Assembly (NCBI RefSeq): GCF_004025965.2
Contig: NZ_SAYU02000007.1
Location: 25,737-89,736 of the forward strand
Origin: Phycicoccus flavus
Lineage (GTDB): Bacteria > Actinomycetota > Actinomycetes > Actinomycetales > Dermatophilaceae
Length of the DNA: 64,000 nt
Direction of reading: 5' to 3'
The first letter of the stretch is position 1. Every line of letters starts with the position of its first letter. Under the pieces are notes generated by a model. That model saw nothing but the letters and a program-made list of their open reading frames with translations, had not been told where the DNA came from and ran no database searches. Below, piece by piece: positions 1 through 64,000 of this stretch. A program made the translations under genes and the position numbers.

Positions 1-1269
1 ATGACCGCTCCGCCGGACCTGCGCGAGTTCGACGAGCGGATCGCGTCCGTCGTCCGGGAAAAGGAGTCGGCCATCGACGGCCAGGACTTCGAGAAGGCCG
101 CGCGCCTGCGCGACGACGAGAAGAACCTGCGGAACGAGAAGGCCAAGCGCGAGGCCGAGTGGAAGTCCGGCGACATGGACGTCATCGCCGAGGTCGACGA
201 GGAGCTCATCGCCGAGGTCCTCGCCGCGTCGACGGGCATCCCGGTCTTCAAGCTGACCGAGGAGGAGTCCAGCCGCCTGCTCCACATGGAGGACGAGCTG
301 CACAAGCGGGTCGTCGGCATGGACGACGCCATCAAGGCGCTCTCCCAGGCCATCCGCCGCACCCGCGCCGGCCTCAAGGACCCCCGCCGTCCCGGTGGCT
401 CGTTCATCTTCGCCGGCCCCACGGGCGTCGGGAAGACCGAGCTGGCCAAGACGCTCGCCGAGTTCCTCTTCGGGGACGAGGACAGCCTCATCCAGCTCGA
501 CATGTCCGAGTACAGCGAGAAGCACACCGTCTCGCGGCTCTTCGGCTCCCCGCCCGGGTACGTCGGCTACGAGGAGGGCGGACAGCTCACCGAGAAGGTG
601 CGCCGCAAGCCCTTCTCCGTCGTGTTGTTCGACGAGGTGGAAAAGGCGCACCCGGAGATCTTCAACTCCCTTCTCCAGGTGCTCGAGGACGGCCGGCTCA
701 CCGACTCCCAGGGTCGGATGGTCGATTTCAAGAACACCGTCATCATCATGACCACCAACCTCGGGACCCGGGACATCTCCAAGGGCACGCTCGGCTTCTC
801 GGCCGGCCCCGACAGCCGGTCCGACTACGACCGGATGAAGGCCAAGGTCACCGACGAGCTCAAGCAGCACTTCCGTCCGGAGTTCCTCAACCGCGTCGAC
901 GACACCATCGTCTTCCCGCAGCTGACCCAGGCGGAGATCGTCCAGATCGTCGACCTCGAGATCGCGAAGCTCGACACGCGGCTCAAGGACAAGGACATGG
1001 GCATCGAGCTCACGCCGGCCGCCAAGAACCTGCTGGCGACCAAGGGGTACGACCCCGTGCTGGGCGCCCGGCCGCTGCGCCGAACCATCCAGCGCGAGAT
1101 CGAGGACGTGCTCTCGGAGAAGATCCTCTTCGGGGAGCTGAAGTCCGGCGAGATCGTCGCGGTCGACGCCCAGGGCGAGACCAAGGACGACTCGTTCACC
1201 TTCAGCGGCATGCCGCACAGCCGGGGCATCGAGCTCCCGGTGGTCGCGGCCGAGGCCTCCGAGGGCTGA
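1..1269 (+). CDS. clpC: ClpC ATPase, C-terminal part (5' end outside window)
   Basis: Unfoldase partner of the ClpP protease in the cytosol. The visible 422 residues start in the middle region: a UVR-like coiled segment (about residues 9-50), then the second AAA+ module with Walker A GPTGVGKT (139-146), pore loop GYVG (184-187), Walker B VVLFDE (about 205-210), sensor-1 TTNLG, and the ClpB-D2-small C-terminal domain. Full-length ClpC is about 840-860 residues, so the N-terminal repeats and first AAA module lie left of base 1; the methionine at base 1 is internal, because the reading frame runs in from the left in a conserved part of the family. A strong hairpin follows at 1283-1320. Family assignment is very secure; the true start is not visible. 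Confidence 0.97.
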   Translation: MTAPPDLREFDERIASVVREKESAIDGQDFEKAARLRDDEKNLRNEKAKREAEWKSGDMDVIAEVDEELIAEVLAASTGIPVFKLTEEESSRLLHMEDELHKRVVGMDDAIKALSQAIRRTRAGLKDPRRPGGSFIFAGPTGVGKTELAKTLAEFLFGDEDSLIQLDMSEYSEKHTVSRLFGSPPGYVGYEEGGQLTEKVRRKPFSVVLFDEVEKAHPEIFNSLLQVLEDGRLTDSQGRMVDFKNTVIIMTTNLGTRDISKGTLGFSAGPDSRSDYDRMKAKVTDELKQHFRPEFLNRVDDTIVFPQLTQAEIVQIVDLEIAKLDTRLKDKDMGIELTPAAKNLLATKGYDPVLGARPLRRTIQREIEDVLSEKILFGELKSGEIVAVDAQGETKDDSFTFSGMPHSRGIELPVVAAEASEG

Positions 1270-1282
1270 GCAACCTCCGGCG

Positions 1283-1320
1283 GCCGACGGCCCCCGACCC
1301 CACGGTCGGGGGCCGTCGGC
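1283..1320 (+). terminator. Perfect 17-bp stem hairpin after clpC
   Basis: Bases 1283-1299 pair perfectly with 1304-1320 around the 4-nt loop CCAC, 13 nt after the clpC stop. There is no U-tract, as is common in GC-rich actinobacteria. Likely the clpC terminator; the symmetry would let it work in both directions. Confidence 0.8.
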
Positions 1321-1534
1321 GTGTTCCGGGCGTGGGCGCCGCGAGTGTGATCCCGGTGAGTTTTCCCACGACGAGAATTGCGGGGGACGGTCATTCCGAC
1401 AAAGCCGTCCTGAGGGCCCGGAGAATGGCAACCTTTTGCCAGTCTCTTAACAAGTTTTGACTGTTCCTTTACCCACCCGAGAACGGTCATGACCGACACT
1501 GTTTAACGCAAGGGCCTCCGGGGCCTCTTGCACG
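1321..1534. other. Gene-free, relatively AT-rich stretch with small inverted repeats
   Basis: The 396-nt gap between clpC and argA has no convincing coding frame. Between its two flanking hairpins it contains a 6-bp stem (1385-1390 with 1405-1410), a 6-bp stem with a CCTT loop (1426-1431 with 1436-1441) and a 12-bp perfect palindrome CGGTCATGACCG (1484-1495). Base composition is clearly lower in GC than the surroundings. It could be a small structured RNA, a regulatory region or a relic; I found no convincing promoter for it on either strand. Confidence 0.35.
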
Positions 1535-1566
1535 CGGCCCGCCACCACCCCTGCGGTGGCGGGCCG
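1535..1566. terminator. 12-bp stem hairpin upstream of argA
   Basis: Bases 1535-1546 pair perfectly with 1555-1566 around an 8-nt loop. No T-tract follows. It bounds the gene-free stretch on the right and lies about 90 nt before the argA promoter, so it may terminate a transcript from that stretch or insulate argA. Confidence 0.55.
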
Positions 1567-1653
1567 TCCCCATGTGCGGGCCACGCCTGGACTCCACCGG
1601 TCGAGGTTGCGTCCCCGCGCGGACGGGCGCCCGGTGAGCGGCCGGGCGCGGGC

Positions 1654-1659
1654 TAGAGT
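1654..1659 (+). promoter_or_regulatory. -10 box of argA, leaderless type
   Basis: TAGAGT ends 6 nt before the GTG at 1666, which places +1 at or next to the start codon. No Shine-Dalgarno sequence is present, consistent with a leaderless mRNA, a common actinobacterial arrangement. Confidence 0.6.
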
Positions 1660-1665
1660 GCCGAG

Positions 1666-2202
1666 GTGCCGAGCCCGGACCCGCACCAGCCCCCACCCCT
1701 CCCGGACGGCATCGTCATCCGCCCGGCCCGTCCGGCCGACGTGCGGACCGTCCGCTCCCTCGTCGCCCCGCTCGCCGAGTCCCGGGTCCTCCTGCAGAAG
1801 GAGGCGGTCTCGTACTACGAGAGCGTGCGCGACTACGTCGTCGCCGAGCAGGACGGTCGCCTCGTCGGCTGCGGCGCGCTGCACGTCATGTGGCAGGACC
1901 TGGCCGAGGTCCGCACGCTCGCGGTGCTCCCGGAGGTCGCCGGGCGCGGGCTGGGGTCGGCCATCCTCGAGCGGCTCGTGGAGCAGGCCCGGGAGCTCGG
2001 ACTGCGCCGGCTGTTCTGCCTCACCTTCGAGACCGACTTCTTCCGGCGCCACGGCTTCACCCCCATCGACGGGCAGGCCGTGAGCCACGAGGTCTACGCC
2101 GAGCTGCTGCGCTCCTACGACGAGGGGGTCGCGGAGTTCCTCGACCTCGAGCGGGTCAAGCCCAACACCCTCGGCAACACCCGCATGCTCCGGGTGCTCT
2201 GA
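1666..2202 (+). CDS. argA: Amino-acid N-acetyltransferase (short N-acetylglutamate synthase)
   Basis: Single-domain GNAT enzyme of 178 residues, the size of the Rv2747-type actinobacterial glutamate N-acetyltransferase, which makes N-acetylglutamate from glutamate and acetyl-CoA in arginine biosynthesis. The acetyl-CoA pyrophosphate loop is in LPEVAGRGLGSAI (about residues 88-100). The C-terminal signature KPNTLGNTRML is typical of this family and absent from generic GNATs. It starts with GTG directly after a leaderless-type -10 box. It converges on the protease-like gene ending at 2222. No other arginine gene is nearby. Family assignment is firm; the exact amino-acid substrate is inferred. 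Confidence 0.85.
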   Translation: MPSPDPHQPPPLPDGIVIRPARPADVRTVRSLVAPLAESRVLLQKEAVSYYESVRDYVVAEQDGRLVGCGALHVMWQDLAEVRTLAVLPEVAGRGLGSAILERLVEQARELGLRRLFCLTFETDFFRRHGFTPIDGQAVSHEVYAELLRSYDEGVAEFLDLERVKPNTLGNTRMLRVL

Positions 2203-2221
2203 TTCACGCGAGCTCGGGCTG

Positions 2222-4285
2222 CTACGGGCCGCCGTGGCCGGACACCGGCAGCCCCGGGGCCCCGGTGGGGTCGGGCTCGTCCGGTCCGGTCCGTCCCGCA
2301 GGCGTCGGGGCGCCGGGCCGACCCGCACGCCCGCCTCGGACCCGGCGGCGGACGAGGACGACGACGAGCCACACGACGCCCAGCAGCACGAGCACGGCGC
2401 CCAGCGGCAGCCCGAGGCCGAGCGGCAGCATCCATCCGCTCCGGCCGGCGACCTCGTCGGCGGCGGCCTGCGCCTGCGCGACCTGCCCGTCGTCGAGGAG
2501 GCTGACGGCCTCGGCGGCCCGGGCGTCGACGTCGAGCAGGTGGGCACCCAGGGCCGTGAAGGGGTCGGGATCGGCGGCGGCGAGGTCGCGGGCGGCGGCG
2601 ACGCTCTGCAGCGCCCCCGCGGCCGCGGGGAGCGTCGACGCGAGGGCGGTGTAGTCGTCCTCGAGGCTCGCCCGCTCGTAGGACCGGCGGACGCTGGGTG
2701 GTACCCGCAGGCCGGTGGCCTCGGCGGCCCGCTGCAGCGCCCGGACGTCGTCCGCGAGACCCGACACCTCCCGCCGGACGGCGCGGGCGCGGTCGAAGTC
2801 CCACGAGGTGAGGGCGTCGCGCAGACCCTCGGGCGGGAGCCAGGGGCCGTCGCCGCGGTCGACCGCCGCGTACCCGGTGCGCTCCCGGGCCCGCGCCTCC
2901 AGCGAGCCCCGCTGCTCGTCGGTGAGCACCCAGGTGGCGAACACCTCGGGTGCCTCCTCCTGGCCGCCCCGGGTCTGGACCAGGTCCAGCCAGTCCGTCC
3001 ACGAGGTCCGCCCGGCGCTCGGGGTGACGGTGCCGGGCGGGTCGTAGGCGCGCTCGCCGCGGACGCCGGCGCCGACGACCGCCCCCAGCTCGTCGTCGTC
3101 CAGCCCGGCCAGCAGCTCGGTCATCACCCGGTGGCTCGCGGGGTAGGCGTAGGCGTCCACCTCCGCAGCCCGGGTGCCCGCTCCGCCGTCCCACGCGTTG
3201 AGCGGCACCGCCCCCTCGTCGGTGGGCGAGACCGGTCGCTGCTCGTCCGGGGTGCCGCCGGTGGCCGCGACCGTGCGGTCGGCGACGACCTGGGCCAGGC
3301 CCTCGTACAGCCAACGCTCGTCGAAGCGGTCGCCGGACAGCCAGGCGTGCGAGAGCTCGTGGTAGATGAGGTCGGCGTCCAGCTGCTCGCCGACGACGAT
3401 CTCCTCGCCCGTCGGGTCGTACCAGCCGTCGTAGCCGCGCAGCGAGGGGGCGGCGTCCTCACGGATGCGCTGCAGCTCGCCCGGCCACGGGCTGTCGACG
3501 AGGCGCTCCAGGACCGGCAGCCCGGTGGTCACCCGGTCGGCGACGAACGAGGACCACTGCCGGTCGTCGGGGAAGGACTCGAGGATGAGCGAGAGGTCCT
3601 CGACGTCCACGAGCCGCTCCCGGCTCTGCTCGGGGTCGCGCAGCGAGACGACGGCCCACAGCCCGCCCTCGAAGGTGTTCGCGGTGGCGGTGTAGGTGGA
3701 GGTGGGTCCGCCGGTGCCGCCGTCGAACCCGTCCGTGGTGCTCGTGAAGGTGAGGTCCGTGGGCGCCACGACCTCGACGCGGTTGCGGCCCGGGTCGCCC
3801 GGCCCGTAGACGACGAAGGTCGCGTAGCCGGGACCCATCCGCGTCTGGTCGGCGGAGCGCGGGGACTCGCCGGTGATGTCGAAGGTGAGGACGATGCGCC
3901 GGGTCTGGGCGTAGGTGAGGTCGGGGAAGGAGATCCGGGCCAGGGCGATGCTCGGGTCGTCGGTCCCGCTGGTGCTCACCGAGAGGTCCTGGTCCCCGCT
4001 GCGCGCCCGGACCTCGGTCGAGCTGCGCGGCACCGGCACGGCGTAGGCGTCGTAGTAGTACTGGAGGACGCCGCCGTCCCGCTCGGTGGTGGGGCTGACG
4101 TTGCGCAGGTCGAGGGTCATCGTCGCGTGCACCGCCCGGGCCGGCGCGTCGTACTCGTAGCGGCTGACGGCGGTGACCTCGAGGCCCTCGACGCCCTGAG
4201 CGGGGGCGGCGGCGACCAGGGCACCCGCCGCGGTGAGGCCGGCGGCCAGCACCGCCCCGACGACGCGACGCAGCATCGTCGTCAT
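2222..4285 (-). CDS. Secreted, membrane-anchored gluzincin-type metalloprotease-like protein
   Basis: 687 residues. An N-terminal signal peptide (residues about 1-31, two Arg then an Ala/Leu-rich core) leads a mostly beta N-terminal half. A zinc motif HELSH lies at residues 309-313, followed by RWLYEGLAQ, whose Glu is the likely third zinc ligand. The spacing HExxH-x14-E is shorter than the x18 of classical M1 peptidases. An alpha-helical C-terminal region is followed by one transmembrane helix (about residues 625-650), then an Arg-rich stop-transfer and a Pro/Gly-rich tail, so the catalytic part should face outside. The start at 4285 is chosen because it has GGGGAGG upstream and opens the signal peptide; a longer frame to 4405 lacks both. 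Substrate unknown; the specific family was not recognised. Confidence 0.75.
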   Translation of the reverse strand: MTTMLRRVVGAVLAAGLTAAGALVAAAPAQGVEGLEVTAVSRYEYDAPARAVHATMTLDLRNVSPTTERDGGVLQYYYDAYAVPVPRSSTEVRARSGDQDLSVSTSGTDDPSIALARISFPDLTYAQTRRIVLTFDITGESPRSADQTRMGPGYATFVVYGPGDPGRNRVEVVAPTDLTFTSTTDGFDGGTGGPTSTYTATANTFEGGLWAVVSLRDPEQSRERLVDVEDLSLILESFPDDRQWSSFVADRVTTGLPVLERLVDSPWPGELQRIREDAAPSLRGYDGWYDPTGEEIVVGEQLDADLIYHELSHAWLSGDRFDERWLYEGLAQVVADRTVAATGGTPDEQRPVSPTDEGAVPLNAWDGGAGTRAAEVDAYAYPASHRVMTELLAGLDDDELGAVVGAGVRGERAYDPPGTVTPSAGRTSWTDWLDLVQTRGGQEEAPEVFATWVLTDEQRGSLEARARERTGYAAVDRGDGPWLPPEGLRDALTSWDFDRARAVRREVSGLADDVRALQRAAEATGLRVPPSVRRSYERASLEDDYTALASTLPAAAGALQSVAAARDLAAADPDPFTALGAHLLDVDARAAEAVSLLDDGQVAQAQAAADEVAGRSGWMLPLGLGLPLGAVLVLLGVVWLVVVLVRRRVRGGRAGRPGAPTPAGRTGPDEPDPTGAPGLPVSGHGGP

Positions 4286-4432
4286 GGGCCCTCCCCGTGC
4301 GTCGACCGGCGTCCGGCACATGCTAGGCGCTCGCCGCCCGCTCCGCCGGTGGACCGGGACCTCCCGCGGCGCCCGCACGCCGTGCCCCGAGGGCGCGCAC
4401 CGCACCCGTCGGCCGGTCGGTGGTCCGGCGGG

Positions 4433-5470
4433 TCAGCTGGCCTTCTTCTCGCTCTTCTTCTCGCTCTTCTTCGTCGCCGTCTTCTTGGCCGCCGAGCTCT
4501 TCGTGGTGCTCTTCCTGGCCGCGGTCTTCGCGGTGCTCTTCTTCTTCGCCGTCGACGTCTTGGCGGCCGTCTTCTTCGTGCCGCCCTTCGACGAGGAGCC
4601 CGTCGACGAGGAGCCCGTCGACGACGAGCCCTTCGACGACGAGCCCTTCGACGAGGAGGAACCGGCGGACCCCGAGCCCCCCGAGGACTCCCCCCGCGAG
4701 GCCTTGGCCTTCTCGACCGACCGGGACAGGGCCGCGAGCAGGTCGACGACCTCGCCGCCGTCCTCCTCCTCGACGGCGCTGACCCGCACCTCGCCGCCCT
4801 CGACCTTGGCGCGCACGAGCTCCTTGACGGCGAGGGCGTAGTCGTCCTCGTACTCGTCGGGGTCGTAGTCGCCGGCGAGCTGGTCGATGAGCATGCGCGC
4901 CATGTCCATCTCCTGCGTCGAGGCGTGCTGCTCCTCCTCGACGTGCGCGAAGTCGGCGGCGCGGACCTCGTCGGGCCAGAGCATGGTCTGCATGACGATG
5001 ACGCCGTCGCGCACCCGCAGCACCGCCATCGTCATCCGGGTGCGGATGGAGACGGTGACGATGGCGACCCGCTGCTCGGTCTCGAGGGCGTCGCGCAGCA
5101 GCACGTAGGGCTTGGTGGCGGACTTGTCCGGCTCGAGGAAGTAGCTCTTGTCCAGCCACATCGGGTCGATCTGGTCGGCCGGGACGAACTTCGTCACGCC
5201 GATCTCCTTGGACGTCCTCGAGGGCAGGTCGGCGAAGTCGTCGTCGGTGAGGACGACCATGTCGCCGTCCTCGGTCTCGTACCCCTTGGCGATGTCGTCG
5301 TAGCTGACCTCCTCGCCGTCGATCTGGCACACCCGGCGGTAGCGGATGCGGCCGCCGTCCTCGCGGTGGACCTGCCGGAACTGCACGTCGTGGTTCTCGG
5401 TGGCCGAGTACAGCCGCACGGGCACGTTGACGAGGCCGAAGGAGACCGCGCCCTTCCAGATCGCGCGCAT
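4433..5470 (-). CDS. ku: Ku protein, NHEJ DNA-end binding
   Basis: Homodimeric ring that binds double-strand break ends and recruits LigD in bacterial non-homologous end joining. It begins with the hallmark MRAIWKGAVSFGLVNVPVRL and carries the Ku core to about residue 260. A Gly/Ser linker follows with five 5-residue repeats (SSSKG/SSSTG, encoded by a 15-bp tandem repeat at 4586-4660), then a Lys/Ala/Thr/Ser-rich basic tail to residue 345. Such basic tails occur in several actinobacterial Ku proteins and are thought to aid DNA binding and threading. The split ligD genes lie on the other strand 0.8 kb away, with an orphan TOPRIM gene between. Confidence 0.96.
   Translation of the reverse strand: MRAIWKGAVSFGLVNVPVRLYSATENHDVQFRQVHREDGGRIRYRRVCQIDGEEVSYDDIAKGYETEDGDMVVLTDDDFADLPSRTSKEIGVTKFVPADQIDPMWLDKSYFLEPDKSATKPYVLLRDALETEQRVAIVTVSIRTRMTMAVLRVRDGVIVMQTMLWPDEVRAADFAHVEEEQHASTQEMDMARMLIDQLAGDYDPDEYEDDYALAVKELVRAKVEGGEVRVSAVEEEDGGEVVDLLAALSRSVEKAKASRGESSGGSGSAGSSSSKGSSSKGSSSTGSSSTGSSSKGGTKKTAAKTSTAKKKSTAKTAARKSTTKSSAAKKTATKKSEKKSEKKAS
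4586..4660. repeat. Five 15-bp tandem repeats in the ku tail
   Basis: Units at 4586-4600, 4601-4615, 4616-4630, 4631-4645 and 4646-4660 differ at only a few positions and encode SSSKG/SSSTG-type pentapeptides on the minus strand. The 15-bp period keeps frame, so copy-number change would alter linker length without breaking Ku. Confidence 0.8.
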
Positions 5471-5549
5471 CGGGTCACGTCCCTCTCACCTCGGCCCGCC
5501 CGCCGGGGCTCGGCGGCGGCTGCTCCGGTGCCCAGCGTAGGCCGGTCGG

Positions 5550-5576
5550 CCCCTCGCGGGGGAGCCCCGCGAGGGG
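5550..5576. terminator. 12-bp hairpin between ku and the TOPRIM gene
   Basis: Bases 5550-5561 pair perfectly with 5565-5576 around a 3-nt loop. It lies 29 nt past the stop of the minus-strand TOPRIM gene and upstream of ku, so it probably ends the TOPRIM transcript. Confidence 0.65.
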
Positions 5577-5604
5577 ACGTGCCCGGCGCACCGGCCGGGC
5601 CGGG

Positions 5605-6183
5605 TCAGGGGCCGGCGGCGAGGACGGCGAGGACGAGGGCGTCGAGCGGGTCGGGGAGGTCGTCGGGGTCCAGGCGCGGCGCCAGCGCGGCGGCGAGGCG
5701 GGCCTTGCGTCCGGAGCCGGACCCGGCGAAGCGGTGCAGCCGGTCGACGACGTGCCGCCTGCGCCACTGCGGCATCCGGGAGAAGGACGCGAAGGCCCCG
5801 AGCTCGCCCATGGCCGCGAGCCCGTCCAGCACCCGGTCCGGGCCGAGAGCGCGGATCAGCAGGTCCTCGAGGTCGCGCTCGCAGACGAAGACGCCGTGCC
5901 GCGCGAGCTCGTCGGCGGTCTCGGCGTCGCGGCCGAACCGGCGCAGGGCGCGGACGGCGACACGCTGCTCGTCGGCGTCGAGGAGGGTGAGGACCCGCCG
6001 CGACGGGCCGCCGTGCCGCTCCAGGCACCGGGGGAGGTTGGTCACCCCGCCCATCGGGAGCACGTCGGCGACGGCGCCGCGCGAGGCGAGGACGTACCGG
6101 ACGAGGACGGCGTCGCTCTCGCCCTCGACGAGCACGACCGGCGAGGTCCCCGCCCCGCCGGCCTCGCTCGTCTCCCCGTCCAT
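5605..6183 (-). CDS. Stand-alone TOPRIM-domain protein (OLD-type fold)
   Basis: 192 residues. The TOPRIM signature is complete: the acidic first motif VVLVEGESDAVLV near residues 16-28 and a later LLDAD segment (about residues 67-71) giving the DxD pair that binds Mg2+. This arrangement matches the nuclease/TOPRIM half of OLD-family proteins and other small TOPRIM nucleotidyl-transferase/hydrolase proteins, but no ATPase domain is fused or adjacent. It sits between ku and the ligD genes, so an end-processing role in repair is possible; that is inference from position only. The start has no strong ribosome site and is divergent from the ligase gene. Confidence 0.75.
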   Translation of the reverse strand: MDGETSEAGGAGTSPVVLVEGESDAVLVRYVLASRGAVADVLPMGGVTNLPRCLERHGGPSRRVLTLLDADEQRVAVRALRRFGRDAETADELARHGVFVCERDLEDLLIRALGPDRVLDGLAAMGELGAFASFSRMPQWRRRHVVDRLHRFAGSGSGRKARLAAALAPRLDPDDLPDPLDALVLAVLAAGP

Positions 6184-6284
6184 CCCGTGACGCTAGCCCG
6201 CTCCCGCGCGGGTCGGGTGCCGGAGTGGTCGCCGGGGCGACCGGATGAGCACCCCACCCCGGGATCGGGCGGCAGGATGGGCGC

Positions 6285-7241
6285 ATGCGCCCGATGCTCG
6301 CGACCGCCGCGGACCGCCCGCCGGCGGGCCGCGAATGGGTGCACGAGGTGAAGTGGGACGGCATGCGCGTGCTCGTCGACGTCCGGGACGGCCGGGTGAG
6401 CGTGACGAGCCGCACCGAGCGGGACGTCACGGCCGCCTTCCCCGAGCTCGACGGGCTCGCCGGGACCTACGAGGACCTGCTGCTCGACGGCGAGGTCGTC
6501 GCGCTCGAGGACGGCCTTCCGAGCTTCCACGCCCTCACCGAACGGATGCACGTGACCAAGCGGCGCCAGGCCGAGCGCCTGGCCGGCACCCGCCCGGTGA
6601 CGCTCATGGTCTTCGACCTGCTGCGGCTCTTCGGCCAGGACCTCACCGGCCAGCCGTGGACGGCGCGGCGGCGCCTGCTCGTCGAGCTCGACCTCGCCGG
6701 CCGTGCCTGGCAGGTGCCGCAGGTGCACGACGACGGCGCGGCCCTGCTCCAGGTCACCGCCGACGAGGGGCTCGAGGGCGTCGTCAGCAAGCGCCGCTCG
6801 GCGCGGTACCTGCCCGGGCGTCGCTCGCCGGACTGGCGCAAGGTCGCGCACCGGCGCACGTACTCGGTCGTCGTCGGGGGCTGGCGCGCGGAGGCCGGCT
6901 CCGGCGCGTCGTCGGCGGGCCGGCTGGGCGCGGTGCTCGTCGGGCTGCCGGACGGCGCGGGGGGCTGGCGGTACGCCGGCCGCGTCGGGTCGGGGCTGGC
7001 CGGGTCCGCGGGGACGGCCCTGCTGCGACGGCTGCGGCGGGACGAGAGCGACACCCCGCCGTTCTCCGACGTCGTGCCGCGCCCGGACGCCGACGGCACG
7101 ACGTGGGTGGAGCCGCGGGTCGTCGTCGAGGTCCGCACCCTCATGCTCACCGCCGACCACCGGCTGCGGCAGCCCACCTACCTCGGGGTGCGCAGCGACC
7201 TGGACCCGGCCGAGCTGCAGGAGGTGCCCCATGGCGGCTGA
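6285..7241 (+). CDS. ligD: ATP-dependent DNA ligase (LigD ligase module)
   Basis: 318-residue minimal ATP-dependent ligase that seals nicks during NHEJ. The nucleotidyl-transferase motif I is KWDGMR with catalytic Lys23; motif III-like LDGEVVAL, motif IV EGVVSKR and motif V around DWRKV follow, then an OB-fold C-terminal domain. No polymerase or 3'-phosphoesterase domain is fused: the polymerase domain is a separate gene starting at 7231, overlapping this gene's end by 11 nt, so the two are translationally coupled. CAGGAT 6 nt before the ATG and no Shine-Dalgarno suggest a leaderless start. Assignment to LigD ligase activity is strong; partnership with the adjacent Ku is inferred from location. 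Confidence 0.92.
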   Translation: MRPMLATAADRPPAGREWVHEVKWDGMRVLVDVRDGRVSVTSRTERDVTAAFPELDGLAGTYEDLLLDGEVVALEDGLPSFHALTERMHVTKRRQAERLAGTRPVTLMVFDLLRLFGQDLTGQPWTARRRLLVELDLAGRAWQVPQVHDDGAALLQVTADEGLEGVVSKRRSARYLPGRRSPDWRKVAHRRTYSVVVGGWRAEAGSGASSAGRLGAVLVGLPDGAGGWRYAGRVGSGLAGSAGTALLRRLRRDESDTPPFSDVVPRPDADGTTWVEPRVVVEVRTLMLTADHRLRQPTYLGVRSDLDPAELQEVPHGG

Positions 7242-8118
7242 GCGCCACGAGCCGCAGGTCACCCGGGTCGAGGTCGACGGCCGGCGCCTGAGGCTCACCA
7301 GCCTGGACAAGGTGATGTACCCGTCGACGGAGACGACCAAGGGCGAGGTGCTCGACTACTACGCGCGCGTCGCGGGGGTCCTGCTGCCGCACCTGGCGGG
7401 CCGGCCGGTGACCCGGGTCCGCTGGCCGCACGGCGTCGAGGACCAGCAGTTCTTCGAGAAGAACCTGCCCTCCGGCGCGCCGTCGTGGCTGCCGCGGGTC
7501 GCCGTCGACGACGTCACCTACCCGCTCGTGCCCGGCCTCGCCGAGCTGACCTACCTGGTCAACCTCAACTCCCTCGAGCTGCACGTCCCCCAGTGGACGG
7601 TGACCGAGGACGGCGAGCCCGAGAACCCGAACCGGCTCGTCGTCGACCTCGACCCGGGCAAGCCGGCCGGCCTGCACGAGTGCGCCCGGGTGGCCCTGCT
7701 GCTGCGCGACCGGCTGGAACGGCTCGGGCTCGAGCTGTACCCCGTGACGTCCGGCAGCAAGGGGATGCAGCTGTACGCGGCGCTCGGCGGCGACCTCGGC
7801 TCCGACGACGTGCGCGACCTGGCGCAGCAGCTGGCGCAGGAGATGACGCGGAAGCACCCCGACCTCGTCCTGTGGAAGATGACGAAGTCGCTGCGGCCCG
7901 GGAAGGTGTTCCTCGACTGGAGCCAGAACGTCGCGGCCAAGACGACGATCAGCCCGTACTCCCTGCGCGGCCGCGAGCTGCCGTGCGTCGCCGCGCCGCG
8001 GACCTGGGAGGAGGTCGAGGCCGGCGCCGAGGACCCGGACGCCCTGCAGCAGGTGATGTTCGAGGACCTGCTCGACCGGCTCGACGAGCACGGCGACCTT
8101 CTCGCCGACCTCCCGTAG
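7231..8118 (+). CDS. LigD-type polymerase/primase domain protein
   Basis: 295-residue archaeo-eukaryotic primase-type polymerase domain that adds nucleotides at broken ends in NHEJ. Visible motifs: the catalytic pair VVDLDPG, the SGSKG turn, WKMTKSLRPGK and the third acidic residue in FLDWSQN. After SGSKG the sequence reads MQLY; I would expect His where this Gln sits, so nucleotide-binding detail may differ, but I am not certain of that alignment. The start ATG at 7231 has AGGAGGTG just upstream and overlaps the ligase stop. The phosphoesterase module of three-domain LigD is not in this window. A nested inverted repeat at 8132-8179 follows. Confidence 0.9.
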   Translation: MAAERHEPQVTRVEVDGRRLRLTSLDKVMYPSTETTKGEVLDYYARVAGVLLPHLAGRPVTRVRWPHGVEDQQFFEKNLPSGAPSWLPRVAVDDVTYPLVPGLAELTYLVNLNSLELHVPQWTVTEDGEPENPNRLVVDLDPGKPAGLHECARVALLLRDRLERLGLELYPVTSGSKGMQLYAALGGDLGSDDVRDLAQQLAQEMTRKHPDLVLWKMTKSLRPGKVFLDWSQNVAAKTTISPYSLRGRELPCVAAPRTWEEVEAGAEDPDALQQVMFEDLLDRLDEHGDLLADLP

Positions 8119-8131
8119 CCTCGCGGACCGT

Positions 8132-8179
8132 CCACCGCGGACGCACAGGCGGCGCACACCGCCGCCATGACCGCGGTGG
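8132..8179 (+). terminator. Nested inverted repeat after the ligD polymerase gene
   Basis: Outer arms 8132-8140 and 8171-8179 (CCACCGCGG / CCGCGGTGG) are perfectly complementary. Inner arms 8148-8153 and 8161-8166 form a second 6-bp stem. It starts 13 nt after the stop codon; a likely terminator. Confidence 0.55.
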
Positions 8180-8192
8180 GCAGCCTTCTCGC

Positions 8193-8498
8193 ATGACGAC
8201 CTCGACCCCCGGCTCCGCCACCTCCGCGCTCCCGACGACGCCGCGCCCCGCCGCCGGACGCCGCCACGCCCCCGTCCGCACCGCCGCCCTCCGCTGGGTC
8301 GGCGTCCTCACCGCGGCGGCCGCCGTCACGTTCGTCGGCGTCGCGGCGCTGCCCCCCACGACGGCGCTCGCCGCGGGCGTCGTCGACGACCACCCGCGAC
8401 CGGCGCACCCGCCGCGCGGCCCGGCGGCCCTGCCGTCGACGGACACCAGGGTCGCCGCGACCTACCGGTGGGACAGCGGCCGCTGGCTCCCCGTGTGA
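8193..8498 (+). CDS. Small hypothetical protein with one hydrophobic segment
   Basis: 101 residues. A Ser/Thr/Pro-rich N-terminus and basic stretch precede a hydrophobic segment (about residues 34-58, WVGVLTAAAAVTFVGVAAL) and an AxA-like site, then a short His/Pro/Arg-rich tail ending DSGRWLPV. This could be a small exported or membrane-tethered protein. No homologous family recognised and no clear ribosome site, so it may not be expressed. It lies alone between the ligD hairpin and the convergent beta-helix gene. Confidence 0.4.
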   Translation: MTTSTPGSATSALPTTPRPAAGRRHAPVRTAALRWVGVLTAAAAVTFVGVAALPPTTALAAGVVDDHPRPAHPPRGPAALPSTDTRVAATYRWDSGRWLPV

Positions 8499-8590
8499 CC
8501 GACCGCCGAGTAGCAGCCCCCGGGGTCATTCCGGACGGCGCCGCCCGACCCGGACGGTCGAGCGGCGCCGACGTCGGCTGGAGTCCGGGT

Positions 8591-10645
8591 TCAGGGCGTC
8601 CCGACGTACAGCGGGACGAAGAACTGGCCGGTGTTGAGGCGGCCCGGCAGGTCCGCCCCGGCCAGTAGCCGCGTCTCGCCGCCGCGGGTCTCCGCGACCG
8701 CGGTCTCGAAGGCGTTGCCGCCCTCGTGGAAGGTGGACAGCGACGCCGACACCGACGACTCGTGGTTGCGGACCACCGGCCGCTCCGGGTCCAGGTCCCA
8801 GGTACCGGTGTAGACGTTGAAGATCGCCCCGAGGATCTCGGTCCGGCCGCCGTCGTCGGTGTCGAAGACCACCCACGGCCCCTCGGCCTTGACGCCGAAC
8901 AGCCACACGTCGCCGCCGTGGTTGACGACGTTCGGCCTGCCGTACGCGGGGTTGATGAAGCGGGCGTAGGCAGTGACGTGGTCGGAGAGGAACGCGACCT
9001 TGCCGACCTCCGGCTTCTTGAACGCCGTGCGGGCCGAGCAGCTGTCGAAGAACACCGTGCCCCCGCGGACCGAGTTGCGGTACATGGGGCCCTGCTGGAT
9101 GTGGATGTCCTGGCAGACGAGCGTCCGGGTCGAGGCGTGGTCGACGAAGTACGCGAGCTTGGTCTCGTTGGTCCAGCCGAAGTGGCGTTCGAGCATGAGC
9201 GGTCCGGAGCCGTGGCCGATGGCGAACATGCCTTGGTCCTCGGCGAGACCGGATCCGGCGCGCACGTGGGTGTACATGAAGTTCACCCGGTGCACCGAGC
9301 CGGGGATGGTCACGGTCCCGTCGAGCTTCCAGACGTGGTTCGGCGGGAACCAGACCACCGGCTTGCCGGAGTCCATGGCCGACTGGATCGCGGCGGTGTC
9401 GTCCGTCGTCCCGTCGCCGACGGCACCGTGGTCGAGGACGCTCTCCCACTGCGACAGGTCCTCCGGCCAGGGCGAGCGGGGGCTGTCCTGGACGGGCAGG
9501 TCGAGCGAGGTCGTCCGCGACTGCTCGAACAGCGTCGCGACCGGTGCGGACACGTACTCCCGCACCTTCGCCGCGCGGACGGCGACCTCTCCCTCCCGTC
9601 GGATCGCGTACGCGTACCCGGGGGTGCGCAGGTCGCGGGCGAACAGCTGGCCGCCCTGGGAGTCGACCGCCGGCACCGAGTCGTCGCGGCCGCGGAGAAA
9701 GGAGTCGACGAGCACGAGGTGGCCGCCGGGTCCGGTGACCCGGGCGACCGGGGCTGCCATGTCGCCGACGACGCGCCGGGCCGACACGCACGAGTCGACG
9801 CACTCGATACCGGAGACACGCTGGCCGGTCATCCGTACCCCGTCCAGGACGACAAGGTACCCGCGCGGCGTCTCGCAGTAGAAGCCGTGGTCGAACCCGA
9901 CGAGGTCGAGGTCCTCGTAGGTGCCCTGGGTGACCCAGATGGGCAGCGAGATCGCCTTGACGCCCTCGCCGTCGGCGGCACGGATCGCCACGTGCCGAAC
10001 GGCGGCGTTGTTGGCGCCGCAGAACAGCAGCCCGGTGGCACCCGGGTTCCCCGAGCCGGTGTCGATCGTGAGGTTCTGCACGTAGTTCGACGCGACCGTG
10101 CCGTTGCGGAAGCCCTTGGCGAGGGACAGCACTGGCTTGTCGGCACCGGGACCGAAGCCGGCCGAGCCGTCCGCGAGCCGGATGGTCACGCCGTCGCGGC
10201 TCTGGCCCTGGAACCGGATCCGGGCGTTGTTCTCGTTGTCGTTGTCCGCCTCGTTCAGCGGCTCGGAGTAGACGACCGTGTCCGAGACGAGGTACTCGCC
10301 ATCTGGCAGATAGATGATGTTCTGGTCCACGAGGGGGCCGTTGCGGTCGGCCGCGAAACGGTCGTGGACGAGGTCGTAGACGGCGACGAGCGCGGCGGTG
10401 TCGTCGGTGACCCCGTCACCCGCGGCGCCGAAGAGGCGCTTGACGTCGATGACGCCGGCGTCGCCGACCGTCTTCGCGAACGCCTCGTCGGGGAAGACGA
10501 CGTTCTCGGACCAGTCGCTGCGGCCGGTGACCCAACGGCCTGGGTCGTGGTGCTCGTCGGCGTGGGCCGGCGAACCCGCGGTGAGCGTGAGGCCGCCGGC
10601 GCCGAGTGCGCCGAGGAGCAGTCGGCGACTGGGGGCGCGGACCAC
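8591..10645 (-). CDS. Tat-exported double beta-helix protein (pectate-lyase-3-like)
   Basis: 684 residues with a twin-arginine signal (SRRLLLGALGAGG, Arg7-Arg8; cleavage near AHA-D at 27-30). Two tandem parallel beta-helix units of the Pectate_lyase_3/GH28-like fold each open with the typical FGAxGDGxTDDTAA turn (about residues 72-86 and 405-420). Such proteins cut or bind polysaccharides outside the cell. It is a clear full-length paralogue of the protein at 12847-14970; they share, for example, NYVQNLTIDTGSGNPGA and RVNFMYTHV. The GTG start at 10645 is the only in-frame start but has no ribosome site, whereas an ATG with GAGG upstream at 10670 is out of frame by one base (see findings). Exact activity unknown. 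Confidence 0.8.
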   Translation of the reverse strand: MVRAPSRRLLLGALGAGGLTLTAGSPAHADEHHDPGRWVTGRSDWSENVVFPDEAFAKTVGDAGVIDVKRLFGAAGDGVTDDTAALVAVYDLVHDRFAADRNGPLVDQNIIYLPDGEYLVSDTVVYSEPLNEADNDNENNARIRFQGQSRDGVTIRLADGSAGFGPGADKPVLSLAKGFRNGTVASNYVQNLTIDTGSGNPGATGLLFCGANNAAVRHVAIRAADGEGVKAISLPIWVTQGTYEDLDLVGFDHGFYCETPRGYLVVLDGVRMTGQRVSGIECVDSCVSARRVVGDMAAPVARVTGPGGHLVLVDSFLRGRDDSVPAVDSQGGQLFARDLRTPGYAYAIRREGEVAVRAAKVREYVSAPVATLFEQSRTTSLDLPVQDSPRSPWPEDLSQWESVLDHGAVGDGTTDDTAAIQSAMDSGKPVVWFPPNHVWKLDGTVTIPGSVHRVNFMYTHVRAGSGLAEDQGMFAIGHGSGPLMLERHFGWTNETKLAYFVDHASTRTLVCQDIHIQQGPMYRNSVRGGTVFFDSCSARTAFKKPEVGKVAFLSDHVTAYARFINPAYGRPNVVNHGGDVWLFGVKAEGPWVVFDTDDGGRTEILGAIFNVYTGTWDLDPERPVVRNHESSVSASLSTFHEGGNAFETAVAETRGGETRLLAGADLPGRLNTGQFFVPLYVGTP

Positions 10646-10784
10646 TCGGGGTGAAGAAGGGGGACGTCATGGGATCGGACCTCTCTGTCCTGGGGGAGGG
10701 TGTCGTCGGGCGTCCGGGTGGAGTGCCCGGCGGCCGTGTGGGGTGGTGGCCTCGGGACGGTTCACCGAGGTCATGACCGGGCGC

Positions 10785-10811
10785 TCGTGGCGGCACCCGT
10801 GCCTGCCACGA
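10785..10811 (-). terminator. Hairpin downstream of the 10824-12653 gene
   Basis: Arms 10785-10796 and 10799-10811 are complementary with a single bulge and lie 13 nt past the stop of the minus-strand gene. The loop is tiny on paper, so the real hairpin would open a few pairs. Plausible terminator or mRNA stabiliser between two co-directional glycan genes. Confidence 0.4.
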
Positions 10812-10823
10812 CGGCCCGGTACG

Positions 10824-12653
10824 TCACTCGTCGTCGGTGTCACTGCCTGCGGCGGGGCACACGGTGGGTGAGTCGCCGGGGTACAGGCCGCGGGTCGAGT
10901 AGTCGTAGCAGGTGTAGCCGTCGCCGTCGGTCGGGACCCGCAGGACGAGGTTCGCGGGCACACCGAGGGAGTCGGCCTCCGTGCTGCCGGGGGCGGGCCA
11001 GGTCGCGAGGATCCGCCGACGCAGCGTGTCCTTGTACCGCTCCGTCACGTGGTCCGGAGCGGGAGCGACCTCGAGACCGTACTCGACGGCCCAGGTCGAG
11101 ACCCGGTCCAGTGTCTCCTCCGACGCGCCGTAGCCGGCCGGGATTCCCGGGGCGGGGCGGAAGTCTCCGTGCTGCGGGTCGACGAAGACGGAGTCCACGG
11201 CGGTGATGCCCTCGGGGAGGTCGTCACCGGGCACGTCGACGGCGAGGTTGTTGCGGAATCCGATGAAGCGGTCTTGGAAGTCGCGCACCGTCACTGCGCC
11301 GGGGGAGGCGTGGAAGAGGTTGAAGGAGATGGCGTCGGACGCGGACTCCTGAAGGGACAGCTCGCCGTTGCCCGGCACCGCCTGAGCGTTGTGGAAGAAG
11401 CTGTTGTTGCGGATGGTGCTGCCGTCGACGGTGTTGAGTCCGAGGCCGGCCTTGCCGTTGAGGACCGAGACGTTGTCCTCGGCGAGGAACCGGCCGATGA
11501 AGGTCTCGGCGTTGTTCTGCATGTGCAGCCCGTTGCCCTCGTCGATCTCCAGGGTGACGAAACCCTTACGAAAGACGTGCGAGATGTTCGAGGACTGGTT
11601 GCCGAAGACGAAGTTGCCCGTCATCCGGATGCCGAAGGTGTCCGGGTTGTCGTCGGGGTCCGACGCCGGCTTGGAGTTGCTGAACCCGTGGGTGCCCGCA
11701 GTGGAGTACCAGGCGTTGTCGTAGACGAGGTTGTCCTCGCTGCTCACGTAGGCCCCGCCGTTGTTGCTGACGCCGGCGCCCGGGAAGTGGTGGACGACCA
11801 TGTCGCGGATGGTGACCCGGCGCGACCCGTTCATCGCCAGGCCACGCGCGCCGACCGGCGTCGAGAGCGCGTTGTCGTTCCACCATGTCCGGAGGGCCTC
11901 GTCGATGTCGAGGTCGGCCGCGGTGCCTTCGAGCTCGAGGCCCTGGATCGTCCAGTGCTCCGACTGCCGGACGAAGATGCCGTTGACGTCCGACTTCAAG
12001 GTCGCGTACTCGTTGCCCCAGTTGCGCAGGACGAAGGGCTTGGTGAAGGTCCCGTTCTTGCCGTTGATCTTCACGAAGTTGTTGTCGCGCGTCCCGTCGA
12101 AGGGCTGCCCGTACTCGGGGTTGGTGTAGACGCCCCCGCGGACGTAGATCGTGTCGCCGGGCTCGGCCTTGTCGACCGCCTTCTGGAGGTCTCCGAGCGG
12201 CTTGTCGGGGGTGCCCTTGCCGCTGTCCGCGCCTCCGGGGGCGACGTAGATGCCGGCCGGCATCGTGTACGCGCTGGGCCGGACCTTGAGCTTCAGCTCC
12301 TTGGTCTTGCCGGACGGGTAGGTCACCGTCATCGCGTGCGACCCCACCTGGTCCGGCCACGGGGTCCAGTGCAGGTACCCGCTGCGGTCCTGGGCACGCA
12401 GGCCGGCCGGGGCGCCGACGACGCGCCAGGTGCCACCGTCGTCGGCGTAGGCGTCACCCGGTGGGACCAGGACGCAGGCGAACTGGGTCCCGGCCGGGAT
12501 CTCGAGGTTGTTCTCGCAGACGGGCGGCGCGTTGGAGGCTCCGGTGGCAGGCGTCGGAGCGACGACCGCGCCGGCTCCGGCGAGGACCAGGGCGGCGGTC
12601 GTCGCCACGAGGGCGGGGCGCCGGCGGCGCACGGGGGCGGGAGGCATGAACAT
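10824..12653 (-). CDS. Secreted right-handed beta-helix protein, DUF1565/PL9-like
   Basis: 609 residues. A signal peptide (basic start, hydrophobic core ALVLAGAGAVV, cleavage around residues 38-40) is followed by a short beta domain. A parallel beta-helix begins at about residue 135 with GIYVAPGGADSGKGTPDKPL and GDTIYVRGGVY, the phrase typical of DUF1565/PL9-type polysaccharide lyases. Repeated Asn-rich turns (for example IRNNSFFHN) mark the helix rungs. It probably cleaves or binds an acidic glycan outside the cell. The start has GGGAGG 7 nt upstream. It is divergent from the 12847 operon with a 193-nt shared promoter region, and upstream of the paralogous beta-helix gene at 8591-10645. Lyase family and substrate are inferred. 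Confidence 0.75.
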   Translation of the reverse strand: MFMPPAPVRRRRPALVATTAALVLAGAGAVVAPTPATGASNAPPVCENNLEIPAGTQFACVLVPPGDAYADDGGTWRVVGAPAGLRAQDRSGYLHWTPWPDQVGSHAMTVTYPSGKTKELKLKVRPSAYTMPAGIYVAPGGADSGKGTPDKPLGDLQKAVDKAEPGDTIYVRGGVYTNPEYGQPFDGTRDNNFVKINGKNGTFTKPFVLRNWGNEYATLKSDVNGIFVRQSEHWTIQGLELEGTAADLDIDEALRTWWNDNALSTPVGARGLAMNGSRRVTIRDMVVHHFPGAGVSNNGGAYVSSEDNLVYDNAWYSTAGTHGFSNSKPASDPDDNPDTFGIRMTGNFVFGNQSSNISHVFRKGFVTLEIDEGNGLHMQNNAETFIGRFLAEDNVSVLNGKAGLGLNTVDGSTIRNNSFFHNAQAVPGNGELSLQESASDAISFNLFHASPGAVTVRDFQDRFIGFRNNLAVDVPGDDLPEGITAVDSVFVDPQHGDFRPAPGIPAGYGASEETLDRVSTWAVEYGLEVAPAPDHVTERYKDTLRRRILATWPAPGSTEADSLGVPANLVLRVPTDGDGYTCYDYSTRGLYPGDSPTVCPAAGSDTDDE

Positions 12654-12774
12654 CGTCGTCCTCCCACAGATTATTTCGCGTGCGGTAAAAACTAAGCGAC
12701 GGCTGCGACGCCGTCAACCCCACCATCCGGCATCAACCGCACGAGCCCGCGCACGGACGGGCAATATCCCCCTA

Positions 12775-12803
12775 TTGACATGGGTTTACAGACCCTCTAG
12801 GTT
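12775..12803 (+). promoter_or_regulatory. Strong sigma-70-type promoter of the beta-helix/GH3 operon
   Basis: TTGACA (12775-12780), a 17-nt spacer and TAGGTT (12798-12803). The 193-nt divergent region is visibly AT-richer than its surroundings. TTTTCC directly follows the -10, as at the ABC/sulfatase promoter. Confidence 0.75.
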
Positions 12804-12846
12804 TTTTCCTCAAGTTCGCAAACAAACACCGAAGTGAGGTCGTCCC

Positions 12847-14970
12847 GTGTCTGACACCACTCGTTCCGCCCGCTCCGTCGACCGTCGCTCGGTCTTCCGT
12901 GGCCTCGGGGTCGCCGGGGTCCTGGTCGGCTGTTCGGCCGCCGCCCCGACCGCCCATGCCGAGGGCAACCCGCCTCCCGGGATCCCCGACCCGCCTCCGG
13001 GCCAGACGAAGAAGCCGACGTCACCCTTCTTCGAGGAGCACGTCGTCTACCCCGACGACGTGTACGCGGACTCGCTCGACGGCGTCGGGGTCTTCGACGT
13101 CAAGCGACACTTCGGCGCCGTCGGCGACGGCGTCACCGACGACACCGCGGCGTTCATCGCCGCCTCCAGCCACATCGTCGACCGCTACCAGGCGGACCGC
13201 GCGGACGTCGCGCGGGGCAGCCAGAACGTCATCTACGTCCCGGACGGCGAGTACCTCGTCAGCGACACCATCGTCTACGACGCGCCGCTCCTCGAGAACG
13301 GCAACGGGCAGGAGCAGATCGCCCGGATCCGGTTCCAGGGCGAGAGCCGCCACGGCACCGTCATCCGCCTGCGGGACGACGCCCCCGGGTTCGGCCCTGG
13401 AGCGCACAAGCCGGTCCTGAGCCTGGCCAAGGGGTCGCGCAACGGGTCGGTCGCCTCCAACTATGTCCAGAACCTCACGATCGACACCGGCTCGGGAAAC
13501 CCAGGCGCCGTCGGTCTCGTGCACGCCGGGGCGAACAACGGCGGCGTGCGCCAGGTGACGATCCGCTCGGGCGACGGGACCGGCGACACCGGTCTCTCGC
13601 TCGAGATCCTCGTGACCCAGGGCAGCTACCGCAACCTCGTCGTCGAGGGCTTCGACACCGGCATCTTCGCCGGGCCCCCGCGCGGCTTCAGCGTGGCGAT
13701 CGAGCACGTCGCCCTCGCCGGCCAGCGGGTCGCGGGCATCGTCGTCGAGGACGCGGTCGTCTCGGTCCGCGACCTCGACAGCCGCAACAGCGTGCCTGCC
13801 GGCGTCGTCACCGGCGACGACGGCCTGCTCGTCGTCCTCGACTCGCGGCTCGTCGGCGGCGCCACGTCGGCGACCGCGCTCGACTCGCGCTCCGGCGGCC
13901 TCCTCGTCCGCGATGTCGTCGCCGGTGGCTACGGGTCCGCGGTCACCCGCTCCGGCGACGTCGTCGTCCCGACGGGTCGGGTCGCCGAGTACTCCGCCCA
14001 GGGAGTCCAGACCCTCTTCCCAACAGCCGAGCGCACCCTTGGGCTGCCGATCGAGGAGACGCCGCTGCGGGCCTGGCCGCAGGACGTCGACTCCTGGGCC
14101 AACGTCCAGGACTTCGGGGCGGTCGGCGACGGCGCCACCGACGACGCGGCTGCCATCCAGGCCGCGATGGACTCCGGAGCCGCCGTCGTGTACTTCCAGC
14201 CCGGCCATCAGTACGTGCTCGGGGCGACGGTGACGATCCCCTCGTCGGTCGAGCGGGTGAACTTCATGTACACCCACGTCGTGCAGGGCCCGGGGCTCGA
14301 CCTGTTCGAGCTCGCCGAGGGCGAGCCGATGTTCCGGGTCGGCGGGCGCGCCGACGACGTGCCGCTCGTCGTCGAGGACCTCTTCGGCTGGATCCAGGGC
14401 GAGGAGCGCAGCCCGGTGCTCGACCACGCGTCGCGGCGCACGCTCGTCGTCCTCGACTGCCACCACCAGCACGCGCCGATCTACCGCAACTCCGTGAGTG
14501 GCGGGAAGGTCTTCCTCGAGTCGGTCTCCTGCCGCACCGGTCAGCACGAGCCGCACGTCGGCCTCCCGGGCTTCGTCTTCACCGGGCAGCGCGTCTGGGC
14601 CCGCTTCCTCGACCCGGAGTACGGCGACCCCAACATCGTCAACGACGGGTCGGACCTCTGGGTCATGGCCTTCAAGTTGGAAGGTGCGTGGACCGCCTTC
14701 GAGACCCGTGCCGGTGGACGCACCGAGCTGCTCGGAGGGATGAACAACGTCTACACGGGAGGATTCACCATCCCGGACGACCGGCCCATGATCGACACCG
14801 TGGACAGCGACATCTCGGTGACGATGGGCACCTACGGCGGGCAGTACTACGCGACCCAGGCTCGCGAGACCCAGGACGGCGTCACCAGGACCTTGTCCTC
14901 GACCGACCTGCCGCGCCGCTCCGACGACACCCACTCGTTCGTCCCGCTGTACGTCGGCCGCGGCCGCTGA
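12847..14970 (+). CDS. Tat-exported putative lipoprotein, double beta-helix (pectate-lyase-3-like)
   Basis: 707 residues. The N-terminus has a twin-arginine motif (DRRSVFRGLG, Arg13-Arg14) and an apparent lipobox LVGC with Cys29, suggesting a Tat-exported lipoprotein tethered to the membrane. Two Pectate_lyase_3/GH28-like units open at about residues 89-103 and 423-437 with FGAVGDGxTDD. It is paralogous along its whole length to the 8591-10645 protein, which lacks the lipobox. Starts with GTG (GAGG about 7 nt upstream) under a strong promoter at 12775. The GH3 gene follows 26 nt downstream, so the pair forms an operon. Likely acts on an extracellular polysaccharide; catalytic residues were not assigned. 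Confidence 0.8.
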   Translation: MSDTTRSARSVDRRSVFRGLGVAGVLVGCSAAAPTAHAEGNPPPGIPDPPPGQTKKPTSPFFEEHVVYPDDVYADSLDGVGVFDVKRHFGAVGDGVTDDTAAFIAASSHIVDRYQADRADVARGSQNVIYVPDGEYLVSDTIVYDAPLLENGNGQEQIARIRFQGESRHGTVIRLRDDAPGFGPGAHKPVLSLAKGSRNGSVASNYVQNLTIDTGSGNPGAVGLVHAGANNGGVRQVTIRSGDGTGDTGLSLEILVTQGSYRNLVVEGFDTGIFAGPPRGFSVAIEHVALAGQRVAGIVVEDAVVSVRDLDSRNSVPAGVVTGDDGLLVVLDSRLVGGATSATALDSRSGGLLVRDVVAGGYGSAVTRSGDVVVPTGRVAEYSAQGVQTLFPTAERTLGLPIEETPLRAWPQDVDSWANVQDFGAVGDGATDDAAAIQAAMDSGAAVVYFQPGHQYVLGATVTIPSSVERVNFMYTHVVQGPGLDLFELAEGEPMFRVGGRADDVPLVVEDLFGWIQGEERSPVLDHASRRTLVVLDCHHQHAPIYRNSVSGGKVFLESVSCRTGQHEPHVGLPGFVFTGQRVWARFLDPEYGDPNIVNDGSDLWVMAFKLEGAWTAFETRAGGRTELLGGMNNVYTGGFTIPDDRPMIDTVDSDISVTMGTYGGQYYATQARETQDGVTRTLSSTDLPRRSDDTHSFVPLYVGRGR

Positions 14971-14996
14971 CCATCCACCCCGAGCGAGAAGACCCG

Positions 14997-16856
14997 ATGA
15001 AGCCCATCCTGACCACCGCCGACGACGGCACGCAGTACCGCGACCTCAACGGTAACGGGGTCCTCGACCCCTTCGAGGACCCGCGGCTCACCCCGGAGCA
15101 GCGGACGGCCGACCTCGTCGGCCGGCTCTCGCTCGAGGAGAAGGTCGGGTTGATGTTCCACCCGGTCATCCACGCCGGGCCGGACGGCACGCTCGCCGAG
15201 ACCGTCGTCGGTGGGCGGCCCAAGACGTCCGACACCGTGTCCGGGCGGCTCATCACCCACTACAACGTCCACACCCTCGGCGGGCCGCGGCTCGGCGCGC
15301 GCTGGATGAACGCCCTCCAGTCCCTCGCCGAGCGGACCCCGCACGGGATCCCGGTGACGGTCTCGACCGACCCGCGGCACGCCTTCGTCGAGAACAGCGA
15401 GGTGTCGTTCAAGGCCTCCGGGTTCTCGCAGTGGCCGGAGCCGCTGGGCTTCGCCGCCATCGACGACGTCGACCTCGTCCGCCGCTTCGCCGAGATCGCC
15501 CGCCAGGAGTACCGCGCGGTCGGGATCCGGTCGGCGCTGCACCCGCAGATCGACCTGACGACCGAGCCGCGCTGGGGCCGCCAGGTGCAGTGTTTCGGGC
15601 AGGACGCCGGCCGTGCCTCGGAGTACGTGCGCGCCTACCTCGAGGGCTTCCAGGTGGCGCCGCAGCTCGGGCCGGACAGCGTCTCGTGCATCACGAAGCA
15701 CTTCCCCGGGGCCGGGCCGCAGCTGGACGGCGAGGACGCGCACTTCCCGTACGGCCGCGAGCAGGTCTATCCGGGAGAGATGTTCGAGTACCACCTCGAG
15801 CCGTTCCGGGCGGCGATCGAGGCCGGAACGGCCGGGATGATGCCGTACTACGCGATGCCGCAGGGGCTCGTCCGGAACGGGGAACCGATCGAGGAGGTCG
15901 GCTTCGGCTACAACAAGCAGATCCTCACCGGGCTGCTTCGCGGAGAGCTCGGGTACGACGGCGCGATCGTCTCGGACTGGAAGCTCGTCATGGACCGCGA
16001 CATGGACGGGCGGGTCTTCCCGGCCCGTGCTTGGGGCGCCGAGCACCTGTCGGCGCGCGAGCGGGTCGTGAAGGTTCTCGACGCCGGCGTCGACCAGTTC
16101 GGCGGCGAGGACTTCACCGACCTGCTGCTCACGATGGTCCGCGACGGCGAGGTCACCGAGGCGCGGCTCGACGTCTCGGTCAGCCGGCTGCTGCTCGTGA
16201 AGTTCCGGCTGGGCCTGTTCGACGACCCGTTCGTCGACGAGGACGCCGCCGAGGAGCTGGTCGGCTGCTCGGAGTTCGCGGCCGAGGGCTTTCGCGCCCA
16301 GGCCCGCTCGTTCACCGTGCTCAAGGTCGAGCGCGACGACGAGGACGTGCCGGCGCTCCCGATCCGGTCCGGGCAGCGTCTCTACGTCGAGGGTGTCGAC
16401 CACACCGTCGCCGCGCGGTACGGCACGCTCGTCGAGCACCCCGAGGACGCCGACCTGGCCGTCATCCGGGTCAAGGCGCCCTTCGAGGCCCGCGACGACA
16501 TCCCGATGGAGCGCAAGTTCCACCAGGGGTCGCTGGAGTTCCCGCCCGGCCTGCGCTACCGGCTGCGCCGGATCGCCGACCGGGTGCCGGTCGTGCTCGA
16601 CGTCGAGCTCGAACGGCCCGCGGTCCTCACCCCGCTCGTCGACCTCGCGACGGTTCTCGTCGGCAGCTTCGGCGGCGGGGACGAGGCGTTCTTCGCCGCG
16701 CTCACCGGTGAGGTCCATGCCGACGCCACCCTGCCGATGGAGATCCCGCGCTCGATGGCGGCCGTCCGCGCGTCGCGGTCCGACGTGCCGTCCGACACCG
16801 TCGACCCGGTCTTCCCCGTCCGCTCCGGCGTGCGCCGGCAGGTGCCGACCGCCTGA
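14997..16856 (+). CDS. Glycoside hydrolase family 3 enzyme (beta-glycosidase), cytoplasmic
   Basis: 619 residues. The GH3 N-terminal barrel is clear: LSLEEKVGLM, the KHFPGAGPQ segment, and GYDGAIVSDW with the catalytic nucleophile Asp327. A reduced C-terminal sandwich domain follows (about residues 440-615). No signal peptide, so hydrolysis should be intracellular, on oligosaccharides already imported. The start ATG at 14997 follows the preceding stop by 26 nt; the longer open frame upstream overlaps the beta-helix gene and is not credible. Specific sugar (glucose, xylose, N-acetylhexosamine) cannot be told from sequence alone; context with sulfatases suggests trimming of desulfated oligosaccharides. 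Confidence 0.88.
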   Translation: MKPILTTADDGTQYRDLNGNGVLDPFEDPRLTPEQRTADLVGRLSLEEKVGLMFHPVIHAGPDGTLAETVVGGRPKTSDTVSGRLITHYNVHTLGGPRLGARWMNALQSLAERTPHGIPVTVSTDPRHAFVENSEVSFKASGFSQWPEPLGFAAIDDVDLVRRFAEIARQEYRAVGIRSALHPQIDLTTEPRWGRQVQCFGQDAGRASEYVRAYLEGFQVAPQLGPDSVSCITKHFPGAGPQLDGEDAHFPYGREQVYPGEMFEYHLEPFRAAIEAGTAGMMPYYAMPQGLVRNGEPIEEVGFGYNKQILTGLLRGELGYDGAIVSDWKLVMDRDMDGRVFPARAWGAEHLSARERVVKVLDAGVDQFGGEDFTDLLLTMVRDGEVTEARLDVSVSRLLLVKFRLGLFDDPFVDEDAAEELVGCSEFAAEGFRAQARSFTVLKVERDDEDVPALPIRSGQRLYVEGVDHTVAARYGTLVEHPEDADLAVIRVKAPFEARDDIPMERKFHQGSLEFPPGLRYRLRRIADRVPVVLDVELERPAVLTPLVDLATVLVGSFGGGDEAFFAALTGEVHADATLPMEIPRSMAAVRASRSDVPSDTVDPVFPVRSGVRRQVPTA

Positions 16857-16980
16857 CGCCTGCAGCGGGCCTCCGCCGGCGCCACCGAGAAGCGCCGACC
16901 ACGGCCGGTCGGTGCCAGGACTGCGGTGACCGCACCGTGGTGGCAACGATCGACAGGTCGGGCAGGATGGTGCCGATCAC

Positions 16981-17529
16981 GTGAGGTGGTGGGGGGTGCG
17001 ACCGACGATGTTCCTGGTCGTCGGGCTGCCGGGTGCGGGAAAGACGACCGTGGCCCGCCGGCTCGAGACCGAGCGCCGAGCGCTGCGGCTGACCAAGGAC
17101 GAGTGGGTCAAGGCGCTCGCCGGACCGGAGCACCCCGAGGCCGTGTCCGACGTCGTCGAGGGCCGGCTCGTCGACCTCGCTCTGCGCGTGCTCGCCCTCG
17201 GCGTCGACGTCGTCCTGGACTTCGGGCTCTGGAGCCGCGACGAGCGCTCGGCCCTGCGGGACGCCGCTGCCGAGGCGGGTGCCGCCGTGGAGCTGCGCGT
17301 CCTCGACGTGCCGCTGCCCGAGCTGCGCGCCCGGCTGGACCGGCGGCAGGCCCAGACGCCGGAGACCACCTGGCCGGTGTCCGACGCCGACCTCGCCGCC
17401 TGGGCCGCGCGCTACGAGGTCCCGGCGCCCGGCGAGCGCGACGGCACCGAACCCGTCGACGACCCCCCGCCGGCCTTCGAGACCTGGGCGGACTGGCGCC
17501 GCCACCGCTGGCCGCCGGCCCTGCGCTGA
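16981..17529 (+). CDS. P-loop AAA-type kinase-like ATPase
   Basis: 182 residues. Walker A GLPGAGKTT sits at residues 15-23 from the GTG start, or 6-14 if the ATG at 17008 is used; the latter gives the compact MFLVVGLPGAGKT opening usual for this family and may be the true start. A downstream VVLDFGLWSRDER segment resembles the Walker B/substrate loop of chloramphenicol-phosphotransferase and zeta-toxin-like small-molecule kinases. Probably phosphorylates a small metabolite or antibiotic-like compound. It converges on the sulfatase gene at 17552 and follows GH3 by 124 nt, so membership of the glycan locus is uncertain. Confidence 0.75.
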   Translation: MRWWGVRPTMFLVVGLPGAGKTTVARRLETERRALRLTKDEWVKALAGPEHPEAVSDVVEGRLVDLALRVLALGVDVVLDFGLWSRDERSALRDAAAEAGAAVELRVLDVPLPELRARLDRRQAQTPETTWPVSDADLAAWAARYEVPAPGERDGTEPVDDPPPAFETWADWRRHRWPPALR

Positions 17530-17551
17530 CCGCCCGCGGGGACCGGACGCC

Positions 17552-19009
17552 TCAGCCGCCACCGACCGCCGGGGCGGCATCGGGCGCGGATCGGTGCCCG
17601 GCCAGCGTGTCCTCGCCCGGCAGGTCGCCGGCGCAGGACCGGGCGATCGCCCGTAGCGACTCCAGCACCGCGGCGTACTCGGGGCGACCGGAGATGTCGA
17701 CGAGCTCGTGGGGGTCCAGCACGGTGTCGGCGAGGAAGACGTCCTCGTCCTGCGGCTCGGGCCGCCGTCCGTCCAGGACCGTCGTGAGGTCGAGCCGGTA
17801 CCGGTCGGTGCGTACGCAGGTGCGCCGCGGCCACCCCGACCCGTCGGTGTACGTGCCCTCGGCCCGGTTCGGGAAGGCGCGGCTGGCCGCGGCGCCGTAC
17901 CCGATCGTGGAGACGACGTGCTCGGGCGCCGGGTCGGCGAACAGGTCGCGCCCGCGCATCGAGGCGGGTGCCGCGACGCCACAGCGACCGAGGACGGTGC
18001 GGGCCAGGTCGTGGCCGGCGGCCAGGTCGGTGCGCCGGGTCCCGCCGGGGAGCCGCCCCGGGTCGCGGACGAGGAGCGGCACGCGATGGCTCTGCGGCGC
18101 GAAGGTGTGCTTCCCCCACGCTCCCTGCTCGCCGAGGTACGCGCCGTGGTCGGCGGTGAGCACGACGACGGCCCGCTCGGCGAGGCCCGCGTCGTCGAGC
18201 GCGTCCAGCAGCCGGCCGACCTCGCCGTCGAGCCAGGCGACGAGGGCGAAGTAGTGCCGGCGGGCCAGCGCGCGGACCTCGTGCGGCACCTCGGGCCCGC
18301 CGTTCACCGCGGCGAACCGCGCCTCGAACGCGTTCTGCGAGGGCTCGTCGTCGCCGGGCAGCCCGATGTCGAGGTCCGCGTAGCGGTCGGCGAGCTCGGC
18401 GGGCGGGAGCACCGGCGTGTGCGGCTGGAGGTAGGAGGCGCGCACGAGCGTCGGACCCTCGGCGGCCCGCAGGGCGGCGACGGTCCGGTCGGTGACGCCG
18501 GCGGGCGGGTAGTCGCGGCCCGCGGGGAACACCCCGCCGACGACGAACCCCAGCTCCGGGCTGCGGACCGGGTCCACGTCGTCGGCCGCCGCGAGCAGGT
18601 GTTTCATGTTCCCGCCCTCGGGGTCGTGGTGCTGCCACGGGTCGAGCCCGGCCGGCAGGTGCTCCTTGCCGAAGCTGCGCGTCGACCACCCGTGCTCGGC
18701 GAGCACCTCGGGGAAGGTCACCGGCTCCCGTCCCGGCCCCGTGAACGCCGTCTCGGGGTACCCCGCCGACGACGCCTCGTTGCCGTAGACGCCGCTGACG
18801 TGCGGCTCCAGGCCGGTCAGCTGGGCCGCCCGCGACGGGGTGCACACCGGCGAGGCGCAGGACGAGCTCTCGAACAGCACGCCCTCGCGGGCCAGCCGGT
18901 CGATGTTCGGCGTCTCGATCGCGGGGTGCGGCGTGCCGTAGCAGGACAGCGCGTCGGCGCGGAGCTCGTCCGCGAGGATCCACAGCACGAGAGGGGGCTC
19001 GTCGGTCAT
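17552..19009 (-). CDS. Type-I sulfatase (formylglycine-dependent), cytoplasmic
   Basis: 485 residues. Hydrolyses sulfate esters using a formylglycine made from Cys56 in the CTPSR motif (residues 56-60), followed by AAQLTG. Other alkaline-phosphatase-superfamily elements are the N-terminal ILADELRADALSCYG metal-binding strand, GKEHLP, and VVLTADHGAYLGEQGAWGKHT carrying further metal and sulfate ligands. No signal peptide, so it acts inside the cell. It is 27 nt downstream of a second sulfatase and in the same direction as the ROK repressor gene, so the three may share a transcript. Substrate not determinable; similarity in style is to glycosaminoglycan or choline-type sulfatases. Confidence 0.9.
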   Translation of the reverse strand: MTDEPPLVLWILADELRADALSCYGTPHPAIETPNIDRLAREGVLFESSSCASPVCTPSRAAQLTGLEPHVSGVYGNEASSAGYPETAFTGPGREPVTFPEVLAEHGWSTRSFGKEHLPAGLDPWQHHDPEGGNMKHLLAAADDVDPVRSPELGFVVGGVFPAGRDYPPAGVTDRTVAALRAAEGPTLVRASYLQPHTPVLPPAELADRYADLDIGLPGDDEPSQNAFEARFAAVNGGPEVPHEVRALARRHYFALVAWLDGEVGRLLDALDDAGLAERAVVVLTADHGAYLGEQGAWGKHTFAPQSHRVPLLVRDPGRLPGGTRRTDLAAGHDLARTVLGRCGVAAPASMRGRDLFADPAPEHVVSTIGYGAAASRAFPNRAEGTYTDGSGWPRRTCVRTDRYRLDLTTVLDGRRPEPQDEDVFLADTVLDPHELVDISGRPEYAAVLESLRAIARSCAGDLPGEDTLAGHRSAPDAAPAVGGG

Positions 19010-19036
19010 CGGACTCCTTCGGAGGAGGTGGGGTGC

Positions 19037-20818
19037 TCAGGAGGCGCGGTCGAAGACGGCGGTCTCCGGGGTGTAGGTGCCGCGCAGCACCGCCGCGAGG
19101 TAGCGGCCGGCGTTGCGCAGGTACCGGTCCTCGGTCTGGGTCGCAGCGAGGTCGACGACGTCGAGCGCGGCCATGGCGACCTCTCCGACGTAGGTGAGCG
19201 CGTTGACCGCCTGCAGCCGGACCCGCGGGTGCTCCCCGGGCGCCGCGAGCTCCCCGAGGACCGCCACGGCGACGTCGGGGTTCCCGATCCGGGCCAGCAG
19301 CTCGGCGGCCGGGACGCGGACGTGCGGCGACGGGTCGTCCAGGACGGTCCGCCCGAGCACCCCGAGCGCCGGCGCGGCGTCGACGCCGAGGGCGAGCATC
19401 CCCTGGGCGGCCCAGAACCGGACCACCTCCCGGTCGTCCTCCAGTGCCGCGACGAACCGTGACAGGTGGGCCGGGTCCTGGTCCGAGCAGGCGGTGGCCA
19501 GGGCGAGGACCTCGGCCAGCGGGTAGACGTCCGCGCCGAGCGCCCCGTCGGCCAGGGGTGACCCCTCGGGGACGAACCCGCGGTCACGGCAGTCGAGCAC
19601 CCACTCGTCGAGGGCGGCCTGCATCGTCGCGACGCGCTCGGCGTGCTCGGGATCGCCGGCCAGGTCGACGAGGTGGTCGGGGTCCTCGACGCAGTCGTAG
19701 AGCTCGACGCCCGGTCGGGGCTCGAAGAACCGGCGCTGGACCGGGTCGAGCCGACCGGCGCGCAGCTCGGTCTCCCAGGAGCGGTACCCCGCGGCCTGCC
19801 AGGCGAACGCCTGGTGCTGCCCGGACGGACGGTGCGGCAGGTAGTTGCGCAGCAGGCGGTAGCGCTCGTCCCGGACGGTGCGGACGAGGTCGTAGCGCTC
19901 GTCCATCCGGTCGCGGGCCCCGAAGGCGTACTGGTGGGCCGTACGGGATCGGCCGACGAGGGCGCGACCGCGCATCGTCGCCGGCGCCGGCGCCCCGCCG
20001 AGCGTGACGATCGTCGGGGTCACGTCGAGGTGGGTCACGGGTTCGGTGAGCCGCGTCCCGGGCTCGGCGGGGAGCAGGTGCTGCCAGCGCGGAGGCGCCC
20101 ACATCACGAGCGGCACCCGCAGTCCCTGGTCGTGGCAGTACCGCTTGGTCCAGGGTGCACAGCCGCCGTGGTCGGAGGAGTAGAGGACGACGGTGTCGTC
20201 GGCGAGGCCGTCCGCCGAGAGCGCCCCCATGATCTCGGCGAACCGGGCGTCGGTCTGCTCGACCGCCGTGTAGTACCGGGCGATGTCGCCCCGGACCTCC
20301 GGGGTGTCCGGCAGGTAGGGCGGGACGCGGACCGCGCTCGGGTCCACCGGACCGATCTCGGTGCGCCACAGCGTCGACTCGTGAGTGGCGTTGGCGTTGA
20401 AGACCGCGAGGAACGGCCGGTCGTCCGGGCGGTCGCGCCAGTCCCCGGACGTTCCGTCGCCGTCCCAGATCACGGCCGGGTCGACGTCGCAGTTGTAGTC
20501 GGTCTTCGGGTTGTTCGTGCAGAAGTAGCCGGCGGCGCGCATCACTTCGGGGTAGGTCCGCAGCGACCGGTCCAGGTGCGGGACGGAGCGCATCTGGTGG
20601 GACCCGTGGCTCTGCGCCGGCGCCCCGGTGAGGATCGCGAACCGAGCGGGAGCGCAGACCGGGTAGGTGGTGAACATGTTCTCGAAGACGACGCCCTCGT
20701 GGGCGAGCCGGTCGATGGTCGGGGTCCGGGCCAGCCCGTCCCCGAGCTCTCGGCCGTGGGGCGAGCAGTCCTCGCTGACGAGCCAGACGATGTTCGGACG
20801 GTCGGGGGCGTCGGGCAC
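19037..20818 (-). CDS. Sulfatase/sulfamidase-like protein with C-terminal HEAT-like repeats
   Basis: 593 residues. The sulfatase core runs to about residue 430: NIVWLVSEDCSPHG at the N-terminus, then CAPAR with Cys55 as the predicted formylglycine site (CxPxR with Ala in place of the usual Ser), and VLYSSDHGG. The EDxSP style is typical of heparan-N-sulfatase (SGSH)-like bacterial sulfatases. Residues about 450-580 form short helical repeats (for example PSPHVRVPAAELLARIG and HPRVRLQAVNALTYVG) of HEAT type, an addition I would not expect on a plain sulfatase. No signal peptide. GTG start. The ROK gene lies 56 nt upstream on the same strand. Confidence 0.85.
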   Translation of the reverse strand: MPDAPDRPNIVWLVSEDCSPHGRELGDGLARTPTIDRLAHEGVVFENMFTTYPVCAPARFAILTGAPAQSHGSHQMRSVPHLDRSLRTYPEVMRAAGYFCTNNPKTDYNCDVDPAVIWDGDGTSGDWRDRPDDRPFLAVFNANATHESTLWRTEIGPVDPSAVRVPPYLPDTPEVRGDIARYYTAVEQTDARFAEIMGALSADGLADDTVVLYSSDHGGCAPWTKRYCHDQGLRVPLVMWAPPRWQHLLPAEPGTRLTEPVTHLDVTPTIVTLGGAPAPATMRGRALVGRSRTAHQYAFGARDRMDERYDLVRTVRDERYRLLRNYLPHRPSGQHQAFAWQAAGYRSWETELRAGRLDPVQRRFFEPRPGVELYDCVEDPDHLVDLAGDPEHAERVATMQAALDEWVLDCRDRGFVPEGSPLADGALGADVYPLAEVLALATACSDQDPAHLSRFVAALEDDREVVRFWAAQGMLALGVDAAPALGVLGRTVLDDPSPHVRVPAAELLARIGNPDVAVAVLGELAAPGEHPRVRLQAVNALTYVGEVAMAALDVVDLAATQTEDRYLRNAGRYLAAVLRGTYTPETAVFDRAS

Positions 20819-20874
20819 GGGCGGCTCCGGAGTCGGCCCGCACGCGTGGCGCAGGCGGTGGACGAGGGTCGGGC

Positions 20875-22047
20875 TCAGGCGAAGTGCAGCGTCTCCAGTG
20901 CGGTCGCCGTGGCCGCTCGCACGAGGGCGGCGTCGCCCGGGTCGGCCTGCTCGACGCGCAGATCGTCGCGCAGCAGCGGGAAGATGCGGTCCCGCGTCCG
21001 TTCGCGAAGTGAGGTGACGATCTGGGGCGGCGCCGTGGCGAGGATGCCGCCGAGGAGGACGAGGTCGGGAGTGAAGAGGTTGACGACCCCGGACAGCGCG
21101 CCGGCGAGGACGTTGACGTAGGTGTCCTCGTAGGCGACGGCGTCGCGGCTGCCGGAGCGGGCGAGGTCGTGCAGCCGGGCCAGCACCTCCTCGCGTCCCG
21201 GCGCGGCACCGGTGTCGCCCAGCCGGCCCAGCGCCTCCCGGACCGCCGGCTCGGACACGACGGTGTCGAGGCAGCCGCGCGAGCCGCAGCTGCAGAGCTC
21301 GCCGTCCTCGACGACCCGGGTGTGCCCGAGGTAGCTCTCACCGCCGGACCCGCCGTAGAACGCCTGGCCCCGCACCGCGATCCCGAGGCCGACACCGGTG
21401 CGCACGTAGAGATAGGCGACGTCGCCGACGTCCTTGTGCCCGTGGCGGGCCTCCGCCAGCGCCATGGTGCGGACGTTGTGGTCGGCGACCACGGGCAGGC
21501 CGAGCCGCCGCTCGAGCTCGTCGGCGATCGGGACGTCGCGCCAGCCGAGCCGGACCGAGATCTTCAGCCGCCGGCGGTCGCGGTCGACCGGGCCGGGCAG
21601 CCCGACCCCGATCCCGATGACGGGGGCGCCGTCGTGAGCGGCCACGAGCTTCTCGAGGGCGCGGGCGGCGAGGTCGCAGACGGCGTCGGCCGGGGCGCCG
21701 ACGTCGAACGTGAAGGACTCGGTGTGCCGGACCGCGTACCCGGCGTCCCCGATGCCGACGGTGACCGTGCCCGCGCCGATCTGCACGCCGAGGACGGTGA
21801 CGGCCGAGTCGACCGGGGTGAGGGTGACCGCGGGGCGCCCGACCCCCTTGACGCCGACGACGCTCTCGGTGACCAGCCCCTCGGCGACGAGACCCGCCAC
21901 GACCTTGCTGATCGTCGTCGGGGACAGACCGGTGATCTCGGACAGTCCGGTGCGGGAGGTCGGGCCGCCGTCGCGCAGGATGGTGAGGAGGCTGCGCTCG
22001 TGCGGGGAGCGTTGCGGCGCGCTCTGCAGGACGAGGCTCATCGTCAT
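20875..22047 (-). CDS. ROK-family transcriptional regulator (NagC/XylR-like)
   Basis: 390 residues. N-terminal winged helix-turn-helix (about residues 12-58; SEITGLSPTTISKVVAGL is the recognition region) followed by a ROK sugar-kinase-like domain with the zinc-site motif CSCGSRGCLD. ROK repressors sense sugars or sugar phosphates. The ATG at 22047 has GGGAG only 3 nt upstream; the second ATG at 22041 has better spacing (9 nt), so the protein may be two residues shorter. It is divergent from the transporter/sulfatase operon, and two sulfatase genes lie downstream in the same direction, making it the obvious local regulator. A candidate operator lies at 22088-22115, overlapping its own promoter. 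Confidence 0.88.
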   Translation of the reverse strand: MTMSLVLQSAPQRSPHERSLLTILRDGGPTSRTGLSEITGLSPTTISKVVAGLVAEGLVTESVVGVKGVGRPAVTLTPVDSAVTVLGVQIGAGTVTVGIGDAGYAVRHTESFTFDVGAPADAVCDLAARALEKLVAAHDGAPVIGIGVGLPGPVDRDRRRLKISVRLGWRDVPIADELERRLGLPVVADHNVRTMALAEARHGHKDVGDVAYLYVRTGVGLGIAVRGQAFYGGSGGESYLGHTRVVEDGELCSCGSRGCLDTVVSEPAVREALGRLGDTGAAPGREEVLARLHDLARSGSRDAVAYEDTYVNVLAGALSGVVNLFTPDLVLLGGILATAPPQIVTSLRERTRDRIFPLLRDDLRVEQADPGDAALVRAATATALETLHFA

Positions 22048-22079
22048 CGGCTCCCGGTCGGGTACGGCGGTCGGGGACG

Positions 22080-22115
22080 AACCTATCGCAATTTTCCCTG
22101 ATTCGGAAGTAATTG
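22080..22115 (-). promoter_or_regulatory. ROK gene promoter with overlapping inverted repeat
   Basis: On the minus strand, -10 TAGGTT lies at plus 22085-22080 and a weak -35 TTCCGA at 22108-22103 (17-nt spacer). Bases 22088-22115 form an imperfect inverted repeat (GCAATTTTCC ... GGAAGTAATTGC). Binding there would block the promoter, which fits autoregulation. Confidence 0.5.
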
Positions 22116-22278
22116 CCGGTGCCGCCCGTCCCGCCTCTCGACCCGGCGTGCGTCCGCACCGGTTCCCCGTTGTTTCCCCGAGAACACAGGGCGTCGAGCG
22201 TCGAGACGGCGGAGCCGACGATCGGCCTCGATGGTGGTGGGCTCTGTGACGACGCCCGAGATCCTCACGGCTCCGGGG

Positions 22279-22307
22279 TTGACACGAGCCCTTCGACCGA
22301 TTAATTT
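22279..22307 (+). promoter_or_regulatory. Promoter of the ABC transporter/sulfatase/FGE operon
   Basis: TTGACA (22279-22284), a 17-nt spacer and TAATTT (22302-22307), about 65 nt before the first gene. TTTTCC overlaps the end of the -10 (22305-22310), echoing the ROK-gene inverted repeat and the 12775 promoter. The whole 324-nt gap (22048-22371) between the divergent genes is regulatory; I see no other gene in it. Confidence 0.7.
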
Positions 22308-22371
22308 TCCAACTGGAGTTATCAACCCCCACCCCCCGGGGGTCCTCGTCTCAAGGAAGAGAGCCGATCCG

Positions 22372-23916
22372 ATGCGTGGACACCGCCACCACCCCTTCGC
22401 CCACCGCGTCCTGGTCCCGGGGGTGGCCCTGTGCGCAGCGGGTGCCCTCGCGGCCTGCTCCTCCGCGGTCGACGCCGAGAGCGGCGGCGGCAGCGCGACC
22501 GAGGGCGGCACGGTCACCTTCGCCGTCGCGCTCGACGCCCAGCCGGCGAACATGCTGTCCCACCTCGCGCGCAACGACCCGTGGGTCGGGAGCGTCTTCG
22601 ACTCGCTGATCCGCAAGGACGCCGACGGGCAGCCTCAGCCCGCTCTCGCGACGAAGTGGGAGGTGTCCGAGGACGGCAGGACCGTCACCGTCGACCTGCG
22701 CGACGACGTGACGTTCCAGAACGGCGACCCGTTCACCGCCGAGGACGTCGTCTTCACGATCGACAAGGTCGAGAACCAGACCGAGGGCTCGAACATGAAG
22801 TACCTGGTGCCCAGCAAGGTCGAGAAGGCCAGCGACACCCAGGTCGTCATCACCTTCGACAGCCCTCCCGGCGACGCCCTCTTCGACTGGTTCGAGGTCA
22901 TGCCGATGCAGGACCACAAGACCTTCACCGCCACCGACGACGGCACGACGATCAACGGCACGGGGCCCTTCTCGTTCACCGACTGGAAGCCGGGCGCCGG
23001 CTACACCCTGAAGAAGAACGGCGACTACTGGGGCGGCGACGTCAACCTCGACGAGATCGACTACGTCGTCACCGAGGACGCGACCGCCGAGCTGTCGGCC
23101 CTGCGCAGCGGCCGCGCCCAGATGGCCTGGGGCCTGACCGCCGCCGATGTGAAGTCGATGACCGCCGACCCGCAGTGGACCTCCCTCGAGGCCGGCGGCA
23201 CCGTGTACTCCTTCAACGTGAACATGTCGAAGAAGCCGTTCCAGAACAAGAAGGTGCGCCAGGCGGTCGGCTACGCCATCGACTACGACCGGATCAACGA
23301 CCAGGTCTTCGGCGGCACCGGCACCACGTCCAACGTCTTCTGGGACCCGAAGGCCCCGGGCATGACCGACGACCTCGTGCACCACTACACGTACGACCCC
23401 AAGAAGGCGAAGCAGCTCATGCAGGAGTCCGGCGTCTCCGGCGCCAGCATCCCCGTGGCCTTCGGTGGCAACCCGGCGCTCAAGGCGCAGTTCGAGATCG
23501 TCCAGAACAACCTCGCCGCCATCGGTATCAAGGCCAGCGCCAACCAGCTCGACAACGGCGGGTTCGGTGCCGGACTCGCCAAGGGCGACCTCGGCCCGGC
23601 CTACATGCACCTCAACGGCCAGGTCGGCCTCGCCCCGGTCACCCTCATCGACTCGCTGCCGCAGCTGCGCAAGGGCAACCCCGAGGGCCTGTGGAACGAC
23701 GAGTACGTGGCCAAGCGGGATGCGCTGACGAGCGCCACCGACGACGCGGCCTCCGAGCAGGCGCTCGTCGCGCTGGCCGAGTACCTCCAGCAGGAGGCCG
23801 TGGCCTTCCCCCTCGTACAGGCGCCGATCCAGGTCGTGGCGAAGAAGAACATCAGCGGCGTCACGGCCGAGCGCGGCGGCCCGATGCACTTCGAGAACGC
23901 CGTGATCACGAAGTGA
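22372..23916 (+). CDS. Dipeptide-type ABC substrate-binding lipoprotein
   Basis: 514 residues, family 5 solute-binding protein (DppA/OppA-like). Signal peptide with lipobox LAAC, Cys29, so it is membrane-tethered outside. Typical family segments include ATKWEVSEDGRTVTVDLRDDV and FTAEDVVFTIDKV, and the RQAVGYAIDYDRIND region. First gene of a seven-gene operon (transporter, two sulfatases, FGE) under the 22279 promoter; AAGGAAGAG precedes the ATG. Family members carry peptides, but also oligosaccharides, nickel or opines. Here the company of sulfatases makes a sulfated oligosaccharide the more likely cargo (inference). Confidence 0.9.
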   Translation: MRGHRHHPFAHRVLVPGVALCAAGALAACSSAVDAESGGGSATEGGTVTFAVALDAQPANMLSHLARNDPWVGSVFDSLIRKDADGQPQPALATKWEVSEDGRTVTVDLRDDVTFQNGDPFTAEDVVFTIDKVENQTEGSNMKYLVPSKVEKASDTQVVITFDSPPGDALFDWFEVMPMQDHKTFTATDDGTTINGTGPFSFTDWKPGAGYTLKKNGDYWGGDVNLDEIDYVVTEDATAELSALRSGRAQMAWGLTAADVKSMTADPQWTSLEAGGTVYSFNVNMSKKPFQNKKVRQAVGYAIDYDRINDQVFGGTGTTSNVFWDPKAPGMTDDLVHHYTYDPKKAKQLMQESGVSGASIPVAFGGNPALKAQFEIVQNNLAAIGIKASANQLDNGGFGAGLAKGDLGPAYMHLNGQVGLAPVTLIDSLPQLRKGNPEGLWNDEYVAKRDALTSATDDAASEQALVALAEYLQQEAVAFPLVQAPIQVVAKKNISGVTAERGGPMHFENAVITK

Positions 23917-23923
23917 CGATCCG

Positions 23924-24868
23924 ATGCTGCGCTTCCTGATCCGCAAACTGCCGTCGGTCCTCGGCGTGACCGTCGTCGCCTCGATGATCGCCTTCGCCCT
24001 CCCCCGACTGGCGCCCGGTGACCCCGCCGTGGCGCTGGTCGAGGGGGACGCCTCGCCCGAGACCATCGCCGCCCTGCGGTCCGAGATGGGGCTGGACCTG
24101 CCCCTGTGGCAGCAGTACCTGAAGTGGGTGGGGAGCCTGCTCCACGGTGACCTCGGGACGTCCTACATCCTCAACCGGCCGGTCGGCGACCTCATCCTCG
24201 GCCGGATGGACAGCACCCTCGAGCTCACCATCGCCGCCACCCTGCTCATGGTCGCGGTGGGGATGTTCTTCGGCGTCCTCGGCGGCTCGCGGCTCACCCC
24301 CTGGGCCCGGGCGTTCGTCGACTCGTGGAACACCTTCTTCCTCGCGGTGCCGGCTTACCTCGTCGGGCTGATCCTCATCCTCGTCTTCGGGATCTACACC
24401 CGGGTCCTCCCCGTGAGCGGTGAGATGTCGGTCCTGCAGAACCCGAACTTCGGGCTGCAGTACCTGCTCCTGCCGGCGCTGGCGCTCGCTCTCCCCGGCG
24501 CCGCGGTCGTCGCCCGCCTCGTGCAGACCTCGATGCTCACCAACCGTGGTGAGGACTACGTCGACCTCGCGATCTCCAAGGGTGTCTCCCCGCGACGGAT
24601 CACCGTCCGGCACGTCGCCCGCAACAGCCTCGGCACCGCCGCCGTCGTCATCGGTCTTCGGATCGGCGACCTGCTGGCGGGCGCACTCATCATCGAGCAG
24701 GTCTTCGCGCGCAACGGGCTCGGCTCGCTCGCGGTGAACGCCGTGCAGAGCCGCGACTACCTCCTCCTCCAGGTCCTCATCCTCCTCGCGGTCGTCATCG
24801 CGATCCTCGCGCAGCTCGCGTCCGAGATCGCCCTGGCCGCCCTCGACCCCCGCATCCGATTGGGCTGA
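23924..24868 (+). CDS. ABC transporter permease, DppB-like
   Basis: 314-residue inner-membrane permease with six predicted transmembrane segments. N-terminal signature LRFLIRKLPSVLGVTVVASMIAFALPRLAPGDPA is typical of DppB/OppB. The EAA-type loop is near RITVRHVARNSLGTA. It starts 7 nt after the binding-protein stop and is followed after 5 nt by the second permease. Forms the import channel together with the DppC-like partner and the fused ATPase. Confidence 0.92.
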   Translation: MLRFLIRKLPSVLGVTVVASMIAFALPRLAPGDPAVALVEGDASPETIAALRSEMGLDLPLWQQYLKWVGSLLHGDLGTSYILNRPVGDLILGRMDSTLELTIAATLLMVAVGMFFGVLGGSRLTPWARAFVDSWNTFFLAVPAYLVGLILILVFGIYTRVLPVSGEMSVLQNPNFGLQYLLLPALALALPGAAVVARLVQTSMLTNRGEDYVDLAISKGVSPRRITVRHVARNSLGTAAVVIGLRIGDLLAGALIIEQVFARNGLGSLAVNAVQSRDYLLLQVLILLAVVIAILAQLASEIALAALDPRIRLG

Positions 24869-24873
24869 TCCAC

Positions 24874-25751
24874 ATGTCCACCTCCGACATCGACGCCGCT
24901 GTCGCCGCACCCGCCCGCCGGCGGTTCGCCGTGCCGGCCTCCCTGGCCCGCTACGGTGCGGCCTTCCGCACCCCGCGGGGCATGGTGGCCACCGCCGTCC
25001 TTCTCGTCCTCGTCGCGCTCGCCCTGCTGGCCCCGGTGATCTTCGCCGGCGGGTACGACGTGCAGAGCAGCGACTCCTTCGCCGGTCCCTCCGGAGCGCA
25101 CCTCTTCGGCACCGACGAGCTCGGTCGCGACCTCCTCGTCCGCAGCGTGTACGGGCTACGCACCGACCTGCTCCTCGTGCTCCTGGCGGTGCCGGTCTCC
25201 GGGATCATCGGCAGCCTGCTTGGGCTGTCCGGCGCCGTCTGGCCGCGGTTCGGGACGCTCATGCAGCGCTTCTTCGACATCATCATCGGCTTCCCCAGCT
25301 TCATCCTCGCGCTCTGCGTCGTCGTCGTCCTCGGGGCGAACTTCACCTCGACCGTCGTCGCGATCACCATCCTCGGTCTTCCCGGATTCGGCCGTCTGGC
25401 CCGGTCCGGGGCGCTGGAGCAGCAGGGTCGTGAGTACGTCATCGCGGCCCGTACCCTCGGGGTCAGCCGCCGGCGGATCCTCACCCGGCACATCGTCCCG
25501 AACACCGCGGACCCGCTCATCGTCCACGCGGCGATCTTCGCCGTGAACGCCGTCTTCATCGAGTCCGGCCTGGGGCTGCTCGGGCTCGGCGTGCAGCCGC
25601 CCCAGCCCTCGCTCGGCTCGCTGCTCAACAACGGCATGCGGCACGTCCGCGAGATGGGCTTCTACCCGATCGGCCCGATGCTCGTCCTCCTGCTGCTCGC
25701 GCTCTCGCTGAGCATGCTGTCCGACTCCCTGAACGAGAGGGTGAACCGGCG

Positions 25752-25755
<4 letters not shown>
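24874..25755 (+). CDS. ABC transporter permease, DppC-like
   Basis: 293-residue permease, second half of the channel. A cytosolic N-terminus and the first membrane helix are followed by the family phrase HLFGTDELGRDLLVRSVYGLR and the EAA loop around SRRRILTRHIVPNTADPLIVH. Its stop overlaps the start of the fused ATPase gene by 4 nt (ATGA), indicating translational coupling. Confidence 0.92.
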
Positions 25756-27862
<2,107 letters not shown>

Positions 27863-27866
<4 letters not shown>

Positions 27867-29446
27867 GCACCCGCCCCAACGTCGTCGTCGTCCTGGCCGA
27901 CGACCTCGGCTACTCCGACCTCGGCTGCTACGGCGGTGAGATCGAGACCCCGAACCTGGACCGGCTCGGGCGCGCCGGCGTCCGGCTCGGCTCCTTCTAC
28001 AACACGGCCCGCTGCAGCCCGTCCCGGGCCAGCCTCCTCACCGGTCGCGACCCGCACGAGACCGGCATCGGTATCCTCACCGAGAACGACGCCCCGACCG
28101 GCTACCCGGGGACGATGAGCCGCGACTTCGCCACGATGGCCGAGCACTTCAAGGCGGCGGGCTACTCGACCTGCCTGTCCGGGAAGTGGCACCTGGCCAA
28201 CGACATCTCGAGCCCGAACGACGCCTGGCCGACCCGTCGCGGGTTCGACGAGTTCTACGGCATCCTCATGGGCGCCGACCACTACTTCCACCCCCTCGAC
28301 CTGCGTCGGGGCGAGGAGAAGCTGGAGTCGCCGACCGACGGCTACTACTTCACCGACGCGGTCAGCGAGCACGCGAGCGACTGGGTCGCCGGGCGCGGGG
28401 AGGACGACCCGTTCTTCCTCTACCTCGCGTTCACCGCCCCGCACTGGCCGCTGCACGCCCACCCCGAGGACATGGAGCGGTACGCCGGCGTCTACGAGCG
28501 GGGCTGGGACCGGCTGCGGGCCGAGCGGCTCGAGCGCCTGCAGGCCGAGGGCCTGGTTGGCGACGAGGCCCGGCTCTCCGAGCGCGACCCGAGCCAGCCG
28601 GCCTGGGACGAGGTCGAGGAGACCACGTGGGAGGCCAGCCGGATGGCGGCCTACGCCGCGATGGTCACCGCGATGGACCGCGGCATCGGCCGGGTCCTGG
28701 ACACGATCGAGGCCCGCGGCGAGCTCGACGACACGATCGTCGTCTTCCTCGCCGACAACGGCGGATGCGCCGAGACCCCCGGCGAGGCCGCGAAGTTCCG
28801 CTTCCGCAACCGGACCGAGCTCCCCGACGGGCGCTCGATCCGGATCGGCAACACCCACGACATCCCTCCGGGCGGGCCCGACACCTGGACCGCGTACGGC
28901 CCGGCCTGGGCCAACCTGTCCAACAGCCCGTTCCGCCTCTACAAGCGCTGGACCCACGAGGGCGGCATCGCCTCCCCGTTCGTCGTCCACTGGCCCGCTG
29001 GCGGCCTGGCCGACGGCTCGGTCGTCCACCGGCCCTTCCAGCTGACCGACGTGCTCCCGACCCTCCTCGAGGCGGGCGGGCTGCCGAGCGCCGGGGGCCG
29101 GGGCGTGAGCATGCTCGACACCCTCCGGGGCGGCACGGCCGGGGCCGACCACACCCTGTTCTGGGAGCACATCGGCAACTGCGCCGTGCGCGAGGGTGAC
29201 TGGAAGCTCGTCCGCGAGGCCGAGCAGCCCTGGGAGCTGTACGACCTCGCCACCGACCGGTCCGAGCTCGACGACCTGGCCGCCGAACACCCCGAGCGGG
29301 TCGAGGCCCTCGCCGCCGCGTGGCAGGAGTGGGCCGACGGCGCGGGCGTCCTGCCGTGGCCGGTCCACCAGTCCCCGTGGGACCCCGAGACCGACCTGCA
29401 CCGACACCGACCGACCGTTCGCGAGCACGAGGAAGCGACCCGATGA
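27863..29446 (+). CDS. Type-I sulfatase, arylsulfatase-like, cytoplasmic
   Basis: 527 residues. Complete sulfatase signature CSPSRASLLTG with formylglycine site Cys51 (motif 51-55), metal strand VVLADDLGYSDLGCYGG, GKWHLAND, and IVVFLADNGG. A DUF4976-like C-terminal region (WELYDLATDRSELDDLA) closes the fold. No signal peptide. AAGGAG lies 7 nt before the ATG, and the gene overlaps the ATPase stop by 4 nt. Co-translation with the importer points to desulfation of incoming substrate. Substrate class not resolved; the style matches the large arylsulfatase-A-like group acting on carbohydrate sulfates. Confidence 0.93.
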
Positions 29447-30915
29447 GCACCCAGCCCGAGACCCCCACCCGCCGGCCGAACATGGTCTTCCTCCTCACCG
29501 ACGACCACGCGGCACACGCCATCGGCGCCTACGGCTCGGTCGTCAACACGACCCCCCGCATCGACGAGATCGCCGAGTCAGGGGCGCGGCTCGAGCACTG
29601 CTACGCGACGAACTCGCTGTGCACCCCGAGCCGGGCGAGCATCCTCACCGGCACCTACAGCCACGTCAACGGCGTGTACGGGCTCAAGACGCACATCGAC
29701 GCCAGCCAGCCGACGTTCATCAGCCGGCTGCGCGAGGAGGGCTACCGCACTGCCATCGTCGGCAAGTGGCACATGGGCGACGGCGAGACAGACGGCGTCT
29801 CGCACGACCCGCAGGACTTCGACTACTGGGACGTCGTCCTCGGCCAGGGCGAGTACCACGACCCGCGGTTCCGCTCCGCCGACGGCGAGCGGACGGAGGA
29901 GGGCTACGCGACGAACGTCATCACCGACCTGTCGCTGCAGTGGATGGACGCGCAGGTCGCCGACGACGAGGACCGGCCGTGGGCCATCCTCATCTGGCAC
30001 AAGGCGCCGCACCGCCCCTGGCAGCCCGATCCGGCGCACCTGGACCTGTACACCGACCCCATCGCTGTGCCGCGCACCTTCTTCGACGACTACTCGACGC
30101 GCACCGCGTCGGCCCGTCGGGCGGCCATGCGGCTGGCCGAGGGCATGCACCTGCGCGACCTCAAGACGCTGCCGCCCGAGGGCCTCACCTACGAGGAGCT
30201 CTCGCTCTGGAAGTACCAGCGGTACATGGAGGACTACCTGCGCTGCGTGCACTCGGTCGACGTGAACGTCGGCCGCGTCCTGGACTGGCTGAAGGAGCGG
30301 GACCTGTTCGATGACACCCTCGTCGCCTACAGCTCGGACCAGGGGTTCTTCCTCGGCGACCACGGCTGGTACGACAAACGCTTCATGTACGAGGAGTCGC
30401 TGAAGATGCCGTTCGTCGTCTCCTACCCGCGCCGGATCCCGGCCGGGACGGTCTACGAGGGCACGGCGAGCAACGTCGACATGGCCCAGACCTTCCTGGA
30501 CGCCGCCGGCGTCGCGCACCACCCGCGGATGCAGGGGCGCAGTTTCTTCGGCGACCTCGTGGGCGAGCCGACGGCGCCGCAGGCGGACGGGCTGTACTAC
30601 CGCTACTGGGAGAACGACGACTACGACCACCATGCGCCCGCGCACTACGGTTGGCGCACCGAGCGGTACAAGCTCATCTACTTCTACAACGACGGTCTCG
30701 GCCTGCCGGGCACGACGAACCGGCAGTATCCGCCGGAGTGGGAGCTGTACGACATGGAGCAGGATCCGGACGAGGTGAACAACGTCTACGACGACCCCGC
30801 GTACCGCGAGGTCCGGGAGGAGCTGAAGGTCGCGATGTGGAAGGCGCAGGAGTCCTTCGGCGACGCGCCGCACCCGAGCCAACCGGTGCCGACCGGGCTC
30901 ACGGTCGACGCGTGA
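29443..30915 (+). CDS. Type-I sulfatase, carbohydrate (GlcNAc-6-sulfatase/iduronate-sulfatase-like), cytoplasmic
   Basis: 490 residues. Formylglycine site Cys60 in CTPSRASILTG (motif 60-64), metal strand FLLTDDHAAHAIGAYGS, GKWHMGD, and VAYSSDQGFFLGDHGWYDK with the conserved DQG/DHG metal and sulfate ligands. Ends with a DUF4976-like domain (WELYDMEQDPDEVNNVY). The overall pattern resembles bacterial N-acetylglucosamine-6- and iduronate-2-sulfatases of glycosaminoglycan and mucin degraders. No signal peptide. Overlaps the preceding sulfatase by 4 nt. Substrate is inferred, not shown. Confidence 0.93.
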   Translation: MSTQPETPTRRPNMVFLLTDDHAAHAIGAYGSVVNTTPRIDEIAESGARLEHCYATNSLCTPSRASILTGTYSHVNGVYGLKTHIDASQPTFISRLREEGYRTAIVGKWHMGDGETDGVSHDPQDFDYWDVVLGQGEYHDPRFRSADGERTEEGYATNVITDLSLQWMDAQVADDEDRPWAILIWHKAPHRPWQPDPAHLDLYTDPIAVPRTFFDDYSTRTASARRAAMRLAEGMHLRDLKTLPPEGLTYEELSLWKYQRYMEDYLRCVHSVDVNVGRVLDWLKERDLFDDTLVAYSSDQGFFLGDHGWYDKRFMYEESLKMPFVVSYPRRIPAGTVYEGTASNVDMAQTFLDAAGVAHHPRMQGRSFFGDLVGEPTAPQADGLYYRYWENDDYDHHAPAHYGWRTERYKLIYFYNDGLGLPGTTNRQYPPEWELYDMEQDPDEVNNVYDDPAYREVREELKVAMWKAQESFGDAPHPSQPVPTGLTVDA

Positions 30916-30937
30916 CCGGGCACGCCCTGGAGGACTG

Positions 30938-31960
30938 GTGACCGGCCCGGAGGCTCGCGGTGGCCTCACCGGGCTGGTCGACGTGCCCGCCGGGTCCTTC
31001 CGCATGGGCTCGACGGACTTCTATCCCGAGGAGGGGCCGGTCCGGGAGGTCCGGGTGGACGCGTTCGCCGTCGAGCGGCACCCGGTGACCAACGCCCAGT
31101 TCGCGGCCTTCGTCGCCGACACCGGCCACGTCACGGTGGCCGAGCAGGCGCCGGACCCGGCCGACTTCCCCGGTGCCGACCCGGCCCTGCTCGTCCCGGG
31201 CGGTCTCGTCTTCACCCCGACCCCGGGCCCGGTGCCGCTGGACCGCTGGGACCTGTGGTGGCGGTGGCAGCCGGGCGCCTGCTGGCGCACCCCGCAGGGG
31301 CCGGGGTCGAGCACCGACGGCATCGAGGAGCACCCGGTCGTCCTCGTCGCCTACGACGACGCCCTCGCCTACGCGCGCTGGGCCGGGCGGGACCTGCCCA
31401 CCGAGGCCGAGCACGAGTACGCCGCCCGCGGCGGCGGGGGGACGAGCACGTACGCGTGGGGTGAGGAGCGGACGCCGGGCGGCCGGCTCATGGCCAACAC
31501 CTGGCAGGGCCGCTTCCCCTACCGCAACGACGGCGCCGACGGCTGGCGCGGGACGTCGCCGGTCGGGGCGTTCCCCGCGAACGGCTACGGCCTGCACGAC
31601 CTGGTCGGGAACGTCTGGGAGTGGACCCGGACCCTCTTCCTCACCGGGGCCGACCGCGACGCCGCGGACGAGCTGGCCCGCGGCGACGGTGGCGGGCCCG
31701 CGCCCGTGGCGGAGGCCGCCGCGGTGTCGTCGTGCTGCGCGCCGGACCGCTCGACGATGGTCGCGGCGCCCGACCTCCAGGCGCTGACCGAGCGGTCGGT
31801 CGCGCCGGGGGAGCGGCACCCGCGACGGGTGCTCAAGGGCGGCTCCCACCTCTGCGCCCCGGAGTACTGCCTGCGCTACCGGCCCCCGGCGCGCTCGCCG
31901 CAGTCCGAGGACAGCGCGACGACGCACCTCGGCTTCCGCTGCGTGCTCCGCGCCGCCTGA
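30938..31960 (+). CDS. Formylglycine-generating enzyme (sulfatase-maturating)
   Basis: 340 residues, FGE-sulfatase (SUMF1-like) fold. It oxidises the Cys of CxPxR in sulfatases to formylglycine using oxygen, in the cytosol. Catalytic cysteine pair C306 and C311 is present in GGSHLCAPEYCLRYRP, with the spacing of characterised copper-dependent FGEs. N-terminal VPAGSFRMGS and LVGNVWEWT are family hallmarks. GTG start with GGAGG 5 nt upstream. Last gene of the transporter/sulfatase operon, 22 nt after the second sulfatase, so enzyme and clients are made together. The pair distinguishes a true FGE from catalytically inactive relatives. Confidence 0.92.
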   Translation: MTGPEARGGLTGLVDVPAGSFRMGSTDFYPEEGPVREVRVDAFAVERHPVTNAQFAAFVADTGHVTVAEQAPDPADFPGADPALLVPGGLVFTPTPGPVPLDRWDLWWRWQPGACWRTPQGPGSSTDGIEEHPVVLVAYDDALAYARWAGRDLPTEAEHEYAARGGGGTSTYAWGEERTPGGRLMANTWQGRFPYRNDGADGWRGTSPVGAFPANGYGLHDLVGNVWEWTRTLFLTGADRDAADELARGDGGGPAPVAEAAAVSSCCAPDRSTMVAAPDLQALTERSVAPGERHPRRVLKGGSHLCAPEYCLRYRPPARSPQSEDSATTHLGFRCVLRAA

Positions 31961-31984
31961 CCCGGCCGGGGCCCGGCCTCAGGC
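31955..31984. terminator. Short inverted repeat between convergent genes
   Basis: GCCTGA and TCAGGC (both include stop codons) flank a GC-rich centre between the FGE gene and the convergent membrane-protein gene. Only a 6-bp outer stem is clear; possible bidirectional terminator. Confidence 0.3.
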
Positions 31985-32401
31985 GTCGGCCGGGGCCGCG
32001 ACCGGCTCGGTGCGCGCTCGACGACCGCCGATGAGACGGCCGATGAGCGCCCCGACCAGGGCGGGCACGAACACCAGCGCCGCGCCGAACGGCCCGGACT
32101 CCGGCAGGTCCCCGAGGTAGACCTGCAGGTCGAAGGAGGTGTCGCTGCCGATCTGCGGGAAGGCGGCGAGGAACGCCCCGACGAGGACGGCGACGAGGAG
32201 CCAGCGCAGGAGGACCCGCCCGAGCCCGGCGCGTCGCCCGTCGAGGAGGGACCACACGAACGAGACGAGGACGACGAGGGCGAAGGCGAGGACGCCGGCC
32301 CCGATGTCGGCACCGCCCGAGGGGTCGGACAGGGCCGAGAGGCCGAAGCCCACCGCGGCGGCCAGGAGCACGACGACGACGACCCGCAGCAGCACCTTCA
32401 T
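31979..32401 (-). CDS. Small membrane protein with four transmembrane segments
   Basis: 140 residues, four hydrophobic helices (about residues 3-24, 34-55, 64-82, 102-125), and a short Arg/Ala/Pro C-terminal tail. The polar loop between helices 3 and 4 holds several acidic residues. The ATG at 32401 is preferred since it opens directly on the first membrane helix; the long upstream extension lacks homology and crosses a gene-free stretch. I do not recognise the family. The 251 nt upstream (32402-32652) contain no gene I can support. Confidence 0.65.
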   Translation of the reverse strand: MKVLLRVVVVVLLAAAVGFGLSALSDPSGGADIGAGVLAFALVVLVSFVWSLLDGRRAGLGRVLLRWLLVAVLVGAFLAAFPQIGSDTSFDLQVYLGDLPESGPFGAALVFVPALVGALIGRLIGGRRARTEPVAAPADA

Positions 32402-32652
32402 CCGCGGAGGATGGCACAGCCGGGCCGCCGAGGACCAGGGTCCCGCCGTACCGGGCGGGACCCTGGAGTGCCGGCCCACGGTGGGGGCGCGCATTGTGTC
32501 GACAGCGGCACATAGCACGAGATCCGGCGATCCGCTCGTCGAGAGGGCCCTCCTGCAGAAACAGAACGCTCGGTCCGTAGAGAAGCGATGGGTATCACAA
32601 ATGGACGGATGGGGCGCGCCGGAAAGCCGTTGTTCACCGGCCGCCCGGTCTT

Positions 32653-33225
32653 TCACCGGGAATTGCCCGCGACTCGGGGACAGCCCGCGCACTCGTGACA
32701 TCCGGGCAGGGCGTAGATGAGGCAGCAGGACCGACGCGACGTCGGGGGCGCGGCGCCCCGGGCCTGCCGGTCCGCCTCGGCCCACATGTCGTCGACGAGG
32801 GCGCCGCGGGTGCGTCGGCCGAGCGGCACCCGGGCCGCATATCCGGCCGCGAGGGGGGCCGCGAGGGCGCGGTAGTCCGCCTCGGCCCGTTCCAGCCGGG
32901 TGCCCAGGTCGCCGTCGCCGGGCACCACGGTGGTGAGCCGCACGATCGCCGGCACCCCGGTCCCGGTCCGCGTGAAGGTGAGGTCGTCCAGGCCCTCCAC
33001 CCGCCAGGGGCCGGCGGCCGCGGCGGTGGCCGCGGTGTGCGCCGGGACCTGCAGGAGCCACTGGAGGACGAAGACGTCGGCGACGGCCGGGGGTGCCACA
33101 CCGTCGTACCAGCGTCCGTGCAGGTCGGAGACGGTCTGCTGCCAGGGCCGCGGGTCGTCGGCGAGCCGGTGGGGCAGGGCCCCGACACCGATGTCGAAAC
33201 GGAGCCACGGGTGCCCCTGCGACAT
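32653..33225 (-). CDS. FhuF-like (2Fe-2S)-binding protein
   Basis: 190 residues. The C-terminus carries CCLIYALPGCHECAGCPR, the CC-x-C-x2-C cluster ligand pattern of the FhuF C-terminal domain, which binds a [2Fe-2S] cluster in ferric-siderophore reductases. The N-terminal part resembles the FhuF fold only loosely. It could reduce ferric iron released from siderophores in the cytosol. It sits alone near lsr2 with no siderophore transporter in the window, so the physiological link to iron is inferred from the motif. Confidence 0.75.
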   Translation of the reverse strand: MSQGHPWLRFDIGVGALPHRLADDPRPWQQTVSDLHGRWYDGVAPPAVADVFVLQWLLQVPAHTAATAAAAGPWRVEGLDDLTFTRTGTGVPAIVRLTTVVPGDGDLGTRLERAEADYRALAAPLAAGYAARVPLGRRTRGALVDDMWAEADRQARGAAPPTSRRSCCLIYALPGCHECAGCPRVAGNSR

Positions 33226-33284
33226 GCGAGCGGCGGCGGCACCCGGGTCGGATGCCGCCGCCGTGCTCGACAGGTGGTCGGTGG

Positions 33285-33611
33285 TCAGGAGGTGGCCTTC
33301 TCGTAGGCCTCCTGGACCTCCGTGGAGATGCGTCCACGGTCGCTGATGTCGTACCCGTTGCTGCGCGCCCAGTCACGGATCGCGCTCACGTCACGACGGC
33401 CCCGGCCGGCCGGCCGGGCGGTGCTCCGGCGGCCGCCGGTGCGCTCGGCGTGGCCGATCCACACCGCCAGCGAGTCACGCAGCTGGGTGGCGTTGTCGGT
33501 CGTGAGGTCGATCTCGTAGCTCACTCCGTCCAGCGCGAACGTCACGGTCTCGTCGGCGGGCGACTCCTTGTCCACGTCGTCCACGAGCAGGACCTGCACC
33601 TTTTTGGCCAT
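33285..33611 (-). CDS. lsr2: Lsr2, nucleoid-associated xenogeneic silencer
   Basis: 108 residues, the normal Lsr2 length. N-terminal dimerisation domain (MAKKVQVLLVDDVD, VSYEIDLT) and C-terminal DNA-binding domain SAIRDWARSNGYDISDRGRI with the RGR minor-groove hook. A basic linker (GRRSTARPAGRGRR) joins them. Lsr2 binds AT-rich DNA and silences foreign genes in actinobacteria. GAAGGA precedes the ATG; a promoter is visible at 33679-33706. In mycobacteria lysS, lsr2 and clpC1 are adjacent; here lsr2 is near lysS but clpC is 32 kb away on the other strand. Confidence 0.96.
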   Translation of the reverse strand: MAKKVQVLLVDDVDKESPADETVTFALDGVSYEIDLTTDNATQLRDSLAVWIGHAERTGGRRSTARPAGRGRRDVSAIRDWARSNGYDISDRGRISTEVQEAYEKATS

Positions 33612-33678
33612 GTTCTGTCCTTCAGAGGTCGATCTTTCGGGGGGCCCTCGGAAGCTGCATCCGCTGGCGTATCACGAG

Positions 33679-33706
33679 AGTATAGCCAGGGTAAAGCCGG
33701 AGTAAA
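33679..33706 (-). promoter_or_regulatory. Promoter of lsr2
   Basis: On the minus strand: -35 TTTACT (33706-33701), 16-nt spacer, -10 TATACT (33684-33679), in a conspicuously AT-rich stretch about 70 nt before the lsr2 ATG. A near-consensus -10 suits an abundant nucleoid protein. Confidence 0.65.
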
Positions 33707-33743
33707 GGGAGAGTCGGCGGAATCTCTCCGGCGGAAAGGTCAC

Positions 33744-33947
33744 CTATGACCGGACAGGTCCTTCGGGCGGCTCCCCGGCGTCATTGTCCGCGGCCTTTCG
33801 GCGGGCGTCCTGCTCCTTCTCGAAGCGGCGCTGGGCCTGTCGCTCGCGCCGGTCCCCCTCGAGGATCCGCTTCATGAGCGCGTAGAAGAAGGCCGCGACC
33901 ACCACCGTCGGGACGAGGGCGGCGACGTAGGGCCACACCGCGTCCAC
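33744..33947 (-). CDS. Small single-pass membrane protein with charged coil
   Basis: 67 residues: one N-terminal transmembrane helix (about residues 5-25) followed by a highly charged helix (ILEGDRRERQAQRRFEKEQDARRK) likely to be a coiled coil, then an acidic, Pro-rich tail. It begins 3 nt after the lysS stop, so it is co-transcribed with and probably translated after lysS. Function unknown. Confidence 0.65.
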   Translation of the reverse strand: MDAVWPYVAALVPTVVVAAFFYALMKRILEGDRRERQAQRRFEKEQDARRKAADNDAGEPPEGPVRS

Positions 33948-33950
33948 GGC

Positions 33951-35456
33951 TCAGGCCTCGGGCTTCAGGTGCGGGAAGAGGATGGTCTCGCGGATGCTCG
34001 CGCCGGTGAAGAACATGACGAGCCGGTCGACCCCGAGACCCAGGCCACCCATCGGCGGCGCGCCGTACTCCAGGGCCCGCAGGAAGTCCTCGTCCACCTG
34101 CATCGCCTCGGGGTCCCCGCCCGCCGCCCGCAGCGACTGCGCCTCCAGGACGTGCCGCTGGACCACGGGGTCGACGAGCTCGGAGAAGCCGGTGCCCCGC
34201 TCGACGCCGCCGATGATGAGGTCCCAGGCCTCGATGAGCCCCGGCTGCTCGCGGTGCGGGCGGGCCAGGGGCTGCGCGATCGCCGGGTAGTCGCACAGGA
34301 ACGTGGGCTGGAGCAGCGCGGGCTCGACGACCTCGCCGAGGATCTCCAGGAAGACCTTGTCCTTCTCGAGCGCCGGGTCGACGGCGACCCCGTGCCGTTC
34401 GGCCAGCTCGAGCAGCCGCTCGCGCGGGGTGTCGATGGTCACGGTCTCCCCGACGGCCTCGCTCACGGCGTCGTACACCGGCAGCCACCGCCACTCGCCG
34501 TCGAGGTCGACGGTGCCGGCCGGGGTCTGCACCGTCCGGGAACCGAGCGCGTCGGCGACGCCGAGGTAGAGGTCGCGCATCAGGGCCCCGATGCTGCGCT
34601 GGTCCCCCCATGCCTGGTAGGCCTCGAGCATCGTGAACTCGGGGGAGTGCGTGGAGTCCACGCCCTCGTTGCGGAAGATCCGGCCCATCTCGTAGACCCG
34701 GTCGACCCCGCCGACAACGGCCTTCTTGAGGTTGAGCTCCAGCGCGATCCGCAGCACCATCTCCTGGTCGAAGGCGTTGATGTGGGTGCGGAACGGACGG
34801 GCCGCGGCGCCGCCGTGGACCAGCTGGAGCGCGGGGGTCTCGACCTCGAGGTAGCCCTGCCCGTCGAGGACGGCGCGGATGGCGCGCAGCGCCGTGGCCT
34901 TGGTGCGGACCATGTCGCGGGCCTCCTGGCGCACGACGAGGTCGGCGTAGCGCTGGCGGACCCGCGCCTCCTCGGAGAGCTCCTTGTGCAGCACCGGCAG
35001 GGGCCGCAGCGCCTTGGCCGCCATCCCCCAGCTGCGGGCCATGACCGACAGCTCGCCGCGGCGGCTGGAGACCACCCGGCCCTGCACCCACACGTGGTCG
35101 CCGAGGTCGACGTCGGCCTTCCACGCGGCGAGCCCGTCCTCGCCGACCTCGGCCAGGCTGAGCATCACCTGGAGGCGGGTGCCTACCCCCTCCTGGAGGG
35201 TGGCGAAGGCGAGCCTGCCGGTGTTGCGGACGAAGACCACCCGGCCGGCGACGTCGACGACGTCGTCGGTCTCCTCGCCGTCCGCGAGCCGGCCGTCGTA
35301 GGCGGCCCGGACCTCGGCGAGGGAGTGGGTGCGGGGGACCTGCACCGGGTAGGCCTGCCCGCCTCCGGCGAGGATGCGGTCGCGCTTGTCCCGGCGGATC
35401 CGCATCTGCTCGGGCAGGTCGGCCTCGGGGGCGGCGGGGGGCGGGGCGTCGGTCAC
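33951..35456 (-). CDS. lysS: Lysyl-tRNA synthetase, class II
   Basis: 501 residues. Charges tRNA-Lys in the cytosol. N-terminal OB-fold anticodon domain (FVRNTGRLAFATLQEG), class II motif 2 GRIFRNEGVDSTHSPEFTML and motif 3 GGLGLGVDRLVMF are all present. The GTG start at 35456 follows a -10 TAGGCT (plus 35470-35465) by 8 nt with no Shine-Dalgarno, suggesting a leaderless message. A longer in-frame extension upstream is not credible since it runs into the divergent ATPase gene. A small membrane protein gene follows. Confidence 0.96.
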   Translation of the reverse strand: MTDAPPPAAPEADLPEQMRIRRDKRDRILAGGGQAYPVQVPRTHSLAEVRAAYDGRLADGEETDDVVDVAGRVVFVRNTGRLAFATLQEGVGTRLQVMLSLAEVGEDGLAAWKADVDLGDHVWVQGRVVSSRRGELSVMARSWGMAAKALRPLPVLHKELSEEARVRQRYADLVVRQEARDMVRTKATALRAIRAVLDGQGYLEVETPALQLVHGGAAARPFRTHINAFDQEMVLRIALELNLKKAVVGGVDRVYEMGRIFRNEGVDSTHSPEFTMLEAYQAWGDQRSIGALMRDLYLGVADALGSRTVQTPAGTVDLDGEWRWLPVYDAVSEAVGETVTIDTPRERLLELAERHGVAVDPALEKDKVFLEILGEVVEPALLQPTFLCDYPAIAQPLARPHREQPGLIEAWDLIIGGVERGTGFSELVDPVVQRHVLEAQSLRAAGGDPEAMQVDEDFLRALEYGAPPMGGLGLGVDRLVMFFTGASIRETILFPHLKPEA

Positions 35457-35464
35457 GGAGGACA

Positions 35465-35500
35465 AGCCTACGAGCCGTCGTCGGGGGGTGCCGCTACGGT
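35465..35500. promoter_or_regulatory. Divergent leaderless promoters of lysS and the AAA ATPase
   Basis: Minus-strand TAGGCT (35470-35465) is 8 nt before the lysS GTG. Plus-strand TACGGT (35495-35500) is 6 nt before the ATPase ATG at 35507. Both genes lack ribosome sites, so both -10 boxes fit leaderless transcription from a 50-nt gap. Confidence 0.5.
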
Positions 35501-35506
35501 CCGGAC

Positions 35507-36265
35507 ATGGCGCGCACGCCCCACCGCTGGACCGACGGCCTCGCCGCGCGCCGGGTCGAGCGGAACCCGTTCGTCGACGCCCCGGACCCGGGCGCCTGGC
35601 CGAGCACCCTGCCCGCCATCCGGCAGCTGCTCGACGAGGGCCTGGACCTCGCCGCCTGCACGGTCCTCGTCGGCGAGAACGGGTCCGGAAAGTCGACGCT
35701 CGTCGAGGCGCTGGCCATGGCGGCGGGCATGAACGCCGAGGGCGGTTCCACCGGCGCGCGGTACTCGACGTACGCGGCCGAGTCACCGCTGCACGAGTGG
35801 ATCCGGGTCGTCCGCGACGGCGGCGCCCCGCGCTGGGGCTACTTCGTGCGGGCCGAGACCATGCACGGCCTCTTCACCTACCTGGCGACCACGGCGTCCG
35901 GCGGCAACGACCCGGACTTCCACGAGCTCTCGCACGGGGAGTCCTTCACCGCGCTGCTCGGGACGCGTCGGTTCGCCGGCGAGGGCCTGTTCGTCCTGGA
36001 CGAGCCCGAGGCCGGCCTGTCCTTCGGCGCCCAGCTCCACCTCGTCGCCGAGCTGACCGCCATGTCCCGCCGGCCACGCACCCAGGTCGTCGTCGCCACC
36101 CACTCGCCGGTCGTCGCCGCCATCCCCGGGGCGCTCGTGCTCGAGCTCGGCGAGCACGGCATCCGGCCCACGAGCTGGGCGGAGCTCGAGGTCGTCGAGC
36201 ACCACCGGCTCTTCCTCCAGGACCCGCGCCGGTACCTGCGGCACGTCGTCGACGACCTCGACTGA
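35507..36265 (+). CDS. AAA family ATPase (ABC/SMC-like, stand-alone)
   Basis: 252 residues. Walker A GENGSGKST (about residues 56-64), ABC-type signature LSHGES, Walker B LFVLDEPEAGLS and a switch His in VVVATHSP make a complete ABC/SMC-type ATPase head without membrane domains or long coils. Such small stand-alone ATPases are widespread and mostly uncharacterised; roles in DNA repair or defence are known for some relatives. Nothing adjacent (no endonuclease or TOPRIM partner) points to a specific system. Confidence 0.8.
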   Translation: MARTPHRWTDGLAARRVERNPFVDAPDPGAWPSTLPAIRQLLDEGLDLAACTVLVGENGSGKSTLVEALAMAAGMNAEGGSTGARYSTYAAESPLHEWIRVVRDGGAPRWGYFVRAETMHGLFTYLATTASGGNDPDFHELSHGESFTALLGTRRFAGEGLFVLDEPEAGLSFGAQLHLVAELTAMSRRPRTQVVVATHSPVVAAIPGALVLELGEHGIRPTSWAELEVVEHHRLFLQDPRRYLRHVVDDLD

Positions 36266-36289
36266 GATGCGTCGGCCGGGGCTTCCGAG

Positions 36290-37153
36290 TCAGCCGGGCA
36301 GCGCGCAGGACAGGAGGGCGGCGGCGGTGTCGCGGGCGTCCTGCAACCCGTCGAGGAGCGGACGGGAGCGGTGCTCGGCCGAGAGGATCTCGACGCCCCA
36401 CGGCCCGTCGAACCCGGTCGCCGCGAGGACCCGGACGAGACCGTCGAGGTCGAAGCAGCCCTCGCCGGGGTAGCGGCGCCGGTCGACGGTGTCCTCGAGG
36501 AGGGTCCCGACGACCTCGGGGGCGGCGTCGTCGAGCTCCACGGCGAACACCGAGCCGGGGACGAGGGCGGCGGCCAGCTCCTCCAGCGAGGTCCCGGCCC
36601 GGAAGACGTGCCAGGCGTCGACGACGAGGCCGAGGTTCGGTTCGCCGACCTCCGCGACGAGCTCCGCCCCGAGCGGCATGGTCGTCACCGTCGAGAAGGG
36701 CAGCGGTTCCAGGGCCACCCGCAGCCCGTGCCCGGCGGCCCGCCGGGCGAGCGCGCGCAGCGACGGGACGAGCTCGCGCCACTCCTCGGGCCCGGTGTCG
36801 ACCGGCGGCCCGGCCTTGACGTGCCGTACCCCGAGGGCGACGCCCGCCTCGAACAGCAGGTCGTGCTCGGCGTCGACGGCGGCCCGGTCCGCGCCGGTCA
36901 CCCACCAGCGGTCGAGCAGCTCGACCTCGGTGTGGCGCACTCCCGTCGCCGCCACCAGCTCGGCCAGGCCGTCGAACCCGAGGGTGTCGCGGGCGGTGAC
37001 GAGGTCGGCGAGCACGAGACCCAGGCCCGCCCAGCCGGTGGCGGCGACCGCGTCGACGCGTTGCCCGACGTCGAGCGGGCTCCGGGGGGAGCCCAGGGGC
37101 GAGGCGTCGCCGGCGCTGGTCCAGCAGGTGGCAAGCAGCTCGGCCCCGCTCAC
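36290..37153 (-). CDS. Sugar phosphate isomerase/epimerase-like TIM barrel
   Basis: 287 residues, AP-endonuclease-2-type TIM barrel (IolE/IolI/Hyi superfamily). Metal-ligand-bearing strand ends are visible in VALEPLPFST, LVVDAWHVFRAG and VFAVELDD, plus the final GVEILSAEH. Members isomerise or epimerise keto-sugars or cyclitols with a divalent metal. GTG start at 37153 overlaps the stop of the Gfo/Idh gene by 4 nt, so the two form an operon and probably act in sequence (oxidation then isomerisation or dehydration). Not close enough to name as IolE, but it is one candidate for the inosose-handling step missing from the iol cluster. Confidence 0.75.
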   Translation of the reverse strand: MSGAELLATCWTSAGDASPLGSPRSPLDVGQRVDAVAATGWAGLGLVLADLVTARDTLGFDGLAELVAATGVRHTEVELLDRWWVTGADRAAVDAEHDLLFEAGVALGVRHVKAGPPVDTGPEEWRELVPSLRALARRAAGHGLRVALEPLPFSTVTTMPLGAELVAEVGEPNLGLVVDAWHVFRAGTSLEELAAALVPGSVFAVELDDAAPEVVGTLLEDTVDRRRYPGEGCFDLDGLVRVLAATGFDGPWGVEILSAEHRSRPLLDGLQDARDTAAALLSCALPG

Positions 37154-38178
37154 CGGCGCTCCGCGAGCGGGGTGGGCTGCCGCGGCTCCAGACCCGCGGC
37201 GCGGTAGGCGGCGTCGACGAGCTCCATGGCCACGACCGCGTCGTCGGCGTCGGTGAGCACCGGTGCGTCCTCGCGCACGGCCGCCGTGAAGGCCTCGAGC
37301 TGGTAGGTGTAGCTGCTGCGCGTCCCGAGGTGCTCGACGACCTCGGTCCCGTCGCGGCGGCGCAGCACGAGCGAGTCGTCGAGGTGCGGCAGGGGGAAGC
37401 TCGGCAGGTGCAGGGTCCCCTCGCTGCCCTCGACGGTGAGGTGGAAGTCCAGCGCCGGCGCGTCCATCCGGCTGCCGGCCAGCGCGGTCACCCCGGACGG
37501 GTACTCGAGGTCGACCATGAGCTCGGCGTCGACCCCCGGGGTGCGCTCCCGGGCGCGCGCGCCGACGACGCGCGGCGGCCCCCCGAGCAGCGGTCCCAGC
37601 AGGCGCACCGCGGAGAGGCTGTAGCAGCCGAGGTCCATGGTCGACCCGCCGGCGAGGTCCGCCCGCCAGCGCGGATCGTCGGCGCCGGGGTCGGGCATGA
37701 GCAGGCGGCAGTCGACGTGCCGGACCTCGCCGACCGCCCCGGTGGCCACGAGGTCGACGGCCCGCCGGAAGAGCGGGTGGTACGGGTAGTGGAAGGCCTC
37801 CATGAGGACGACGCCGGCGGTGCGGACCGCGTCTCGCACGGCCCGGGCCTCGTCGGCGTTCGCGGCCGACGGCTTCTCGGCCAGTACGTGCTTGCCGGCC
37901 TCGGCGGCCCGGAGGTTCCAGGTGCCGTGCAGCCCGTTGGCCAGCGGGTCGTAGACCGCCTCGAGCTCCGGGTCGGCGAGCAGGTCCTCGTACGTCGCGT
38001 GCACCCGGGGGATGTCGTGCCGGTCGGCGTAGGCCCGGGCCCGCTCGAGGTCCCGGGCCGCGACGGCGAGCACCCGGGCCCCGGTGACCCGGGCCGGGGC
38101 GAGCAGGGCGAGCTCGGTGATGCGGGCCGCGCCGAGCACCCCGATCCGGAGCGGGGGGTGGACGTCCGGAGGGCTCAT
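37150..38178 (-). CDS. Gfo/Idh/MocA-family NAD(P)-dependent oxidoreductase
   Basis: 342 residues. N-terminal Rossmann GVLGAARI (about residues 13-20), the EKP catalytic-lysine motif (AEKPSAAN) and the C-terminal beta-sheet domain with GGSTMDLGCYSL. Oxidises a sugar or cyclitol hydroxyl. Coupled by a 4-nt overlap to the downstream isomerase-like gene. The upstream gap to the LacI gene contains the motif at 38227-38242 also found near the PhyH gene. Substrate unknown. Confidence 0.85.
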   Translation of the reverse strand: MSPPDVHPPLRIGVLGAARITELALLAPARVTGARVLAVAARDLERARAYADRHDIPRVHATYEDLLADPELEAVYDPLANGLHGTWNLRAAEAGKHVLAEKPSAANADEARAVRDAVRTAGVVLMEAFHYPYHPLFRRAVDLVATGAVGEVRHVDCRLLMPDPGADDPRWRADLAGGSTMDLGCYSLSAVRLLGPLLGGPPRVVGARARERTPGVDAELMVDLEYPSGVTALAGSRMDAPALDFHLTVEGSEGTLHLPSFPLPHLDDSLVLRRRDGTEVVEHLGTRSSYTYQLEAFTAAVREDAPVLTDADDAVVAMELVDAAYRAAGLEPRQPTPLAERR

Positions 38179-38226
38179 GCCATCGGACGCTAGGTGCCCC
38201 CACCCCGTCCGGGCGTCCCGGGGTCA

Positions 38227-38242
38227 CCTCAGAAACACCTCA
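38227..38242 (-). promoter_or_regulatory. Repeated 16-nt motif, copy 1
   Basis: CCTCAGAAACACCTCA on the plus strand; on the minus strand it reads as a direct repeat, TGAGG-TGTTTC-TGAGG. It lies about 50-65 nt upstream of the Gfo/Idh start and overlaps the lacI stop. A 15/16 match occurs at 59701-59716. Confidence 0.45.
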
Positions 38243-39247
38243 GTCCTTCTCCGCTCCCGGGGGTGTGGCGGTCGAGGAGCGCAGGACCAGCCGGGGCTCG
38301 ACGACGACGTCGGCCACGTCCGCGCGGCCGGCGACGAGGGCCTCCAGGGTGCGGACGGCGGCCGCCGCCATCGGCCCGGGGTCCTGGCTCACCGAGGTGA
38401 GGCGCACGGTCGCCAGGCGCGCCAGCGGACTGTCGTCGTACCCGACGACGGACAGCCCGCCCGGCACGTCGACGCCGGCCCGCAGCAGCGCGTCACGCAC
38501 CCCGAGGGCGCAGCGGTCGTTGAAGGCGACGACCGCGGTGGGCCGGTCCGCGGCGGGCCGGGCCGCGACCCGCGCCCCCGCCTCCAGACCCGCGGCCTCG
38601 GTGTCCCCCGCGGGGACGACGAGCGTGTCCCCGGCCAGCCCGCGGCGCTCCATCGCCCTCCGGTAGCCGCGCCGCCGGGCGGTGGCGATCGTGCCGCGCC
38701 CGCCGTCGGCGTAGGCGATCCGGCGGTGCCCGAGGTCCGCGAGATGGTCGACGGCCAGCCGCAGCCCGAGGGCGTCGTCGGCGTACACCCCGCGGGCGGA
38801 GGCCGCACCGGGCCGGCCGAGCGCCACGACGGGGCAGTGCGCCGCGAGGGCGTCCAGGGCCCGGGCCGACATCGTCGTGCCGAGCAGCACGAGCCCGGCG
38901 CAGCGTGAGTCCAGCAGGGTGTCGACCGCGTCCGCCTCGGACCGGCGCGAGGTCGTCGTCGACAGGACGAGGTCGAGACCGGTGCCGGCGACCGCGCCGT
39001 CGAGCGCGTCGACGAGCGCCGCGTGGAACGGGTGGCTCACGTCGAGGACGACGCCGACCAGGTGCGGGCGCTTGCGGGCCAGGGAGCTCGCGGTGCGGTC
39101 CGCCCGGTAGCCGAGCGCGCCGGCGGCCTCGTGCACGGCAGCGCGGGTCGACTCGCTCGGGCCAGGCTGCTCGCGCAGGACGAGCGAGGCCGTCGCGGGG
39201 GACACCCCGGCCCGCGCCGCGACGTCGGCGAGGCGGGCGCGGGCCAT
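38240..39247 (-). CDS. LacI-family transcriptional regulator
   Basis: 335 residues. N-terminal LacI helix-turn-helix (LADVAARAGVSPATASLVLRE, about residues 6-26) and hinge SSLARKRPHLVGVV, then a periplasmic-binding-type sugar sensor. Divergent from the P450 gene; the 104-nt shared region holds a perfect 16-bp palindrome with the central CG typical of LacI operators. Downstream on the same strand is the Gfo/Idh-isomerase pair, so it probably controls both sides. Effector unknown, most likely a sugar or sugar-like compound. Confidence 0.9.
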   Translation of the reverse strand: MARARLADVAARAGVSPATASLVLREQPGPSESTRAAVHEAAGALGYRADRTASSLARKRPHLVGVVLDVSHPFHAALVDALDGAVAGTGLDLVLSTTTSRRSEADAVDTLLDSRCAGLVLLGTTMSARALDALAAHCPVVALGRPGAASARGVYADDALGLRLAVDHLADLGHRRIAYADGGRGTIATARRRGYRRAMERRGLAGDTLVVPAGDTEAAGLEAGARVAARPAADRPTAVVAFNDRCALGVRDALLRAGVDVPGGLSVVGYDDSPLARLATVRLTSVSQDPGPMAAAAVRTLEALVAGRADVADVVVEPRLVLRSSTATPPGAEKD

Positions 39248-39271
39248 GCGGGCTCCCTCCGGGGCGGTCCG

Positions 39272-39300
39272 TTGACAGGGTTTCGGCGTCGGTGCACACT
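39272..39300 (+). promoter_or_regulatory. Promoter of the self-sufficient P450 gene
   Basis: TTGACA (39272-39277), a 17-nt spacer and CACACT (39295-39300), directly followed by the palindromic operator at 39305-39320. Confidence 0.55.
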
Positions 39301-39304
39301 AGCG

Positions 39305-39320
39305 CTTAAAGCGCTTTAAG
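39305..39320. promoter_or_regulatory. Perfect 16-bp LacI-type operator
   Basis: CTTAAAGCGCTTTAAG is its own reverse complement, with the central CG step usual for LacI-family sites. It covers the predicted +1 region of the P450 promoter and lies 58 nt upstream of the divergent lacI start, so binding would repress the P450 and could autoregulate the repressor. Confidence 0.75.
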
Positions 39321-39351
39321 ACGAGCGTCCCGCTGCTTGAGGAGGTCACGG

Positions 39352-41562
39352 ATGACCACCACCGCCCACCGGCTGGAGTACGACCCGTTCTCGGACGAGT
39401 TCAAGGCCGACCCCTTCCCGGTCTACGCGTGGATGCGGGAGGAGGCGCCGGTGTACCACAGCGACACCTGGGGCTGGTGGGCGCTCAGCCGGTTCGCCGA
39501 CGTCCGCGCCGCCGCCACCGACCCCGAGACCTTCCTCTCCTTCGAGGGCATCGACATCGACGACACGGCCAAGGACCAGTCCGGCCCGGGCTTCCTCCCC
39601 GACCTGGACAACCCCCGGCACGACCAGGTCCGGCAGGTGATCCAGCCGTTCTTCCTCCCCCGCCGCATCGCCGACCGGGAGGACGCGATCCGCGCGGTCA
39701 TCCGCGAGCACCTCTCGGCCTGGCGCGAGCGCGGCCACGTCGACCTGGCCCAGGAGTTCGCCTGGCCGATCCCCAACGACGTGTTCTTCGCCGTCCTCGG
39801 CCTGCCGGGGCGGCACGAGGACCCGGAGACCCGGGCGCAGCTGGACACCTGGGTCCACCAGCTCAAGGACCGCAGGCCGGGCGACCAGCGCCTCACGCCC
39901 CTCGCCACCGCCGCGACCGAGGGCATCCGCGACTACTTCGTCGACCTCCTCAACGACCGCCGGGCGAACCCGCGCGACGACGTGCTCACCCACCTCGTGC
40001 AGGCCGACGTAGGCGGCGAGCCGTTCTCGGAGGAGCACATCACCCCGGCCTCCGAGGTCCTCGGACTGATGATGGTCCTCTTCCTCGGCGGCGTGGAGTC
40101 GACGGCCGGGCTCATCGCGACGACCGTCAAGCTCCTCGCCGAGAACCCCGACCAGCGCGAGCTCGTGCTCGCCGACCCCTCCCTCATCCCGGCCGCGGTC
40201 GACGAGGCGGTGCGCTGGAACACCCCGCTCCAGCTCGTCGGGCGGACGACCTCGCGCGAGGTGACGCTGCACGGCACGACCATCCCGGCGGGGGGTCGCG
40301 TCGTCCTCGTCTACGGCGCCGCCAACCGGGACGAGCGCGAGTTCGAGGACGCCGACCGCTACCTCGTGACGCGCGGCCGGATCCGCCACCTCGGCTTCGG
40401 CGAGGGGATGCACGGCTGCCTCGGCCGGCCGCTGGCCCTGCTGGAGACCCAGATCGCGCTGGAGGAGGCGCTGCCCGTGCTCGGGCGCTACACCGTCGAC
40501 GACGGCGCGGAGAGGTACCGCAGCACGCCGAACATGCACGTCTGGTGGCACCTGCCGGTGTCGTTCACCCCGCCGCGCGAGCGTGGGGACTCCGGCGCCG
40601 CCGTCTCCCGCCTCACCGGCGAGGCGATGACCGAGGCCGTCATCGAGGCCAAGGAGACCGTGAGCGACGGCGTCGTCGCCCTCACCCTGCGGCCGACCTC
40701 CGGACTGCCGTTCCCGTCCTGGCGTCCGGGGGCGCACGTCGACCTCGCCCTGCCCGGCGTCCGCACCCGGCAGTACTCGCTCTCCGGCGACCCCGCCGAC
40801 CTCTCCACCTACCGGCTCGGCGTGCTGCGCGAGCCCGCGAGCCGGGGCACGTCCGAGCACGTCCACGCCGGGCTGCGGGCCGGTGACGTCGTGCGGGTCG
40901 TCGGCCCGCGCAACCACTTCCGGCTCGTCGACGCGCCCCGGTACGCCTTCGTCGCCGGCGGCATCGGCATCACCCCGATCCTGCCCATGCTCCGCGAGGC
41001 GCAGGCCCGCGGCGCGGACTGGCACCTCACCTACGGCGGGCGGACCCGGGCGTCGATGGCCTTCCTCGACGAGCTCGAGCAGTACGGCGAGCGGGTGACG
41101 GTGGCGCCGCAGGACGAGGTCGGGCTGCTCGACCTGCCGGGAGTCCTCGGCGAGCCGCGCGACGACACGTCCGTCTACTGCTGCGGGCCGGGCCCCCTGC
41201 TCGACGCCGTCGAGGCGGCGACGGCCGCCTGGCCCCGCGGGTCGCTGCACGTCGAGCGGTTCGCCGCGAAGCCCCTCACCGAGCCGGTGCGCAGGGACGC
41301 CTTCGAGGTCGAGCTGCGCGCCAGCGGCCGCACCGTCACGGTCGGTCCGGAGGTCTCGGTGCTCGACGCCGTGGCCGCGGCGGGCGTCCCGACCGTGTCG
41401 TCGTGCAACGAGGGGACCTGCGGCACGTGCGAGACGACGGTCCTCGAGGGGCGGCCGGACCACCGCGACTCCGTGCTCGAGGAGACCGAGCGGGAGGCCG
41501 GCGACTGCATGATGATCTGCGTCTCGCGCTCGTGCACCGCACGGCTCGTCCTCGATCTCTGA
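39352..41562 (+). CDS. Self-sufficient cytochrome P450 (P450-reductase-ferredoxin fusion)
   Basis: 736 residues with three domains in CYP116B-like order. P450 domain (about 1-400): I-helix LGGVEST, ExxR in EAVRW, heme loop FGEGMHGCLG with Cys356 as heme ligand. Phthalate-dioxygenase-reductase-like domain (about 420-640): flavin motif RQYSL (473-477) and nucleotide site GGIGITPI. C-terminal plant-type [2Fe-2S] ferredoxin with Cys685, 690, 693 and 723. Electrons run NAD(P)H, FMN, FeS, heme in one chain, so no partner is needed. Known relatives hydroxylate and O-dealkylate varied substrates. GAGGAGGT lies 6 nt before the ATG. Control by a LacI-type sensor suggests a sugar-linked substrate (inference). 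Confidence 0.93.
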   Translation: MTTTAHRLEYDPFSDEFKADPFPVYAWMREEAPVYHSDTWGWWALSRFADVRAAATDPETFLSFEGIDIDDTAKDQSGPGFLPDLDNPRHDQVRQVIQPFFLPRRIADREDAIRAVIREHLSAWRERGHVDLAQEFAWPIPNDVFFAVLGLPGRHEDPETRAQLDTWVHQLKDRRPGDQRLTPLATAATEGIRDYFVDLLNDRRANPRDDVLTHLVQADVGGEPFSEEHITPASEVLGLMMVLFLGGVESTAGLIATTVKLLAENPDQRELVLADPSLIPAAVDEAVRWNTPLQLVGRTTSREVTLHGTTIPAGGRVVLVYGAANRDEREFEDADRYLVTRGRIRHLGFGEGMHGCLGRPLALLETQIALEEALPVLGRYTVDDGAERYRSTPNMHVWWHLPVSFTPPRERGDSGAAVSRLTGEAMTEAVIEAKETVSDGVVALTLRPTSGLPFPSWRPGAHVDLALPGVRTRQYSLSGDPADLSTYRLGVLREPASRGTSEHVHAGLRAGDVVRVVGPRNHFRLVDAPRYAFVAGGIGITPILPMLREAQARGADWHLTYGGRTRASMAFLDELEQYGERVTVAPQDEVGLLDLPGVLGEPRDDTSVYCCGPGPLLDAVEAATAAWPRGSLHVERFAAKPLTEPVRRDAFEVELRASGRTVTVGPEVSVLDAVAAAGVPTVSSCNEGTCGTCETTVLEGRPDHRDSVLEETEREAGDCMMICVSRSCTARLVLDL

Positions 41563-41611
41563 GGCGCCGGTCCGCGGCCTGCACCGTCTCGGGGGTGGAC
41601 GCGCGAAGGGG

Positions 41612-42277
41612 GTGACACCGGAGGCACCGACCGGGATGATGCGGGACGTGACGCGCGAGGACGACCGGTGGCGATGCCCGGCCTGGGTGCCGGCCGCCCT
41701 GCTCGTCCTCACCGTGGCCCAGCTCGCCGTCGCGCAGTGGTGGCCGGGGATCGAGCGGTTCGCCGACAAGGCCTTCGGGGCGCGGCTCGTCGCCTACCCG
41801 GTGATGATGCTCCTCGCGCCGGCGATCTGGTGGGGCGTGGTCCGCCGGCGCGACGCCTCCGCCCGGCCGCCGTACGGCGCCTACGCGCTCGTCATGGCCC
41901 CGTTCCTCGTCGACGTCACGGGCAACAGCCTCGACCTCTACGACACCGTCGTCTGGTGGGACGACCTCAACCACTACGTCAACTGGCTCCTGCTCCTCGG
42001 GGGCATCGGCCTGCTCGTCACCCGACGGGTCGAGCCGCCGTGGGCCGTCGTCGCCCTCGTCGCCGGGCTGGGGGCGGTCCTCGCCATCGGCTGGGAGCTC
42101 GGCGAGTGGTACACCTTCATCCGCCACGGCACCGAGCTGGGCAGCGCTTACGAGGACACCCTCGGCGACCTCACCCTGGGCACGCTCGGGGCGAGCACGG
42201 CCGGCCTCATCGTCCGCTGGTCGCGTCGCCGCGAGACCGGGGATCAGCGCTCGTCGACCATGATGTCGATGGAGTAG
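41612..42277 (+). CDS. Polytopic membrane protein, DUF2238/YjdF-like
   Basis: 221 residues from the GTG; the true start may be one of the ATGs at 41636/41639, which have GGAGG upstream. About six hydrophobic segments. WDDLNHYVNW and WELGEWYTFI..GSAYEDTLGDL in the second half resemble the conserved acidic and His residues of DUF2238 (YjdF) membrane proteins. Function of that family is unknown. Its 3' end overlaps the convergent GntR gene by 34 nt. Confidence 0.65.
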   Translation: MTPEAPTGMMRDVTREDDRWRCPAWVPAALLVLTVAQLAVAQWWPGIERFADKAFGARLVAYPVMMLLAPAIWWGVVRRRDASARPPYGAYALVMAPFLVDVTGNSLDLYDTVVWWDDLNHYVNWLLLLGGIGLLVTRRVEPPWAVVALVAGLGAVLAIGWELGEWYTFIRHGTELGSAYEDTLGDLTLGTLGASTAGLIVRWSRRRETGDQRSSTMMSME

Positions 42278-42984
42278 TCCTCGGCCCGGTAGCAGTGGTC
42301 GCCGAACTCGACCGCTCGACCCGAGGCGTCGAAGGCCATCCGCGTCATGGTCAGCACCGGCTGCTGCCCGCGCAGCCCGAGGTGGCGGCGCTCGACCGAG
42401 GTGGGCATCCGCGCGCCGATGGTCTGCCGGGCGACCGCGGGCCGGACCCCCCGGCCCCGGAGGACGGCGTAGAGCCCCGTGTCCTCCAGCTCCTCCCGGG
42501 TGATGTCCGCGTGCTGCGGCGGCAGCCAGTTCGTCATGACCGCGATCGGGTGCCCGTCGGCTCCACGCACCCGGACGACGAGAAGCAGAGGGGTGTCGGG
42601 CTCGAGGTCCAGGGCCGACGCCGCCCGCTCGTCGGCGACGAGCTCGTGCCGGACGACGGTGGTCACGGGGGTACGCCCCTCGCGGCGCAGGTCGTCGAAG
42701 AGGCTGGTCAGCTCCGCCCGGCGGTGGACCTTGCGGTTCGCGACGTGGGTGCCCAGCCCCCGACGCCGCACGAGCAGGCCCTGGTCGACCATCTCCTGGA
42801 TCGCCCGCCGGACCGTGGGCCGGGACAGCCCGAGACGCTGGGCCAGCGCCACCTCGTTCTCGAACGGGTCGCCGGGCTGGAGGCGGCCGTCGGCGACCGC
42901 GGCACTCAGCTGCTCGGCGACCTGGTGGTAGAGCGGCACGGGCGACTCGCGGTCGATCTCGACACTCACGAGGTGTGCACCCAC
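42244..42984 (-). CDS. iolR: GntR-family (HutC/UTRA) repressor of inositol genes, IolR-like
   Basis: 246 residues. N-terminal GntR winged helix (PLYHQVAEQLSAAV, ALAQRLGLSRPTVRRAIQEM) and a C-terminal UTRA ligand domain. The GTG at 42984 lies 7 nt after a -10 TACAGT (plus 42997-42992), giving a leaderless start; an in-frame GTG at 42969 is an alternative. Divergent from iolC. The promoter region carries the palindrome ATGTC-AG-GACAT, and the same site recurs at three other promoters in this cluster, which makes this protein the likely binder. The name is by analogy with the C. glutamicum GntR-type IolR, not by proven orthology. Confidence 0.85.
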   Translation of the reverse strand: MGAHLVSVEIDRESPVPLYHQVAEQLSAAVADGRLQPGDPFENEVALAQRLGLSRPTVRRAIQEMVDQGLLVRRRGLGTHVANRKVHRRAELTSLFDDLRREGRTPVTTVVRHELVADERAASALDLEPDTPLLLVVRVRGADGHPIAVMTNWLPPQHADITREELEDTGLYAVLRGRGVRPAVARQTIGARMPTSVERRHLGLRGQQPVLTMTRMAFDASGRAVEFGDHCYRAEDYSIDIMVDER

Positions 42985-43046
42985 GGTCTGCACTGTAGGG
43001 CAGAGCAGCCCCGGCCCCGGCCGACTCGCAGGACACCAAAGTATAA

Positions 43047-43058
43047 ATGTCAGGACAT
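43047..43058. promoter_or_regulatory. GntR/IolR operator, copy 1 (iolC / gntR)
   Basis: ATGTCAGGACAT, 5-bp perfect arms around a 2-bp centre. It lies next to TTGACA (43063-43068) in the plus direction and adjacent to TATACT (43045-43040) on the minus strand, so it can control both divergent genes. Confidence 0.75.
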
Positions 43059-43141
43059 ACTCTTGACATGATGGGAGGACGCGAGACAGAGTGACGACGG
43101 CACCAGGGCTCTGACGAGCCACGCGACACGAGGGAGTGCGG

Positions 43142-44113
43142 ATGCGGACCGAGCCGACCGTGCACGACGTCGTGTCGATGGGCCGCACGGGCGTGGACCT
43201 CTACCCGCTGGAGCACGGCGTCGGGCTCGAGGACGTGCAGACGTTCCGTAAGTTCCTCGGGGGCAGCGCCACGAACGTCGCCGTCGCCGCGGCCCGGCAC
43301 GGCCGCGACGCCGCCCTCGTGACGAAGGTCGGCGACGACCCGTTCGGCCGCTACGTCCGGCGCGAGGCGGCCCGTCTCGGCGTCGACGCCCGGTACGTCT
43401 CGACGGTGCGGACCCCGGGGCCGCCCACCCCCGTGACGTTCTGCGAGGTCTTCCCGCCCGACGACTTCCCCCTCTACTTCTACCGCCACCCCGCGGCACC
43501 GGACCTGCTCATCACCGGCGAGGACCTTCCGCTCGACGCGATCCGCAGTGCCCGGGTGTTCTGGGCCACCGTCACCGGCCTGTCGCAGGAGCCGTCCCGC
43601 GCCGCGCACCTCACGGCCTGGGAGGCCCGGGGACGTGCTCCGCACACCGTGCTCGACCTGGACTACCGGCCGATGTTCTGGGCCGACCCGTCCGAGGCGA
43701 GCGAGCAGGTGGGCAAGGCCCTCGAGCACGTCACCGTCGCCGTCGGCAACCGCGAGGAGTGCGAGGTGGCGGTCGGCGAGAGCGACCCGCAGCGCGCCGC
43801 CGACGCCCTGCTGGAGCGCGGTCTCGACCTCGCCGTCGTCAAGCAGGGTCCGCGCGGCGTCCTCGCGGTCACCCCGGAGGAACGGGTGGAGGTCGCGCCC
43901 TTCGCGGTGGAGGTCGTCAACGGCCTCGGCGCGGGCGACGCGTTCGGCGGCGCCCTGGTCCACGGGCTGCTCGCCGGGTGGGACCTGCGCCGGACGGTCG
44001 AGTTCGCCAACGTCGCCGGCGCCATCGTCGCCTCCCGGCTGGAGTGCTCGACGGCCATGCCGACGACCACCGAGGTCGATGCCGCGCTCGCCGGACGCGG
44101 AGGCGGGTCGTGA
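43142..44113 (+). CDS. iolC: 5-dehydro-2-deoxygluconokinase (IolC), PfkB family
   Basis: 323 residues. Phosphorylates 5-dehydro-2-deoxygluconate (DKG) in myo-inositol catabolism. PfkB signature 1 region GGSATNVAVAAARHG and signature 2 VNGLGAGDAFGGALVHG with the catalytic Asp; the Asn in VNGLGAGDAF is usual in IolC. The ATG at 43142 has GGGAG 5 nt upstream and is preferred over a GTG 6 nt earlier. First gene of a chain (iolC, aldolase, iolB, iolD) joined by 4-nt overlaps. Confidence 0.9.
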   Translation: MRTEPTVHDVVSMGRTGVDLYPLEHGVGLEDVQTFRKFLGGSATNVAVAAARHGRDAALVTKVGDDPFGRYVRREAARLGVDARYVSTVRTPGPPTPVTFCEVFPPDDFPLYFYRHPAAPDLLITGEDLPLDAIRSARVFWATVTGLSQEPSRAAHLTAWEARGRAPHTVLDLDYRPMFWADPSEASEQVGKALEHVTVAVGNREECEVAVGESDPQRAADALLERGLDLAVVKQGPRGVLAVTPEERVEVAPFAVEVVNGLGAGDAFGGALVHGLLAGWDLRRTVEFANVAGAIVASRLECSTAMPTTTEVDAALAGRGGGS

Positions 44114-45006
44114 CCCCGGGGCAGCGGGTGTCCCGCGCCGAGCTCACCGCCCTGCGCGTCCGTGAGCCGCAGCGCGTCCGGACGGCGTGGGCCGAGCGAC
44201 GTCGGCGCCCCCTCGCCGGGGACGACGGACGGCTGCTCGTCGTCGCCGCCGACCACCCCGCCCGGGGCGCGCTGGGTGTCCGCGACGACGCGATGGCCAT
44301 GGCCAGCCGCACCGACCTGCTGGACCGGCTCGCGTGCGCCGTCTCGCGGCCCGGCGTCGACGGGGTGCTCGGGACCGCCGACGTCCTCGACGACCTGCTC
44401 CTCCTGGGGGCCCTGGAGGACAAGGTCGTCGTGGGCTCGATGAACCGCGGCGGGCTCCAGGGGGCGGTGTTCGAGCTCGACGACCGCTTCACCGGCTACA
44501 CCGCGTCCGAGATCGCCGCCCGCGGGCTGGACGGCGGGAAGATGCTCACCCGCGTCGCCCTCGGCGACCCCGGCACCGCCGCCACCCTCGCGGCCAGTGC
44601 GGACGCCGTGACCGAGCTCGCGGCGGCCGGGCTGATGGCCATGGTCGAGCCGTTCTGGTCGGTGGTCGAGGACGGACGGGTCCGCAACCTGCTGGACCCC
44701 GACTCGACGATCCGTTCGGTGCACGTCGCGTCCGGGCTCGGCGCCTCCAGCGCGCACACCTGGCTGAAGCTGCCCGTCGTCGACGACCTCGAGCGGGTCA
44801 TGGACGCCACGACCCTCCCGACCCTGCTGCTCGGGGGCGACCCCACGGGGCACCCGGACGACACCTACGCCTCCTGGGACGCGGCCCTCGACCTGCCGCC
44901 CGTGCGCGGCCTCGTCGTCGGCCGGGCCCTGCTCTACCCGCCGGGCGGCGACGTCGCCGCCGCCGTCGACGTCGCCGCGGACCTCGTCCACGGGAGGTCC
45001 CGGTGA
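44110..45006 (+). CDS. Cgl0158-family (beta/alpha)8-barrel aldolase
   Basis: 298 residues, barrel of the class I aldolase type found next to iolC in Corynebacterium and other actinobacteria (Cgl0158 family). Conserved pieces include LLVVAADHPARGALG, GVLGTADVLDDLLLLGAL, DGGKMLTRV and SGLGASSAHTWLKLPV, whose Lys is a candidate Schiff-base residue. It probably cleaves DKG-6-phosphate to dihydroxyacetone phosphate and malonate semialdehyde, taking the place of IolJ. GTG start overlaps the iolC stop by 4 nt. The reaction is inferred from context. Confidence 0.8.
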   Translation: MTPGQRVSRAELTALRVREPQRVRTAWAERRRRPLAGDDGRLLVVAADHPARGALGVRDDAMAMASRTDLLDRLACAVSRPGVDGVLGTADVLDDLLLLGALEDKVVVGSMNRGGLQGAVFELDDRFTGYTASEIAARGLDGGKMLTRVALGDPGTAATLAASADAVTELAAAGLMAMVEPFWSVVEDGRVRNLLDPDSTIRSVHVASGLGASSAHTWLKLPVVDDLERVMDATTLPTLLLGGDPTGHPDDTYASWDAALDLPPVRGLVVGRALLYPPGGDVAAAVDVAADLVHGRSR

Positions 45007-45956
45007 GCCCCGCGTCCGGGACCGGTCTCGACAACGACCGGTTCGTCCGGCCCCTCGGCAGCGCCCGGGACGGCGAGTTCCGCGTGGCGGTCTCGCCGAC
45101 CGCCGGCCGTCCGGTCCCGGACTGGCAGCACACGACGCTGCGGATCGCCTGGGGCGGCCCGGGCCACTCCGTGCGCCACGACTCCGGCGAGGAGGAGACC
45201 CTCGTCGTCCCCCTCGTGGGCTCCTGGCGGGTCGAGGTGACCGAGGCCGACGGCACCGAGCACACGGTGGAGCTGGCCGGCCGGGCCTCGGTGTTCGACG
45301 GTCCCACCGACATCGTCTACGCCGGCCGCGGCTGCCGGTTGCGGGTGACGAGCACCTCCGGGGACGACGGCGCCCGCGTCGCCCTCTGCGGCGCCCCGGC
45401 GCGGCGCTCCGGGACGCCGTTCCCCGTCCGCCACCTGGCCGCAGCGGACGTCCCGGTCGAGCTGCGCGGAGCGGGCATCGCGAGCCGGGAGGTGCGCAAC
45501 CTCGGGCTCCCCGACGTGCTGGACGCCGACGCCCTGCTCGTGTGCGAGGTCGTCACCCCGGCGGGCAACTGGTCGAGCTGGCCACCGCACAAGCACGACG
45601 AGGAACGGCCCGGCGAGGAGACCGCGCTCGAGGAGATCTACTACGTCGAGACCCGCAGCACCGACCCACGCGGGACCGACCCCGTGGGCTACCTGCGCGT
45701 CTACGGCGCGAACGGGCGGCCCGTGGACGTCCTCACCGAGGTCCGCACGGGTGACCTCGTGCTCGTCCCGCACGGCTGGCACGGTCCGGCGGTGGCGGCC
45801 CCCGACGCCGACCTCTACTACCTCAACGTCATGGCCGGGCCCGGCCCCGAGCGCGCCTGGCGGATCTGCGACGACCCCGCCCACGCGTGGGTCCGTGAGG
45901 GCTGGACCGACACCCCGGTCGACCCGCGCCTCCCGGTCGGACGGGACGGCCGATGA
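45003..45956 (+). CDS. iolB: 5-deoxy-glucuronate isomerase (IolB)
   Basis: 317 residues, bicupin. Converts 5-deoxy-glucuronate to 5-dehydro-2-deoxygluconate. The metal-binding region NWSSWPPHKHDEERPGEETALEEIYY and the second cupin half VPHGWHGP are characteristic. Translationally coupled to genes on both sides (GTGA and ATGA overlaps). Confidence 0.92.
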   Translation: MSPASGTGLDNDRFVRPLGSARDGEFRVAVSPTAGRPVPDWQHTTLRIAWGGPGHSVRHDSGEEETLVVPLVGSWRVEVTEADGTEHTVELAGRASVFDGPTDIVYAGRGCRLRVTSTSGDDGARVALCGAPARRSGTPFPVRHLAAADVPVELRGAGIASREVRNLGLPDVLDADALLVCEVVTPAGNWSSWPPHKHDEERPGEETALEEIYYVETRSTDPRGTDPVGYLRVYGANGRPVDVLTEVRTGDLVLVPHGWHGPAVAAPDADLYYLNVMAGPGPERAWRICDDPAHAWVREGWTDTPVDPRLPVGRDGR

Positions 45957-47938
45957 GCCGCCCGACCGTCCGTCTCACCGTCGCCCAGGCCACGGTGCGC
46001 TTCCTGGCGCAGCAGTGGACCGAGCGCGACGGCGAGCGGCAACCGCTGTTCGCGGGCTGCTTCGGCATCTTCGGCCACGGCAACGTCGCCGGGCTCGGCC
46101 AGGCGCTGCTGCAGGAGGAGGTCCGCGCCACCGAGGCCGGTGAGGCCCCCGCCCTCCCCTACGTGCTGGCCCGCAACGAGCAGGCGATGGTCCACAGTGC
46201 TGTCGCCTACGCCCGCCAGAAGGACCGGCTGCAGACCTGGGTGTGCACGGCGTCGGTCGGTCCGGGCTCGACGAACCTGCTGACCGGCGCCGCGCTCGCG
46301 ACGATCAACCGCCTCCCGGTCCTGCTCCTGCCCAGCGGCACCTTCGCCACCCGGGTGTCGGCACCGGTGCTCCAGGAGCTGGAGCTGACGCACTCCGGCG
46401 ACGTCACCGTCAACGACGCGTTCCGGCCGCTCTCGCGCTTCTTCGACGAGGTGCTCCGTCCCGAGCAGCTGCCGGCCGCCCTGCTCGGTGCCGTGCGGGT
46501 GCTCACGGACCCGGCGGAGACCGGTGCCGTGACCGTCTCGTTGCCGCAGGACGTGCAGGCCGAGGCCTTCGACTGGCCGGAGGAGCTCTTCGCCGAGCGC
46601 ACCTGGCACGTCGCCCGTCCGCTGCCCGAGCCCGCGCGCACCGCCGCCGCGGCCGAGGTCGTGCGGTCCGCGAAGCGCCCGATGGTGGTGGCCGGCGGCG
46701 GGGTCCACTACTCCGGCGCCGAGGACGCGCTGCGGGCGTTCTGCGAGGCCACCGGCATCCCTGTCGGCGAGACCCAGGCCGGGAAGGGCTCGCTGCCGCA
46801 CGGACACCCGCAGCTCATGGGCGCCGTCGGCTCGACCGGCACGACCGCCGCCAACGCGCTGGCCCGCGAGGCCGACGTCGTCATCGGCGTCGGCACCCGC
46901 TTCACCGACTTCACCACCGCCTCGCGCACCGCCTTCCAGGACGCCGGCGTGCGGTTCGTCAACGTCAACGTCGCGGGCTCGGACGCCGCCAAGCAGGGTG
47001 GCCTCACGGTCGTCGCCGACGCCCGGGAGGCCCTCGTCGCCCTCACCGCCGCGCTCGACGGCTGGTCGGTCGCGGGCGGGTACCGCCGCCGGCAGCAGAA
47101 GCTCTGGAGGGCGTGGGACGCGCAGGTCGAGGCCGCGTACGACCCGCCCCGGTCGGTGACGAGGAGGCTCGCCGCCGGGCTGCTCACCCAGGGCCAGGTG
47201 CTCGGCGCGGTCAACGAGCTCACGGGTCCGCGCGACGTCGTCCTGTGCGCCGCGGGGTCGATGCCCGGCGACCTCCACAAGCTGTGGCGGGTCCGCGAGC
47301 GCAAGGCCTACCACGTCGAGTACGGCTACTCCTGCATGGGCTACGAGATCCCGGCCGCCATCGGCGTCAGGCTCGCCGACCCGTCCCGCGAGGTGTTCGC
47401 GATGGTCGGCGACGGGGGCTACCTCATGATGCCGACGGAGCTGGTCACCGCGGTCCAGGAGAGGGTCAAGGTCGTCCTCGTCCTCGTCCAGAACCACGGC
47501 TTCCACTCCATCGGCTCGCTGTCGGAGAGCCTCGGCTCGCAGCGCTTCGGCACCCGCTACCGGATGCGCGGGGAGGACGGGCACCGGCTCGACGGCGACC
47601 TGCTGCCGGTCGACCTCGCCGCCAACGCCCGCAGCCTCGGGTGTCACGTCGTCGCCGTGCGCACGGTGGCGGAGCTGGCCGACGCGATCGGCGCCGCACG
47701 CGCCTGGCCCCAGGACGGCGGCCCGTTCGTCATTCACGTCGAGACCGACCCCTTCGTCCACGCCCCCGACAGCGAGAGCTGGTGGGACGTGCCCGTGAGC
47801 GAGGTCAGCGACCTGCGCTCGACGTCGGACGCCCACGACACCTACCTCGCCCACAAGGCCGACCAGCGACCGCTCCTCGCTCCGAGCACCGCCCCGCCCC
47901 CCGGTCGCGGACGTGGAAGGAGGCGCGGAGCCACCTGA
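45953..47938 (+). CDS. iolD: 3D-(3,5/4)-trihydroxycyclohexane-1,2-dione hydrolase (IolD)
   Basis: 661 residues, thiamine-diphosphate enzyme that opens the inositol-derived ring to 5-deoxy-glucuronate. N-terminal PYR domain with the catalytic Glu region (VLARNEQAMVHSAVAY), central domain, and C-terminal PP domain with the ThDP/Mg motif GDGGYLM...QNHG. Length matches the family. ATGA overlap with iolB. The C-terminal 20 residues are Pro/Gly/Arg-rich and likely disordered. A small hairpin separates it from the importer genes. Confidence 0.93.
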   Translation: MSRPTVRLTVAQATVRFLAQQWTERDGERQPLFAGCFGIFGHGNVAGLGQALLQEEVRATEAGEAPALPYVLARNEQAMVHSAVAYARQKDRLQTWVCTASVGPGSTNLLTGAALATINRLPVLLLPSGTFATRVSAPVLQELELTHSGDVTVNDAFRPLSRFFDEVLRPEQLPAALLGAVRVLTDPAETGAVTVSLPQDVQAEAFDWPEELFAERTWHVARPLPEPARTAAAAEVVRSAKRPMVVAGGGVHYSGAEDALRAFCEATGIPVGETQAGKGSLPHGHPQLMGAVGSTGTTAANALAREADVVIGVGTRFTDFTTASRTAFQDAGVRFVNVNVAGSDAAKQGGLTVVADAREALVALTAALDGWSVAGGYRRRQQKLWRAWDAQVEAAYDPPRSVTRRLAAGLLTQGQVLGAVNELTGPRDVVLCAAGSMPGDLHKLWRVRERKAYHVEYGYSCMGYEIPAAIGVRLADPSREVFAMVGDGGYLMMPTELVTAVQERVKVVLVLVQNHGFHSIGSLSESLGSQRFGTRYRMRGEDGHRLDGDLLPVDLAANARSLGCHVVAVRTVAELADAIGAARAWPQDGGPFVIHVETDPFVHAPDSESWWDVPVSEVSDLRSTSDAHDTYLAHKADQRPLLAPSTAPPPGRGRGRRRGAT

Positions 47939-47989
47939 CCTCGCCGGCCCACGGCGGACCGCCCGAGGCCCCCTTGCGCACCATCCCCA

Positions 47990-48019
47990 GAACACCGCCT
48001 CGACGAAGCGGTGCTGTTC
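47990..48019 (+). terminator. Intercistronic hairpin between iolD and the importer genes
   Basis: GAACACCGC and GCGGTG..GTTC pair with one 2-nt bulge around an 8-9-nt loop, just before the binding-protein ribosome site. It may attenuate or stabilise, raising binding-protein mRNA relative to iolD; not a strong terminator. Confidence 0.4.
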
Positions 48020-48036
48020 GAAAGGCAGAACCCGTC

Positions 48037-49032
48037 ATGATCCGCACGAAGACCACTGGCGTCGTGGCCCTCACCGTCGCCGCCGCCCTCTCCCTCGCCG
48101 CCTGCTCCTCCGGCGGCGGCCGTCAGACCACCGAGGACAGCGGCAACAACGCCGGCACCGCCGACACCCCGTCGATGACGATCGCGATGATCACCCACCA
48201 GGCGCCCGGCGACACCTTCTGGGACATCATCCGCAAGGGCGCCGAGGCGGCGGCCAAGAAGGACAACGTCAAGCTCGAGTACTCGAACGACCCGGACGCA
48301 ACGGCGCAGGCCCAGCTGGTCCAGGCGGCCATCGACAAGAAGGTGGACGGCATCGCCGTCACCGACCCGAACACCGGCGCGCTCGGCGCGGTCATCAAGT
48401 CCGCGGTCGGGGCCGGCATCCCCGTGACGATGTTCAACGCGGGGGGCCCGGACGCCATCGACCTCGGCGCCATCGGCTACTTCGGCCAGAGCGAGTTCGA
48501 CGCGGGCCAGGGCGCCGGCAAGAAGATCGCCGACGAGGGCGGCAAGAAGATCCTCTGCGTCATCCAGGAGCAGGGCCAGTCCCAGCTGGAGGCCCGCTGC
48601 GACGGCGTCATCAAGGGCGCCCAGGGCGCCGACGTCAAGCGCCTCTACGTCAACGGCCGCGACGACTCCGACGTCACGACGAAGATCCAGGCCGCACTCA
48701 CCGAGGACAAGAGCATCGACTGGGTGCTGACCCTCGGCGCGCCCTTCGCCCTGGACGCCGTGCAGTCGGTGTCCGGCGCGAGCTCGGAGGCCAAGATCGG
48801 CACCTTCGACACGAACAAGGAGCTCGTCGACGCCGTGAAGAGCGGGGACGTCGCCTTCGCCATCGACCAGCAGCCCTACCTCCAGGGCTACCTCGCCGTC
48901 GACGCGCTGTGGCTCTACAAGACCAACGGCAACACCATCGGCGGCGGCCAGAGCGTTGCGACCGGCCCGGCCTTCATCGACGAGACGAACGTCGACAAGG
49001 TCGCGGAGTTCGCGGCCAACGGGACCCGGTGA
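48037..49032 (+). CDS. Sugar/cyclitol ABC substrate-binding lipoprotein
   Basis: 331 residues, Peripla_BP_4 (ribose/inositol type). Lipobox LAAC with Cys23. Typical ligand-pocket phrases: MITHQAPGDTFWDIIRKGAEAA, DGIAVTDPN, FAIDQQPYLQGY. Followed by one permease and one ATPase gene; together a CUT2-type importer. The iol surroundings make inositol or a derivative the likely cargo. Confidence 0.9.
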   Translation: MIRTKTTGVVALTVAAALSLAACSSGGGRQTTEDSGNNAGTADTPSMTIAMITHQAPGDTFWDIIRKGAEAAAKKDNVKLEYSNDPDATAQAQLVQAAIDKKVDGIAVTDPNTGALGAVIKSAVGAGIPVTMFNAGGPDAIDLGAIGYFGQSEFDAGQGAGKKIADEGGKKILCVIQEQGQSQLEARCDGVIKGAQGADVKRLYVNGRDDSDVTTKIQAALTEDKSIDWVLTLGAPFALDAVQSVSGASSEAKIGTFDTNKELVDAVKSGDVAFAIDQQPYLQGYLAVDALWLYKTNGNTIGGGQSVATGPAFIDETNVDKVAEFAANGTR

Positions 49033-49039
49033 GCGCTCG

Positions 49040-50074
49040 ATGACGTCCGTCACGGCCACCCCCACCGACGACCGCGTCGGCACCCGCTCTGTGCTGTCCT
49101 CGGTGCTCGCCCGCCCCGAGGTGGGAGCCCTCATCGGCGCGATCGCCGTCGCCGTGCTCTTCCTCGCGGTCGCCCCGGCGTTCCGCTCGATCGGCAACGT
49201 CGGCACCGTCCTCTACGGCTCGTCGGTCATCGGCATCATGGCCGTCGGGGTGGCGCTGCTGATGATCGGCGGCGAGTTCGACCTGTCGGCGGGGGTGGCC
49301 GTGACGACCTCCGGCCTCACCGCGGCGCACACCGCCTGGTGGTTCGGCCTCAACGTGTGGGCGGGCATCCTCATCGCCCTCCTGTTCTCCCTCGGCATCG
49401 GGGCGTTCAACGGCTTCCTGCTGCACCGCACCGGACTGCCGAGCTTCCTCGTCACGCTGGGGACGTTCTTCGTCCTCCAGGGGGTCAACCTCGCCGTCAC
49501 CCGGCTCGTCACCGGAGGGGTCTCGTCGAACTCGCTGAGCGACCTCGACGGCTTCGACTCCGCCAAGGCGGTCTTCGCGTCGTCGTTCTCGGTCGGACCG
49601 GTGAACATCAAGATCCCGATCGTCTACTGGATCCTCCTCACCGTGCTGGCGGCGACGCTCCTGCTGCGCAGCCGGTACGGCAACTGGATCTTCGCCGTCG
49701 GCGGTGACTCCGCCGCGGCCCGCGCCGTGGGTGTCCCCGTCGTGGCCACGAAGATCGCGCTGTTCATGGGCGTCGGGTTCTGCGCCTGGATGCTCGGGAT
49801 GCACAACCTGTTCCAGTACAACAACCTGCAGTCCGGTCAGGGCGTCGGCAACGAGTTCATCTACATCATCGCCGCGGTCATCGGCGGGTGCCTGCTCACC
49901 GGTGGCTACGGCTCGATCGTCGGGGCGTCGCTGGGCGCGCTGATCTTCGGCATGACCCAGCTGGGCATCACCTACGCCGGCTGGAACGTCGACTGGTTCA
50001 AGACCTTCCTCGGCGTCATGCTCATCGCCTCGGTCCTGGTCAACATGTACGTCAAGCGGAAGGGAGAGGGCTGA
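49040..50074 (+). CDS. Sugar ABC transporter permease (RbsC-like)
   Basis: 344 residues with 8-10 hydrophobic segments. [22 protein letters not shown] and [20 protein letters not shown] are conserved in CUT2 permeases; [23 protein letters not shown] is the C-terminal signature. Starts 7 nt after the binding-protein stop; its own stop shares a base with the ATPase start (TGATG). Confidence 0.92.
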
Positions 50075-50952
50075 TGGCCGCTCTCGAGGACACCCGCGTG
50101 GAGTCGAGCGACCGGCCGGTCCTCGAGCTCGTCGACTGCGGGAAGAGCTACGGCAACGTGCACGCGCTGCGTGGGGTGAACCTCAGCGTCCGTCAGGGCG
50201 AGGTCACCTGCGTCCTCGGTGACAACGGCGCGGGCAAGTCGACCCTCATCAAGATCGTCGCCGGCCTGCACGAGCACTCCGAGGGCACGATGCGGGTGAA
50301 CGGGGAGGAACGCTCCTTCGGCAGCCCGCGCGCCGCGCAGGCCCTGGGCATCGCCACCGTCTATCAGGACCTGGCCCTGGCGCCCCTCATGGCGGTGTGG
50401 CGCAACTTCTTCCTCGGCAACGAGGTGCGCCGTGGTCCCTTCCTCGACATCGACGAGATGAAGCGGGTGGCCGGCGAGGAGCTGACGAAGATGGGGATCA
50501 TCATCCCCGACCTGGACCGGCCGGTCGGCAGCCTGTCCGGTGGCCAGCGCCAGTGCATCGCCATCGCCCGGGCCATCTACTTCGGCGCCAAGGTCGTCAT
50601 CCTCGACGAGCCGACGGCCGCCCTCGGCGTCAAGCAGTCCGGCGTGGTGCTCAAGTACATCGTCAAGGCGCGTGACGCGGGGCTCGGGGTCATCTTCATC
50701 ACCCACAACCCGCACCACGCCTACCTCGTCGGCAACCACTTCGTCATCCTCAAGCTGGGGCGGGTCGTCCTCGACGCGCACCGCGACGAGCTGGACCTGG
50801 ACCGACTGACGGCCGAGATGGCCGGGGGCCAGGAGCTCGACGAGCTCAGCCACGAGCTGCGCGGGTCCGACCCGGGCAAGGTGGCGCCGGCCCACGAGGT
50901 CGAGCACGGCGGCGTCCCCGCCCCCGAGGCGGACAGGGCCGACGGCGCGTGA
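50074..50952 (+). CDS. Sugar ABC transporter ATPase, single domain
   Basis: 292 residues with one nucleotide-binding domain: Walker [10 protein letters not shown] (about residues 49-57), signature LSGGQRQC, Walker B VVILDEP. Most CUT2 ATPases (RbsA type) carry two domains in about 500 residues; this has only one and a disordered Pro/Glu-rich tail, so it should act as a homodimer. Overlaps the following dehydrogenase gene by 4 nt. Confidence 0.9.
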
Positions 50953-51986
50953 CGGAGACCTCCGGGGACCTGCGCGTCGGCATCGTCGGGGTCGGCGCGA
51001 TGGGCGCCGACCACGCCGAGCGGGTGGCCCACCGCGTCTCGGGCGCCCGGCTCGTCGCGGTGTCCGACGCCGACGCCGCGCGGGCCGGCGACCTCGCGGC
51101 ACGGTTCCCCGGCGTGCGCGCCGTGACGGACCCGTTGGCGCTCGTCGCCGACGACGACGTGGACGCCGTCGTCGTCGCCTCGCCCGGGGCGGCGCACGAG
51201 GAGCAGGTGCTGGCCTGCCTCGAGGCGGGCAAGCACGTCCTGTGCGAGAAGCCGCTGACGATGGACGGCGAGTCCTCGCTGCGGGTCGTGCGCGCCGAGC
51301 GTGCGGCCGGGAGGCCGCTGGTCCAGCTGGGCTTCATGCGCCGCTTCGACCCCGAGTACGCACGGCTCAAGGCGGTGCTGGACTCGGGCCGGCTCGGCCG
51401 GATGCTCCTCCTGCACAACACCCACCGCAACAAGAGCGTCCCGGACACCTTCCGCTCCGAGATGATCGTGCGCGACAGCCTCGTCCACGAGGTCGACGTC
51501 GCCCGCTTCCTCTTCGGGGAGGAGATCACCGAGGTCACCGTGTACTCACCGGCACCGACCTCCGCCGCGGCCGAGGGGGTCGTCGACCCGCAGGTGTCGG
51601 TGTTCCGGATGCAGGGCGGCGCGGTCGTCACGAACGAGGTCTTCGTGACGAATCAGGTCGGCTACGAGGTGCGCTGCGAGGCGGTGTGCGAGCGCGGGAG
51701 CGCGATGGCCGGACGGCCCTGGGCCGACCTGTACACGACGGTCGCCGCCGACGACGGCGAGGGCCTGTGGGGTGGCGGCGTCCCGGCCGACTTCCTGGGC
51801 CGCTTCGCGCGGGCCTACGACCTCGAGCTCCAGGCCTGGGCGGACGCCAGCCGCCGGGGAGAGGTGGTCGGGCCCACGACCTGGGACGGGTACGCGGCCA
51901 CGGTCGTGTGCGAGGCGGGCATGCGGTCGCTGACGACCGGCGAGCCGGCGTCCGTGACCCTGGTGGACCCCGGGCCCGCGTCGTGA
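50949..51986 (+). CDS. iolG: Inositol 2-dehydrogenase-like Gfo/Idh/MocA protein (IolG)
   Basis: 345 residues. Rossmann [19 protein letters not shown] motif CEKPLTMD, and [14 protein letters not shown] plus [17 protein letters not shown] with the catalytic His/Asp, all as in IolG-type myo-inositol dehydrogenases. Oxidises inositol to an inosose with NAD. Coupled by a 4-nt overlap to the importer ATPase, so uptake and first oxidation are co-translated. Two other Gfo/Idh genes in the window (37150, 57297) could serve other stereoisomers. Confidence 0.85.
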
Positions 51987-52028
51987 GGGTCCCACGCGAC
52001 CGGGGCGGGCGACCCGTCCGCGGTGCTA

Positions 52029-52040
52029 ATGTAAGGACAA
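52029..52040. promoter_or_regulatory. GntR/IolR operator, degenerate copy (mmsA)
   Basis: ATGTAAGGACAA matches the other three copies at 10 of 12 positions. It overlaps a TAATGT -10 candidate (52027-52032) and abuts TAGGTT (52042-52047), just before mmsA. Confidence 0.55.
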
Positions 52041-52062
52041 ATAGGTTCCGCGCACAGGAGTC

Positions 52063-53568
52063 ATGATGAGCAGCCCCACCCGGATCACCCACCTCGTCGC
52101 CGGCTCGCCCTGGGAGGGCACGGCCGAGCGGACGAGCCCCGTCTACAACCCGGCCACGGGCGAGCAGACCGGAGAGCTCGACCTCGCGTCGGGCGCCCTC
52201 GTCGGCGAGGTCGTGGACCGGGCGCACCGGGCCTGGCAGGAGGAGTGGCGCGACGCCTCGCTCACCAAGCGCACCCAGGTCCTCTTCACGTTCCGCCAGC
52301 TCCTCGACGAGCGGAAGGAGGAGATCGGCGCCCTCATCACCGCCGAGCACGGCAAGGTCCTCTCCGACGCCGTGGGCGAGGTGACCCGCGGCCTCGAGGT
52401 CGCCGAGTTCGCCTGCGGCATCCCGCACCTGCTCAAGGGCGGGTTCACCGAGAACGCCTCGACGAAGGTCGACGTCTACTCGATCCGGCAGAGCCTCGGC
52501 GTCGTCGCCGTCATCAGCCCGTTCAACTTCCCGGCCATGGTGCCGCTGTGGTTCGTCCCGGTGGCCATCGCCTGCGGCAACGCCGTCGTCCTCAAGCCGT
52601 CGGAGAAGGACCCGTCGGCCGCCCTCGCCGTCGCGAAGCTGTGGACCGAGGCGGGCCTGCCCGACGGCGTGATGAACGTCGTCCACGGCGACAAGGAGTC
52701 CGTCGACGCGCTGCTCACCCACCCCGAGGTGAGGTCGGTGTCCTTCGTCGGCTCGACCCCGATCGCCAAGTACGTCTACGAGACCGGCACCGCGCACGGC
52801 AAGCGGGTCCAGGCCCTCGGCGGCGCGAAGAACCACATGGTCGTCCTGCCCGACGCCGACCTCGACCTCGCCGCCGACGCCGCCGTCAACGCGGGCTTCG
52901 GCTCGGCCGGCGAGCGGTGCATGGCCATCTCCGCCCTCGTCGCGGTCGACCCCGTGGGCGACGAGCTGGTCCAGAAGATCACCGACCGGATGGGCAAGCT
53001 CGTCACCGGCGACGGCACCCGTGGCTGCGACATGGGGCCGCTGGTCACGAAGCAGCACCGCGACAAGGTGGCCGGCTACCTCGACTCCGGCGTCGAGGAC
53101 GGCGCGACCCTCGTCGTCGACGGCCGGGAGGGCGACGTCGACGCCGACGGCGAGGGCTTCTTCCTCCGGCCGACCCTGTTCGACCACGTCGAGAAGGGCA
53201 TGAGCGTCTACGACGACGAGATCTTCGGTCCGGTGCTCTCGGTCGTGCGGGCCAAGAGCTACGACGACGCCATCGCGCTGGTCAACTCCAACCCGTACGG
53301 CAACGGCACGGCGATCTTCACCAACGACGGCGGCGCCGCCCGCCGCTTCCAGAACGAGGTCGAGGTCGGGATGATCGGGGTCAACGTCCCGATCCCCGTG
53401 CCCATGGCGTACTACTCGTTCGGTGGCTGGAAGAACAGTCTCTTCGGGGACACCCACGCGCACGGCATGGAGGGCGTCCACTTCTTCACCCGCGGCAAGG
53501 TCGTCACCTCGCGCTGGCTCGACCCCAGCCACGGCGGCATCGAGCTCGGGTTCCCGCAGAACGCCTGA
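52063..53568 (+). CDS. mmsA: Methylmalonate/malonate-semialdehyde dehydrogenase (IolA/MmsA)
   Basis: 501 residues. Converts malonate semialdehyde to acetyl-CoA, the last step of inositol breakdown, CoA-dependent. ALDH fold with NAD region ISPFNFPAMVPLW, catalytic Cys286 in GSAGERCMAIS, and LGGAKNHMVVLPDADLD, where the general-base Glu of ordinary ALDHs is absent, as is typical for MmsA. Two consecutive ATGs; AGGAG suits the second (52066) better. Has its own operator-bearing promoter and a strong terminator at 53588. Confidence 0.94.
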   Translation: MMSSPTRITHLVAGSPWEGTAERTSPVYNPATGEQTGELDLASGALVGEVVDRAHRAWQEEWRDASLTKRTQVLFTFRQLLDERKEEIGALITAEHGKVLSDAVGEVTRGLEVAEFACGIPHLLKGGFTENASTKVDVYSIRQSLGVVAVISPFNFPAMVPLWFVPVAIACGNAVVLKPSEKDPSAALAVAKLWTEAGLPDGVMNVVHGDKESVDALLTHPEVRSVSFVGSTPIAKYVYETGTAHGKRVQALGGAKNHMVVLPDADLDLAADAAVNAGFGSAGERCMAISALVAVDPVGDELVQKITDRMGKLVTGDGTRGCDMGPLVTKQHRDKVAGYLDSGVEDGATLVVDGREGDVDADGEGFFLRPTLFDHVEKGMSVYDDEIFGPVLSVVRAKSYDDAIALVNSNPYGNGTAIFTNDGGAARRFQNEVEVGMIGVNVPIPVPMAYYSFGGWKNSLFGDTHAHGMEGVHFFTRGKVVTSRWLDPSHGGIELGFPQNA

Positions 53569-53587
53569 CCCTGCGGACGGCGGACGT

Positions 53588-53620
53588 CCGCGGCGCGTCG
53601 TGCCCCGCGACGCGCCGCGG
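53588..53620 (+). terminator. Perfect 13-bp hairpin after mmsA
   Basis: Bases 53588-53600 pair perfectly with 53608-53620 around a 7-nt loop, 20 nt past the mmsA stop. No U-tract. It separates the inositol genes from the L,D-transpeptidase. Confidence 0.75.
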
Positions 53621-53758
53621 CGCGGTCGCATCGTGACCTTTTCGTGATGTGTCGTCCCGCGGTCACGAGTAGCATCCCCACGCCTCTGGCTGCATCATGG
53701 ACGCGGCGCCGGGAGGCCGACCCGCGCCCTGTGGTGCCTCCGACGAAAGACTCCGACG

Positions 53759-55180
53759 ATGATCTCCCGTACCAAGGTGATGCTCGCCGCCGCCGTCGCT
53801 GTCCCCATGGCGCTGGGCGGGGTGGGGACCGCCTACGCCACCCACTACCAGGACCGCGCCCTGCCGGGCAGCAGCCTGGCCGGCACCTCCGTCGCCGGGA
53901 TGACCCGCGCCGAGGTCGCCGACGCCGTGCGTGAGGCCGCCGCCGACGTCGAGATCACCGTGACCGCCGGTCGCGCGACGGAGAAGGCGAACCTGGCCGA
54001 CCTCGGCTGGAGCGTCGACGTCGACGCCACCGTCGACCGCGTCTTCGCCGCCAACTCCCGGTGGTCGAACTACGCGACCTCGCTGGTCTCCGAGCGGGAC
54101 GTCGACGCGGTCGTCACCGTCGACCCCGCCCGGACCGAGGCGGTCTCCCGGGAGCTCGTGCAGTCCGCCGACAAGGTCGGCCGCGACGCCGAGGTCCGCC
54201 GGGCGAAGGACGGGGAGTCCTTCGTCGTCCGTCCGGCCGTCGTCGGGCAGCGGGTCGTCGCCTCCAGCTTCGAGGAGCCGGTCACCGCGGCCGCCGAGCA
54301 CCTGAGGTCCACCGCGGTCACCGTCCGCTTCGCCGACACCGCGCCGAAGGTCACGACGGCCGCGGCGAAGAAGGTCGCGAAGAGGGCCAACGCGATGATC
54401 GACGCCGGGTTCGCGGTGTCCGACGGCGCCCAGCAGCACTCGCCGTCGCGCGCCGAGCGGGCGTCGTGGGTCTCGGTCCCGACCACCGCCGCCGGCGGCC
54501 CGGGCCGTCCGGTGCTCGACACCGCGAAGGTCGCGTCCTGGGTCGAGGGCGTCGCCGCCGGCGCGCAGTCGGAGCCGGTGACCGGCTCCCGCTACGTCGA
54601 CTCCGAGGGCGAGGTGCGCCTCGTCCTCACCGAGGCCGTCGACGGCCGCACCGTCTCCAACGGCGCCAGCCTCGGCAAGCAGGCCGGCGGCGCGCTGGCG
54701 CGGGGCAAGGAGTTCTCCGCGGACCTCGCCTACGACGTCGTCCCGGCCACCTGGGACGAGAAGCAGATCGCGCGCGGCGCCGAGAAGCTGGCCTACCCCG
54801 CCGCCGAGGGCGAGAAGTGGGTCGACGTGAACCTCACGAAGCACACGATGACCGCCTACCTCGGCGCCAAGGCCGTCAAGGGCCCGGTGAAGATGGTCGA
54901 CGGCAGCTCCGACTTCCCGACGACCACGGGCCTGTTCCACGTCTACCTCAAGAACCCGATGATGACGATGCGCGGCACGAACGCCGACGGCACGAAGTAC
55001 GAGACCCCCGACGTGCAGTGGTCCTCGTTCTTCGTCGGGGGCATCGCCCTGCACGCCGCGCCCTGGCGGGAGTCCTTCGGCTACTCCGGCTCGCACGGCT
55101 GCATCAACCTGCCGGTGCCGGTCGCCAAGTGGGTCTACGACTGGGCGCCGGTCGGCACCCCGGTCAGCAGCCACTACTGA
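53759..55180 (+). CDS. L,D-transpeptidase (YkuD) with peptidoglycan-binding-type N-terminus
   Basis: 473 residues. Signal peptide (about residues 1-27), two repeated alpha/beta segments of the VanW/PG-binding-4 kind (about 30-330), then a YkuD domain ending in HAAPWRESFGYSGSHGCINL. The active-site Cys448 and upstream His are present. It forms 3-3 cross-links in peptidoglycan outside the membrane. Its 138-nt upstream gap after the mmsA terminator has TAGCAT near 53671 as a possible -10. Functionally unrelated to its inositol neighbours. Confidence 0.92.
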   Translation: MISRTKVMLAAAVAVPMALGGVGTAYATHYQDRALPGSSLAGTSVAGMTRAEVADAVREAAADVEITVTAGRATEKANLADLGWSVDVDATVDRVFAANSRWSNYATSLVSERDVDAVVTVDPARTEAVSRELVQSADKVGRDAEVRRAKDGESFVVRPAVVGQRVVASSFEEPVTAAAEHLRSTAVTVRFADTAPKVTTAAAKKVAKRANAMIDAGFAVSDGAQQHSPSRAERASWVSVPTTAAGGPGRPVLDTAKVASWVEGVAAGAQSEPVTGSRYVDSEGEVRLVLTEAVDGRTVSNGASLGKQAGGALARGKEFSADLAYDVVPATWDEKQIARGAEKLAYPAAEGEKWVDVNLTKHTMTAYLGAKAVKGPVKMVDGSSDFPTTTGLFHVYLKNPMMTMRGTNADGTKYETPDVQWSSFFVGGIALHAAPWRESFGYSGSHGCINLPVPVAKWVYDWAPVGTPVSSHY

Positions 55181-55243
55181 CGGGACTCACCCGGACCGTC
55201 GGTCGGGGTGGCCGTCCGCGTGCCGCGAGCCGCGGCGCGCGGG

Positions 55244-56350
55244 TCAGGGGGCGGGGGTGATGACGTCCCGCACGAGCTGGTCGAGCTCCTCGTCCGCGGC
55301 GAGGAACTGCCGCAGCGTCTTGCGGGTGGCCCCGAAGTCGTCGAAGTCCTCGGGCGTCATGCCGTCCGGCTCGTAGGCCCGGCGGAAGTCCTCGACCCGC
55401 TCCAGCGAGGCGATGACGGCGGGGTCGACCGGGACGTCGATGCGCGGCTGCGGGTCGACGTCGCTGTCGGCGAACCGCCGGCCCCACGCGAACGGCGGCG
55501 AGAGGACCAGGTCCCCCCCGACCAGCTCGGTCCACTGCAGCTCGTTGCGGTAGGCGGCGACGAGCAGCCGGGCGCGCAGACCGCGCTCACGGAACTCGGC
55601 GTAGGCCCGCTTGGCCGCGGCGACCCCGCCCCACTCCAGGTGCTCGGGGTCGATGTCGAGGCCGTCGCGCTCGACGACCTCCTTGAGCCAGTCGTCGAGA
55701 CGGCCGACCATGATCGTCACCACCGGACCGACGTCGTGCACGGTCAGGCCCTCGGCCTCGCGGCGGCGCAGACCCCGCTCGATCGCCTCGCCCGAGGCCA
55801 GCGCCTGCGGGACCGAGAAGGAGACCGTGACGTTGACGTTCACGCCCCGGTAGGTCGCCTCCTCGATGGCCTCGATCCCCACGGACGTCGCGGGGATCTT
55901 GACGATGATGTTGGGGGCGAGCGAGGCGAAGTGCTCGGCCTGGGCGACGAGGGCCCGCGCGTCGCGACGCAGCCGGGGGTCGGTCTGCATCGACAGCCGG
56001 CCGTTGCGCCCGCCGTGCTCCGCGAAGGCCGGGGCGAGCAGCGCGGCCGCCTCGAGGGAGACCTCCTCGACGACCTTCCAGCCGATCTCGGACTCCCCCG
56101 CGGTCGGCAGCTCGGCGGCGAGCTCGCGTATGCGGGACTCCCAGCGCTCCTGGTCGGCCCGGATGGCAGCGAGCGCGATGACCGGGTTGCACGTCGCGCC
56201 GACGGCCCCCCAGGCGATGGCCTGCGTCAGCTCCGCCGGGTCGGCGCTGTCGTTCCACAGCGCGGTCGGCGTCGTCCGGGTCATCGTGAGCAGCGGCGAC
56301 GCCCCCTCGGTCACGGCCTCGACGGTCTCCGGCATCCCCAGCTCCTTCAT
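55244..56350 (-). CDS. Transaldolase-family protein
   Basis: 368 residues, TAL/FSA class I aldolase barrel. WNDSADPAELTQAIAWGAVGATCNP is the transaldolase N-terminal signature, and NIIVKIPAT holds the Schiff-base Lys151. The ATG at 56350 follows -10 TAGTCT (plus 56379-56374), and a perfect IolR-type operator (56360-56371) covers the +1 region, so it belongs to the inositol regulon. It could act on a deoxy-keto-sugar phosphate rather than in the pentose phosphate pathway; this is inferred from regulation only. Confidence 0.85.
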   Translation of the reverse strand: MKELGMPETVEAVTEGASPLLTMTRTTPTALWNDSADPAELTQAIAWGAVGATCNPVIALAAIRADQERWESRIRELAAELPTAGESEIGWKVVEEVSLEAAALLAPAFAEHGGRNGRLSMQTDPRLRRDARALVAQAEHFASLAPNIIVKIPATSVGIEAIEEATYRGVNVNVTVSFSVPQALASGEAIERGLRRREAEGLTVHDVGPVVTIMVGRLDDWLKEVVERDGLDIDPEHLEWGGVAAAKRAYAEFRERGLRARLLVAAYRNELQWTELVGGDLVLSPPFAWGRRFADSDVDPQPRIDVPVDPAVIASLERVEDFRRAYEPDGMTPEDFDDFGATRKTLRQFLAADEELDQLVRDVITPAP

Positions 56351-56359
56351 GGCGTCCTA

Positions 56360-56371
56360 ATGTCCTGACAT
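56360..56371. promoter_or_regulatory. GntR/IolR operator, perfect copy (transaldolase / Hyi)
   Basis: ATGTCCTGACAT, identical as a duplex to copy 1. It sits between the divergent transaldolase-family gene and the Hyi-like gene, overlapping the start site of the former. Confidence 0.75.
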
Positions 56372-56461
56372 ATAGACTAGCCCACGGACGCGGCGGTGAG
56401 AACACCGTCGCGGCATCCGGGCGGGCGTGCCGGCGGCGGCCCCGCACCATCAGGAGGTCCC

Positions 56462-57292
56462 ATGCCCGAGCACCCCACCACCCCCGTCCGGGGCGCCGCG
56501 GGCCCCTTCACGCTCGCGGTCTGCGCCGAGATGGTCTTCCGTGACCTCCCGGTGGCGGAGCGGGTGCGCCGGCTCACCGCGCTCGACGTGCAGGTGGAGC
56601 TCTGGGACTGGACGCGACACGACGTCGACGGTCTCGTCGCCCTGCGGGAGGAGGGGGCCGTCTTCAGCTCGATGACCGGCTACGTGCGCGGCGGGCTCGT
56701 CGAGCCGGACGCCGTGGCCGCGCTGCTCGCCACCGCCGAGGAGTCCGTCGCCGTCGCCCGCCGGCTCGGCATCCCCCGCCTCAACCTCCACGGGACCGGC
56801 CTGGACCGCGACGGGCTCCCGGTCGTCCCGGTGGAGGTCGTGACCGGGCGGATGTGGCTCGCGGCCCGCGAGACCCTCGCGCGGCTGGCCGCGCTCGGCG
56901 AGCGCCACGACGTGCAGTTCGTGCTGGAGAACCTCAACCGCGCCGTCGACCACCCCGGCGTGCCCTTCGCGCGGGCCGAGGACACTCTCGACCTCGTCCG
57001 CGCCGTGGACAGCCCGCACCTGCGCATGATGCTCGACCTCTACCACGCGCAGATCGGCGAGGGGAACCTCGTCGAGCTCTGTCGCCGGGCGCTGCCGTGG
57101 ATCGGGGAGATCCAGGTCGCCGACGTCCCCGGGCGGTGCGAGCCGGGCACGGGCGAGGTCGCCTGGCCCGCCGTGGCGCGCGCCCTGGCGCAGATGGGCT
57201 ACCGCGGGACGGTGGGGATGGAGGCGTTCGCGAGTGGGGACCCGACGGCCGCCGTCCGCGCCTTCCGGGACGCCTTCACGACCGGGGGCTGA
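56462..57292 (+). CDS. Hydroxypyruvate-isomerase-like TIM barrel (Hyi family)
   Basis: 276 residues, AP-endonuclease-2 superfamily barrel. Hyi-like features: FTLAVCAEMVFRDLPVAERV near the N-terminus, FVLENLNRAVDHPG and MMLDLYHAQIGEGNL with the metal ligands Glu and Asp/His, and GTVGMEAFA at the end. CAGGAGG precedes the ATG at 56462. It shares the operator region with the divergent transaldolase-family gene. Possible roles: isomerisation of an inosose or a breakdown intermediate. It is the second of two IolE/IolI/Hyi-type barrels in the window and may substitute for the absent iolE. Confidence 0.8.
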   Translation: MPEHPTTPVRGAAGPFTLAVCAEMVFRDLPVAERVRRLTALDVQVELWDWTRHDVDGLVALREEGAVFSSMTGYVRGGLVEPDAVAALLATAEESVAVARRLGIPRLNLHGTGLDRDGLPVVPVEVVTGRMWLAARETLARLAALGERHDVQFVLENLNRAVDHPGVPFARAEDTLDLVRAVDSPHLRMMLDLYHAQIGEGNLVELCRRALPWIGEIQVADVPGRCEPGTGEVAWPAVARALAQMGYRGTVGMEAFASGDPTAAVRAFRDAFTTGG

Positions 57293-57296
57293 GGGC

Positions 57297-58310
57297 TCAG
57301 CGGGCGACCTCGTCGATGCGGACCGGGCGCCCCTCGGTGGCCGAGACCGTCGCGGCCTCGGCGATCCACGCCGTGCCCATCGCGTCCTGGACCGTGCACG
57401 GCGACGGCGTCTCGCCGGCGGCGACCGCGCAGAACGTCGTGAGCTCGCGGCGGAAGGCCTCGGCCAGCCGGTCCATGAAGAAGGTGTGCGGGGGCCCGGC
57501 GGGCCAGGAGACGCCCGGCTGGGTCGGGCGCAGCGGCAGACCGTCGTCGAGCCCCGCCGCCACCGAGTCCTGGACCCCGTGCACCTCGAGGCGCACGTCG
57601 TAGCCGCGGGCGTTGGTGCGGGTGTTCGAGACGACACCGATGGTCCCGTCGTCGAAGGTGACGAGGACCGACGCGCTCGACCAGTCCCCGTGGTCGGCGT
57701 ACAGCCCGCTCGGGGCGTCGGGGTCCACCGCACCGACGGCGACGACCGACACCGCCTCGCGGCCGGTGACCCAGCGCAGGGCGTCGAAGTCGTGGACGGA
57801 GCAGTCGCGGAACAGCCCGCCGGAGACCGCGAGGTAGGCGGCGGGCGGCGGCGCGGGGTCCATCGTCGTCGAGCGGACGGTGTGCACCCGGCCCAGCTCG
57901 CCGGCGCGGACGGCGTCCCGGGCGGCGACGAAGGCCGGGTCGAACCGGCGGGGGTAGCCGATCTGTACCGGGGTGTCATTGCCGGCCAGCCGGTCGCGGA
58001 CGCTCACGGCCTCGTCGGCGGTGCCGGCGATCGGCTTCTCGCAGAACGTCGGCAGCCCGCGCCCGGCCGAGGCGAGCAGCAGGTCGGCGTGCGCGCCCGT
58101 CGCGGCGGCGATGACGACGCCGTCGACCCCCGCGTCGAGCAGCGCCTCGGGGTCGGCGACGACCCGTACCCCGGGGATCCGGGCGCTGACGGCCTCGACC
58201 GCGGAGGGGACGGGGTCGGTGACGACGAGCTCGTCGACCCGGTCGAGGGCGGCCAGGGTGTCGGCGTGGAAGGCGCCGATGCGGCCGAGTCCGATGAGTC
58301 CGATGCGCAT
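57297..58310 (-). CDS. Inositol-dehydrogenase-like Gfo/Idh/MocA protein
   Basis: 337 residues. Rossmann GLIGLGRIGAFHADTL, EKP motif CEKPIAGTADEA, then IGYPRRFDPAFVAARDAV and GLFRDCSVHDFDALRWVTG with the catalytic Asp-His pattern of inositol 2-dehydrogenases. GAGGAG lies 5 nt before the ATG. An operator copy at 58372-58383 lies 62 nt upstream, placing it in the inositol regulon, perhaps for scyllo- or chiro-inositol. It converges on the Hyi gene with a 4-nt gap. Confidence 0.85.
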   Translation of the reverse strand: MRIGLIGLGRIGAFHADTLAALDRVDELVVTDPVPSAVEAVSARIPGVRVVADPEALLDAGVDGVVIAAATGAHADLLLASAGRGLPTFCEKPIAGTADEAVSVRDRLAGNDTPVQIGYPRRFDPAFVAARDAVRAGELGRVHTVRSTTMDPAPPPAAYLAVSGGLFRDCSVHDFDALRWVTGREAVSVVAVGAVDPDAPSGLYADHGDWSSASVLVTFDDGTIGVVSNTRTNARGYDVRLEVHGVQDSVAAGLDDGLPLRPTQPGVSWPAGPPHTFFMDRLAEAFRRELTTFCAVAAGETPSPCTVQDAMGTAWIAEAATVSATEGRPVRIDEVAR

Positions 58311-58371
58311 GGGTGCTCCTCGCGTAAGTCGGGGGCCGGCGGATGACCGACCGCCGGATGCTATCAGGCTA

Positions 58372-58383
58372 ATGTCCTGACAT
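58372..58383. promoter_or_regulatory. GntR/IolR operator, perfect copy (57297-58310 dehydrogenase)
   Basis: ATGTCCTGACAT, identical to the 56360 copy, in the 129-nt gap between the PhyH gene and the Gfo/Idh gene, both transcribed leftward. It therefore most likely controls the Gfo/Idh gene. Confidence 0.75.
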
Positions 58384-58439
58384 TTAGTGTCTGTAGCGCA
58401 GGCCGCGACGACGTGCGGTGGCCCCGCGCGCCGGGTGGG

Positions 58440-59624
58440 TCAGTGGCTGAGCTTGGCCTGGGCCACGGCGTCGAGCCGCTCGGCCAGCCGCTCGGGCGTC
58501 AGGCCGGCCGCGAGGGCGTCCAGCACGACGTCGGCCTGGCTGCGGGGGGTCATCCCGTCGACGGGGGTGTCGCGGTCGAGGTTGGTCGGGAAGGCGTAGC
58601 CCTCGGCGGACGCGGCGACGACGTGGGCGGCGTCGGTCTCGCCCATCCCGCTCTCGCACGCCGCGAGCAGCGCAGGGTAGACCGCCCGGACGACCCGGTC
58701 CCGGTCGACCGTCTCCATCGCGCGCCCGAAGGCCGACGACACCTGGAGCAGGTTCGCCATCCGGCGCACGTCGGCGGTGTGGTTCGACCCGGCCGCGTGG
58801 AAGAGCGCCGGGTTGAAGAAGACGGCGTCACCGAGGGTCAGCGGCAGCTGGACGTGGTGGGAGAGGAAGTAGTCCTGGAACTCCGGCAGCCAGTACGCGA
58901 GGTAGCCGCGGGAGTACTTCTGGCTGTGCGGCAGGTACAGCGTGGGGCCGGACTCGACTGGCATGTCGCAGTGCGCCACGGCGCCCTGGAGGGTGAGCAG
59001 CGGCGAGACGTCGTGGACGCGGCCGGGGTAGCGCCCGGTGACCTCCGGCGACTGGAACCCGAGGTGGTAGTCGCGGTGCACCGTCTGGCCCTTGCCCCCG
59101 GGGTTGACCACGTTGACCTGCGAGGTCACCTGGTAGGCCGGGCCGAGCCAGGCGCCGGACGCCAGCGCCACCATGTCGTTGGCGTAGTAGGCGACGAACG
59201 CCTCGGGGTCGGCGACGGCCAGCTTCTCCAGGCCGTTCCACATCCGGTCGTTGGCGCCGGGGGAGGCGAAGTGGTCGCCGGCCATCTGCCCCGAGGCCTT
59301 CTCCTGCGCGATGATCCGCTCGAAGGCCTCGGTGACGCGGCCCACGACCCCGGCCTCGAACGCCCCGGCGAGGACGACGATCCCCGGGCCCTCGGCGAGG
59401 GCGTCGGCGATCTCGGCCCGCACGGCGTCGCCCTCGGTCTCGTCGGCGAGCAGCGGGCGCAGGCTCGCGGCCTCGTAGACGAGCACCTCCTGCTCGATCC
59501 GGGCGGCGTGCGGGTAGCCGGCCAGGTCGGTGGTGTCCTCGAGCACCCGCTCGAGGTCCTCGAGGCGGCAGTCCTCGGCGCGGCGGAAGCCGCGGGTGCT
59601 GCTGCGGGCGGAGGTCGTCGTCAT
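58440..59624 (-). CDS. Phytanoyl-CoA-dioxygenase-family (PhyH) Fe(II)/2-oxoglutarate oxygenase
   Basis: 394 residues. The facial triad is visible: HxD at His183-Asp185 (TVHRDYHLGF), and a distal His in the FHAAGSNHTADVRR stretch (His276 or His282), with Arg287/288 as the 2-oxoglutarate anchor. PhyH enzymes hydroxylate varied small molecules, some ending in demethylation. GAGGAG lies 6 nt before the ATG. Divergent from a LacI-type regulator with a 124-nt gap that holds the repeated 16-nt motif (59701-59716). It precedes the inositol-regulon dehydrogenase. Substrate unknown. Confidence 0.85.
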   Translation of the reverse strand: MTTTSARSSTRGFRRAEDCRLEDLERVLEDTTDLAGYPHAARIEQEVLVYEAASLRPLLADETEGDAVRAEIADALAEGPGIVVLAGAFEAGVVGRVTEAFERIIAQEKASGQMAGDHFASPGANDRMWNGLEKLAVADPEAFVAYYANDMVALASGAWLGPAYQVTSQVNVVNPGGKGQTVHRDYHLGFQSPEVTGRYPGRVHDVSPLLTLQGAVAHCDMPVESGPTLYLPHSQKYSRGYLAYWLPEFQDYFLSHHVQLPLTLGDAVFFNPALFHAAGSNHTADVRRMANLLQVSSAFGRAMETVDRDRVVRAVYPALLAACESGMGETDAAHVVAASAEGYAFPTNLDRDTPVDGMTPRSQADVVLDALAAGLTPERLAERLDAVAQAKLSH

Positions 59625-59700
59625 CGTCGTCTCCTCGTCGGGTCGATGTCTGCTCCCTCCAGGGTGCGCGTCCGACGCCCCTCCCGGCCCCGCCAGAACC

Positions 59701-59716
59701 CCTCAGGAACACCTCA
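59701..59716. promoter_or_regulatory. Repeated 16-nt motif, copy 2
   Basis: CCTCAGGAACACCTCA, 15/16 identical to 38227-38242. On the minus strand it reads TGAGG-TGTTCC-TGAGG, a direct repeat with 11-nt period. It lies in the divergent gap between the PhyH and LacI-type genes. Confidence 0.45.
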
Positions 59717-59748
59717 CGGGCGGGGCCCTCGTCCGCGAGGATGACCGC

Positions 59749-60789
59749 ATGCCCCGACCGCCGCACCGGGTCCGCGACATCGCGGAGCAGTCCGGGCTGT
59801 CGCAGGCGACCGTGGACCGGGTGCTGCACGGCCGCCCCGGGGCCAGCGCCCGCGCCGTGCGGGCGGTCGAGGCGGCGGTCCTCGAGCTGGACCGGCAGGC
59901 CACCCAGCTGCGGCTGGCGCGGCGGACCCTGCTCGTGGACGTCGTCCTCGACGCGCCGCGCCGGTTCCGGGACGCCGTCCACGGCGCCACGACGGACGCG
60001 CTGGCGACGATCCGCCCGGCGACGCTGCGGGCCCGGTTCCACGACACCGACGGCGCGGAGCCCGACCGGATCGCCGCGACCCTCGACGGGCTGGGCACCG
60101 GCGGGCGGGTCTGCCACGGCGTCGTCCTCAAGGCGCCGGAGCACCCCGCCGTGGTCGCCGCCGTCGGCCGCGCCGCCGACCGTGGCATCCCCACCGTCAC
60201 CCTCGTCACCGACCTGCCGGGCTCCCGGCGGGTGGCCTACGCGGGGCTGGACAACGCGGCGGCCGGCGCGAGCGCCGCGTACCTGCTCGCGGCGCTGCTG
60301 CGCGGACGGCCGGGCGCGGTGCTGGCGTCGGTCAGCCACCACGCGTTCCTCGGGGAGCAGGAGCGGGTCGCGGCCTTCCGGGAGCGGCTGGCCGCGAGCG
60401 ACCCCGACCGCGAGGTCGTGACGCTCGGCGACGAGCACGGCGACGACGCCGCCACCCGGGCCGCGGTCGAGACCGTCCTGCGGACGCGCACCGACATCGC
60501 CGGCGTCTACTCCATGGGCGGGGGCAACGCCGGGACCGCCGCCGCGCTCGCCGGGGCCGGGCTCACCGGGCTGCCGTTCGTCGGCCACGACCTCGACGCC
60601 GACAACCTGCCGCTGCTGCGTTCCGGCGTCCTCACCGCCGTGCTGCACCACGACCTGCGGGCCGACCTGCGGACCGCGCTCCTGCAGCTGCTCCGCGCGC
60701 ACCGCGTGCTGCCGGGCGCCCCGACGTCGCTGCCGTCGGCGCCCCAGGTCGTCACCCCGTACAACGTGCCGCCGCGCCTGCGCACCTGA
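59749..60789 (+). CDS. LacI-family-like transcriptional regulator
   Basis: 346 residues. Helix-turn-helix VRDIAEQSGLSQATVDRVLHGRPGAS (about residues 8-33), followed by a periplasmic-binding-type sensor (HGVVLKAPEHPAVVAAVGRA, VYSMGGGNAGTAAAL). The VDRVLHGR form is typical of LacI members that sense inositol- or ribose-like ligands. The ATG follows GAGGAT by 6 nt with no ribosome site, so it may be leaderless. Likely controls the divergent PhyH gene. Confidence 0.85.
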   Translation: MPRPPHRVRDIAEQSGLSQATVDRVLHGRPGASARAVRAVEAAVLELDRQATQLRLARRTLLVDVVLDAPRRFRDAVHGATTDALATIRPATLRARFHDTDGAEPDRIAATLDGLGTGGRVCHGVVLKAPEHPAVVAAVGRAADRGIPTVTLVTDLPGSRRVAYAGLDNAAAGASAAYLLAALLRGRPGAVLASVSHHAFLGEQERVAAFRERLAASDPDREVVTLGDEHGDDAATRAAVETVLRTRTDIAGVYSMGGGNAGTAAALAGAGLTGLPFVGHDLDADNLPLLRSGVLTAVLHHDLRADLRTALLQLLRAHRVLPGAPTSLPSAPQVVTPYNVPPRLRT

Positions 60790-60804
60790 GCGGTCCCTGG
60801 ACCC

Positions 60805-62049
60805 TCAGCCGCGTCCCGCGTCCCGCAGCAGGCGCGCGAGCCCGGCCAGGTCGCCGCCCAGCGCCCGGGCCGCCCCGACGTCGACCGTGGCCCCGGCCGC
60901 GACCGCACTGCCGGCGGCGCGCACCGGCCGCGCGACCGACGGGCCGACGCCCGCCCCGCACACGCCGACCAGCCGCCCGTCGAGGAGGGACAGGACGACG
61001 GGGGTGTCGGGTCCGCCGACGAGCACCTCCTCGGCACCCGGCGGCGGCGTGCCCGTCGTCTGCATCGTGAGGTCGCCCTGGTCCGACCAGGTCCACGGCA
61101 CGTCGTCGAAGACCTCGTCCGACCCCAGTGCCACGCCCGCCGCGACCGCGCCCTGCCGTCCGGCGGCGGTGTAGGACTCCAGGCGCACGCCGTGCGGGCC
61201 CGGACCCCGCCGCCGCACGACGTCCCCCGCCGCCAGCACCGACGGGTGCGAGGTGCGCATCGCGGCGTCGACGAGGATCCCGTCGTCGACCTCGATCCCG
61301 GCCGCGCGGGCCAGCCCGTCGCGCGGGGACACCCCGATGCCGACGACGACCGCGTCGGCCGGCAGCACCGTGTCGTCGGACAGGTGGACGCCCCGGACCC
61401 GACCCGCGTCGTCCCGGAGGACCTCCTGCGGTGCCGTCCCGGGCCGGATCACGACGCCACGCTCGGCGTGGGCGCGCGCGAGCCACGCCGCGACCGCGCT
61501 CGGGACCGCCCGACCCAGCACGCGCGGCCCGGCCTCGACGACCTCGACAAGCGCCCCCCGGGCCCGCGCCGCCGCCGCGACCTCCAGCCCGATGACCCCG
61601 CCCCCGACGACGACGACCCGCGAGCCGGGGACGAGCGCGGCCGAGACGGCGGCGGCGTCGCGGGTGTCACGCAGGTGCAGCACCCCCGGACCGTCGGCCC
61701 CCGGGACGAGCAGCCGGCGCGGCTCGGCCCCGGTCGCGAGGACCACCCGGTCGAAGGCCCACGTCGTCCCGTCGTCGGTGGTGAGGACACCGGCGCCGGG
61801 GTCGAGCGCCTCGACGAGGGTGCGCGGGCGGCAGAAGACGAGGTCGAGCCACGGGGCGCCGGTCGGCCAGAGCGCCGGGACCGGGGCGGCGGGGTCGAGG
61901 AGGACGTCCTTGGACAGCACGGTGCGGTCGTAGGGCGGGACCGGCTCGGCGGTGAGGACCGCGACCGGATGCCCGGCCTCGGCGAACCGCCGGGCGGCGC
62001 CGGCCGCGGCCGGACCGCCGCCGACGACGACGAACCGGGGCGACTCCAT
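60805..62049 (-). CDS. FAD-dependent ferredoxin reductase-like oxidoreductase
   Basis: 414 residues, rubredoxin/ferredoxin-NAD reductase type. FAD Rossmann VVVGGGPAAAGAARRFAEAG at the N-terminus, NAD Rossmann VVVVGGGVIGLEVAAAARARGA (about residues 145-165), and the second FAD motif SVLAAGDV, then a C-terminal reductase domain. Relatives pass electrons to ferredoxins of P450s or Rieske oxygenases; no ferredoxin gene is adjacent. Leaderless-type start: TAGGTT (plus 62063-62058) is 8 nt before the ATG at 62049. Confidence 0.88.
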   Translation of the reverse strand: MESPRFVVVGGGPAAAGAARRFAEAGHPVAVLTAEPVPPYDRTVLSKDVLLDPAAPVPALWPTGAPWLDLVFCRPRTLVEALDPGAGVLTTDDGTTWAFDRVVLATGAEPRRLLVPGADGPGVLHLRDTRDAAAVSAALVPGSRVVVVGGGVIGLEVAAAARARGALVEVVEAGPRVLGRAVPSAVAAWLARAHAERGVVIRPGTAPQEVLRDDAGRVRGVHLSDDTVLPADAVVVGIGVSPRDGLARAAGIEVDDGILVDAAMRTSHPSVLAAGDVVRRRGPGPHGVRLESYTAAGRQGAVAAGVALGSDEVFDDVPWTWSDQGDLTMQTTGTPPPGAEEVLVGGPDTPVVLSLLDGRLVGVCGAGVGPSVARPVRAAGSAVAAGATVDVGAARALGGDLAGLARLLRDAGRG

Positions 62050-62157
62050 CGAGGCCGAACCTAGACCACGCGCAGGTGGAGCCGTCCGCCCGCCCCGGCG
62101 GCGCCCCGTCCGGGCTAGATTCGGCGCGACCGCACGAACCGACCCCGGGGGGACCTC

Positions 62158-62802
62158 GTGAACCCATCGAGCTCTGCGCGCCTGCTGGCGGTGGCGCTGC
62201 TGACGACCCTGGCCCTGGCCGCCTGCTCGGGCGACGACGGGGGTGACGCAGCCACCGCGACCCCCTCCGCGGGCGCGGCCTCCGGCGCGCCGTCCGGGAC
62301 GACCGGTGGCACGACCTCCCCGTCGGCGTCCGCCGCGCCGTCGGTGGTGCCGTCCTCGGCCGAGACGGCGGGCGTGGACCCGGCGAACCCCCCGGACCCG
62401 ATCGCCTCCGTCACGATCCCGGCCGTGTCGCCGGACGAGACCGACCCGAAGGCGACGCTGGAGGTCGACCTGCTGAGCCTGCGCCGCGAGGGCCGGATCG
62501 TCGTCGCGACCTTCGCCTTCACGCCCACCTCGACCGACACGAAGGACGGCTGGCTCTACGACTGGCTCGGGGGGCAGTCCTGGCAGCCCTACCTCGTGGA
62601 CACGACGAACCTGCGACGGCACGACGTCCTGCGCAGCAGCGACGGTCGGTACTACCGCTCGAACTACCAGGGCAGCCGGTTCGCGTCCGGGCAGACCTGG
62701 TACGCGTACGCCGGGTTCGCCGCGCCGCCCGACGGGGTGAGCACCCTGGACGTCGCGGCGGTCGACGGCGCCCCGGCGTTCCGGGGAGTGACCATCTCGT
62801 GA
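62158..62802 (+). CDS. Putative lipoprotein with Ser/Thr/Ala-rich linker
   Basis: 214 residues. Signal peptide with lipobox LAAC, Cys23, then a low-complexity Ala/Ser/Thr/Pro/Gly linker (about residues 30-75) and a folded, mostly beta domain with several Trp and Tyr residues (GWLYDWLGGQSWQPYLVD). GTG start; -10 TAGATT at 62116-62121. The OmpA-domain gene overlaps its end by 4 nt, so both work in the envelope together. Family not recognised. Confidence 0.8.
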   Translation: MNPSSSARLLAVALLTTLALAACSGDDGGDAATATPSAGAASGAPSGTTGGTTSPSASAAPSVVPSSAETAGVDPANPPDPIASVTIPAVSPDETDPKATLEVDLLSLRREGRIVVATFAFTPTSTDTKDGWLYDWLGGQSWQPYLVDTTNLRRHDVLRSSDGRYYRSNYQGSRFASGQTWYAYAGFAAPPDGVSTLDVAAVDGAPAFRGVTIS

Positions 62803-63359
62803 GGCGCGCGTCCGCGCTGGTGCTGGCCGGTGCCGTCGCCGTCCTCGGTCCCCTCGCCCCGGCGGCCTCGGCCGACGACCTGCCGGTGGACCGGCTGCCG
62901 GCCCCCACGGAGCAGCAGCTCGCCGAGTCCGTCACCGCGCTCGACCCGCGGGTCTCGCAGCTGGAGGGCCGGGTGACGGGGCTCGCGACGGAGACCACCG
63001 ACGGTGGGGACGAGGTCATCACGCTGGCGTCGGACATCCTCTTCGCCTTCGACCGCAGCGACCTGTCCCCCCGGGCCGCGGCCCGCATCCGCGGCCTCGT
63101 CGAGGACGTCCCGCGCCGGGCCCGGGTGAGCATCGGCGGCCACACCGACGCGCTGGGGTCCGTGGGCTACAACCTCCGCCTCTCGACCGCCCGCGCCCGC
63201 GCCGTCGCCGCGGTCGTCCGCCGGTCCCGCCCCGACCTGCGCCTCACGGTCCGGGGCTTCGGCGAGACCCGGCCGGTCGCCCCGAACACCCGCGGCGGCG
63301 AGGACGACCCGGAAGGGCGCGCCGAGAACCGCCGGGTCGAGATCCGCTACGCGGGCTGA
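62799..63359 (+). CDS. OmpA-family peptidoglycan-binding secreted protein
   Basis: 186 residues. Signal peptide (cleavage near ASA-DD, residues 24-27), a short helical region, then an OmpA C-terminal domain: ILFAFDRSDLSPRAAARI, GGHTDALGSVGYNLRLSTARARAV and NRRVEIRY with the conserved Asp and Arg that contact diaminopimelate. No beta-barrel. It likely anchors the partner lipoprotein to the cell wall. Coupled to the lipoprotein by a GTGA overlap. Confidence 0.92.
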   Translation: MRRASALVLAGAVAVLGPLAPAASADDLPVDRLPAPTEQQLAESVTALDPRVSQLEGRVTGLATETTDGGDEVITLASDILFAFDRSDLSPRAAARIRGLVEDVPRRARVSIGGHTDALGSVGYNLRLSTARARAVAAVVRRSRPDLRLTVRGFGETRPVAPNTRGGEDDPEGRAENRRVEIRYAG

Positions 63360-63376
63360 GCGGGGCCCGGACGCCC

Positions 63377-64000
63377 TCAGCCGAGGAGCAGCGCGGCCGC
63401 GGCGAGGGCGGAGGCCAGCAGGACGGCGACGTCGAAGCCGCGCTGGCTGATCCGGGCGATCGTCGCGGACCCCAGCACGCCGCCGAGGACGACGAGCGGC
63501 GCCAGCAGCCCCGCCCGGCCGACGTCGTCCCAGTGCAGCAGCCCCAGACCGACCGAGAACGGCACCTTGACGAGGTTGACGACGAGGAAGAACCACGCGT
63601 TGGTGCCGACGAAGCGGCGCTTGTCGATGCCCGCCGCCGACAGGTACAGGGTCATGACGGGCCCGGCGGCGTTGGCCGTCATCGTCGCGAAGCCGGCCGC
63701 CGTCCCTGCTCCCCAGGCCGCCGCGGGCCGCTCGTGGGCGCTGCCGCCGCCGGCCGGGGCGCTGCGCCGCACCCACAGCTGCAGCCCCACGAGCACGAGG
63801 AGCACGACGCCGATGGAGCGGCGCAGGGTGTCGTCGTCGACGACGGCGAGGAACGCCGCCCCGATCGCGAGCCCGGGCAGGACGGCCGGCAGCAGGCGCC
63901 GCACGAGGCCCCAGTCGGCGTCTCGGCGGTAGTGCCAGACCGCGACGAGGTCCCCGACGACGAGGACGGCGAGGATCGCGGCGGTCGACTGCTTCGCCGG
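63377..64000 (-). CDS. TauE/SafE-family permease, 5' part outside window
   Basis: The frame is open from 63377 through the right edge (at least 207 codons). The segment near the edge, KQSTAAILAVLVVGDLVAVWHYRR, is the TauE/SafE signature and precedes any plausible start, so the gene continues beyond 64000. At least five membrane helices follow, with ANAAGPVMTLYL repeating the signature. The family exports sulfite, sulfonates and other anions. A link to sulfate released by the sulfatases is possible but they are 32 kb apart. Confidence 0.88.
   Translation of the reverse strand, partial: PAKQSTAAILAVLVVGDLVAVWHYRRDADWGLVRRLLPAVLPGLAIGAAFLAVVDDDTLRRSIGVVLLVLVGLQLWVRRSAPAGGGSAHERPAAAWGAGTAAGFATMTANAAGPVMTLYLSAAGIDKRRFVGTNAWFFLVVNLVKVPFSVGLGLLHWDDVGRAGLLAPLVVLGGVLGSATIARISQRGFDVAVLLASALAAAALLLG

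Follow-up and report, generated by a model that had tools for sequence, protein, structure and literature searches.

Algal and animal sulfated polysaccharides hold a large stock of carbon that is degraded slowly; how they are broken down has been studied most thoroughly in Gram-negative groups, Bacteroidetes among them. The ats clusters of Bifidobacterium breve, which serve imported GlcNAc-6-sulfate, reportedly resemble the locus described here in combining a ROK-type regulator, a transporter, a sulfatase, and a maturation enzyme, and are said to differ from it in having no secreted depolymerases and in using an anaerobic maturase instead of an FGE.

Polysaccharide utilization loci (PULs), or CAZyme gene clusters, are defined in the available part of one source by regulator, transporter, and CAZyme genes lying together (PMC9067506). 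As far as the accessible text of two reports goes, the PULs of Bacteroides and Pedobacter resemble the present locus in gathering such genes with S1 sulfatases, S1_4, S1_8, and S1_11 among them, in one cluster; they employ SusC/SusD and surface or periplasmic sulfatases, whereas the present genes encode an importer of the ABC type and sulfatases predicted to be cytosolic (PMC10154612, PMC9067506). The marine Arthrobacter sp. MAT3885, likewise an actinobacterial host, carries a cluster (SulA1/SulA2/ChoA1) in which sulfatase genes adjoin a polysaccharide lyase gene; a sulfatase without signal peptide lies beside this chondroitin lyase gene, and SulA1 is taken as intracellular in the excerpt consulted (PMC10972148). 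The lyase there belongs to PL8, in contrast to the GH55-fold and PL9/BT_1002-fold proteins found here, and that excerpt names no importer or FGE gene for the cluster (PMC10972148). The lambda-carrageenan locus of the marine Pseudoalteromonas distincta supplies the closest solved relative of one sulfatase described below (its S1_8C, related to S2), and exo-glycosidase cleavage is placed after desulfation, as proposed here; according to the accessible part of that report it uses GH150, GH110, and GH2 (PMC12549532), of which GH110 and GH2 were absent by Pfam from the present block.

The locus occupies a 23 kb block (8591–31960) in a 64-kb stretch of Phycicoccus flavus DNA, hereafter the window, and consists of 15 genes (Table 1). 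The earlier note had listed three exported beta-helix proteins, a GH3 glycosidase, four sulfatases with CxPxR motifs, a ROK regulator, an importer, and an FGE within these 23 kb; each could be confirmed at its position, and the inventory is borne out by the third-position GC of the block genes, which follows a coding-sequence pattern, by Pfam, and by a structure model of the third beta-helix protein. Gene starts were corrected using reading frames and relatives for the ROK, binding protein, GH3, S3, and S4 genes. Pfam matches above cut-offs included four Sulfatase domains (PF00884; 123.6–195.2 bits), PF12708 twice, PF00933, PF00480, PF00496, and BPD_transp_1 twice. Permeases aside, N-terminal export-type segments were predicted only for bh1–bh3 and the binding protein. 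The ROK gene, the SBP-OppBC-OppDF importer, and the GH3 gene thus lie in one block, as in a PUL or CAZyme gene cluster, while no Pfam match to a SusC/SusD-like pair, which a Bacteroidetes-type PUL calls for, was found among the 15 proteins.

Table 1. Genes and divergent promoter regions of the P. flavus locus (positions in the window).
Feature	Position	Strand	Observations
bh1	8591..10645	-	PF12708 85.9 bits; RRLLLGALG N-terminus, Tat-like, predicted exported
bh2	10824..12653	-	Sec-like N-terminus, predicted exported; single beta-helix, PL9/BT_1002-like fold
Divergent promoter region, bh2/bh3	12654..12846	.	candidate operator dyads 12669-12692, 12801-12826
bh3	12847..14970	+	Tat-like N-terminus, predicted exported; double beta-helix, GH55 fold
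GH3 glycosidase	14997..16856	+	PF00933 catalytic domain, 121 bits; no export signal
AAA_33 P-loop protein (small kinase), accessory	16981..17529	+	PF13671 101.6 bits; unmatched in P. avicenniae block
S1, type-I sulfatase	17552..19009	-	PF00884 140.5 bits; CTPSR; no export signal
S2, S1_8-like sulfatase	19037..20818	-	CAPAR; C-terminal HEAT repeats (PF13646); no export signal
ROK-family regulator	20875..22047	-	PF00480 150 bits, weak winged-helix matches; 77% identical in P. avicenniae
Divergent promoter region, ROK/SBP	22048..22371	.	candidate operator dyads 22089-22113, 22301-22323
SBP_bac_5 substrate-binding protein, lipoprotein-like	22372..23916	+	PF00496 269 bits; lipobox-like GALAAC, N-terminal
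ABC permease, OppB type	23924..24868	+	PF00528
ABC permease, OppC type	24874..25755	+	PF00528
Fused OppD-OppF ATPase	25752..27866	+	PF00005 x2, PF08352 x2; ATGA overlap with permease gene
S3, S1_4-like sulfatase	27863..29446	+	CSPSR; no export signal; ATGA overlap with ATPase gene
S4, S1_11-like sulfatase	29443..30915	+	CTPSR; no export signal; ATGA overlap with S3
FGE	30938..31960	+	PF03781 258 bits; no export signal

Analysis of the sulfatases revealed the domain and CxPxR motif of type-I (FGly) S1 sulfatases in four proteins. The FGE combines an FGE-sulfatase domain with a C-terminal cysteine pair (CAPEYC, residues 306–311), which we take to be the catalytic pair. The whole genome contained six sulfatase proteins (seven matches, one protein being split in two). 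The clustering is not chance: four of the six lie within 13.4 kb, whereas among 12 genomes of the genus, 7 lack any sulfatase above the cut-off (one of these, G002, with a sub-cut-off match); sulfatases and FGE were both present in the same five genomes of the 12. In comparisons against PDB, S1 gave a flat match list (top 109 bits) from which no subfamily stood out. S2 matched the S1_8C structure 9BBA at 238.6 bits, with five S1_8 rows followed by a drop to 77.5 bits, and S4 matched 5G2V (363.8 bits) and 7P24 (359.1 bits), with eight rows down to 283 bits and then 133.7. S3 was closest to 7ALL (BT4683, S1_4; 360.6 bits), followed by the arylsulfatase 4cxk/1hdh at 290 bits, 1hdh presumably being that of P. 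aeruginosa. By their nearest solved relatives, among which are carbohydrate sulfatases, S2, S3, and S4 resemble S1_8, S1_4, and S1_11, the drop in score to the next matches being wide for S2 and S4 but narrower for S3. The GH3 protein had a full-length match to 9UL7, named 'beta-glucosidase' (827 bits), and its next match was SN243 (242 bits), which we take to be a GH3 beta-glucuronidase and which would point to glucuronides as an alternative. Literature searches for SN243, for 9UL7, and for Phycicoccus avicenniae yielded no paper, and one directed at the B. breve ats clusters listed none on them.

These relatives bear on whether the locus degrades the glycosaminoglycans (GAGs) heparan or chondroitin sulfate, which we regard as unlikely. 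The best S4 match, 5G2V, carries the name N-acetylglucosamine-6-sulfatase, and the GH3 protein is distantly related to the presumed beta-glucuronidase. Further, Pedobacter heparinus growing on heparin uses S1_8 and S1_11 together with an S1_9, although S1_4 is linked to mucin and not to heparin, and about half of S1_11 members have no N-acetyl-recognizing region, according to the accessible part of the same report (PMC10154612). Against a GAG substrate, the solved 2-O-GAG sulfatase 5G2T was not among the top matches of any of the four sulfatases, and Pfam detected no known GAG-lyase or GH88 domain in the 15 proteins; the missing lyase domain was the reason for dropping a GAG-only reading. The closest structures were not decisive for the substrate: the sulfatases point to galactose- and glucosamine-type sulfates and the GH3 to glucosides, and beta-1,3-linkages would be suggested by the GH55 fold. 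A sulfated galactan-like polymer of algal or cyanobacterial origin is offered as the leading guess, with low confidence.

The structure model of bh3 consisted of tandem right-handed beta-helices spanning the whole chain, as in the GH55 fold. In a sequence test against the GH55 structure 5m5z, bh3 scored 50 bits with a best stretch of approximately 100 residues; E627, a candidate for the position of the GH55 catalytic glutamate, was invariant across 11 sequences. As bh1 is a paralogue of bh3 (51% identical), it probably has the same GH55-like double beta-helix; its P. avicenniae counterpart is 84% identical. The third beta-helix protein, bh2, matched Pfam Beta_helix at merely 29.8 bits (cut-off 25.9) and was modeled as a right-handed beta-helix whose fold looks like PL9/BT_1002, PL9 and GH141 being the families considered. 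Relatives of bh3 occurred in Planctomycetota, Verrucomicrobiota, and Kiritimatiellales, and those of bh2 in cyanobacteria. A plasmid search returned one 29% match to bh3 and eight records weakly matching bh2. The bh3 match in genome G055, weak and 46 residues long, was not counted as a relative.

The block, on the evidence of genome comparison, is probably an insertion between LigD and LysS. It was absent from this site in eight of nine testable genus mates, and the ninth (G008) had only an S1_11-like sulfatase and an FGE there, with the native segment on the opposite side of S4-FGE compared with the window, a layout that either independent insertion or deletion may explain. P. avicenniae keeps the block in the same order at 75–92% identity, without sulfatase S1, the small kinase, and FGE. 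The 4-base ATGA overlaps at the permease/ATPase, ATPase/S3, and S3/S4 junctions join importer genes with S3 and S4. A dyad matrix trained on the ROK/SBP sites ranked the dyads of the bh2/bh3 gap as the two best non-training dyads in the window, and the AT-rich candidate dyad recurred in both divergent promoters of P. flavus and P. avicenniae. Of the shuffle and permuted-matrix controls, the permuted-column one was weak: in 232 of 300 trials the top rank still fell to the bh2/bh3 gap, so part of the dyad signal reflects AT-richness. An ungapped 16-base comparison of the window's two divergent promoter regions gave no strong common word, although the dyad model did find one. A promoter pattern, written after inspection of these promoters and off by one spacing base at the bh3 promoter, matched three times in the whole genome G000, twice within this locus; in G001 it matched the SBP promoter and nothing in the bh2/bh3 gap.

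These observations also concern whether the block is two unrelated neighbors, a beta-helix/GH3 glycan locus next to an importer/sulfatase locus. Members of this GH3 family often occur away from sulfatases (in 18 of 20 GH3 neighborhoods fetched, nothing matched the sulfatases or FGE of the locus), and G008 has S4 and FGE alone. However, the gene order kept in P. avicenniae, the joint absence from eight of nine genus mates, and the candidate dyads in both promoters render such an arrangement very improbable. The same applies to a cluster of Ruania alkalisoli, where two bh3-family GH55-like proteins adjoin three sulfatases (one S1_8-like), a ROK regulator, and a sugar ABC importer; it differs in having SBP_bac_1 in place of SBP_bac_5, and the 40 kb read there gave no match to GH3 or FGE.

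Alternatively, the cell could feed on small glycosides carrying sulfate or on aromatic compounds esterified with sulfate, taken up by the importer and unwrapped by the sulfatases and GH3 while the beta-helix proteins serve otherwise. A related locus in G191, where nothing matched the bh proteins, includes an MFS_2 transporter and a two-cupin protein read as gentisate-dioxygenase-like; in G783, relatives of S3, S4, and FGE occur together with an MFS sugar porter, and S3 is also near the arylsulfatase 1hdh. We consider this doubtful, as the beta-helix/GH3 and importer/sulfatase halves have common block conservation and candidate operators, and the Ruania cluster combines two bh3-family proteins with sulfatases and a sugar importer. 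Homologues of bh2, bh3, and GH3 in Streptosporangium canum were each on a 157,422-base contig; a contig scan for that locus returned P. avicenniae only, and neither of two overlapping genome samples (250 and 341 genomes) from the presumed host family contained it.

We favor, as quite probable, an inserted, likely ROK-regulated locus for living on a sulfated polysaccharide that would be cut outside the cell, imported in pieces, and desulfated in the cytosol. The bh1, bh2, and bh3 proteins would cut the chain, and the binding protein, permeases, and fused ATPase would bring in sulfated oligosaccharide. In the cytosol, the FGE would turn the CxPxR cysteine of S1–S4 into formylglycine, and each sulfatase would remove sulfate from one sugar position; on galactose-type or hexosamine-type sugars, the relatives suggest 2-O- or N-sulfate (S1_8), 3-O- or 6-O-sulfate (S1_4), and 6-O-sulfate (S1_11). 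GH3 may then trim the chain, and the freed sugar may release the ROK repressor from the dyads at both divergent promoters. The scheme of external cutting, import, and internal desulfation and trimming in the earlier note is thereby supported in part, by the predicted locations, importer–sulfatase overlaps, conservation in P. avicenniae, candidate operators, and Ruania pairing. The favored reading also draws on the insertion site, the joint occurrence of sulfatases and FGE in five of 12 genomes, the promoter pattern, the carbohydrate-sulfatase relatives of S2–S4, the related G191 cluster, and the S. canum homologues. Beta-helix folds span lyases, hydrolases, epimerases, and phage tailspikes, which counts against assuming chain cutting. 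Also speaking against the scheme are the P. avicenniae block lacking S1, the small kinase, and FGE, the many GH3 neighborhoods free of sulfatases, the AT-richness behind part of the dyad signal, the G001 bh2/bh3 gap without a pattern match, and the lack of a subfamily for S1. Oligosaccharide import is weakened by SBP_bac_5 importers being mostly known, from the names of matches, for peptides or nickel; the binding protein matched ten NCBIfam models, every one below its cut-off. A DNA search with the gene of the binding protein matched short stretches of it and nothing longer.

The suggestion that the importer plus cytosolic-sulfatase layout was unrecognized did not hold as worded. Intracellular actinobacterial sulfatases have already been reported, with the signal-less Arthrobacter enzyme described in the accessible text (PMC10972148), comparable clusters occur in other families of the same order (Ruania, G191), and the locus is a variation on that theme. 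Tentatively, with somewhat less than even confidence, the block may be one of scattered actinobacterial sulfated-glycan loci that reverse the Bacteroidetes arrangement, in which unnamed GH55- and PL9/BT_1002-fold families cut the sulfated chain, the ABC importer is exchangeable, and FGE-matured exo-sulfatases act in the cytosol. If so, the bh2 and bh3 families, pointed out here as candidate new enzymes, would both be novel families of enzymes acting on sulfated polysaccharides. The compact 15-gene set, with relatives in P. avicenniae BSK3Z-2 and R. alkalisoli, makes import before desulfation directly testable. Two features additional to the earlier note were the small AAA_33 P-loop gene within the block and the HEAT repeats at the C-terminus of S2.

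The genes named in the earlier note were borne out by ORFs, codon-position GC and Pfam searches of the window (contig bases 25737–89736; host genome 4.26 Mb), and the intact CxPxR motif claimed for four sulfatases (S1–S4) was seen in 4/4. Hydropathy analysis revealed a hydrophobic N-terminal segment in the beta-helix proteins (bh1, bh2, bh3), the binding protein (SBP) and the permeases (OppB, OppC); none was found in GH3, the formylglycine-generating enzyme (FGE) or S1–S4 (maximum 0.38–0.91 over the first windows). As read from the sequence, bh1 and bh3 carry a twin-arginine-like N-terminus, and SBP a lipobox-like motif. The predicted export is based on simple hydropathy and by-eye reading of N-termini. 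A P-loop kinase-like gene (AAA_33; secondary Pfam match, Zeta_toxin) also lies within the block.

The block is most economically explained as a polysaccharide utilisation locus of a Gram-positive bacterium with a sulfated glycan as its substrate; exported depolymerases would cut the glycan outside and desulfation would occur in the cytosol. From family membership and location we infer the steps from depolymerisation to derepression. Four-base ATGA overlaps at the OppC/OppDF, OppDF/S3 and S3/S4 joints (OppDF, fused ATPase) argue for a single predicted message carrying importer and sulfatases.

B. breve is one precedent for this layout, which had not been recognised from the sequence alone. Another is a marine Arthrobacter cluster, which includes a sulfatase without a signal peptide (PMC10972148). 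The enzyme set looks new, comprising GH55-fold and PL9/BT_1002-fold proteins, S1_8/S1_4/S1_11-like sulfatases and an Opp-type importer; no earlier description was found in a literature search that most subscription papers lay outside.

Features discussed in the text, with positions on the stretch named
Feature	Stretch	Position	Orientation	Basis
Transcription unit bh2-bh1	window		leftwards	gene map
Transcription unit bh3-GH3	window		rightwards	gene map
Transcription unit ROK-S2-S1	window		leftwards	gene map
Transcription unit SBP-OppB-OppC-OppDF-S3-S4-FGE	window		rightwards	gene map
Ku and ligase genes	window	4433-7241
Kinase-like gene	window	16981-17529
Downstream gene set	window	37150-53568
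Second host GH3	G000 C113	7339-9144
P. avicenniae FGE and S4 paralogue	L059 (C5)	9413-11886
G008 S4-FGE pair	L056	12793-15294
G191 two-cupin gene	L076	6667-7752
Ruania alkalisoli cluster	L095/L096, joined	about 13.7-29.5 kb
G783 cluster	L103	4681-13300

The top matches of S2 were S1_8 sulfatases (S1_8C, 238.6 bits; five S1_8 rows, then a drop to 77.5 bits). S1_8C is assigned as an exo-sulfatase on galactose-2-sulfate; for the rest of S1_8, xylose-2-sulfate and N-sulfoglucosamine are among the substrates (PMC12549532). The matches of S4 were headed by eight rows, with 5G2V and 7P24 in front (lowest 283 bits, then 134); 7P24 is BT3177 of subfamily S1_11 (PMC10154620), whose members act on GlcNAc-6-sulfate or L-galactose-6-sulfate (PMC10154612). 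S3 matched 7ALL (BT4683, S1_4, 3-O-sulfogalactose), followed by an arylsulfatase (1hdh and variants, 290 bits), and the PDB matches of S1 pointed to no clear subfamily. The locus GH3 matched 9UL7, which carries only the name beta-glucosidase, with 827 bits and then SN243; a literature search by these names found no paper on either. The host has a second GH3 of this family (59% to the locus copy), with no sulfatase or FGE match within the 18.5 kb read.

Candidate operator dyads were scored in the window (64 kb) and in 50 kb from its genus mate Phycicoccus avicenniae BSK3Z-2 with a matrix trained solely on half-sites of the ROK/SBP gap in both species. The two best non-training places lay in the bh2/bh3 gap in both (19.4–20.3 bits), the maximum elsewhere being 14.5 bits (window) and 14.8 bits (P. 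avicenniae). In neither species did any of 1000 shuffles of this gap attain the second-best score, and the best score was attained in 14 and 17 of them; but with permuted matrix columns, the AT-rich gap still ranked first of 19 gaps in 232/300 trials. The candidate dyads give moderate support to one regulon comprising both promoters. The pattern TTGACR-N17..22-TTTNCC, composed after inspection of the same promoters, occurred three times in the host genome (bh2 promoter, SBP promoter and one place conserved in P. avicenniae) and twice in P. avicenniae (SBP promoter and the common place; none in the bh2/bh3 gap), and its reversed control 0 times in both.

P. avicenniae retains, in unchanged order and at 75–92% identity, bh1, bh2, bh3, GH3, S2, ROK, SBP, OppB, OppC, OppDF, S3 and S4; an extra ROK gene (48%) lies between GH3 and S2. 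S1, the small kinase and FGE have no counterpart in its block. Elsewhere in that genome a divergent FGE (40%) lies beside an S4 paralogue (52%), and may serve the sulfatases of the FGE-less block.

LigD was found in 12/12 genus genomes, and its neighbourhood was read in the 10 other than these two species; 9/10 extended to LysS, the G004 contig ending too early. Eight of those nine had no block gene between LigD and LysS. On the left, sequence common with block-less relatives extends to about 8500; on the right it is back by about 32160, which gives an insert of about 23.6 kb. At this site G008 has relatives of S4 (72%) and FGE (75%) only, oriented as in the window; the native intergenic segment lies on the side of the pair opposite to that in the window, making a second insertion or a rearrangement possible. 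Sulfatases above the Pfam cut-off and FGE matches (E 1e-20 or better) occurred in the same 5/12 genus genomes, and a sixth (G002) had a sulfatase match that fell short of this cut-off. An NHEJ pair (genes for Ku and an ATP-dependent DNA ligase) borders the site. Downstream lie two GFO/IDH/MocA oxidoreductases, LacI, a P450-reductase-type fusion, a PfkB kinase, a TPP enzyme, an ABC transporter and an aldehyde dehydrogenase, a set resembling that of inositol catabolism.

Proteins of the bh3 type are rare in the sampled genomes, being found among 58 relatives only in the host and P. avicenniae (one 46-residue match aside) and in 1/394 class genomes, the host itself. This GH3 occurred in 29/394 (query, Streptosporangium canum copy; E 1e-100). 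Neighbourhoods were read at 20/34 GH3 places, leaving out the locus itself, and in 18/20 nothing matched the sulfatases or the FGE of the locus. One had an FGE and a sulfatase (L084); the other (G191) had SBP-OppBCDF, S2 (39%) and S4 (53%) relatives, and a GH2 next to them. There, a two-cupin protein between GH3 and an MFS_2 transporter reads like a gentisate dioxygenase, hinting at aromatic glycosides or sulfates as substrates of the G191 locus.

Relatives of S2 occurred in 12/396 order genomes, 10 of them outside the Phycicoccus pair. An Opp importer adjoins the S2 relative in G191 and G957, and G912 and G1058 have relatives of FGE, S4 and S2. G893 shows a ROK (30%) together with a weak match to a sulfatase; in G958, G808 and G1015 no further set genes accompany the S2 relative, save ABC ATPase matches in G958. 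An independent actinobacterial cluster was found in Ruania alkalisoli, with two bh3-family proteins, an SBP_bac_1 sugar importer, ROK and three sulfatases, of which one is S1_8-like and one S3-like; a lysS gene lies about 10 kb away. The G783 cluster has FGE (39%), ROK (44%), S4 (66%), S3 (61%) and an MFS sugar porter, its S3/S4 relatives being the closest sulfatase pair outside Phycicoccus among the places read.
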